Source: Isoptericola halalbus
GTDB taxonomy: Bacteria; Actinomycetota; Actinomycetes; Actinomycetales; Cellulomonadaceae
Direction: 5' to 3'
Assembly: GCA_009663185.1 (NCBI GenBank)
Contig: VJZX01000002.1
Coordinates: forward strand, 145,587-179,018
Length of the DNA: 33,432 nucleotides
Positions 1-33,432 of the stretch are shown piece after piece; position 1 is the stretch's first letter, and the number at the start of each line of letters is the position of its first letter. A model generated the notes under the pieces. It saw only the letters and a list, made by a program, of their open reading frames with translations, was not told the origin of the DNA and made no database searches. A program made the translations under genes and the position numbers.

Positions 1-2
1 GC

Positions 3-380
3 AACCGCGAGATCGCCGAGGCCGCGCTCCGGCCGTGGAAGCCGGTGTTCATCCACGGCGACCTACAGATCACCCACGTGTTCATCGATGGCGACGAGGT
101 CACCGGCGTCATCGACTGGTCCGAGGCCGCCCCCGGCGACGCCATGTTCGACCTCGCCACCTTGACGCTGGGGCACGAGGAACGCCTGGACGACCTGCTT
201 GCCGGCTACGGCGCGGACGCGGACCGGGACGTGATCCGCGCCTGGTGGTCACTGCGGAGCCTGGTGGCATCGCGCTGGCTGATCGAGCACGGCTTCGACC
301 CGGACGCGCCGGGGTGCGAGTTCGACGTGCTCAGATCCTGGATGCAGGAACCTAGCACTACAGCCGTAGATCGACGCTGA
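3..380 (+). CDS. APH-family phosphotransferase, C-terminal part (5' cut by window edge)
   Basis: The frame is open from the first bases of the window and ends in TGA, so only the last ~125 residues are seen. The visible part carries the aminoglycoside-phosphotransferase/choline-kinase catalytic signature: a Brenner-type HGDLQITHVF loop (catalytic Asp; the usual Asn is replaced by His) followed about 20 residues later by GVIDWSEAAPGD, whose Asp would bind magnesium. Members transfer a phosphate from ATP or GTP to small molecules such as antibiotics; the substrate cannot be told from this piece. The last ~10 residues run into DNA that reads as a conjugation ATPase in another frame, so the true C-terminus may have been replaced at a recombination joint near position 350-400. 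Confidence 0.7.
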   Translation, partial: NREIAEAALRPWKPVFIHGDLQITHVFIDGDEVTGVIDWSEAAPGDAMFDLATLTLGHEERLDDLLAGYGADADRDVIRAWWSLRSLVASRWLIEHGFDPDAPGCEFDVLRSWMQEPSTTAVDRR

Positions 381-382
381 CC

Positions 383-1189
383 TGCAGTGATGGTGGATGT
401 GGGGCGGCCACCGCCGACGAGTTCGAGCGCACCGTGCTGGACCGAGCGGTCGAGCAGATCGGCGCCGGTGCCGTTCCTGCAACCATCGAGGCCGTCGTTG
501 ACTGGCTCGCCAATCCGCCCGAGTCGGTGATGGCCGAGCTCGGGGAGGCCGGGGCCGAAGCGCCGACCGCGCTCCGCCTCGTGCTGGGCCGACCGGTCCG
601 CGGCCCGCTCGCCGGCATGTTCCACACCGCCTCGACCGTCGCCCTGGACCCGACGGCGCCGATCACCGTCATAGACACCTCCGCCATCGTCGGTGCCGCA
701 CCCGAACTACGGGCGATCGCCCAGGCCGCAACGTCGGCGTGGATCGACGCCACGCTGCGCTCCGGGGATGGCCGCTGGCGGTGCGTGGTGTCCGAGGAAG
801 GCTGGGACGAGCTGCGCAACCGTGCCCAGGCTCAGGCGATGGACGGGCGGCTGCGCATGACGAGCCAGTGGCGCTGCTCCAACTGGCTGATCTTCCACGA
901 GCTCGCCGACATCACCCAGTTCGGCGAGGCAGGCTCGGCTCACCGCAACCAGGTCAAGGGCATCATCACCAAGTCGCCGATCAAGATCCTCTACACGCAG
1001 TCCGCCGCCTCGATGGCGCTGCTCGACGAGATCGTGTGCCCTACCCAGGCCGAGGCAGACCTGCTCACCCGCCTGCCCCAAGGCGTCGGCATCTGGCACA
1101 TCGGCGAGTCGACCCCGGTCCTCGTCACCCCGGTCGCCGGCCCGACCGCCTACGCCCTCATCAACACCAGCGCCGGACGCGAGGGCTAA
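383..1189 (+). pseudogene. VirB4/TraC-like conjugation ATPase, C-terminal fragment (SCO6880-like)
   Basis: The translation resembles the C-terminal half of actinobacterial type IV secretion ATPases: a helical stretch (TADEFERTVLDRAVEQI), a GPLAGMFHTASTVALD segment, then a Walker-B-like RCVVSEEGWDEL at about residues 110-121 counted from the GTG at 434, and a C-terminal SQWRCSNWLIFHELADITQF / IVCPTQAEADLL region typical of this family. The P-loop half is missing. The frame is open back to a TAG at 353-355, and homology seems to begin near 395, directly behind the phosphotransferase frame. GTG at 434 could start a 251-residue product but has no ribosome binding site. I read it as a decapitated remnant of an integrative conjugative element. 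Confidence 0.65.
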
Positions 1190-1274
1190 GCCCCGGTGTA
1201 TGGCTCGTGGGACGCGATCAAGCGACCCCAGGTGCGATCCCATCCGAGGTGAATCGTTGTAGGTTTGCTCGCCG

Positions 1275-2022
1275 TCACTCGGATCGTCGCAGATCTGAGC
1301 CGTGCTTGAACTTGAGCTCCCCGTCCGACTTGATGTCGAACGCGAAGTTGCCTCCCACCGACTTCATCGTTCCGACCTGCGCGCCGTTCCAGAGAACCTT
1401 CAGCGTGGGGTTGTTGATGAACCCGCTTTGACTCGAACCGTGAATCTCGACACGGCCCGGAACTCCTGGCCTCACCGCAGGTGTCGGCGACCGGAAGTGA
1501 GCCCTGATCTCCGCAACTTGGCGCCGGAGGTGGTCACTGGCGCGCTCGCTGGCCCGGGCCCATCCGCGTTCCGCGTCCTGGAAGTCCTGGCTCCCGAGTT
1601 TGAGTCTCAGTGCTTCGAGCCGCTCGCGAGCGGGCGGGTACTGGAGAGTCTCGGCCTGTCGATAGAAGTGGATCGCCTGACCGAGGTGGTTCACATAGCC
1701 CCAAATCCTGTAGTCAGGGCTCGTGCCCGTTCGTCGCTCGATGAAGCCCTTGAACTCCGCTTCGGCGCCTATGAAGACCAAGGCCGCTGAGTCCTGCTTC
1801 CCGCCCTGCGGGTCGTACTTGCCGTCGGCACCGTGCAGCCCCCTTTGCTTGATGGACTTGCGCGGCCGCCGAGATGCCGGTCCGCGGGTCGTAGGCTTCA
1901 CCTGGATGCAGGACCTCCAGGTGCTCGGTTCCTGACGCGACGCGGAGCAACTCGATCCCTTCCGTGTAGTCGCCGCGCGTTAGCTTCGCGAATCCCTCGT
2001 CGAAGAGTTGAGGAGTATCCAC
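1275..2022 (-). pseudogene. Unknown protein with one frameshift, possible TPR-like N-terminus
   Basis: Two overlapping minus-strand frames join into one sensible protein of about 245 residues if one base is removed near position 1864. The N-terminal part (from GTG 2022-2020: VDTPQLFDEGFAKLTRGDY) looks like a helical repeat; the second frame continues with RKSIKQRGLHGADGKYDPQG. The C-terminus (VGTMKSVGGNFAFDIKSDGE) looks like a small beta-rich domain. I do not recognise the family and assign no function. The proposed start is only 28 bp from the divergent regulator start at 2051, too little for two ordinary promoters, so the N-terminus may have been lost at a joint. The frameshift is either real decay or a sequencing error. 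Confidence 0.45.
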
Positions 2023-2050
2023 GTCGCGCGCCGCGGTGCAAGGATTAACC

Positions 2051-4279
2051 GTGCTACCGCAGGTGCCGACGAGTTTCGTCGGCCGAGAGGCTGAGCTGGC
2101 CGAGGCGCAACGCCTGCTGGCCAGGTCCCGTCTCGTCACCATCACGGGGCCGGGCGGTGTGGGCAAGACTCGCCTTTCGATCGAGCTGGCGCACCGGGTG
2201 GCCAAGGAATATGCCGACGGTGTCGTGTTCGTGCCCTTGGCAGCGGTCCGCGACCCTGGTCTGGTACCTGTGGAGGTCGCGGGTGCGATGGGGCTGCAGG
2301 ACTCTCGTGAGACGCCGATCCTGGATCACCTGACGGCGAACCTTGCGCGCCGGGAGATCCTGCTCGTCATCGACAACATGGAGCAGGTCCTCGATGCTGG
2401 CGAGTTCGTGGCCGATCTCCTTGCCGCGACAGACAGTGTGCGCGTCCTGGTGACGAGTCGTGCCCCACTGCACGTCTCGTGGGAGCAGGAGCTGCCCGTG
2501 CCGCCCCTCTCCGAGGCCGTGCAGCTGTTCGCGGCTCGGGCGGCTGCCATCGTGCCCGGTTTCGCCCTGACCGACGGGAACGCTGCGACGATCGGCGGCA
2601 TCACTCGGCGGCTCGACGGCCTGCCGCTGGCGATTGAGCTCGCCGCGGCGCGGGTTCGCGTGCTGCCGCCGGAGGCGATACTCGAGCGCCTCGACGACTC
2701 ACTGGTGCTGCTGGTGAGCAACAACCGAGATGCCCCGGCCCGCCAGCGCACCCTGCGCGCCACGATCGCCTGGAGCTACGAGCTGCTGGGCGAGGCGGCT
2801 CGCAGGACGTTTGCCGTCTGCTCGGTCTTCCGGGGCGGCATCGAGCTCATGGTGCTGGAGAAGGTGTGCGCAGGTGTTGGTATCGATGGCCCGACGCTCG
2901 ATGCGGTGACCGAGCTGGTTGACCACAGCTTGCTTCGACGGGCGGATGGCGAGACTGCCCGGTTCACGATGCTGGAGACCGTTCGCGAGTTCGCGGCGGA
3001 GCAGCTCACGACCGAGCGGGAGCTGCTGGCGATCCGCGACGCGCACGCCGAGGTCTTCTGGCGCATGGTCGAGCCCCTGGCGCGGCCCCCGGCCACGCCG
3101 GACCTGGCCGGTCTTGACCTGCTCGAAGCCGAGCACGACAACCTCCGCGCCGTTCTCGACCACTACTCGTCCACGCAGCCTGGCCGAGCTCTGCAGATGG
3201 CGGTCCGGCTGACCGGCTTCTGGTCGATCCGCGGGTACTTCTCCGAGGGCCGGAAGCGGCTGTCGACCTTGCGCGGGATCGAGGCGGACCACCCTGAAGT
3301 GGCCGACGCCCTGACCTGCGAGGCATGGCTCGCCATCGACCAAGGCGATCGGGAGGCCGCGCTCCCGCTGGTTGACGAGGCTGTGGATCGTGCTCGGGCG
3401 GCGGGCGACTCCGTGCGGGAAGCTCAAGCACTGCTCTGCCGTGGCCGTGGCCGGTTGGTCATCGGCGACCCGACGGGGGGTGGCGAGGACATCGAGCGCT
3501 CCCTCGAGCTCAGGGAGGCCTCCGGCGACCGCGCCGGCCTCGCCGGGGCTCTGTGGTTGGGCGGCGCCAACGCACACTTCACCGGCGACCTCGGGCTCGC
3601 TAGTCGTCGGCTGGAGCGCTGCGCGATGGTGGCCACCGAGGTCGGACACCCGGTGACGGCCGCCCGAGCGCGATACCTCCTCGGGGCGGTGCGCATGGAC
3701 CAGGGGGACCTGAGCGGTGCCGAACGGGAGCTCGCGGTCGGCGTGCCGGCGACCGCTGCGTTGGGCGACAGGTTCGGGATCCCGATCGCGCTCAGCTTCC
3801 TCGCGGGACTCGCGGCGCTGCGCCATCGACCCCGATCGGCACTCAGGTTGGCCGGCGCCGCATCAGCGCACGAGGCGGCCGACCAGACCAACCGGCCACA
3901 GTTCGTGTGGACGCTCCTCGACCGATGGCTCGCAGCAGTGCTCGACGAGGTCGGTGCGGCGGCAGGCCGCCTGCGGGCCGAAGGCCGAGGCATGCCGATG
4001 GACGAGCTCATCACCGCTGGACTCGATCCAAACCCGGAAGACCCCTGGCATGTCGTCACGGCTCCCCCGCTCACCGAGCGGGAGCGCGAGATCGCCGTAC
4101 TCGTAGCCAGCGGGCTGACCAACCGCCAGATCGCCGAGCAGCTCTTCCTCTCGGTCCGCACCGTGGAGACCCACGTCGGCCGCGTGCTCACCAAGCTGGG
4201 CTTCACCAGGCGGGGCCAGCTCACCGCATGGGCGCATCGCGAAGGCTGGATGGCGAACGTACGTGGTGAAAGTCAGTAG
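2051..4279 (+). CDS. NB-ARC/LuxR-type transcriptional regulator (STAND ATPase)
   Basis: A 742-residue cytoplasmic regulator. It opens with the family hallmark PTSFVGREAEL, then a Walker A GPGGVGKT (~33-40) and Walker B LLVIDN (~104-109), a GLPLAIELAAARVRVLP segment typical of NB-ARC ATPases, a helical TPR-like middle (~340-640), and a C-terminal LuxR helix-turn-helix (LTEREREIAVLVASGLTNRQ ... VRTVETHVGRVLTKLG, ~675-735). Such proteins bind a ligand or partner through the helical region and switch by ATP binding. I chose GTG 2051 because AAGGA at 2040-2044 sits 6 nt upstream; the in-frame GTG at 2036 has no such site. It is followed 44 bp later by a flavin monooxygenase on the same strand, which is a likely target or partner. 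The trigger is unknown. Confidence 0.9.
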   Translation: MLPQVPTSFVGREAELAEAQRLLARSRLVTITGPGGVGKTRLSIELAHRVAKEYADGVVFVPLAAVRDPGLVPVEVAGAMGLQDSRETPILDHLTANLARREILLVIDNMEQVLDAGEFVADLLAATDSVRVLVTSRAPLHVSWEQELPVPPLSEAVQLFAARAAAIVPGFALTDGNAATIGGITRRLDGLPLAIELAAARVRVLPPEAILERLDDSLVLLVSNNRDAPARQRTLRATIAWSYELLGEAARRTFAVCSVFRGGIELMVLEKVCAGVGIDGPTLDAVTELVDHSLLRRADGETARFTMLETVREFAAEQLTTERELLAIRDAHAEVFWRMVEPLARPPATPDLAGLDLLEAEHDNLRAVLDHYSSTQPGRALQMAVRLTGFWSIRGYFSEGRKRLSTLRGIEADHPEVADALTCEAWLAIDQGDREAALPLVDEAVDRARAAGDSVREAQALLCRGRGRLVIGDPTGGGEDIERSLELREASGDRAGLAGALWLGGANAHFTGDLGLASRRLERCAMVATEVGHPVTAARARYLLGAVRMDQGDLSGAERELAVGVPATAALGDRFGIPIALSFLAGLAALRHRPRSALRLAGAASAHEAADQTNRPQFVWTLLDRWLAAVLDEVGAAAGRLRAEGRGMPMDELITAGLDPNPEDPWHVVTAPPLTEREREIAVLVASGLTNRQIAEQLFLSVRTVETHVGRVLTKLGFTRRGQLTAWAHREGWMANVRGESQ

Positions 4280-4323
4280 TTCCACCGACGCTCAGGCCGA
4301 CGCGTGAGCCGCAGAGTCGATAC

Positions 4324-5694
4324 ATGGACACCACGGATTGTGACGTACTCGTCGTCGGTGCCGGCCCAACAGGGCTGACCCTCGCCATCCAGCTGCTCTC
4401 TCGCGGAGTGCGGACGCGCCTCATCGACCAGGACCCCGGACTGCCGAAGCTCAGCCGGGCCATAGGGATCCAGCCACGCACCATGGAGACCCTCGACATG
4501 ATGGGCGTTGCTGACCGCCTCCTCGAGACCGGGCACCGCGTTCTTCAGGTCTGCGTGTACGTGGGCCGCCGACAGCAGCTTGGCATCGACATCACTCGAG
4601 CCGACTCCGAGTACGCGTTCATGCTGCACATACCCCAGCACCTGACCGAGGACGTGCTGCGGGCGCGACTGAGGGAGCTCGGCGGCAAGGTGGAGTCGGG
4701 CGTCGAGCTGGCCGGTTTCACGCAGGACCCCGCTTCGGTCACCACCACACTGCGGGGCACCGACGGCCGTGAAGAGCGACTCACGACTTCCTACCTGGCG
4801 GGCTGCGACGGATCGCACAGCATGGTGCGCAAGGTGCTCGGCGTCTCCTTCGAGGGCCAGCCGTACCCCTTCGACTGGTTGCTCGCCGACACCGAGCTTG
4901 ACGGCGCCGGAAGCAGTGACGAGGTCCACGTGTATCTCCGTGCCGGTGGGCCGCCACTCGCCCTCATCCCGATCGACGGTCGCCTCTGGCGGGTGTCCGT
5001 CCCAGTGCCTGGCGAGCGCGGTGGTCATCAGCCGACGCTGGAGGAGATCCAGCGACTCGTCGATGCACGAGGGCCAGGTGGCATCACGCTTCGCAATCCG
5101 GAGACCCTCACGTGCTTCCGGTGCCAGGTCCGCTCGACGAGGGCGTATCGGACCGGCCGCGTCTTCCTCGCCGGCGATGCTGTCCACATTCATGCCCCGG
5201 CCGGTGCCCAAGGCATGAACCTCGGCATCAACGACGCCGCGAATCTCGGCTGGAAGCTCGCGCACGTCATCGCGGGCAAGGCACCCGACCAGCTTCTCGA
5301 CAGCTACGGCCCGGAGCGCGAGACTGCCGCCCAGCAGGTGATGGCCATGACGGACACCATGGTCCGCTTCGCCACGGAGGTCGCGCCGATCGAGCGCGTG
5401 CTGAGAAGGGCGACGCTGCCCCTCCTACGCGCACCGCGGGTGCGCCAGCGCATGGCCGATCGGCTGGCGCAGCTGACCATCTCCTACGCGGACAGTGCCA
5501 TCACGCGGCCGGGGAGCGTGCGGGGCCTGCCAGAACCGGGCGCACGGATGCCGAACATCCGTCTGAAGGATGGCCGTACGCTCCGCGAGACGCTCCGCGA
5601 CGGTGACTACGTCGTGGTCGGGCGAGAGGACGGGCTGCGCGGACAGGTGCTCGTCCGCCCCGACGGCTACGTCGCCTCGGTCACCGCGAGCTAG
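4324..5694 (+). CDS. FAD-dependent aromatic-type monooxygenase (PheA/TfdB family)
   Basis: A 456-residue class A flavoprotein monooxygenase. All three diagnostic motifs are present: the Rossmann GAGPTG at residues 12-17, the CDGSH motif at 161-165 (FAD/NAD(P)H dual-binding region), and LAGDAVHIHAPAGAQGMNLG from about 282 that contacts the FAD ribityl chain. The C-terminus (VLVRPDGYVAS) has the usual ending of the phenol hydroxylase/PgaE-like group, with a short thioredoxin-like tail. These enzymes hydroxylate aromatic or polyketide substrates, or inactivate antibiotics such as rifampicin or tetracycline; the sequence alone does not decide which. No strong ribosome binding site precedes ATG 4324. 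It probably shares a transcript with the upstream LuxR-type regulator. Confidence 0.9.
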   Translation: MDTTDCDVLVVGAGPTGLTLAIQLLSRGVRTRLIDQDPGLPKLSRAIGIQPRTMETLDMMGVADRLLETGHRVLQVCVYVGRRQQLGIDITRADSEYAFMLHIPQHLTEDVLRARLRELGGKVESGVELAGFTQDPASVTTTLRGTDGREERLTTSYLAGCDGSHSMVRKVLGVSFEGQPYPFDWLLADTELDGAGSSDEVHVYLRAGGPPLALIPIDGRLWRVSVPVPGERGGHQPTLEEIQRLVDARGPGGITLRNPETLTCFRCQVRSTRAYRTGRVFLAGDAVHIHAPAGAQGMNLGINDAANLGWKLAHVIAGKAPDQLLDSYGPERETAAQQVMAMTDTMVRFATEVAPIERVLRRATLPLLRAPRVRQRMADRLAQLTISYADSAITRPGSVRGLPEPGARMPNIRLKDGRTLRETLRDGDYVVVGREDGLRGQVLVRPDGYVASVTAS

Positions 5695-6002
5695 ATGTTG
5701 ACGGCCCGGGCTCGCTCGACGAAACTCCCTCCCGTCCGGCACTGCACTGCCACCCTCTCACGCGATGTATCACGGCTGTCTTGGGATAACGGCCGTCGGC
5801 GGTACCGATCTCGAAGAGGTCGATCATGAGGAAGAGCGGGTAGCTGGGCGCTTCGCCGAAAGATTCAGTCGGAGACGCTCACCGCCGCACCCTCGTTCGG
5901 TTCAGACCAGCCATGCTGTGAGTTCCTCTCGGGTCTTGATTCAAGTTCTCGATGCCAGCGCATGTTGCCAGATCTCGTCCGATCTCGGTCCGGCGCGCTT
6001 GG
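5695..6002. other. Gene-poor stretch after the monooxygenase
   Basis: About 300 bases with no credible coding frame, no clear terminator hairpin and no repeat that I could find. It leads into decayed minus-strand fragments. Confidence 0.5.
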
Positions 6003-6237
6003 CTAATCGCTTGGAGCTGTCGCCTCAGAACCGAGATCGGGAGGCAAGGCCGCGATTCTGTCGATGATCGCCGCGAGCAGGGATGCTTCTTGTTCGAGAC
6101 TCCCATTGCTTCAGCCAGCGCGATCGATCGGACGTCAGGCTGGGGCTCCGGCAGTGTGCCTACTTCGTCGATGATCGCCGCGAGCTTCGTAGTGTCCGCC
6201 TCCGAAAACCCGAATCTCGCAGCCATTGCCGACATTG
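6003..6237 (-). pseudogene. Fragment of an unknown protein with a repeated LAAIID motif, one frameshift
   Basis: Reading the minus strand from 6237 gives MSAMAARFGFSEADTTKLAA, then IIDEVGTLPEPQPDVRSIAL. A one-base shift near 6103 restores EQEASLLAAIIDRIAALPPD, which ends at TAG (6005-6003). The two LAAIID..(x)LP segments are about 35 residues apart and look like a tandem repeat of one unit, which argues that this was a real protein. I do not know the family. The fragment touches the broken end of an IS21 transposase gene at about 6238, so its N-terminus may have been cut off by the insertion. Confidence 0.35.
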
Positions 6238-6516
6238 GTGCTCATCGAGGAGCCGGTCGAAGATCCGCTTCGCGGTGTGCCGCTGCTTGCGGGGAGCGTC
6301 CAGGTCCGATCGCAGCCAGTCGTCGATCGCATCTCGGTACTGATCGAGTCGCGAACCCCGCTTAGGGAGTGGCTTCCTCTCCTTCGGCCAGGCAGACTCC
6401 AGCGCCGCGGCCACCGTCCGATAGCCGACGCCGTGCTTGCGTTGCAGCGCGCGGTTCGAGAGACCAGCGCGGGCATCACGCCGGATCGCGGCGTACAACT
6501 CGACTCGTGAGTCCAC
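6238..6516 (-). pseudogene. istA: IS21 transposase IstA, N-terminal fragment
   Basis: From GTG 6516-6514 the product begins VDSRVELYAAIRRDARAGLS and continues NRALQRKHGVGYRTVAAALE, the N-terminal helix-turn-helix of IstA, followed by KPLPKRGSRLDQYRDAIDDW and TAKRIFDRLLDEH. Homology stops at the DEH, where the frame runs into unrelated DNA. The DDE catalytic domain is missing. A GGAGA lies just upstream of the GTG. Confidence 0.7.
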
Positions 6517-6634
6517 GGATCTCCGCCGAGCGCCGGCGGCCGCTGGGGCGGCAGTTCCAAGGCTCGGCGATCGGTCGACGCCGTACACGCATCGTCGCCC
6601 AAGCGCGGGGCACCGTCAAGCACATCCACCGCCG

Positions 6635-6705
6635 GGCACCAGTCTGCCAAGCACCTCCGGGTACCAAGTGTGCCAAGCACCGTGGTGTCAACGCTGGCCA
6701 ACACT
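6635..6705 (-). repeat. Three direct repeats at the IS21 end
   Basis: On the plus strand the units are GGCACCAGTCTGCCAAGCAC (6635 on), GGTACCAAGTGTGCCAAGCA (6660 on) and GGTGTCAACGCTGGCCAACA (6684 on), spaced about 24-25 bp. The shared core is GG(T/C)..C.A..(C/G)T(G)GCCAA(G/C)CAC. This arrangement fits the transposase-binding repeats of IS21-family ends. Confidence 0.55.
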
Positions 6706-6763
6706 GAATACCGCGCCCAACGACCTGTGTCGGATCCCGCCCACATATGACGTTGCGTCTTAC

Positions 6764-6920
6764 CTACGAAGCCACGTCGCTGAGTTGGAGAACATCCGGC
6801 AGCTCTCTGACCTCGATTTCCTCGAAGGTGCTGTAGTCGAGGGCTTGAAGTCGGCCGTTGTCGACCCAGAGTTCGAGGGCGCCGAGCGGAACGCCGTCGG
6901 CGACGACGTCGAGCGTGGGC
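6764..6920 (-). pseudogene. C-terminal scrap of an unknown protein
   Basis: The minus strand reads PTLDVVADGVPLGALELWVD then LQALDYSTFEEIEVRELPDV and stops at TAG 6766-6764. The pattern (beta strands, an ALDYS core, acidic tail) resembles the C-terminus of small actinobacterial hypothetical proteins. Upstream it runs directly into a plus-strand gene fragment, so it is cut at a joint near 6920. No function is assigned. Confidence 0.35.
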
Positions 6921-7774
6921 TTCGGCGCTCGGCTGCTTGCGCTGCAGGACCCGGACGGGCAGTCGGCCGGCGGGGCGTTCTTCCCCGCCGGGTTCGACTT
7001 CGACGGCCCCGAGGCGCAGGTCGGCCAGCCCTGGACGGCGACGACGTGGAGCCTCAACTCGCTGCGCGAGTGGGGCCTTGACGCGGCCGTCCTCGGCGAC
7101 ACCGCCGTCCGTCTCGACGCGAACAGCCGGCTCGACGCGAACAGCCGGTGGGAGTACGACGATCTGCCGTACTGGGGCGGCGAGGTGGACTGCTGCATCA
7201 ACTCGTGGACCCTGTCCAACGGCCTGTGGCTCGGAGCCGACCTCGACGGCATCGTGGACTGGTTCCTCGCCCACCGCCTGCCCGACGGCGGGTGGAACTG
7301 CGAATGGGTCGACGGATCCACCCGGTCCTCGTTCGCCTCGACCCTCAACGTGCTCAAGGGCCTGCTCGACTACGAGCGGACCACCGGCGACACCGAGCGC
7401 GTCCGCGAGGCGCGACGCGGCGGCGAGGAGTGCTGAGGCGCGGGCTGTACCGGAGGCTGTCGACCGGCGAGCCCTTCGCGCCCTGGGCGGCGCACTTCGC
7501 ATACCCGTTCCGCGCGTTCTACAGCATCCTCAACGCGGCAGACTACTTCCGCGCCGCGTCTCTCCACGACGACACGCCGCCCGACGAGGGAATGGCGGAC
7601 GCCATCGAGAAGATCCGTGCCGCGCGACGGCCCGACGGAACCTGGGTCCAGGAACGTCGGCACGCGGGCCGGGTCTGGTTCGAGGTCGACGTCCCGGCCG
7701 GCGAACCGTCGACGTGGCTAACCTTCTACGCAACGCGTGTGCTCGAGTGGTGGGACTCCCGAGCCGCCCGGTAG
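6921..7774 (+). pseudogene. Squalene-cyclase-like (terpenoid cyclase fold) protein, headless and frameshifted
   Basis: The piece begins at GARLLALQDPDGQSAGG in mid-gene and follows the pattern of actinobacterial squalene-cyclase-like hypothetical proteins: PWTATTWSLNSLREWGLDAA, YDDLPYWGGEVDCCINSWTL, HRLPDGGWNCEWVDGSTRSS. The frame breaks at a TGA at 7434-7436; a one-base shift near 7430 continues it as LRRGLYRRLSTGEPFAPWAA and then RVWFEVDVPAGEPSTWLTFY to TAG/stop at 7774. The repeated QDPDG/LPDGGW/RPDGTW motifs mark alpha/alpha-barrel repeats. The N-terminal third and the start are missing. An 18-bp tandem duplication (7113-7148) doubles the residues LDANSR. Not functional as it stands. Confidence 0.7.
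7113..7148 (+). repeat. 18-bp perfect tandem duplication
   Basis: CTCGACGCGAACAGCCGG occurs twice back to back and adds LDANSR a second time without shifting the frame. It lies in the squalene-cyclase-like pseudogene and looks like replication slippage. Confidence 0.85.
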
Positions 7775-8009
7775 CCACCGTTTCCCCACGACGCCACCGG
7801 GGAAGCGGCTGGCCGGTTCAGCGGCGGGCCGGGCCCGCCAGTGCCGCGGCGACGGCGCCGCAGCAGGTAGTCGCTGGCCTGTCGATCGACGGTGAACTGC
7901 GCATCGTCTGGCTCGTGCCCCCGGCGGCGGAGTACACGGGCGCCCGGGACCCTCGTGCGGCATGTAGGCAGTGCAGACGTGCGTGACCGGACCCGACCGT
8001 GATGCTCAG
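7775..8009. other. Short degraded stretch
   Basis: No intact frame. It is probably the decayed continuation of the Nudix-like scrap on the minus strand, but all three frames are interrupted or lack recognisable motifs. Confidence 0.35.
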
Positions 8010-8195
8010 CTCCTCAGCCATCTCCCGCCGGATCGCGGTCTCGGGGTCGTCGTCGTCCAGCAGGCCTGCGGCAGTGTCGATGTGGCGGTAGCCGAGCTCG
8101 AGCGCCTGCTCGACCAGGGCTGCGTCTGCTCGGGCGGTACCTGGAACACCCCCGGGCCGATCTGCGGTACGACGGTGCCATGGCGCAGGCTGGGG
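8010..8195 (-). pseudogene. Aldo/keto reductase N-terminus joined to a Nudix box
   Basis: On the minus strand, RHGTVVPQIGPGVFQVPPEQ followed (after a one-base shift near 8126) by ALVEQALELGYRHIDTAAG is the N-terminus of an aldo/keto reductase, including the catalytic-site Asp of the HIDTA motif. It then passes without a break into GLLDDDDPETAIRREMAEEL, which matches the Nudix hydrolase box (GX5EX7REUXEE) of ADP-ribose pyrophosphatase-like proteins. Neither gene is complete. The shared AAGL at the joint may have served as a short homology for recombination. Confidence 0.5.
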
Positions 8196-8206
8196 CTCCG
8201 GCTCAG

Positions 8207-8230
8207 GGAGCCGGTCACTGGACCGGCTCC
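8207..8230 (-). terminator. GC-rich hairpin over the GH39 stop codon
   Basis: A perfect 10-bp stem (GGAGCCGGTC / GACCGGCTCC) with a 4-nt loop overlaps the GH39 stop codon at 8215-8217. There is no run of T after it, so it would be an atypical, U-less terminator or an mRNA 3' end stabiliser. Confidence 0.35.
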
Positions 8231-9939
8231 AGCAGGAGCAGGGAGACGGCGGGGAGCGGGAGCTGTACGTCGAGCCGGAGCCCACTGCCGTGCGCCTCGA
8301 CGCGGCGCGGAGGCTCCAGCTCGTGCAGTCCCTGGCGCTCCCGGATCGCGGCCAGCTGGTCCTTGGTCGGCAGCTGGGGAGAGCCGGCGGCGACCCAGGC
8401 GGTGTGGGAGTTGCTGTGTTCGGCGTCGATCCGCAGATGGCTCAGCACGTAGGCGTCGGCGTCGAGACCGGCGACGTCGACGGCCACGTCTGCGGAGGTG
8501 TCATCCCGCTGATGCTGATCGTCCGTGTGCCGCCACACGAGGATCGCGACGGTGCCCGACGACGAACGTGAGGCCAGCGTGTCGATCTCCTCAGGCATGC
8601 TGCGTCCGTCGGCCTCGTCCAGCAGCGTGACGGAGTGCTGCGCGTCCGACACCGCCTGGATCCGACGCTCACCGAGCCGCGCCAGGGCACGGTACGCGTT
8701 CAGCAGCGGCTTCTCGACACCACCGGCCGTCAGGAAGGCCCGGGTGCCTTCGAAGTAGCGTTCGCCCTCGAAGTAGAAGCTCCACGAGGTGGCCTGCTCG
8801 ACCTGGGCGGTCTCGAGCTCGTTGAGGTCCAGGATCTTCTTCATGAGCTTGATCTGGAACACCGGGTAGAACTCGGTGTTCTGGAACCGGAAGTTCGCGT
8901 TGTCGTAGACGCTGTAGTGCGCCGGGACGCCGGCGTCGCACTCGTCCACGATCATCGGCAGGTCGTGGTATTCCTCGAACTCTGCGACGACACGTAGCAT
9001 CCGGCGGATCTCGAAGAGCATCTTGTGCGCCGAGGGGTTCTGCTTCTCGGGCGCCTCTCCGCCAGTAGGCCCGTAGACGCGCCACGGCGTGAACGCCGAG
9101 CCCTTGGTGTGGAAGGAGACGAAGTCCAGCGGGTCGGCCTGGTCACGGGTGTGCCGCAGAAATCCTCGGAGGAACTCGACTCCGGCACCGGTCACCGCCG
9201 GACCACCGACCTTGGCGTCCGGGAGCACGCTCCGGACGGCACGAGCGGTCACCGAGTAGAGCTCGTAGAACTCCTGCGGCGTCCCTCTCCAGTAGAAGAT
9301 GTCCGGCTCGTTCCACAGTTCCCACAACCAGGTGCCCACCTCCTGTGCCCCGTACCGTTCGAGGCAGTGCGCCGCGTGTGCGGCCACCAGGTCGCCCCAG
9401 CGCCCGTAGTCCTTGGGCGGGTACGCCCACGCTCCGGCCTCGTAGCTGCTGTACACGGTCGGGCTCGGGACGACGGCCAGGTCCGACGCCTCGTGGGGCA
9501 GCAGGTCTCGCGGGGTGAAGGCGAGCTCGACAAGGACATGGTGGCCGGCGTCGACGATCGCGTCGTACGCCTGGTCGACGATGGTGAAGTCGTAGAACGG
9601 ATTGCCGTCGGCGTCCTCGTGGTAGACGTTCCCGCTACCCCAGTGGGGGATCCCGAAGCCTGTGCCGGAGCAGAACACGTAGTGCGGGCGGACGTGGAAG
9701 CCGCGCTCCGTCAGGTGCCCGAACGTCTTCAGGAGCTGGCGCCCCGTGGCCGTGTACGTCCAGTTGATCTCGTCGTAGCCGATGCTCTCCCAGACTCGCT
9801 TCAGGGTGCCCTGGTCGACCCCGGCATCCACGGCGACGTGAGCGCGGCGGACGTGGGGGGCGCTAGGGTCGCTGGGCGCCGAGCGGGGGAAGATCACGTC
9901 CGTTCCGATGCCTGGATTGGGATCAACTCTCGAGTTCAC
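8215..9939 (-). CDS. GH39 family glycoside hydrolase (beta-xylosidase-like)
   Basis: A protein of about 574 residues with a TIM barrel. WELWNEPD supplies the acid/base Glu (about residue 211 from the GTG start) and MIVDECDAG the nucleophile Glu (about residue 333), the GH39 pattern of beta-xylosidases; the barrel is followed by a beta-sandwich (from about 430). No signal peptide, so it is cytoplasmic. I prefer GTG 9939-9937 because AAAGG at 9952-9948 is 8 nt upstream; ATG 9957-9955 is an in-frame alternative with no such site. It is transcribed away from the mannosidase genes and sits beside the N-glycan-type locus, so a beta-xylose linked to mannose is a reasonable but untested substrate. 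GH39 also contains alpha-L-iduronidases. Confidence 0.85.
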   Translation of the reverse strand: MNSRVDPNPGIGTDVIFPRSAPSDPSAPHVRRAHVAVDAGVDQGTLKRVWESIGYDEINWTYTATGRQLLKTFGHLTERGFHVRPHYVFCSGTGFGIPHWGSGNVYHEDADGNPFYDFTIVDQAYDAIVDAGHHVLVELAFTPRDLLPHEASDLAVVPSPTVYSSYEAGAWAYPPKDYGRWGDLVAAHAAHCLERYGAQEVGTWLWELWNEPDIFYWRGTPQEFYELYSVTARAVRSVLPDAKVGGPAVTGAGVEFLRGFLRHTRDQADPLDFVSFHTKGSAFTPWRVYGPTGGEAPEKQNPSAHKMLFEIRRMLRVVAEFEEYHDLPMIVDECDAGVPAHYSVYDNANFRFQNTEFYPVFQIKLMKKILDLNELETAQVEQATSWSFYFEGERYFEGTRAFLTAGGVEKPLLNAYRALARLGERRIQAVSDAQHSVTLLDEADGRSMPEEIDTLASRSSSGTVAILVWRHTDDQHQRDDTSADVAVDVAGLDADAYVLSHLRIDAEHSNSHTAWVAAGSPQLPTKDQLAAIRERQGLHELEPPRRVEAHGSGLRLDVQLPLPAVSLLLLEPVQ

Positions 9940-9989
9940 TACCTGCACCTTTCGCATTCAGTGGCCCGCGGGCCGGGCCGTCGTCTTCG

Positions 9990-10345
9990 AGGACCTGGTC
10001 CAGGACGCTAGTCCAATGCCTGCGCATCCAGAGCCACGAGGCCACGAGCGCCTTGCCCGTCGGCATCGCGACCAGTGGCTCGTCGCGGTCGCCACTGCCC
10101 TCGTCGCCGCGGCGCTGTGCGCGTGGGCCGGCGCGCCTCGTGGTCCTCGCCGTCCCGCTCCTCCCGGTCGTGGTCGACCCGCTCGGGGACTACTTCCTCA
10201 CGCCGTTGGTGAACGGCTCTTACACGTCGCCGACACGCACCCAGGTTCCGGGATCCCCATGGGTGCGGAGGTAGCCATCTCCGGCGTGGTCGCCGCCGTG
10301 GGAGCGCTGAGGGTCGGTGGCGCACGACCGGCGCCGGCGCTGTGA
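9990..10345 (+). pseudogene. Decayed membrane-protein gene
   Basis: Pieces with membrane-helix character follow each other in two frames: QWLVAVATALVAAALCAWAG, then (shifted) RLVVLAVPLLPVVVDPLGDY with FLTPLVNGSYTS, then back to EVAISGVVAAVGAL. Joined, they would form a three-helix hydrophobic protein. No start site or family is recognised. I read it as a remnant with at least two frameshifts. Confidence 0.3.
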
Positions 10346-11085
10346 CTGTGCGCGCGGCATCAGCGGCCGGACGAGCGCGCGGGCCTAGCTCTCCCCACGG
10401 ATCGGGCCCACGCGATCACCCGAGCAGCAGCCGAAGTTGACCCTTGCGCGTGCGGCAGCGGAGGACCCAGGTCGTCGCGCGGGAGCATGAAGCTGCTGTC
10501 TGTTCTTCGCGGGGCCGGGCAGCGGCGGACGCGAAGACGAGCATGTCTGCGTCGAAGCGAACCCACCCTCAGAGACTGGCCGCAGCCGTGAGCCAGCCGA
10601 GATGTGGCCTGGTCTAGTGACCGAAGCTAGAATCCATGCTGGCTGCTTCCTCGGGTGGGGGAGCAGCGCCAGTCCCTGGAACTGGCCCCGGCTCGCTGAG
10701 AAACGTAGGCCCACCACGGGCCCACGATGCGGTCCGAGGCGGAGAAGGCGCCGGTCAGACCGTCGGGCGTTGCGGTTTCGAACCCAATATCGCCCACTCT
10801 TCCCGTCGGGGCCTCTGACCAGCGAGTTCGCAGGTCAGAGGCCCTTGGCATCTGACTCCTGTGGACACGGGTGGCCAGATATGCCCTTCGCGGGACCACG
10901 CTGGTCCCACCGGGCCGCGCCGCCGCCATGGTCGCCATGGAGGCGGGTTGCTGCGACAAGGGGGTGGTGGGGCGCTCGCGTAGCCGGTTGAGACCTCGCG
11001 CTGACGTCGGATACGCGGGCGGTGAGGCACCGTCGTCCGCGGGTGCCACCGTCCCACGGCGTCACCGTGCCGTGGACCGCTGGCT
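10346..11085. other. Non-coding stretch upstream of the GH125 gene
   Basis: No credible gene. It contains a strong hairpin (10809-10844), a tRNA T-loop-like GGTTTCGAACCC at 10774-10785 without the rest of a tRNA, and an inverted repeat at 11054-11075 next to the presumed GH125 promoter. Confidence 0.5.
10809..10844. repeat. Perfect 12-bp inverted repeat (hairpin)
   Basis: GGGCCTCTGACC and GGTCAGAGGCCC flank the 12-nt AGCGAGTTCGCA, which itself holds a small GCGA/TCGC inverted repeat. No T-run follows on either strand. It could be a U-less bidirectional terminator or a remnant of a mobile-element end. Confidence 0.6.
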
Positions 11086-11091
11086 TATGGT
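11054..11091 (+). promoter_or_regulatory. Candidate promoter and operator of the GH125 gene
   Basis: TATGGT at 11086-11091 fits the actinobacterial -10 pattern TANNNT and ends 8 nt before the ATG at 11100, so the transcript may begin at or next to the start codon. An inverted repeat CCACGGC-8 nt-GCCGTGG (11054-11075) covers the -35 area and could bind a regulator. It differs from the palindrome upstream of the ROK gene. Confidence 0.35.
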
Positions 11092-11099
11092 CGACGGCC

Positions 11100-12500
11100 A
11101 TGAGCGACCGCAACGTTTCCGTCCCGCCGGCGGCGGCCGGTCCGCCGCCTGACGCTGGCTGGACCCGAAAGGTGCTGACCGACGACGTCTTAGACGCCTG
11201 GACAGAGCGCGTCCGCACGGCGGTGCCTGGCACGGAGGTGCCGCGCGTGTTCCGCGAGTGCCTCGCGCGGACGATCCGCCGTAGCCTGATCCGCCTCGAC
11301 TCCGGCGAGGTCGCGGTGATCACGGGCGACATCCCCGCGATGTGGCTGCGCGACTCCAGCACGCAGATGTGGCCGTACCTCACTCTCGTCGCGAGCGACC
11401 CCCGGGGCCCGCTGGCGGACGTGCTCGTCGGCGTGGTCCTTCGGCAGCTCGCGCTCATCGTGCACGACCCCTATGCGAACGCCTTCAACCTCCGGCGCGA
11501 CGGCCGGGCGCACGACCCTCGCGACGAATGGGGCGAGCACCTGGCGGACCCGTTGGTCTGGGAGCGGAAGTACGAGGTGGACTCCTTGTGCTTTCCGCTG
11601 CAGCTGGCGGCGCGGCTCTTCGAGGTGACGGGGCGGCGGGAGGTGCTCGGACCGGCACTCAAGGCGGCGCAGGTCGTGGTCCGGACGCTGCGGACAGAGC
11701 AAGACCATGAGCGATGCTCGCCCTACCGGTTCGTCAGGCCCGGCGGCAACGCGCTCGACACCCTGCCCCGCGGGGGTCGGGGAAGTCCGGTCGCGGTCAC
11801 CGGAATGACCTGGTCCGGGTTCCGTTCGAGCGACGATGCGTGCACCTACGGCTACAACGTGCCGGCGAACCTCCACGCAGCAGCCGTGCTCGACCACCTC
11901 GGAGCGCTGGTCGATGCAGCCTCGGACGAGTCCAGCCGGGCCCTCGCGGCCGAGGCGCGCGCCCTCGCCCGTAAACTGCGCGCCGGGGTCGAGCAGCACG
12001 GCGTCGTCGTGCACCCTGTGCATGGCGAGATGTACGCCTACGAGGTCGACGGACTCGGCGCGCACCTGCTCATGGACGACGCGAACCTTCCAAGCCTGCT
12101 TTCACTGCCCCTCGTTGCAGGCGTGCCGGAAGACGACGCGCGGTACCTGCGCACCCGCCGCTTCGTGCTCTCTCCAGAGAACCCCACCTACACGCGGGGA
12201 GCCGCGCTCGGGGGCGTGGGCAGTCCCCACACGTGGCCCGGCTGGGTGTGGCCCATCGCTGTCGCGACGGACGGGCTCACAACCCAGAACTGCTCGCGTC
12301 GCGTGGAGCTGCTCCGGACGCTTGCGGCGACCACGGCCGGTACCGACCATATGCACGAGAGCGTGGACGCCGACGACCCCACCCACTTCACGCGTCCCTG
12401 GTTCTCGTGGGCGGACTCGATGTTCTGCCTGCTCGCGCTCGCGACAGCCGCACCCGACGTGTACGTGCCACCTGCGGCCCCTCGAGCTGAGTCCGCCTGA
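11100..12500 (+). CDS. GH125 exo-alpha-1,6-mannosidase
   Basis: A 466-residue (alpha/alpha)6-barrel enzyme that removes terminal alpha-1,6-linked mannose. Family blocks: IPAMWLRDSSTQMWPYL near 80, WERKYEVDSLCFPLQLA near 158, MTWSGFRSSDDACTYGYNVP around 238-257 (Asp 245/246, one expected to be the general acid), and TDHMHESVD around 416 (Glu 420, expected general base) followed by FTRPWFSWADS. No signal peptide. ATG 11100 is preferred over upstream in-frame starts since homology begins after it and no ribosome binding site is visible; a leaderless transcript is possible. It lies 84 bp before the ROK regulator on the same strand, and characterised members act on the alpha-1,6 arm of N-glycans or on fungal mannan. 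Confidence 0.92.
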   Translation: MSDRNVSVPPAAAGPPPDAGWTRKVLTDDVLDAWTERVRTAVPGTEVPRVFRECLARTIRRSLIRLDSGEVAVITGDIPAMWLRDSSTQMWPYLTLVASDPRGPLADVLVGVVLRQLALIVHDPYANAFNLRRDGRAHDPRDEWGEHLADPLVWERKYEVDSLCFPLQLAARLFEVTGRREVLGPALKAAQVVVRTLRTEQDHERCSPYRFVRPGGNALDTLPRGGRGSPVAVTGMTWSGFRSSDDACTYGYNVPANLHAAAVLDHLGALVDAASDESSRALAAEARALARKLRAGVEQHGVVVHPVHGEMYAYEVDGLGAHLLMDDANLPSLLSLPLVAGVPEDDARYLRTRRFVLSPENPTYTRGAALGGVGSPHTWPGWVWPIAVATDGLTTQNCSRRVELLRTLAATTAGTDHMHESVDADDPTHFTRPWFSWADSMFCLLALATAAPDVYVPPAAPRAESA

Positions 12501-12525
12501 TCAACGTCCCGCTTCGGTCGGGCTC

Positions 12526-12565
12526 TTCCCAACGACTTAACTAACAGTTAAGGTGCCTGTTAGTT
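12526..12565 (+). promoter_or_regulatory. Palindromic operator and probable promoter of the ROK-led operon
   Basis: TTAACT-AAC-AGTTAA (12537-12551) is a perfect palindrome around a 3-nt centre. Overlapping it, AACTAACAG (12539-12547) and CTGTTAGTT (12557-12565) form a second perfect 9-bp inverted repeat with a 9-nt spacer. This A/T-rich island in GC-rich DNA resembles known ROK/NagC/XylR-type operators. TAAGGT (12549-12554) is a plausible -10 with TTCCCA (12526-12531) 17 bp upstream as a weak -35, so the operator would cover the -10 box and repress. Confidence 0.6.
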
Positions 12566-12584
12566 GGCGAAGGGAAGGACGGCG

Positions 12585-13805
12585 ATGGCGCCGAAGGCTC
12601 TGTCAGTCAATGAGCTCCGTGTCATAGAACTGCTGCTCGCGCACCGATCCCTGTCCCGCAGCGATCTCGCCGCAGCCACGGGCCTGTCGAAACCTGCGAC
12701 CAACGACCTCATCGCGAGGCTCGTCGAGGCCGGGCTGGTGGTTGAGGCCGGGGAGGTCGGAACCTCGCGGCGCGGCCCGAACGCGATGCACTTCAGGGCG
12801 GCGACCGACGTCGCTGTCGTGGCGGGCGTCGAGATGCAGCCGACCCATGTGAGCGCTGTGGTCGCCGATCTCGCGGGTGACCCGCTCGGTGAGGTCGACG
12901 TACCGCGCAGGGGAGAGGATGCGGCAGCGCACGTCGCGACGGCCGTTCGCGCTGCCGCGATCGAGGCCGGCCACGAAACGGCGCACCTGTGGCAGGTCGT
13001 GGTTGGCACCCCGGGCGTCGTCACGCCCGACGGCGACCTCGACTTCGTCTCTGAGCACCCCGACTGGCGCACCGGGCAGCGCGACCGACTCGCCACTGCG
13101 CTGCGTTGCCCCGTCCATCTCGAGAACGACGTCAACCTCGCGGCGCTGGCCGAGGCGCGCACGGGTAACGCTCGCGACGCTGCCAGCTTCACCCTGCTGC
13201 GCCTCGACGAAGGTCTCGGCGCCGCCACCGTGCTGGACGGCGCGCTTCTGCGCGGTGCCCACGGGTACGCCGGGGAGTTGGGCCTGGCACCCGCCGGGTT
13301 CGACGAGGCGCCGATCGGCACCCCGGACGCGGGCCTGCAGTGCAAGCTCGGCCGGCGCGCCTTGCAAGAGCTGCTTGGCGACTGCGATCTCGGCGGACGC
13401 ACTCCGGAGCAGGTGCTGGCCAGCGACGACCCCGCCGGCGCCGGGTTCCGGTCCGAGGTGGCCCGCCGTGTCGCGGTTGTCGTGACCACAGTGTGCACCC
13501 TGCTGGATCCCGAGCTCGTCGTGCTGACAGGCTCCGTCGGCATCGCAGGAGGCGATCGGCTCGCGCATGCTGCCGAGACCCTCATCCGGGGCGCCTCTCC
13601 ATTGCGCCCGCGGGTCGTGCCGACCGGCATCGGCGCCGGCGCCGGCGTGACGGGCGCGCTGGCTCTGGCCGTGGATCACGCGCGGGACCACGTGTACGGA
13701 CGCCCCGCACACCGCAGACCCCAGTCGCCTACGACCATCCGCTCGAAGTCTTCTCAGCTGTCACCTACTCGCCTCGATGCCCGGACCCGCCGGTCGCCGA
13801 GCTAA
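12585..13805 (+). CDS. ROK-family transcriptional regulator
   Basis: A 406-residue repressor-type ROK protein. Residues ~6-60 form a winged helix-turn-helix (VNELRVIELLLAHRSLSRSD, TGLSKPATNDLIARLVEAGL); the rest is a sugar-kinase-like ROK domain with the LENDVNLAALAE motif (Glu180-Asn184) and GAHGYAGELGLAPAG. The usual zinc-binding CxCGxxGCxE cluster is missing: in its place is PDAGLQCKLGRRAL, with a single Cys. ATG 12585 follows AAGGA at 12575-12579. An A/T-rich palindrome lies 20-48 bp upstream, so autorepression is likely. The next gene, a sugar-binding lipoprotein, begins 20 bp later, so the regulator is probably the first gene of the operon. The inducer is likely a mono- or disaccharide from the imported glycan. 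Confidence 0.88.
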   Translation: MAPKALSVNELRVIELLLAHRSLSRSDLAAATGLSKPATNDLIARLVEAGLVVEAGEVGTSRRGPNAMHFRAATDVAVVAGVEMQPTHVSAVVADLAGDPLGEVDVPRRGEDAAAHVATAVRAAAIEAGHETAHLWQVVVGTPGVVTPDGDLDFVSEHPDWRTGQRDRLATALRCPVHLENDVNLAALAEARTGNARDAASFTLLRLDEGLGAATVLDGALLRGAHGYAGELGLAPAGFDEAPIGTPDAGLQCKLGRRALQELLGDCDLGGRTPEQVLASDDPAGAGFRSEVARRVAVVVTTVCTLLDPELVVLTGSVGIAGGDRLAHAAETLIRGASPLRPRVVPTGIGAGAGVTGALALAVDHARDHVYGRPAHRRPQSPTTIRSKSSQLSPTRLDARTRRSPS

Positions 13806-13825
13806 CCCACCAGAAAGGGCCTGCC

Positions 13826-15235
13826 ATGTCACGCAACACCCTTCGCCCGTCGGCCGGTCGCCGCCATGCCGCTCGTGCCAGTGCCGGCATCGCCGGCCTC
13901 TCCATGCTGCTCGCCGGGTGCGGCGTCGGTGGCGGTGGCAACTCGGCGTCCGCCGACGGCGACTCGCCCGCGATGGCTGGTCGGTGCGAGCTCAGCGAGG
14001 AGGTCGCGAACGACCAGCCGCTGAGCGGCGAGCCGTCGGGCACCATCACCTTCCAGACGACGGCGCTCAAGCAGTCGTTCTCGCCGTACTTCGAGTCGCT
14101 CATCGCCGCATTCGAAGAGAAGTACCCGGACGTCACCGTCGAGTGGCAGGACGACCCCGGAGACGCGGAGTTCACCCAGCGCCTGGTCACCGATGCCCAA
14201 GCGTGCGACTTGCCCGACGTCGTCAACCTCAACCAGACGACGGCGTATGCCCTCTACCGTGAGGGCTTCCTTCTCAACGTCTCCACGAAGGCTCCGGACT
14301 ACGGGGACGAGTTCATCCCGTCGATCTGGGACTCCCTGGTCTTCCCCGGCTCTGAGGACCACTATGTGATGCCCTGGTACTGGGGACTGACGGGGCTCCA
14401 GACCTTCAACACCGAGCTCATGAGCCAGGTGGGCCTCGACCCGGCATCCCCGCCCAAGTCCGTGATGGAGCAGTTCGACATGGCCGCCACCGTGGCCGAG
14501 AACTCCGGCGGCGACTTCTACGCTTTCGCCGCCAACCCGGCCCAGCGCGTGCCCAGCGACTGGCAGCTCATGGACGCGGAGGTCATCAACGAGGACGAGA
14601 CCGAGTTCACCTTCGCCGACGACCCGAAGATCCTCGAGTGGCTCGAGAAGTACGCGGAGGTCTACGCCGCGGGTGCGCTGCCCAGGGACACCTTGTCGAG
14701 CGACGTCGACGTGACGCAGCTCTACTCGGCCGGCGACGTCGTGTGGGGCTCCACGAATGCCTCGTTCCTGCGCTACGTCCAGGAGACGAACCCGGCGACG
14801 TACAAGGTCACCGGCGTCGCCCCTCTGCTCGACGAGCGCGGCACCGCGTTCCAGGACGGCCAGCTCATCGGCATCCCCTCTACCTCGGACAACCCCGTCG
14901 CCGCGCTCGCCTTCGCCCAGTTCCTCCTGAGCCCAGAGTGGCAGACGACGTTCGTCGAGGACGAGCGGATCTCCAACTTCCCGTCGACGTCCGAGTCGCT
15001 CGACATCCCAAAGTTCAGTGACTTCTCCGGCGGGACACCCCTCGACCGGGCCAACGAGATCTCCGTCGAGCTCGCGACGGACGCAAGCAACACGTTCATC
15101 TACAACTGGTCCGACGCGGTGAACTCCGCTGTCGTCTCGGAGCTGCAGCTCGCGATCGCGGGTGACAAGCCAGCCGCTGAGGCACTCCAGGATGCGGAGG
15201 ATGCGGCAAACGAGATCCTCGCGAACCAGGGCTGA
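13826..15235 (+). CDS. ABC transporter sugar-binding lipoprotein (CUT1 family)
   Basis: A 469-residue extracellular solute-binding protein. The signal peptide ends in a lipobox LLAGC with lipid-modified Cys32, followed by a Gly/Ser-rich linker. The mature part has the SBP_bac_1 pattern: SGTITFQTTALKQSFSPYFE, LIAAFEEKYPDVTVEWQDDP, CDLPDVVNLNQTTAYALYRE, YVMPWYWGLTGLQTFNTELM and FAQFLLSPEWQTTF. It should capture oligosaccharides at the outer membrane face and hand them to the two permeases. AAAGGG at 13814-13819 lies 6 nt before ATG 13826. Compare NgtS, the N-glycan-binding protein of Streptococcus pneumoniae, for role rather than proven homology. Confidence 0.92.
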   Translation: MSRNTLRPSAGRRHAARASAGIAGLSMLLAGCGVGGGGNSASADGDSPAMAGRCELSEEVANDQPLSGEPSGTITFQTTALKQSFSPYFESLIAAFEEKYPDVTVEWQDDPGDAEFTQRLVTDAQACDLPDVVNLNQTTAYALYREGFLLNVSTKAPDYGDEFIPSIWDSLVFPGSEDHYVMPWYWGLTGLQTFNTELMSQVGLDPASPPKSVMEQFDMAATVAENSGGDFYAFAANPAQRVPSDWQLMDAEVINEDETEFTFADDPKILEWLEKYAEVYAAGALPRDTLSSDVDVTQLYSAGDVVWGSTNASFLRYVQETNPATYKVTGVAPLLDERGTAFQDGQLIGIPSTSDNPVAALAFAQFLLSPEWQTTFVEDERISNFPSTSESLDIPKFSDFSGGTPLDRANEISVELATDASNTFIYNWSDAVNSAVVSELQLAIAGDKPAAEALQDAEDAANEILANQG

Positions 15236-15260
15236 AGCGCGCGGGCCGGGAGGGACGATC

Positions 15261-16247
15261 ATGACTACCACCTCCTCCGTAGAGCAGGTCCCCGGGGTGG
15301 CACATCGCTTGGCTCGCTCGGAAGGGACGGGGCGCGTCCGCCGGCCCCGTTCCACCGCCGGAGCGGGGATGTACCGCCCCTGGTGGATGCCCGTGCTGTG
15401 GATCGCTCCCACGGTGATCGTCATCGCGGCCTTCGGTGTCTTCCCGTTCCTGAACACGATCGCACTGTCGTTCACCAATGCCACTCCGCTCGGCGGCGGC
15501 GGTGACTGGGTGGGTTTCGCCAACTACGAGCGCTTGCTCACCGACGACAACTTCTGGCGTGCGACACGCAACTCCATCGTGTACGCGCTCGTCGCCGTCC
15601 CGCTGCTCGTCGTGCTGCCGCTGATGATGGCTCAGCTTGTCTACAAGTACCTGCCAGGCATCGGGTTCTTCCGCACGGCCTTCTACGCGCCGGTGGTGGC
15701 GTCGATGGTGGCGGTCGCCCTCGTATGGCAGAACCTGCTCAACGAGCGTGGGCCGATCAACACCGCCCTGGACAGATTCGGCGTGGTCGACTCACCCGTC
15801 CCCTTCCTCTCCAACCCGACGCTGTTGCTCCTGTCCGCGATCGCCCTGACCGTCTGGAAGGGGCTCGGCTGGTACATGATCTTCTACCTTGCGGCCCTCG
15901 CAAATGTGCCTCGTGAACTGTACGAGGCGGCCGAGCTCGACGGCGCAGGCACGGTGCGCCAGTTCATCCACGTCACGGTGCCCGGCGTCCGCCTCACGAT
16001 GCTTCTCATCGCGATCATGTCGGGCATCGGGTCGCTCCGGGTCTTCACCGAGATCTACGTCCTGGGAGGCGCAACCGGTGGTCCCGGCGGGCAGGTGCAG
16101 ACCCTGCCCTTCTACATCCGTGACACCGCGCTCGACCCGATCGCCGGCAACGCGGGATACGGGGCCGCGGTCTCGGTCGCGTTGTTCCTTCTGACGATCG
16201 GCCTTGCCGTGATGTCGCACAAGTTCGGTGCGAAGGAGGAGTCATGA
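15261..16247 (+). CDS. ABC sugar transporter permease 1 (MalF-like)
   Basis: A 328-residue inner-membrane permease with about six transmembrane helices, the first after a ~36-residue cytoplasmic tail (LWIAPTVIVIAAFGVFPFLN). The EAA loop that docks the ATPase reads LYEAAELDGAGTVRQFIHVT. ATG 15261 has GGAGGGA 5 nt upstream. Its last codons overlap the next permease start by 4 bp (ATGA). It would form the channel with permease 2. No ATP-binding subunit is encoded in the window, which is common for CUT1 importers served by a shared MsmK/MsiK-type ATPase. Confidence 0.92.
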   Translation: MTTTSSVEQVPGVAHRLARSEGTGRVRRPRSTAGAGMYRPWWMPVLWIAPTVIVIAAFGVFPFLNTIALSFTNATPLGGGGDWVGFANYERLLTDDNFWRATRNSIVYALVAVPLLVVLPLMMAQLVYKYLPGIGFFRTAFYAPVVASMVAVALVWQNLLNERGPINTALDRFGVVDSPVPFLSNPTLLLLSAIALTVWKGLGWYMIFYLAALANVPRELYEAAELDGAGTVRQFIHVTVPGVRLTMLLIAIMSGIGSLRVFTEIYVLGGATGGPGGQVQTLPFYIRDTALDPIAGNAGYGAAVSVALFLLTIGLAVMSHKFGAKEES

Positions 16248-17086
16248 CGTGGTGGCATGCCCGCGGACGCCAGCGCGCGGTCGTCGTGCGCTACGTGCTA
16301 CTCCTGCTCGTCCTCGCCATCTCGGTGGGCCCGCTGCTGTGGCAGCTGTCTTCTTCTCTGAAGGGAACTCAGGAGGCACTGTTCGGCAGCGAGGCCACCT
16401 TCCTCCCGCAGGACCCGTCGATCGCGGCGTACCGTACGGTGTTCGAGCAGGTGCCGATGACGCAGTACATCCGCAACAGCCTGATCATGTGCGCCCTGAC
16501 GATCGGGTCCCAGATCGTGTTCCCGACGCTGGCCGGCTACATGCTCTCCCGTCGTCACTGGCGCGGCCGGTCGGGCTTCTACAGCCTGCTCATCGTCTCG
16601 ATGATGTTCCCGTTCGAGTCGATCATGGTGTCGCTGTACATGCAGATCCGTGAGATGGGCCTGGACAACACGTTCGTCGGGGTCTGGCTGCCCGGAGCCA
16701 TCGCGGCGGTCAATGTCCTCATCATGCGGGCGACGTTCGCGGCGGTACCCGACGAGATCGACGACGCGGCGATGCTTGACGGTGCGGGCGAGTGGCGCCG
16801 GTTCGTGCGCCTCTACCTGCCCGCGGCGAAGGGGTCGTTGGTGGTGGTGGTCATCAACTCCTTCATCGCGGCCTGGGACGACTTCCTGTGGCCGTTCATC
16901 GTGCTGCGATCTGAAGGGCTCTACACCCTGTCCCTCGGTCTGGCGCGCCTCGCCGCGTCGTCGCTGTCCTTCGACCCGCGGGTCATCATGGCCGGCTCGA
17001 TCATTGCCATCGTCCCGATCATGGTGTTGTTCGTTGCCGTGCAACGGTACTTCTTCAAGGGTGTTGAGTCGGGGGCGATCAAGTGA
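16244..17086 (+). CDS. ABC sugar transporter permease 2 (MalG-like)
   Basis: A 280-residue permease with six predicted transmembrane helices (first RYVLLLLVLAISVGPLLWQL). The EAA loop is EIDDAAMLDGAGEWRRFVRL, and the C-terminus QRYFFKGVESGAIK is typical of CUT1 MalG-type subunits. ATG 16244 overlaps the stop of permease 1 and is preceded by GGAGG inside that gene. Its stop overlaps the GTG of the fucosidase gene (GTGA), coupling import and degradation. Confidence 0.92.
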   Translation: MTWWHARGRQRAVVVRYVLLLLVLAISVGPLLWQLSSSLKGTQEALFGSEATFLPQDPSIAAYRTVFEQVPMTQYIRNSLIMCALTIGSQIVFPTLAGYMLSRRHWRGRSGFYSLLIVSMMFPFESIMVSLYMQIREMGLDNTFVGVWLPGAIAAVNVLIMRATFAAVPDEIDDAAMLDGAGEWRRFVRLYLPAAKGSLVVVVINSFIAAWDDFLWPFIVLRSEGLYTLSLGLARLAASSLSFDPRVIMAGSIIAIVPIMVLFVAVQRYFFKGVESGAIK

Positions 17087-18384
17087 GTGGCAAGTCCGCA
17101 GCGACAGCTCGCGTACCGGTGATTGCGCCGACGCCCGGGCAACTCGCGTGGCAACGGCTCGAGACCGGCATGTTCGTCCACTTCGGGCTCAACACCTTTC
17201 ACGGTAAGGAGTGGAGCGACGGCTCTCTGCCCGCAGAGTCGTTCGCCCCGGCCGACCTTGATGCGCGCGAATGGGTCGACGCGGCGGTCGCTGCGGGCGC
17301 CCGATACCTTGTGCTGACGGCGAAGCACCACGACGGGTTCTGCCTGTGGCCGACGTCGACCACGGACTACTCCGTGGCGTCCTCGCCCTGGCGCGACGGG
17401 AGAGGCGACGTGGTCGCCGAGGTAGCGGAGGCGTGCCGCGCGGCAGGCATCGGTCTCGGCCTGTACCTGTCACCCTGGGACCGCAACCATCCCGCGTACG
17501 CTGACCCATCCGCGTACGCCGACGTGTATGCGACGCAGCTCACCGAGCTGTGCACGCGCTACGGCGACCTCGTCGAACTGTGGTTCGACGGCGCTGGCTC
17601 CGAGGGCTACGTGTACGACTGGGACCGCATCATGACGGTGCTGCATACCCACCAGCCCGGCGCGATGGTGTTCAACATGGGCGCGCCCACCATTCGCTGG
17701 GTGGGCAACGAGGACGGTCTTGCGAGCGACCCCGTCGAGTACGTCGTCCGGCACACTCAGATGAGCAACTACACGATCGTCACAAGCGAGTTCGCCGAGG
17801 CCCTCTACCTGCCACCCGAGTGCGATGTGTCGGTCCGCCGCGGCTGGTTCTGGCACCCCGACGACGAGCCCAAGACGCTCGATCACCTCCTTGCGATCTA
17901 CTACCGCTCGGTGGGGCTCGGCGCCAACCTTCTGCTCAATGTGCCTCCCGACACCCGCGGCCGCATCGACGCGACGGACGCCACCATCGTGCGCGCGTTC
18001 GGCGCCGAGGTGCGCCGCCGGTTCGGCTCGCCTCGGGAGGCGGTGCTGTCCGAGCCGACGGCCGCCGGCTCCGTGTGGCGCGCCGAGTTCACCGGCGACG
18101 GACCCGTGGCGTTCGACCACGTCCAGCTGCGCGAGGATCTCGTTGCCGGCCAGCGGATCACCGCGCACACGGTGCGGCTCGACGGGCAAACCGTCGCACA
18201 GGGCGGCACGGTCGGCGTCAACCGCGTTCACGTCGTCGGGCCCCTGACCGGCAGAGCGCTGGAGGTGGAGCTCGTCGGCGAGGGGGCGCGGCTGGCGAAC
18301 GTCGCGGTCCACGCGACCGGGTGCCCACACGTCCCACAGGTTCCGGAGCATTACGTCGCCCCCACCGACTACCCGGAGGACTAG
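17083..18384 (+). CDS. GH29 alpha-L-fucosidase
   Basis: A 433-residue cytoplasmic retaining alpha-fucosidase. The barrel begins at WQRLETGMFVHFGLNTFHG; YLVLTAKHHDGFCLWPTSTT (about 75-94) is a strong family block, and the nucleophile Asp169 lies in ELWFDGAGSEG. A C-terminal beta-sandwich (from about 325) follows. GTG 17083 is inside the stop of permease 2. The arrangement of the family suggests a subfamily active on alpha-1,3/1,4 fucose but I cannot verify this by eye. In this locus the likely substrate is fucose of an N-glycan core or antenna. Confidence 0.92.
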   Translation: MSGKSAATARVPVIAPTPGQLAWQRLETGMFVHFGLNTFHGKEWSDGSLPAESFAPADLDAREWVDAAVAAGARYLVLTAKHHDGFCLWPTSTTDYSVASSPWRDGRGDVVAEVAEACRAAGIGLGLYLSPWDRNHPAYADPSAYADVYATQLTELCTRYGDLVELWFDGAGSEGYVYDWDRIMTVLHTHQPGAMVFNMGAPTIRWVGNEDGLASDPVEYVVRHTQMSNYTIVTSEFAEALYLPPECDVSVRRGWFWHPDDEPKTLDHLLAIYYRSVGLGANLLLNVPPDTRGRIDATDATIVRAFGAEVRRRFGSPREAVLSEPTAAGSVWRAEFTGDGPVAFDHVQLREDLVAGQRITAHTVRLDGQTVAQGGTVGVNRVHVVGPLTGRALEVELVGEGARLANVAVHATGCPHVPQVPEHYVAPTDYPED

Positions 18385-20963
18385 TGCCCGACGCCGAGCC
18401 ACTCGAGCACGCCTGGACGGATCCCCACATCGAGGACCTCGCCGCAAATCCGTGGCGAGTCCGCCTGCTCGGCACGCACCTCGCACCCGGCACTCTGCCC
18501 CCCGAACCAACCGTGCACGCTGCGGCGGCAGCAGGAGTCGCCGCGACCGTGCCCGGGGCCGTCCATACCGACCTGATCGCCGCGGGGCTCCTGCCCGACC
18601 CTTTCAGGGATGACCATGCGGACACGGTCCGCTGGGTGGGGGAGAGCGACTGGGAGTACGCGACCACCGTCGATGTCGCACCGACGGCGGTGGAGCACAC
18701 CCGACGTGCGGAACTCGTCCTCGAGGGGTTGGCGACGCTCGCGACGGTCCGGCTGAACGGTACCGAGGTCGCGTCGACGGCGAACGCTTATCGCGCCTGG
18801 CACCTGGACGTGACAGATCTGCTGCGGGCCGGCCCCAACGACCTGACCGTCACCTTCGCCTCGGCGGCCCGCGCCATGCGGGAAGCCGACGACGGCGCGC
18901 TTCCTTACGACTGGGCCTACGCCTACAACCGCGTGCGCGTGATGGCTTGCAGTGTCGGCTGGGACTGGGCGCCGACGCTCGTCACCGCCGGCCTGTGGCG
19001 CGCTGCGCGCCTCGAGACGTGGTCCGGCGTGCGGCTGCGCGCCCGCGCCGCCACACGTCTGAGTGCGGACCTCACCGAGGGCACCCTCGTCGTCGACGTG
19101 GTCCTCGACGGCCCGGTGGCCGCGTCCGGCACGGTTCAGGTGAGCATGGGCGACCATGTCTGGCAGCGTGATGTCGACCGCGCCGCCCGCCTCGAGCTGC
19201 CGATGGCGGACCCCGCACCGTGGTGGCCACGCGGGTACGGCGACCCGGTGCGCCACGACGTCGTCATTCGGTTGGTCGGCACCGGACAAGAGCTGCACCG
19301 GCGGGTCGGGTTCCGTCACGTCACCCTGGACACGACACCAGATGCCTGGGGCCGTTCGTGCACCCTCGTCGTCAACGGCCAGGCCGTGTTCGCGCGCGGC
19401 GCGAACTGGGTGCCCGACGATCTGCTTCTCTCGCGCATGACACCTGCCCGCTACGCCGCTCGGGTCACGCAGGCGGTCCAGGCGGAGATGACGATGCTCC
19501 GGGTGTGGGGCGGCGGAACCTATGAGGACGAGGCGTTCTACGAGGCCTGTGACGAAGCGGGACTGCTCGTCTGGCAGGACTTCGCCTTCGCCTGTGCCGC
19601 CTACCCAGAGGACGAGCCCTTCGCCGGTGAGGTGGCCGCAGAGGCGAGGGAACAGGTCCGCCGGCTTGCGTCTCACCCGTGCATCGTCGTCTGGAACGGT
19701 TCCAACGAGACCTTGCTCGGCTGGGCCGACTGGGGGTGGCCTGAGCGCGTCGGGACGCGCGCCTGGGGAGAGGTCTACTACCGCGGCATCCTCCCGGACA
19801 TCGTCGCGCAGGAGGACCCCGGCACGCCGTACGTCCCCTCCAGCCCGTTCTCGACGACGCCCGGCGTCGGACCCAACGTCGACGGCGAGGGCAGCACCCA
19901 CCTGTGGGATCAGTGGAACCTGCTCGATCACACGACGTACCGCGACCACGTGCCCCGCTTTGCCGCAGAGCTCGGCTTCCAGGCGCCGCCCACGTGGCGC
20001 ACGCTCACCGGCGCCTTGTCCCTCGACCCGCGGCGCCTCACCCCGACGTCACCCGCCCTCGCCAGCCGGCAGAAGCAGTCGGGCGGCATGACGCACCTCC
20101 TGCGCCGGCTCGACGGGCACGTGCCGGACCCCGACGCGCTCGTCGAGGACCTGGACGACTGGCTCTGGGCGACGCAGCTGAACCAGGCCGACGCCCTGCG
20201 CACCGGCGCGGAACACCTCCGCGGTCACTGGCCTCGCACGGCCGGATGCCTCGTGTGGCAGCTCAACGACGCGTGGCCCGGCATCTCGTGGTCGCTCATC
20301 GACCACGACGGGCGCCCGAAGCCCGCCCTGTACGCGGTGCAACGCGCCTTCGCGCCCCGTCTCGTCACCCTTCAGCCCCGGGACGGCGCCACCGCCGTCG
20401 TCCTCGTGAACGACACCGACACGGCCTGGGACGCGAGAGTGCTCGTCCAGCGCGTTCACGTCACGGACGGCCCCGTGGCGGCCGCCGTCCTCGACGTCCC
20501 GGTCGGACCACGCGCGGTTGCTCAGCGCCACGTCCCGCCCGACGTCGCCCTTCCCCATGCCCGCCGGGAGGAGGTGCTGGTCGCCGACGCGCCCGACGAC
20601 CCGGCATCCGCCGGAGCCTCGGTCAGTGCGGGCGCGCCCACCCCGCGTGCGCGTCGGGCCGTGGCGGCGCTGTGCCGCGAGGACGGCGTGCGATGGCCCC
20701 GCGCGCTTCCCCACACCCGCGTGGTGCCCACCCCGGACGGCGTCGACGTCGAGATCACCGCCGATGTGCTCATCGCCGACGTGACGCTCCTGGCAGACCG
20801 CATCCATCCCGACGCCCGCGTCGCGGACGCGCTCCACACCCTCCTGCCAGGGGAGAGCGTCACCGTCCACGTCGCCCTGCCCCAAGCCCCGGATGCCGCG
20901 ACGCGGCGCGCACTCGTCCGTCCGCCCGTGCTGCGAACCAGGAATGACCTATGGCACCGATGA
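18384..20963 (+). CDS. GH2 beta-mannosidase
   Basis: An 859-residue enzyme with the GH2 plan: N-terminal jelly-roll (WRVRLLGTHLAPG, VPGAVHTDLIAAGLLPDPF, DWEYATTVDV), Ig-like domain, TIM barrel and C-terminal sandwiches. The acid/base Glu442 is in VVWNGSNETLLGW and the nucleophile Glu529 in RFAAELGFQ. VRVMACSVGWDWAP and WVPDDLLLSRMTPARYAARV are typical of beta-mannosidases rather than beta-galactosidases. It should hydrolyse Man-beta-1,4-GlcNAc left after alpha-mannose removal. GTG 18384 shares its G with the fucosidase stop (TAGTG), with GGAGG 4 nt upstream. Cytoplasmic: no signal peptide. Confidence 0.92.
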   Translation: MPDAEPLEHAWTDPHIEDLAANPWRVRLLGTHLAPGTLPPEPTVHAAAAAGVAATVPGAVHTDLIAAGLLPDPFRDDHADTVRWVGESDWEYATTVDVAPTAVEHTRRAELVLEGLATLATVRLNGTEVASTANAYRAWHLDVTDLLRAGPNDLTVTFASAARAMREADDGALPYDWAYAYNRVRVMACSVGWDWAPTLVTAGLWRAARLETWSGVRLRARAATRLSADLTEGTLVVDVVLDGPVAASGTVQVSMGDHVWQRDVDRAARLELPMADPAPWWPRGYGDPVRHDVVIRLVGTGQELHRRVGFRHVTLDTTPDAWGRSCTLVVNGQAVFARGANWVPDDLLLSRMTPARYAARVTQAVQAEMTMLRVWGGGTYEDEAFYEACDEAGLLVWQDFAFACAAYPEDEPFAGEVAAEAREQVRRLASHPCIVVWNGSNETLLGWADWGWPERVGTRAWGEVYYRGILPDIVAQEDPGTPYVPSSPFSTTPGVGPNVDGEGSTHLWDQWNLLDHTTYRDHVPRFAAELGFQAPPTWRTLTGALSLDPRRLTPTSPALASRQKQSGGMTHLLRRLDGHVPDPDALVEDLDDWLWATQLNQADALRTGAEHLRGHWPRTAGCLVWQLNDAWPGISWSLIDHDGRPKPALYAVQRAFAPRLVTLQPRDGATAVVLVNDTDTAWDARVLVQRVHVTDGPVAAAVLDVPVGPRAVAQRHVPPDVALPHARREEVLVADAPDDPASAGASVSAGAPTPRARRAVAALCREDGVRWPRALPHTRVVPTPDGVDVEITADVLIADVTLLADRIHPDARVADALHTLLPGESVTVHVALPQAPDAATRRALVRPPVLRTRNDLWHR

Positions 20964-23269
20964 CGGATCCCGACATCGCCGCGCGCGTTGCGGCATTGGT
21001 GAGCGACCTCACCCTCCGCGAGAAGGTCGGCCAGCTCAACCAACGCCTCCTCGGCTGGCACTGCGTGCGTCCCGGCCCGCGCGGCTGGGAGACGACCGAT
21101 GTGCTGCACGCGGAGGTCGAGCGCTGGGGCGGGCTCGGAGCCCTGTACGGGCTGTTCCGCGCCGACGCCTGGTCCGGGCGGCACTGGAGAAACGGCATTC
21201 GGCCCGAGGAGCGGGCCGAGGTTGCCGCGACGGTGGTGGCAGAGGTCTCCGCCGCGTCCCGGCACGGCATCGGCCCCCTGCTGGTGGAGGAAGCGCCGCA
21301 CGGGCACCAGGCCCTCGGCGCGGACCTGCTGCCCGTGAACCTCGCCGTCGGCGCCACCTGGGACCCGGACCTCTATGCCGAGGCATGCGCCGCGGTCGCG
21401 ACCGCTCTGCGCGCCGACGGCGTCCACCTCGCTCTCGTCTCCACGCTCGACCTGCTGCGCGACCCCCGGTGGGGCCGCGCCGAGGAGTGCTACACCGAGG
21501 CCCCAGCCCTCGCCGCCGCCTTTGCACGCGCGGCTGTGGTCGGCATGCAGGGCGCGGACCGCGCCCGGTTGGCGGACGGCACGGGCGTCGGTGTCGTCCT
21601 CAAGCACTTCGCCGCCCAGGGTGGTGGAGTGGGTGGGCGCAACGGCCACTCGGCGCAAGTCGGTCCGCGTGACCTGGCCGAGCTGCACCTGCCGGCCGCC
21701 CGGGCTGGTGTCGCGGCCGGCGCGGTCGCCGTCATGGCCGCGTACAACGACATCGACGGGGTGCCCTGCGTCGCCAACCGCGGGCTGCTGACAGAGCTGC
21801 TGCGCGGGCAGTGGGGCTTCGACGGGCTTGTCATGGCCGACGGGCTCGGCGTCGACCGCATCGTCGAGCAGATCGGTGCTCCCCTCCCGGCGGCTGCGGC
21901 TGCACTCGCCGCGGGCGTGGACCTGTCCCTGTGGGACCGCTCGTTTGCACTGCTCGAAGAGGCCGTCGGCGCAGCACCGGCTCTGGGGGCGGCCGTGGAC
22001 CTCGCCTGCGCGCGAGTCCTCACCGTGAAGGCACAGTTCGGCCTCATCCCAGGTCTGCAGGGCCGACGCGACGAGACGCAGCACGCCGCCCATCGATCGG
22101 GCGAGCCCTCCGAGTCCGGTACCAGTGCCCGCGACGCGCGCCGGCCGACGGTGGTGCTCTCACGCCGGCTGGCGGAGCGCTCCGCCGTGCTGGTCCGCAA
22201 CGGCAGCGGCGAAGCTGACCAGCCGCTGCCGCTGCGACCGGGCACGCGCTGGGTGGTCACCGGCCCCCGGGCCCACGACGTCGAATGCCTCCTCGGCGAC
22301 TACGTCCCGCCCCTGCCGCAGGATCGTCGCCGCTCGATCGCGACGGCCCTGCACGAGGCCGGCGAGCGCGCCGGCGTCACCATCCAGTCGCTCGAGAAGG
22401 GGGTCGAGGACCCGAGCACCGCGCTCGGCGAGGCAGACGGCGTCGTGGTCGTCCTCGGCGGCTCGAGCCATCGGGCCTACACCGACGCATTCGCCGACAA
22501 CGGGGCGAACATGGGCGAGACCGCGGCCGATTGCGGCGAGGGCGTGGACGTCGCCCGCGCCGTGCTTCCCCCGGGCCAGGTGGAATCGCTCGCGGCGGTC
22601 CGGGGGGCGACGCAGAGCCCCGTCGTCGCCGTCGTCGTCGCCGGCCGACCGTACGTGCTGACCGACGTTCTCGCGCACGCCGACGCCGTGCTCCTCGCCT
22701 TCTACCCGGGACCGCACGGCCCCGACGCACTCGCCGACCTCGTGCTCGGGGCAGCGCAGCCGGTCGGCCGCCTTCCCGCCACGCTGCCCGCCGACCCGAG
22801 CGCCCTGCCCGTCCAGCACGACGAGCGCATGGACGCGGCCGGTGTCTACCGCGACGTGCCGGACCCCGAACTCCGTCCGCTCGGTGCAGGTCTAGGCTAC
22901 GGACGCCTGCGGCTCGTCGCTTCCCGCGTCGAAGCCGTGCCCGGCGGCCTGCGCGTCGAGGCGGACGTGGCTGCCGCGGCCGGCGCCTGGGACGCCGAGG
23001 AAGTCATCCAGGTGTACGTCCGTCGCACGGGCGGCCTCGTGTGGCCGCGGACTGCGGAGCTGGCCGCGTGGCAGCGAGTCAAGGTCGCAGCCGGCGCGTC
23101 GGCACGCGTCGTGATCGAGGTCGGCGACGAGGCTGCGTTCATCCCGCCAGCCGCGGTCGCGCCGTTGGCCGCTCGCGCCGCCGTCGTGACGGTCGTGGCG
23201 GGTTCCGGTCGCGAGGCGCACACGGTCGAGCCGTACCGGTCCCCGTGGCAGGAGGAGGTCACAGCATGA
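20951..23269 (+). CDS. GH3 beta-glycosidase with C-terminal fibronectin-III-like domain
   Basis: A 772-residue three-domain GH3 enzyme. The N-terminal barrel has DPRWGRAEECYTE, VLKHFAAQGGGVGGRN and VMAAYNDIDGVPC; the nucleophile is Asp297 in LVMADGLGVDR, where the usual SDW is ADG. The second (alpha/beta) domain and a fibronectin-like domain (VIQVYVRRTGG, W-RVKVAAGASARV) follow. NagZ-type N-acetylglucosaminidases lack those domains, so this is closer to beta-glucosidases/xylosidases. ATG 20951 has AGGA 7 nt upstream; ATG 20960 is an alternative that would overlap the previous stop as ATGA. Activity is unknown: beta-xylose, beta-glucose or chitobiose-type links are all possible. Confidence 0.88.
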   Translation: MAPMTDPDIAARVAALVSDLTLREKVGQLNQRLLGWHCVRPGPRGWETTDVLHAEVERWGGLGALYGLFRADAWSGRHWRNGIRPEERAEVAATVVAEVSAASRHGIGPLLVEEAPHGHQALGADLLPVNLAVGATWDPDLYAEACAAVATALRADGVHLALVSTLDLLRDPRWGRAEECYTEAPALAAAFARAAVVGMQGADRARLADGTGVGVVLKHFAAQGGGVGGRNGHSAQVGPRDLAELHLPAARAGVAAGAVAVMAAYNDIDGVPCVANRGLLTELLRGQWGFDGLVMADGLGVDRIVEQIGAPLPAAAAALAAGVDLSLWDRSFALLEEAVGAAPALGAAVDLACARVLTVKAQFGLIPGLQGRRDETQHAAHRSGEPSESGTSARDARRPTVVLSRRLAERSAVLVRNGSGEADQPLPLRPGTRWVVTGPRAHDVECLLGDYVPPLPQDRRRSIATALHEAGERAGVTIQSLEKGVEDPSTALGEADGVVVVLGGSSHRAYTDAFADNGANMGETAADCGEGVDVARAVLPPGQVESLAAVRGATQSPVVAVVVAGRPYVLTDVLAHADAVLLAFYPGPHGPDALADLVLGAAQPVGRLPATLPADPSALPVQHDERMDAAGVYRDVPDPELRPLGAGLGYGRLRLVASRVEAVPGGLRVEADVAAAAGAWDAEEVIQVYVRRTGGLVWPRTAELAAWQRVKVAAGASARVVIEVGDEAAFIPPAAVAPLAARAAVVTVVAGSGREAHTVEPYRSPWQEEVTA

Positions 23270-26200
23270 GTCTGGAACCCGACGACGTCACCCTGGGGCG
23301 GATGCGCCGGTTCGTCGACGAACGCCTCACGCCGGCGCTCGACGCGGCCGCCGTGCCGCTGAACGTCGAGCTGTGGCAGGCACCAGGGTCATGGACCCGG
23401 GGGGAGCCGCCATCGTTCACGCACGTGGCGGCCCTGTCGGCGCGTGAGTTTGTCGCCGCCCCGCCCGGCACCTCGTGGGGGCCGCCGTGGTCGACGGCGT
23501 GGCTCAAGCTGCGGGGCGAGGTGCCCCTCGCGTGGGCGGACGCCGGCGCTGCCGGGCCCGGCGCCTCCACCGCCCGAGCCTCCGCCGGCGCCTCGACGCA
23601 CGACTGGGTCGATGTCGTGGTCGACCTCGGGTTCACCGGGGACACCCCGGGCTTCCAGGCCGAGGGAACCGCGCGGACCAGCACGGGTCGCGTCATCAAG
23701 GGGATCCAGCCCTTCAACCACCACGTACCCCTCGCAGCGCTGCTCGCCGACGACCCCGCCGCCGCGGACTGGCGGGCCGGCCGCGCGCCGTTCCCCGTCG
23801 ACCTCTGGGTGGAGGCAGCAGCCAACCCCGTGCTCGACCCCGACTTCACCTTCACACCCACCCCTCTCGGCTCGCCGGCGACGCTCCCGGCGGAGGCGCT
23901 CTACCGCCTCGGTGCCGTCGAGCTGCGGCGCCGCGACGCCGAGACCTGGGCTCTGTGGCACGACCTGCGGGTGTTGCGCGACCAGCTGGAATGCCTCGGC
24001 GGCACCAACCTGAGGCGTGGGCGCGTTCTGCGCGCGTTCTCGCGCCTCCTCGACGTCATGGCGATCGAGTCACCCGACGCCGTGCGGAGCAGCGCACCGC
24101 AGGGCCGTGCCGCGGTTGCGGCCGTGCTTGCGGAGGAGGCGGGGATCGCCGCGCACCGCGTCATCGCTGTCGGGCACGCCCACATCGACTCGGCGTGGCT
24201 GTGGCCGTACCGGGAGACCCGCCGCAAGGTGGTGCGCACGTACGCCAACGCGCTCTCGCTGCTCTCGGAGTACCCGGAAGTCACATTCGCGACGTCCTCC
24301 GCGCAGCACCTCGCCTGGGTCGAAGAGGCCGACCCCGACTTGTTCGGGCAGATCCGCGACGCGGTGCAGTCCGGACGGTTCCTTCTGGTCGGGGGCATGT
24401 GGGTCGAGGCGGACACGATGCTGCCCGGCGGAGAGTCGATGGCTCGTCAGTTCGTGGAGGGCATCACGTGGTTCGTGGAGCACCTCGGGGTGACGTGCGA
24501 GGAGGTGTGGCTGCCGGACTCCTTCGGCTACTCGGGCGCGTTACCCCAGATCGTGCGCCATGCCGGCGCACGATGGTTTCTCACGCAGAAGCTGTCGTGG
24601 AATGACACCAACCGGATGCCGCACCACTCCTTCACCTGGGAAGGAATTGACGGCTCGCGGGTCCTGGTGCACTTTCCGCCCGTCGACAACTACAACAGCG
24701 ACCTCAGCCCGCGCCAGCTGGCGCACGCTGAGCGCAATGTGGCGAGCTCGGACGCGACGTCGGCGCGCCTCTCTATGGCACCGGCAGGGTGGGGTGACGG
24801 CGGTGGTGGGCCCACGCGGGAGCACGCAGAGACGGCGCGTCGGCTCCGTGATCTGGCAGAGTCGCCGCGCGTGGCGTGGGGCACGCCTGCGGAGTTCTTC
24901 ACCGAGACGCAACGGCTCATGGCCGACGCCGCGGCGGGGGAGCCGACGCCCGTGTGGGTGGGCGAGATGCCACTTGAGCTGCACCGTGGCGTGAGCACCA
25001 CCCAGCAGCGTACGAAGGCGGGGAACCGGCACTGCGAACAGCTGCTGCGAGAGGCTGAGCTCTGGTGCGCGACCGCTACGGTGCGGACGGGCGCGCCCTA
25101 CCCGCTCGCGGAGCTGCGCGAGCTATGGCAAACGGTCCTGCGCCATCAGTTCCACGACGTCCTGCCCGGGTCTTCGATCGCCTGGGTGTACGACGACGTG
25201 GCGCGCGACCACCACCGCGTTGCGGCCCGCTGCGAGGACGTGATCTCTCGAGCCCTGGCGGCGCTGGTGCCCGCCGGTGAGGGGCACGTGCTGGCGAACG
25301 CCGGTCCGTTGCCCGTCGACGGGGTGCCGGCCCTCGGGTCTGGCCGAGCGCCGGAGGATGCTCCCCACGTGCCCCCCGTCACGCCTGTTCGCGAGGGCGC
25401 GACCTGGGTCCTCGAGGATGCCGCGACACGCCTGGTGGTGGACGCCGGGGGACACGTCGTCGCGCTCGTCGACCGGGCAAGCGGGCGGGACGCGGTTGGC
25501 CCCGCGGGCCCGGCCAACGCCGTGGAGCTGCACCGCGACCTCCCCAACCGCTGGGACGCGTGGGACGTCGACGCCCACCACGCGCGTGTCGTGCGCGGCG
25601 TGCCGGACGCCGACGTGCGTGCGGAGGGGCACGCCGTGGTGGTCACACGCTCCTTCGGGAGCTCGCGGCTGACCCAGCGACTGACATTGGCCGGCGGCGC
25701 CGTGCGCGTCGAGACCGAGGTGGACTGGCACGAGCGCGAGCAGCTCCTCATCCTCGCCTTCCCGCTTGATCTGCGGGCCGACGACGTCGCGGCCGAGACC
25801 CAGTTCGGGCACGTCCGCCGGCCCACGCACACCAACACCTCGTGGCAGACCGCCCGATTCGTGCATGCCACGCACCGATGGCTGCACGTGGCCGAGGGCG
25901 GGGTTGGCATCGCCGTCGCCAACCGCACGACGCACGGTTACGGGATCAGTCGGCACGTCCGCGAGGACGGCGGCACGACGACGCGGCTCGAGATCCACCT
26001 GCTACGCGGACCGCGCTACCCCGATCCCGGTGCCGACGTGGGTCGACACACTTTCACCCACCTCCTGCGACCCGGGGCGACACTGGGGGACGCCGTCGCC
26101 GACGGGTACGCCCTCGCGCTGCCGCTGCGCCGGGTCGCGGGCCGCGGCGAAGTGGCGCCGCTCGTGCGCGTGAGCGGCCAGGGTGTGCTTGCGGAGAGCG

Positions 26201-26466
26201 TGTCTCTCGCGCACGACGGGTCCGGTGACGTGGTGGTCCGTCTGTACGAGGCGCACGGCTGTCGGGCGGACGCTCGCGTGATCGTCGACGTGCCCGGCGG
26301 GCGGCTGTCACGCACCGATCTGATCGGACGGCCCACCTCGACGGACGGGAGCGTGGCGTGCCGTCTCTTCACGGAGGACGACCGCCCCGGTGCCCAGCTG
26401 ACCATGCGGCCGTTCGGCCTGCTCACCCTTCGGGTGGCACGCGGCGCGCAGGATGGTGCGCCGTGA
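23266..26466 (+). CDS. GH38 alpha-mannosidase
   Basis: A 1066-residue retaining, metal-dependent enzyme. An N-terminal sandwich (1-290) precedes the catalytic domain, which opens with VIAVGHAHIDSAWLWPYRET: His306 and Asp308 are expected zinc ligands. The nucleophile is Asp418 in VWLPDSFGYSGALPQI; GGMWVEADTMLPGGESMARQ and the helical domain with GVSTTQQRTKAGNRHCE and LRHQFHDVLPGSS (His630, likely zinc ligand) agree with the family. The C-terminal half is beta-rich. No signal peptide. ATG 23266 overlaps the GH3 stop (ATGA) and has GGAGGAGG upstream. It would remove alpha-1,2/1,3/1,6 mannose residues from imported glycans and closes the operon. Confidence 0.93.
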   Translation: MSLEPDDVTLGRMRRFVDERLTPALDAAAVPLNVELWQAPGSWTRGEPPSFTHVAALSAREFVAAPPGTSWGPPWSTAWLKLRGEVPLAWADAGAAGPGASTARASAGASTHDWVDVVVDLGFTGDTPGFQAEGTARTSTGRVIKGIQPFNHHVPLAALLADDPAAADWRAGRAPFPVDLWVEAAANPVLDPDFTFTPTPLGSPATLPAEALYRLGAVELRRRDAETWALWHDLRVLRDQLECLGGTNLRRGRVLRAFSRLLDVMAIESPDAVRSSAPQGRAAVAAVLAEEAGIAAHRVIAVGHAHIDSAWLWPYRETRRKVVRTYANALSLLSEYPEVTFATSSAQHLAWVEEADPDLFGQIRDAVQSGRFLLVGGMWVEADTMLPGGESMARQFVEGITWFVEHLGVTCEEVWLPDSFGYSGALPQIVRHAGARWFLTQKLSWNDTNRMPHHSFTWEGIDGSRVLVHFPPVDNYNSDLSPRQLAHAERNVASSDATSARLSMAPAGWGDGGGGPTREHAETARRLRDLAESPRVAWGTPAEFFTETQRLMADAAAGEPTPVWVGEMPLELHRGVSTTQQRTKAGNRHCEQLLREAELWCATATVRTGAPYPLAELRELWQTVLRHQFHDVLPGSSIAWVYDDVARDHHRVAARCEDVISRALAALVPAGEGHVLANAGPLPVDGVPALGSGRAPEDAPHVPPVTPVREGATWVLEDAATRLVVDAGGHVVALVDRASGRDAVGPAGPANAVELHRDLPNRWDAWDVDAHHARVVRGVPDADVRAEGHAVVVTRSFGSSRLTQRLTLAGGAVRVETEVDWHEREQLLILAFPLDLRADDVAAETQFGHVRRPTHTNTSWQTARFVHATHRWLHVAEGGVGIAVANRTTHGYGISRHVREDGGTTTRLEIHLLRGPRYPDPGADVGRHTFTHLLRPGATLGDAVADGYALALPLRRVAGRGEVAPLVRVSGQGVLAESVSLAHDGSGDVVVRLYEAHGCRADARVIVDVPGGRLSRTDLIGRPTSTDGSVACRLFTEDDRPGAQLTMRPFGLLTLRVARGAQDGAP

Positions 26467-26850
26467 CGGTCGCGGTTGGCGTGGCCTGGGCGGTACGAGA
26501 TCCACGGGGTCGTCGTCCACCGAACGGACCCGCTCACCGCGCGGCCTGCGGTCGCCTTGGGCTGCCTTATCCGTCTCGGCAACGACGTCGACGCAGCGGC
26601 GTAGGGCGCGACGTGGCATATCTGTCGACCCGCGCGACGTCGCCGACGTACGCCCCTTCACAGGCCGTGGCGCTTCTGGTTGAACGGCTAGTCCATCGTG
26701 GGAGTCCCACTAGAGGCCCCAGTCGCTCGTGTACCGGTGAAGTCGCTGGGCCCGGTACGCGAAGTGATGCAACGCATCGTCCGGCTCGCCGGGGCCATTC
26801 AACCCCAGTTGCTCCAGCCCCGGCGGCGGGACGGACGTGGGCCCGCCCCG
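26467..26850. other. Gene-free stretch after the GH38 gene
   Basis: No convincing frame on either strand; GC-rich with several short hairpins (for example GTGGGAGTCCCAC near 26700) but no clear terminator. It separates the operon from the convergent PHP gene. Confidence 0.5.
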
Positions 26851-27849
26851 TCATGCTCGACGTGTCCACTCGAGCAGGTTGCCCACGGGCCAGGTGGTGA
26901 CGATCCGCTCCGCAGGCACGCCTAGGTGCTCGGCCCGCTCGGCGCCGTGGTCGAGGAAGCCGAGCTGTCCGGGTGCGTGCGCGTCGCTGTCGATCGCGAA
27001 CAGGCACCCCGCATCAAGCGCGACGCGGACCAGCTCGTCGGGCGGGTCCTGGCGCTCCGGGCGCGAGTTGATCTCGACGGCGACGCCGTGTTCGGCGCAG
27101 GCGCCGAACACCCGCTCGGCGTCGAACTGCGACGGTGGCCGCAGCCCGCGGGAGCCCTCGACGAGCCGCCCGGTCACGTGCCCGAGGACGTCGACGTGCC
27201 GGTTCGCGACCGCGGCCAGCATCCGCCGCGTCATCCGCCCGGCATCCGCCCGCAGATCCGAGTGCACGCTCGCCACGACGACGTCGAGCCGGTCGAGCAG
27301 CTCGTCCGTCTGGTCGAGGCTGCCGTCCTCGAGGATGTCGACCTCGATCCCCGAGAGCAGCCAGGTGCTGCGGCCGGCGAGCGACGCGACGACGTCGAGC
27401 TGCTCGCGCAGGCGTTCGGCGCTGAGCCCGCGGGCCACGGTGAGGCGCGGCGAGTGGTCGGTGAGCGCGACGTACTCGTGCCCGAGGTGCTCGGCGGCCG
27501 CCAGCATCGTCGCGATCGACGTCGTCCCGTCCGACCAGTCGCTGTGACAGTGCAGGTCACCACGCAGGAGCCCGCGCAGCGCACTCGTACCCGTGCCGGC
27601 GGCGTCGGCCCGACGACGCAGCTCGGCGAGATAGTCGGGTACGCGACCCTCGAGCGCCTGGCGGATGACGGCGAAGGTGGACGGTCCGATGCCCCTGGTG
27701 CGCTGCAGCCGCACAGGGTCGCGCAGCTGGTCCTGGGTCAAGCCGGCGACGACGTCGGCTGCGGTGCGGAAGGCCTTTGACTTGTAGCGGCTGGAACGCT
27801 CGCGCTCGAGCAGGAAGGCGATCTCGGTGAGGGCCTCGAGCGGATCCAT
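26851..27849 (-). CDS. PHP-domain metal-dependent phosphoesterase with PolX-like N-terminus
   Basis: A 332-residue cytoplasmic protein. Residues ~1-80 form a helical/helix-hairpin-helix region (LLERERSSRYKSKAFRTAAD, LQRTRGIGPSTFAVIRQAL) as in PolX DNA polymerases; the PHP domain follows with GDLHCHSDWSDG, ALTDHS, GIEVDILEDG, LGHVTGR, EINSRPERQDPP and AIDSDAHAPGQLGF, supplying the metal ligands. There is no polymerase domain. Such proteins may act as phosphatases or nucleases in DNA repair, but the substrate is not established. ATG 27849-27847 is chosen over an upstream in-frame codon since homology begins with MDPLEALTEIAFLLERE; no ribosome binding site is seen. It is unrelated in role to the glycan locus. 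Confidence 0.88.
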   Translation of the reverse strand: MDPLEALTEIAFLLERERSSRYKSKAFRTAADVVAGLTQDQLRDPVRLQRTRGIGPSTFAVIRQALEGRVPDYLAELRRRADAAGTGTSALRGLLRGDLHCHSDWSDGTTSIATMLAAAEHLGHEYVALTDHSPRLTVARGLSAERLREQLDVVASLAGRSTWLLSGIEVDILEDGSLDQTDELLDRLDVVVASVHSDLRADAGRMTRRMLAAVANRHVDVLGHVTGRLVEGSRGLRPPSQFDAERVFGACAEHGVAVEINSRPERQDPPDELVRVALDAGCLFAIDSDAHAPGQLGFLDHGAERAEHLGVPAERIVTTWPVGNLLEWTRRA

Positions 27850-28189
27850 GGTGGCCCAGTCTGGCCTAGACCCCCGGCAACGCACGACGTCGGGAGAGGG
27901 GCATCCAGTTTGTCAGCGGCTCTGCACTGCCGACGCCGCTGCCTCGCTCGGTGCGACCACGAGATTGATCGTGTTCGTCCGGCGTCGCGCTCCCGGCGAG
28001 TCACTTTGCGGCCCAATAACCTGTCACCGGCTACTTCACGCCAGCACAGGCAACCGAGATGCTCGGGCTGTCCGACGACCAGCACCTCCTCGCCGTGGGT
28101 GACCGCCGTCGCGAGGCGTCTCGCCTCGACACGACCACCATGACTGCCGACGCCAAGACAGGCACGGCGACGGCCGAGGGGGCACTCCG
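27850..28189. other. Degraded stretch between the PHP gene and a small ORF
   Basis: No intact gene. A plus-strand segment from about 28027 reads GYFTPAQATEMLGLSDDQHL and LAVGDRRREASRLDTTTMTA without a start codon and looks like the end of a protein whose head is missing. I do not know the family. Confidence 0.35.
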
Positions 28190-28399
28190 ATGTCCGACGC
28201 TTTTGACGTGCGCGTGATCGAGGAGCTCGCCGACGATCTCGGCGACCTTGCCGCACGCCGGCTCGCCAAGCAGTTCAGCGACGCACTCGAGCGGCGGCTC
28301 CAGGTCCTCGCTTCTGCCGCCGCCGACGGCAGTGTGCGGGCCACCCCGCCACCACTCGGCAAGGCGTCGATCCACCGGCGGCCATGCCCCGTCCGCTAA
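28190..28399 (+). CDS. Small ORF with Hpt-like helical segment, probably truncated
   Basis: A 69-codon frame starting at ATG 28190 with GAGGGGG about 7 nt upstream. The first 45 residues (MSDAFDVRVIEELADDLGDL, ARRLAKQFSDALERRLQVLA) have a helix pattern like the beginning of histidine-phosphotransfer (Hpt) domains, but the phosphorylated His region is not reached. The last 20 residues are basic and Pro-rich and look like out-of-frame read-through, suggesting a 3' truncation or frameshift. Function not assigned. Confidence 0.35.
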   Translation: MSDAFDVRVIEELADDLGDLAARRLAKQFSDALERRLQVLASAAADGSVRATPPPLGKASIHRRPCPVR

Positions 28400-28706
28400 G
28401 GATTGAGCCGGGTCAGCACACCCTGACCCTCGTGGCGACGGGCCGGGGAACGACTCCGCCTCCACGCGGCTCTGGGAATTGTCGAGGAGGCTGGCCGAGG
28501 CGGCGCTGCGCGGATCCGAGGTCGCCGACGTTGTCCAGGTAGGAGAGCTTCGTGGACCAAGAGCATGTTGGCGCAGGAGTGACGGCATGACGCGCGCCGC
28601 CACCGCGACGCCGTGCGGACCGCCGTGCGGGATGCCGCGTAACCGGCGCGGGCGTACCGTAGACCCTGAGGCGCCGAGGATCACCAGAGCATCACGGAGG
28701 TCGAAG
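28400..28706. other. Non-coding stretch upstream of the small membrane protein
   Basis: No supported gene. TACCGT near 28655 fits a TANNNT -10 box for the gene at 28707, but I see no matching -35. Confidence 0.35.
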
Positions 28707-29141
28707 ATGACGGCAGCAGCGCTAGCGCCGAGCACGGAGCGCTCGTCGTCGCTCGGGCCCGGGCTGCGTGCGCTCGTCGAGAACGCGGTCGGCTACTCGA
28801 CAGCACGAGCCACCCAGGCGGTCGAGCGCCTGTCCGGCAGGGTCGAGCACACGGTGAGGGACGTCGGCGCGAAGGCCGAGCACGAGGTCGAGGACGTCGC
28901 CGAGGAAAACGCCGTCGCCACGGGCGCCGTGACCGGGGGCGTCAATGCGGCGCTCCAGGACAGGAACGTCGTGTGGGGTGCACTGGAGGAGATGTGGTCG
29001 GGCACGCGGACCCGCACCAAGACGCTGATCGTCGCCGCGATAGTGGTCTCCTACCTGCTGGGTCCGGTGGTCCTCGTGCTGCTGCTCCTGGCGCTGCTCA
29101 TCACCATGATCGTGCGGGCGGTCCGCCGCGCCAGGAGCTGA
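28707..29141 (+). CDS. Small membrane protein with long helical head
   Basis: A 144-residue protein. Residues ~15-75 form charged amphipathic helices (STARATQAVERLSGRVEHTV, DVGAKAEHEVEDVAEENAVA); one or two transmembrane helices follow near the C-terminus (TLIVAAIVVSYLLGPVVLVL, LLLALLITMIV) with a basic tail VRAVRRARS. ATG 28707 has GGAGG at 28696-28700, 6 nt upstream. I do not recognise the family. Its position before the Asp23/AmaP cluster hints at an envelope role, but an IS remnant lies between them, so joint function is only a guess. Confidence 0.65.
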   Translation: MTAAALAPSTERSSSLGPGLRALVENAVGYSTARATQAVERLSGRVEHTVRDVGAKAEHEVEDVAEENAVATGAVTGGVNAALQDRNVVWGALEEMWSGTRTRTKTLIVAAIVVSYLLGPVVLVLLLLALLITMIVRAVRRARS

Positions 29142-29372
29142 AGCCGCGTCTCCCTGTGTGCGAACCACCACCATGACCGCCACCAACCCACCGGTGTGGT
29201 CGGATCACCGTTCAGAAGCCTGACGGCCCTCGGAGTGGCGTTTGCGTAGGTCGGCGCGCGCAGTGGCGCGCCGGGTGCTCGAGCATCAGCTGCTGACGTG
29301 GCCCCCGCAGGCCCGACGCCGCCATGACGACGGCGAATGCAAATCCTGTGGCCGCGATCGGCGTCGTAATCG

Positions 29373-29697
29373 GGCTCATCGCAGATGAGGGTGGAGCCGC
29401 GGTGGCGGGACCGGTCGGCGCGTCGGTGTCCGGGTAAGGGTCGAGGCCTTCCGATGATGAAGGTTCCTACACGCCTCATCTGGAAGACCTCGACGTGCCT
29501 GACGCTACCTTCGCTTGCCCTGACCTGACCACCTTCACGCGCCTGGACGAGCTCGGCCTCGTCGCTGTCGGGCAGCGTCTGGAACCTGATCGTGCCGTGC
29601 CGCCCTCGGCTTCCGGAACCTCACCCACTACATCGCCCGATCCCTCCTCGAAGCCGGCGGCTTCAGGGCGCGGCTACACCCTCATCTGCGATGGGCC
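29373..29697 (+). mobile_element. ISL3-family element, internally deleted (MITE-like)
   Basis: Imperfect terminal inverted repeats of 29 bp (29373-29401 and 29669-29697, two mismatches; core CATCGCAGATGAGGGTG and its complement) bound a 325-bp element. Inside are the head and tail of an ISL3 transposase with most of the gene removed. No 8-bp target duplication is evident. It could move only if an ISL3 transposase acts in trans. Confidence 0.65.
29495..29689 (+). pseudogene. ISL3-family transposase, head and tail only
   Basis: From GTG 29495 the product begins VPDATFACPDLTTFTRLDEL, GLVAVGQRLEPDRAV, the start of actinobacterial ISL3 transposases. At about 29600 it passes, out of frame, to GFRNLTHYIARSLLEAGGFR, their C-terminal end. 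The zinc-finger and DDE domains are gone. A deletion of roughly 1.1 kb is inferred from the usual family length. Confidence 0.65.
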
Positions 29698-29845
29698 TTC
29701 AAACCCACAGAGGATCGTCAGGCCGCATACCCGGGTGCGAGCGAGCCGGGCGGTCCTGAGACTGGAGGTGTAGGACGTGCCGGGGTCGCGAGTGCGGCGC
29801 ACCGCGGTCGTGGACGGACACGCCATAGACCGAAAGGGGCACGAC

Positions 29846-30337
29846 ATGACTGAGCAGACGCAGCGCACCGGCACCACGCCTACCTCGCAGGTACCGGGTG
29901 AGCGATCCGCGGAAGGGACCGGGCGGCGGTCCGCGCTGAGCGGAATCTCGGGGACGACAACGATCGCGGACGTGGTGGTCAGCAAGATCGCCGGCGTCGC
30001 GGCGCGGGAGGTCGCGGGTGTGCACGCGGTCGGCGGCGGCGCTGCCCGCGCGTTCGGCGCCCTCAGGGAGCGTATCCCGGGCGGTTCGACGAACTATTCG
30101 CAGGGCGTCAACGTCGAGGTCGGGCAGACCGAGGCTGCCATCGACGTCGAGCTCGTCGCCGAGTACGGCGTCGCGATCGCCGACGTGGCGGAGTCCGTGC
30201 GGCGCAACATCGCGACGTCGATTGAGCGCATGACGGGCCTCCAGGTCATCGAGGTCAACGTGACCGTCAGCGACGTCTGGCTGCCCGAGGACGACGAGAC
30301 GTCGTCCGACGAGCAACAGCCGCCACGGGTCCAGTGA
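29846..30337 (+). CDS. Asp23/Gls24-family envelope stress protein (first copy)
   Basis: A 163-residue protein with the Asp23 core: GTTTIADVVVSKIAGVAARE, VAGVHAVGGGAARAFG, VNVEVGQTEAAIDVELVAEY and SIERMTGLQVIEVNVTVSDV. The first ~35 residues are disordered and polar. In Gram-positive bacteria Asp23 forms a layer at the inner face of the membrane, held by AmaP, which is encoded at the end of this operon. ATG 29846 has AAAGGGG about 6 nt upstream. The stop overlaps the next GTG (GTGA). It is the first gene of a six-gene run. Confidence 0.9.
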   Translation: MTEQTQRTGTTPTSQVPGERSAEGTGRRSALSGISGTTTIADVVVSKIAGVAAREVAGVHAVGGGAARAFGALRERIPGGSTNYSQGVNVEVGQTEAAIDVELVAEYGVAIADVAESVRRNIATSIERMTGLQVIEVNVTVSDVWLPEDDETSSDEQQPPRVQ

Positions 30338-30711
30338 CTCCCGACGTCTCGCCCGGCGGCACCCCGACGTCGCCTGTGCCGATCGAGCGGCTCGTGCACG
30401 ACGCCGTGCAGGGGGAGTCCGGCGTCGCGCGGCTCACCAGTGGGCGGATGTCGGAGTACGCGACCTATCTGCCGGGGGAGCGGATCCCGGGCGTGCGGGT
30501 TGCCGCCGACGGCCTGCACGTGCACGTCGTGCTGCAGGCGACCGGCGACCTTCGCGTCGTCGCCGACCGCGTGCGCGAGACCACCCGGCAGGCGCTCCTC
30601 GCGGGCGGCACAGTGCCGGTCCCGCCGGTGCACGTCCACGTCGATGACGTCGAGTTCGGCCCGGTTGTAGCGGCGGGGAGCTCTGAATCCACTCGGAAGG
30701 AACGGACATGA
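30334..30711 (+). CDS. Asp23/Gls24-like companion protein (second copy)
   Basis: A 125-residue soluble protein. RIPGVRVAADGLHVHVVLQA and VADRVRETTRQALL with VHVHVDDVEFG keep the alternating beta-alpha pattern of Asp23/Gls24, though shorter than the first copy. GTG 30334 lies inside the previous stop; its own stop overlaps the next ATG (ATGA). The last residues (SSESTRKERT) include the Shine-Dalgarno of the next gene, GGAAGGA. Confidence 0.75.
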   Translation: MTPDVSPGGTPTSPVPIERLVHDAVQGESGVARLTSGRMSEYATYLPGERIPGVRVAADGLHVHVVLQATGDLRVVADRVRETTRQALLAGGTVPVPPVHVHVDDVEFGPVVAAGSSESTRKERT

Positions 30712-30887
30712 ACTACCTCAGCGTCGGGTTGCTGGCAGGTCTGCTGCTGGCGATCGCCACCACCACCGGCGGATTCCTCGGGTTCCTGCTCGGGCTCGTG
30801 CTCGGCGGAATCGGTCTCGCCATCGGCGCCATGATCGAGGGACGGGTCGACCTGGGCACATACGCCGGTGGCCGTCGTCGTGGATGA
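30708..30887 (+). CDS. DUF2273-like small membrane protein
   Basis: A 59-residue protein, too short for many gene finders: MNYLSVGLLAGLLLAIATTT, then GGFLGFLLGLVLGGIGLAIG, AMIEGRVDLG and a basic end GGRRRG. Two short glycine-rich membrane helices and its position between Asp23 genes match the small DUF2273 proteins of Asp23/AmaP clusters. GGAAGGA lies 5-7 nt before ATG 30708. Confidence 0.8.
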   Translation: MNYLSVGLLAGLLLAIATTTGGFLGFLLGLVLGGIGLAIGAMIEGRVDLGTYAGGRRRG

Positions 30888-31236
30888 GAGCGGAACCATG
30901 GAGCTGCCCGGACGGGTGGTCTTCGAGGACCGCGTGCTGGTCAAGGTTGCCCGCCAGGCAGCTGCCACGGCCTCGCGCGCAGGCGGGAGCCGCCTCGCAG
31001 GAGACAAGCTCCCAGACGTGGAGGTCGAGCTGGCGGGCCATCGCGCACGCGTGCGCGCGCGGGTCGCCTCGGTGTGGCCGGAACCTGCTGCTGATGTCGC
31101 AGCCCGCGTGCGCGACGCCGTGCGCAGCGACCTCGAGCGGCACGTCGGCGTGAGTGTCGACGACATCGTCGTCACCGTCGCCGCGGTCGTACCGAGAGAG
31201 ACGAACGGCCGTCAGGGCGAGAGGAAGGTGCAATGA
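30880..31236 (+). CDS. Asp23/Gls24-family protein (third copy)
   Basis: About 118 residues: MELPGRVVFEDRVLVKVARQ, then DKLPDVEVELAGHRARVRAR and DVAARVRDAVRSDLERHVGV, DDIVVTVAAVV. This is again the Asp23 pattern. The start is uncertain: GTG 30880 (chosen; CCGGTGG upstream, 8-bp overlap with the previous gene), GTG 30868, or ATG 30898 just before the conserved part. The stop overlaps ATG 31233. Confidence 0.75.
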   Translation: MDESGTMELPGRVVFEDRVLVKVARQAAATASRAGGSRLAGDKLPDVEVELAGHRARVRARVASVWPEPAADVAARVRDAVRSDLERHVGVSVDDIVVTVAAVVPRETNGRQGERKVQ

Positions 31237-31799
31237 CCGAGGTCGGGCAGGCTGAGGGCGCCCACCGAGAGCCAGCCGTCGGAGCCGCGCGCATGCGCCG
31301 GTCCGCGGCGGTCCCTCGCACCGCCGCAATCCTGCTGGCCGCGCTGCTCGTCGGTCTGGGTGTGGTCGCGGGGCAGGAGGCCGTCGCGGCGTCGGGTGCC
31401 GTGCGCGGCCTGGCGCCCGAGGACGGCTGGATGACCGGAGCCGCGACCGGGCTCGAGGGAGCGGCGCTCGGCCCCAGCGCACTGCTGGCCGGCGCGATCG
31501 TCCTCGTGCTCGGGATCGTGCTCCTGTGGGCGGCGTGGCACTCTGGCCCGCGGTACGCCCCCCTGGAGTCGGCGCCCGCCGTCGTGCTGCGCCCGAAGGA
31601 TGTCGCACGCCTCGCCGCGGCCGCGGCCGAGGACGTGGACGGGGTGCTCGGAGCGTCGTCCACGGCCTCCGCGCGTCGGGTCACGGTAAGGCTCGAGTCG
31701 ACGGGCGGCGAGGACGTACTAGGCGAGGCCGAGCAGGTGGTCGGACGACGCCTGCAGCTTCTCGCATCTCCGCCGGCGCTCCGCGTCCGGGACCGCTGA
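31233..31799 (+). CDS. DUF6286-type membrane protein of the Asp23 cluster
   Basis: A 188-residue protein with two transmembrane helices (TAAILLAALLVGLGVVAGQE at ~30-49 and SALLAGAIVLVLGIVLLWAA near 90) and a C-terminal soluble domain (VVLRPKDVARLAAAAAEDVD, GVLGASSTASARRVTVRLES) that again resembles a degenerate Asp23 fold. GAGAGGAAGG precedes ATG 31233. Likely a membrane partner of the Asp23 proteins. Confidence 0.75.
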   Translation: MTEVGQAEGAHREPAVGAARMRRSAAVPRTAAILLAALLVGLGVVAGQEAVAASGAVRGLAPEDGWMTGAATGLEGAALGPSALLAGAIVLVLGIVLLWAAWHSGPRYAPLESAPAVVLRPKDVARLAAAAAEDVDGVLGASSTASARRVTVRLESTGGEDVLGEAEQVVGRRLQLLASPPALRVRDR

Positions 31800-31809
31800 G
31801 GGGGGAATC

Positions 31810-32391
31810 ATGAGGAGACGTCGCAGCGTTGCCGCCCCCGACCGAACGATCCTCACGATCGTAGGGCTCGCACTCGTCATCGCCGGTGCCGCCGCGGTCG
31901 CGGTCGGCGCGGGCCTGCTCCGAAACGTCGCGTCGCCTGATGACCGGCTCGACATGAGTGGCGTCAACGCGGCCGTGTCGGCCAGCTGGTGGCCGATCGC
32001 GGCAGGCGTGGCTGCGCTGCTCCTGGTCCTGCTCGGCCTGTGGTGGATCCGCGCGCACCGGCCGGGGCCGCGGACCAAGGTGCTGGGCCTGCCCGGCTCG
32101 CGAACCGGCGACCGGCTCCGTGTCGATCCCGACGCCGTGGCGGCCGCGGCCGAATCCGTCCTCGAGGAGGAGCCGGAGGTGCGCGCGGCGAGCCTGCGCC
32201 TGCGCGAGGAGGACCGCGCGCTCGTCGTCGTCGGTCGTATCCGGGTGGCTCCCCGCGCCGACGTCGACACGGTGGCGCGACGGGTGGACGAGACACTGCG
32301 CGACGCCGGCCGTGTGCTCGGGCGCGAGCTCGTCGGCCGGATCCATCTCGCTGTCGCGCCGCGGGGTCGTGCCGAGCGACGTGTGAGGTGA
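31810..32391 (+). CDS. amaP: AmaP-like alkaline shock membrane anchor protein
   Basis: A 193-residue protein with two N-terminal transmembrane helices (TILTIVGLALVIAGAAAVAV at ~13-32 and WPIAAGVAALLLVLLGLWWI near 61-80) followed by a soluble domain (LRVDPDAVAAAAESVLEEEP, ALVVVGRIRVAPRADVDTVA) in the cytoplasm. This is the layout of AmaP, which anchors Asp23 to the membrane. GAGGGGG lies 4 nt before ATG 31810, and the gene follows its neighbour by 10 bp. It ends the operon. Confidence 0.8.
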   Translation: MRRRRSVAAPDRTILTIVGLALVIAGAAAVAVGAGLLRNVASPDDRLDMSGVNAAVSASWWPIAAGVAALLLVLLGLWWIRAHRPGPRTKVLGLPGSRTGDRLRVDPDAVAAAAESVLEEEPEVRAASLRLREEDRALVVVGRIRVAPRADVDTVARRVDETLRDAGRVLGRELVGRIHLAVAPRGRAERRVR

Positions 32392-32470
32392 GCACGGGAT
32401 ACGAAGAGGCCCTCCCACTCCCCACCTGGCCAACGCGGTTGTAGTAGGGCGGACGGGCCGGCATCGCGTT

Positions 32471-33432
32471 CTACGAGACGGAGGCCTCGACCTCTGTCAG
32501 GGCTCGTCGGATCGGATCTGCATCCTCGGGGGACAGCTTGCCTTGGCGTACGAGCTCGTCGAGCTTGCGGGCAATCTCGTCGAGCCTGCGACCCAGGTCC
32601 TCCTTGTCCCCGTCGGCCAGCCGCTTCTCGACGTCCTCGACGCGGCGCAGCAGACCGTCCCTCGCCTTCACCTCGTCGTCGCCATCACGCCACCCCGGCG
32701 CCCTCGGCGGCGTGCGCCGTGTGGCCGGCGCGGCGGCGAGGCTTGCGGGGCGCGCGGCCGAGGGCTCGAGCCTGCCGGCGCGGGTGCGGGTTCGGCGTCC
32801 GCCTGCGAGGTCGCTGGATCCGAGGTCGCCGGATCGGCGGCCTGACCCCGAGACGGGCGACACCGCCTCAACCGCCGCCACCGTCGCCGGTTCCTCGGGC
32901 AGTGGCGGCGCGAGGGGTGCTGGGTAGGTTCCGGCGACCATGCGACTGAAGTCGTTCGCCCAGAAGTCGGCGCGGACCCGCTCGACCGCGCCGTCGTCGG
33001 TCACGACGTAGCCGGTGCCGGGCATCGTGCGGGCGATCTTGTGGGCGGGGGCGAGGGCGGCGAGCCCGTCACCGAGCACCATCCAGGTCTCGCTAGCGGA
33101 GGCCAGGCGCAGGGCGATGGTCTGGGTGAACAGTTCGCGCATGCCCACGGTCTCCTTGCGCTGGTCCTGCACGAACGCGACGACCATGACCCCCAGGGCG
33201 CGGCCCTGGGTGAGGATCAGCTTCAGCAGGGCGGACGCCTCGTGCACGACCTCCTTGGACGCGTACGCGGTCAAGAGACGGCGAGCTCGTCGATCATCAG
33301 CACGTGCACCGGGTCACCCGGCGACGGCTCGAACAGCCGCGACCTGCCGCACATGACGGCCTGCCGCCCGGCGATCACGTGGTTCAGGTCCCGTAGCAGC
33401 CCTTCCAGGGAAGCTGGCCCGACCACGCCGTC
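32471..33432 (-). pseudogene. FtsK/TraSA-like DNA translocase, frameshifted and cut by window edge
   Basis: From the right edge the minus strand reads GLLRDLNHVIAGRQAVMCGR ... PVHVLMIDELAVS and stops at TGA near 33271; a one-base insertion there restores ALTAYASKEVVHEASALLK, LILTQGRALGVMVVAFVQDQ, MRELFTQTIALRLASASETW, TMPGTGYVVTDDGAVERVRA. VLMIDELA is the Walker B of FtsK/SpoIIIE/Tra translocases that pump double-stranded DNA in actinomycete conjugation. The C-terminal third is a Pro/Arg-rich linker and a charged helix (VEDVEKRLADGDKEDLGRRL). The downstream part could start at TTG 33274-33272, but it would lack the P-loop. I infer a remnant of a conjugative element, unless the shift is a sequencing error. 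Confidence 0.7.

Follow-up and report, generated by a model that had tools for sequence, protein, structure and literature searches.

A predicted cytoplasmic N-glycan catabolic cassette in Isoptericola halalbus and its GH3, a proposed core beta-1,2-xylosidase

Feeding on N-glycans is already well documented in gut bacteria and in pathogens. The pneumococcal system (EndoD, NgtS-P1-P2 and GH38, GH125, GH29, GH20, ROK and GH92 proteins; PMC5215778) resembles the locus reported here in having a sugar-binding lipoprotein (SBP) and two permeases that import N-glycan fragments, cytoplasmic GH38 and GH125 enzymes, a ROK protein and a GH29. It differs in that the transporter lies at a separate locus, the glycan is freed by EndoD, GH20 and GH92 form part of the set, and the table of that paper holds neither a beta-mannosidase nor a GH3 (PMC5215778); our locus is a single operon that includes GH2 and GH3, whereas an endoglycosidase is absent from it. 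The GH38/GH5_18/GH20 locus of Cutibacterium acnes is likewise actinobacterial and cytoplasmic, with ABC genes and both alpha- and beta-mannosidases, but its confirmed Man-beta-1,4-GlcNAc enzyme is a GH5_18, GH20 is present (GH18 too in strain 266), GH29 lies elsewhere, and no GH3 belongs to the locus in the accessible text (PMC6160142). In Bifidobacterium longum three GH38 genes and a GH125 share one actinobacterial operon, which is however described there for high-mannose glycans (PMC10154615). Bacteroides massiliensis has a GH3 beta-1,2-xylosidase and a GH29 core alpha-1,3-fucosidase alongside an alpha-mannosidase, the GH3s being compared here by description; it is Gram-negative, with periplasmic GH3 and GH29, a PNGase and a GH92 (PMC9522356).

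The plant-type N-glycan routes that we met in the literature are those of Bacteroides and a cited Xanthomonas cluster, both Gram-negative. The latter, the Nix cluster of the Gram-negative Xanthomonas campestris, reportedly comprises clustered plant N-glycan enzymes including a GH125 and a GH2. No paper on a Gram-positive beta-1,2-xylosidase of N-glycans was found among the matches listed (titles and abstract openings, subscription literature being mostly outside the scope), and the accessible text of PMC11475409 describes no streptomycete N-glycan locus. The present locus points to a Gram-positive route that would be cytoplasmic and encoded in one operon, and for which we name a likely xylosidase group. 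Its enzymes are candidates for removing core xylose and core alpha-1,3-fucose, which mark plant glycans and are associated with allergy; plant N-glycans are described as allergenic (PMC9522356).

The window, that is the whole stretch analysed, comprises 33,432 nucleotides of I. halalbus contig VJZX01000002.1. Pfam scans, with all matches above curated cut-offs, found GH39, GH125, a ROK regulator, an SBP with two permeases, GH29, GH2, GH3 and GH38, bearing out the close packing reported in a preliminary description of this DNA. The boundaries proposed there (8215-26466) had to be redrawn: by colinearity, the conserved unit runs from GH125 to GH38 at 11069-26485. The features are as follows.

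8215..9957, minus strand: GH39, beta-xylosidase-like, a neighbour and not a member (Pfam PF01229, 175 bits)
11069..26485, plus strand: conserved cassette, GH125 to GH38 (blastn against Antribacter soli L109)
about 11100..12500, plus strand: GH125, exo-alpha-1,6-mannosidase family, predicted cytoplasmic (Pfam PF06824, 439 bits; ATG at 11100)
12539..12565, plus strand: putative ROK operator, perfect inverted repeat AACTAACAG-N9-CTGTTAGTT (motif search)
about 12585..13805, plus strand: ROK-family transcriptional regulator, winged helix and ROK (Pfam ROK 105.8 bits, MarR_2, HTH_24; start ATG)
about 13826..15235, plus strand: sugar-binding lipoprotein (SBP) of the importer (Pfam; lipobox)
about 15261..16247, plus strand: ABC permease 1, P1 (Pfam PF00528, BPD permease)
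16244..17086, plus strand: ABC permease 2, P2 (Pfam PF00528; overlaps P1 by 4 bases)
17083..18384, plus strand: GH29 alpha-L-fucosidase, predicted alpha-1,3/4 type (Pfam PF01120; nearest solved relatives)
about 18384..20963, plus strand: predicted GH2 exo-beta-mannosidase (Pfam Glyco_hydro_2_N2; nearest solved relatives)
20951..23269, plus strand: GH3 of the N-glycan-linked clade, proposed core beta-1,2-xylosidase (Pfam GH3; nearest solved relatives; active-site residues)
about 23266..26466, plus strand: GH38 alpha-mannosidase, predicted cytoplasmic (three Pfam models: GH38N, mid, GH38C)

The genes from ROK to GH38 form one tightly coupled operon, since the gaps between them are minimal or overlapping (20, 25, -4, -4, -1, -13 and -4 bases with the chosen starts), and chance packing is discounted. 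The operon contains its own SBP lipoprotein and two permeases, as in ABC-importer N-glycan loci, and GH38 and GH125 are jointly present. A lipobox was seen in just one of the eight proteins tested, the SBP, and the enzymes had no strongly hydrophobic N-terminal stretch in a crude hydropathy test; by these two measures the cassette enzymes look cytoplasmic, as had been supposed. No sigma-70-type promoter was found in 8000-27000 (0.5 expected), the terminator scan was at chance level (4 against 3.6 expected), and ARAGORN and Rfam searches gave no RNA gene or tRNA anywhere in the window, the GH39-GH125 gap included.

The alignment with A. soli is a single one of 15437 columns at 92.4% identity, spanning 11069-26485; beyond the cassette there was no other alignment longer than 150 bases in the approximately 17.9 kb upstream and 14.7 kb downstream of A. 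soli that were compared. Gene order in other actinobacterial genomes, a point raised in the preliminary description, agrees: of the relatives read, the six nearest all keep ROK-SBP-P1-P2-GH29-GH2-GH3-GH38 (A. soli, two Promicromonospora, Isoptericola sp. 4D.3, Isoptericola QY 916 and G004). In A. soli and Promicromonospora soli, too, GH125 precedes ROK; in two loci of the window's genus (L024 and L025) it lies downstream of GH38. The distribution of the 15.4 kb cassette is transfer-like, and it has apparently moved laterally.

The putative operator has one match in the window and none in 100 shuffles, with up to 2 mismatches allowed. A. soli has the same site ahead of its ROK gene, and two Promicromonospora have it there as the variant AATTAACAG-N9-CTGTTAATT; the Isoptericola loci gave no exact match. 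The ROK protein would bind this repeat and let go once a breakdown product binds.

The evidence on substrate comes chiefly from the GH3. In 41 of 49 actinobacterial loci its homologue lies less than 10 kb from GH38/GH125, a beta-mannosidase (GH5_18/GH2) or GH85, and a second set, which has at least 7 loci in common with the first, showed linkage to N-glycan enzymes in 19 of 22. The same linkage was seen in 1 of 20 control GH3 loci, through a partial GH2 match at the edge of a stretch; this is a loose background, most of the controls being copies of a single orthologous operon in related genomes. A GH85 endoglycosidase is near the GH3 homologue in 16/49 loci and GH5_18 also recurs, both of them immediately beside GH3 in, for example, L027 and L115-L118. 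In the tree, the GH3 of the window falls in a group of 38 rows with an SH-aLRT of 100 by a quick method, and 33 of the 37 others are N-glycan-linked. Five outgroup rows (L011, L014, L017, L018 and L023), read on the wrong strand, were left out. Linkage in Firmicutes is probably undercounted because the panel queries are actinobacterial. Two Microlunatus loci have an alpha-1,3/4-type GH29 adjoining GH3, with mannosidases absent. In bifidobacteria other than B. longum a GH3 of this group lies near GH5_18, GH38 and GH125, and we suggest that such islands may target dietary plant glycoproteins. These counts show that this GH3 clade is linked to N-glycan enzymes.

Glu114, Asp297 and Glu530 of the GH3 are invariant in 33/33 aligned rows, a selection from the window and 80 loci, and the enzyme keeps both catalytic residues. 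Glu114 occupies the -1 subsite and is of beta-xylosidase type, Glu instead of Asp on strand c being a mark of GH3 xylosidases (PMC6987092), while Glu530 as acid/base argues against an N-acetylglucosaminidase. The nearest solved GH3, by sequence and by Foldseek, is the Thermotoga maritima beta-xylosidase; the structural aligner ranks a GH3 beta-glucosidase above it, and fold comparison alone does not separate the two activities. The model is weak near the acid/base loop (pLDDT <50 at residues 509-524). Since GH38, GH125, GH5_18 and GH85 already cover high-mannose glycans, a beta-linked decoration remains for the GH3; beta-1,2-xylose is the known one and is removed by a GH3 in B. massiliensis (PMC9522356). 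We therefore propose the GH3, and not the GH39, as the core beta-1,2-xylosidase; the possible beta-xylose coverage noted earlier would rest on the former.

As regards a core alpha-1,3-fucosidase, the GH29 is nearest by sequence to alpha-1,3/4 enzymes and resembles these and not the alpha-1,6 type (4zrx 304 bits, 8ayr 262, the alpha-1,3/4-fucosidase 3ues 254 and 6org 250, against 58 for AlfC). The solved chains nearest the GH2 (5n6u, 6bye and 2vjx) are each named beta-mannosidase, which supports its assignment as one; as candidate Man-beta-1,4-GlcNAc enzyme this family member stands where related loci have GH5_18. The SBP model matched generic oligosaccharide binders, with 6wpn nearest and NgtS not among the matches listed.

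We infer the substrate and enzyme activities from the GH3 linkage, the Glu in its -1 subsite and the alpha-1,3/4-type GH29: the 15.4 kb cassette probably serves, as one operon, to break down free N-glycans of plant or invertebrate type, carrying Man-alpha-1,3/1,6, core beta-1,2-xylose and core alpha-1,3-fucose. N-glycan fragments, freed by other organisms or another enzyme, would be bound by the SBP and would enter through P1/P2 with a shared ATPase. More broadly, the GH3 group with NQRLxGW ... EEAPHG could be the enzyme by which Gram-positive bacteria remove core beta-1,2-xylose from plant-type N-glycans, a role overlooked under the name beta-glucosidase. Breakdown of xylosylated N-glycans inside the cell would then be common across Actinomycetota (Streptomyces, Bifidobacterium, Microbacterium, Promicromonosporaceae), perhaps also in some enterococci, with the window copy on a laterally transferred cassette beside an alpha-1,3-fucosidase. 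We regard this wider proposal as evenly balanced.

The preliminary description had instead counted the GH39 into the unit; on this reading the GH39 would be its beta-xylosidase. Its nearest solved chains are indeed beta-xylosidases, and in G175 and G300 it lies less than 10 kb from a GH3 of this kind. However, it is on the strand opposite to the cassette, about 1.1 kb from GH125, and falls outside the unit because the 92.4% colinearity covers exactly GH125 to GH38, with unrelated sequence beyond. None of the five cassette-bearing genomes searched gave a match, although, in a panel of 396 genomes, the same query matched 26 besides itself; GH39 and GH3 are far apart in G064, G079 and G227, and in 9/9 loci read the GH39 shares ORFs with its own, separate AKR-P1-P2-SBP (ABC) operon. 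Repeats flanking it were only short, chance-like matches. The GH39 was accordingly rejected as a cassette member, its membership being very improbable. A locus for plant beta-mannan or hemicellulose oligosaccharides, with the GH2, GH3 and GH39 as main enzymes, is just as hard to credit: the beta-xylosidases and beta-mannosidases among their nearest solved relatives would suit it, but it leaves GH38, GH125 and GH29 unexplained, needs a GH39 outside the conserved unit, and finds no endo-mannanase or galactosidase family in Pfam scans of the cassette.

Fungal alpha-mannan, or a xylose-decorated fungal mannan, is also a rather improbable substrate. GH38 and GH125 serve alpha-mannan breakdown too (PMC10154615) and a soil habitat is plausible, but the cassette gave no GH76 or GH99 in these scans, alpha-mannan offers no evident role for the beta-mannosidase and GH29, and GH85 and GH5_18 occur in related loci. 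A general N-glycan locus for high-mannose or animal complex types has more in its favour and is still unlikely; in it the GH3 would be a beta-glucosidase of broad range or resemble a hexosaminidase, the GH29 would take antennary Lewis-type fucose, and xylose would play no part. Any N-glycan core can be handled by GH38, GH125 and a beta-mannosidase; the structural aligner favours a beta-glucosidase; the GH3 of a published B. reuteri island is labelled beta-glucosidase (PMC8406136); and the closest GH29 relatives that bear a name are alpha-1,3/4-fucosidases, enzymes that cleave Lewis structures as well. Against it, Glu114 in place of Asp in all 33 aligned is the xylosidase pattern (PMC6987092), Pfam scans of the cassette showed neither GH20 nor any family of galactosidases or sialidases, beta-linked glucose is not known in N-glycans, and other GH38 loci exist in the same genome (GH92 with GH5_18; LacZ-type GH2).

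The plant- or invertebrate-type N-glycan reading thus keeps the earlier idea of an N-glycan catabolic locus as to its own importer, cytoplasmic exoglycosidases and a GH3 recurring with GH5_18 and GH85, and drops the GH39 and the claim of completeness. Searches of the host genome gave no GH85 or PNGase A, for which a control genome gave matches; a PNGase F-type search was silent in host and control alike and so carries no weight. There is no hexosaminidase inside the operon. The only GH20 of the host is on a different contig, and its one GH18 is chitinase-like, nearest to chitinase B 1kfw. Leftover GlcNAc or chitobiose would go to genes elsewhere, the order of steps being conjectural. Besides the cassette the host genome holds two GH38 loci: GH92 and GH5_18 accompany the first, a LacZ-type GH2 the second.

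Pfam scans of the window recovered every family that the preliminary description had named.

Genes assigned by Pfam in the cassette and at the neighbouring GH39
8215-9957, minus strand, GH39
11100-12500, plus strand, GH125
12585-13805, plus strand, ROK-family regulator
13826-15235, plus strand, sugar-binding lipoprotein (SBP)
15261-16247, plus strand, ABC permease P1
16244-17086, plus strand, ABC permease P2
17083-18384, plus strand, GH29
18384-20963, plus strand, GH2
20951-23269, plus strand, GH3
23266-26466, plus strand, GH38

From ROK to GH38 the intergenic distances are 20, 25, -4, -4, -1, -13 and -4 bases, and these genes therefore form a single coupled operon. The cassette enzymes lack a strongly hydrophobic N-terminal stretch, and among eight proteins tested only the SBP carries a lipobox. 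Beyond the cassette lie a STAND-type ATPase with a LuxR helix-turn-helix (2036-4279), after it an FAD monooxygenase-like gene (4324-5694), and, directly after the cassette on the opposite strand, a PHP and helix-hairpin-helix protein (26851-27885) with PolX-like parts, in which a polymerase domain was not seen. At 10774-10844, a tRNA-like 3' end GGTTTCGAACCC precedes a perfect 12-bp hairpin (10809-10820 / 10833-10844); neither ARAGORN nor Rfam found an RNA gene in this stretch, which is possibly a remnant at a junction.

The window GH29 scored 250-304 bits against the alpha-1,3/4-fucosidase group and 58 bits against AlfC, which the relevant part of PMC10154630 gives as an alpha-1,6 enzyme. It is far nearer to the former and would suit the core alpha-1,3-fucose of plant or invertebrate N-glycans (a linkage treated in the same part of PMC10154630), but Lewis structures as well. 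GH2 is a predicted beta-mannosidase, judged by its closest solved relatives.

GH3 homologues were drawn from the best 80 of 100 loci of the named scan, a survey of relatives and a survey of the order, in which 15 of 396 genomes (own genome counted) held one at E 1e-110. Window and relative proteins were searched as a panel within 10 kb on each side of GH3. Among the best 80 of 100 loci, GH38/GH125, GH5_18/GH2 or GH85 lay near GH3 in 41 of 49 actinobacterial loci, alpha- and beta-mannosidase together in 37 of the 49 and GH85 in 16 of the 49; panel enzymes accompanied 11 of 30 Firmicutes loci, one spirochaete locus being excluded from both counts. The misses include truncated loci, since some named loci are short contigs. 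A second set, from the genome surveys, was linked in 19 of 22 loci (at least seven are common to both sets), as against 1 of 20 control loci chosen around different GH3 genes in related genomes. A GH3 tree of 88 rows, built by a quick method and rooted at the midpoint, places the window in a 38-row group with SH-aLRT 100. Of the 37 other rows in that group 33 are linked; L114, L123, L129 and L188 are not. A GH29 of the window's type (62-63%) adjoins GH3 in the Microlunatus loci L114 and L123, where ROK and permeases were also observed, with no mannosidase in 10 kb; these two loci may serve plant-specific decorations only. The order GH38-SBP-P1-P2-GH5_18-GH3-GH85 occurs in Isoptericola cucumis and in several Streptomyces and Nonomuraea loci; two GH5_18 proteins were checked against solved structures, and the GH85 of one locus (L027) against endo-beta-N-acetylglucosaminidase structures.

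We consider it reasonably probable that the cassette serves the import and cytoplasmic breakdown of plant- or invertebrate-type N-glycans, with GH3 as core beta-1,2-xylosidase. This estimate is tempered slightly by VIA-align, which for the window GH3 ranks a glucosidase distinctly ahead of the xylosidase and not on a par with it. GH39, which the preliminary description had counted into the locus, might instead belong to the unit as its beta-xylosidase, and GH39 and GH3 do lie less than 10 kb apart in two of five other genomes holding both (G175 and G300; distant in G064, G079 and G227). This is highly improbable, as the GH39 evidence is consistently against it: none of five cassette-bearing genomes searched gave a GH39 match (the positive control comes from a separate 396-genome survey). 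Across the order, orthologues 68-76% alike are present in 27 of 396 genomes, the I. halalbus genome among them. At all nine loci read, GH39 has neighbouring ORFs with matches to an aldo-keto reductase, to two permeases and to an SBP, and each of these was identified in one of the nine. In the window GH39 stands alone, with a 1.1 kb gap to GH125. A conserved GH39-aldo/keto reductase-P1-P2-SBP operon was observed in other actinobacteria (L095-L103).

As for the cassette with GH3, the order ROK-SBP-P1-P2-GH29-GH2-GH3-GH38 was kept in all six nearest relatives read (Antribacter soli, Promicromonospora AC04, P. soli, Isoptericola QY 916, Isoptericola 4D.3 and genome G004), while remoter GH3 loci have other orders. 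GH125 precedes ROK in A. soli and P. soli. In G004 and Isoptericola 4D.3 it follows GH38, and in 4D.3 the two are separated by a ROK-family protein, perhaps a sugar kinase. The QY 916 contig stops just past GH38, and in AC04 the GH125 matches are on a separate contig. Immediately 5' of ROK, at 12539-12565, we found a perfect inverted repeat, AACTAACAG-N9-CTGTTAGTT; with up to two mismatches allowed, the window holds this pattern a single time, and none of 100 shuffles holds it. The repeat is identical in A. soli, and both Promicromonospora carry AATTAACAG-N9-CTGTTAATT, a symmetrical change across both arms, as one would predict for an operator. The Isoptericola and G004 copies gave no exact match, and this speaks against a universal site.

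The 4.1 Mb genome belongs to the same genus as I. cucumis and Isoptericola sp. QY 916 and 4D.3; the closest copy of the cassette is that of A. soli, outside Isoptericola. A single blastn alignment (15437 columns, 92.4%) covers window 11069-26485, from 31 bases 5' of the GH125 start to 19 bases 3' of the GH38 end, and the window flanks gave no other alignment above 150 bases against A. soli (~17.9 kb upstream, 14.7 kb downstream). Aligned parts of the Isoptericola, G004 and Promicromonospora copies are only ~72-73% alike. For comparison, the I. halalbus and A. soli genomes are 91-94% alike in the rpoB region, 91.6% in an adjacent stretch (probably rpoC) and 64-85% in the other stretches aligned around rpoB. 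Because a catabolic cassette is as similar as rpoB while its flanks differ, the comparison points to a recent lateral transfer, in either direction. The shared segment has abrupt ends and unrelated flanks, and mobile genes are not visible.

N-glycan loci of this kind are described in the relevant parts of papers on pneumococcus (PMC5215778) and C. acnes (PMC6160142), and for B. longum in part of a review (PMC10154615). In the section of the marmoset Bifidobacterium paper (PMC8406136) on the B. reuteri N-glycan island, GH3 is labelled beta-glucosidase; the GH3 of B. reuteri locus L142, presumably the same gene, falls in the window's group. New here are the link between N-glycan enzymes and this group of GH3 proteins, the plant-type set as a single operon in Promicromonosporaceae and the apparently transferred cassette. 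In Enterococcaceae and Globicatella (L141, L144, L148, L153, L159, L183) GH38 lies directly 5' of a related GH3, and several of these loci also have GH29 or GH20 close by; they resemble that of pneumococcus, with an extra GH3.

The locus had been called complete-looking, which goes too far: neither GH85 nor PNGase A was found in the I. halalbus genome, by searches that were each positive in a control genome. Its one GH18 is nearest to chitinase B (1kfw), and its one GH20 is on a different contig. The strain may therefore depend on N-glycans that other organisms release, or it may have an enzyme for release that goes unrecognised. Two further GH38 loci are present in the genome.

Further GH38 loci of the I. 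halalbus genome (G000)
L033 (also L107), contig C28, L033 8529-20000, GH38-SBP-P1-P2-LacI-GH5_18-GH92
L032, contig C15, L032 56-18694, GH38, LacZ-type GH2, DeoR, PfkB kinase, ABC set and a second GH29

The former, a second N-glycan-like locus, probably targets high-mannose glycans and the latter may serve galactose-bearing glycans, their differing content suggesting that the GH38 loci of this genome are separated by glycan type.
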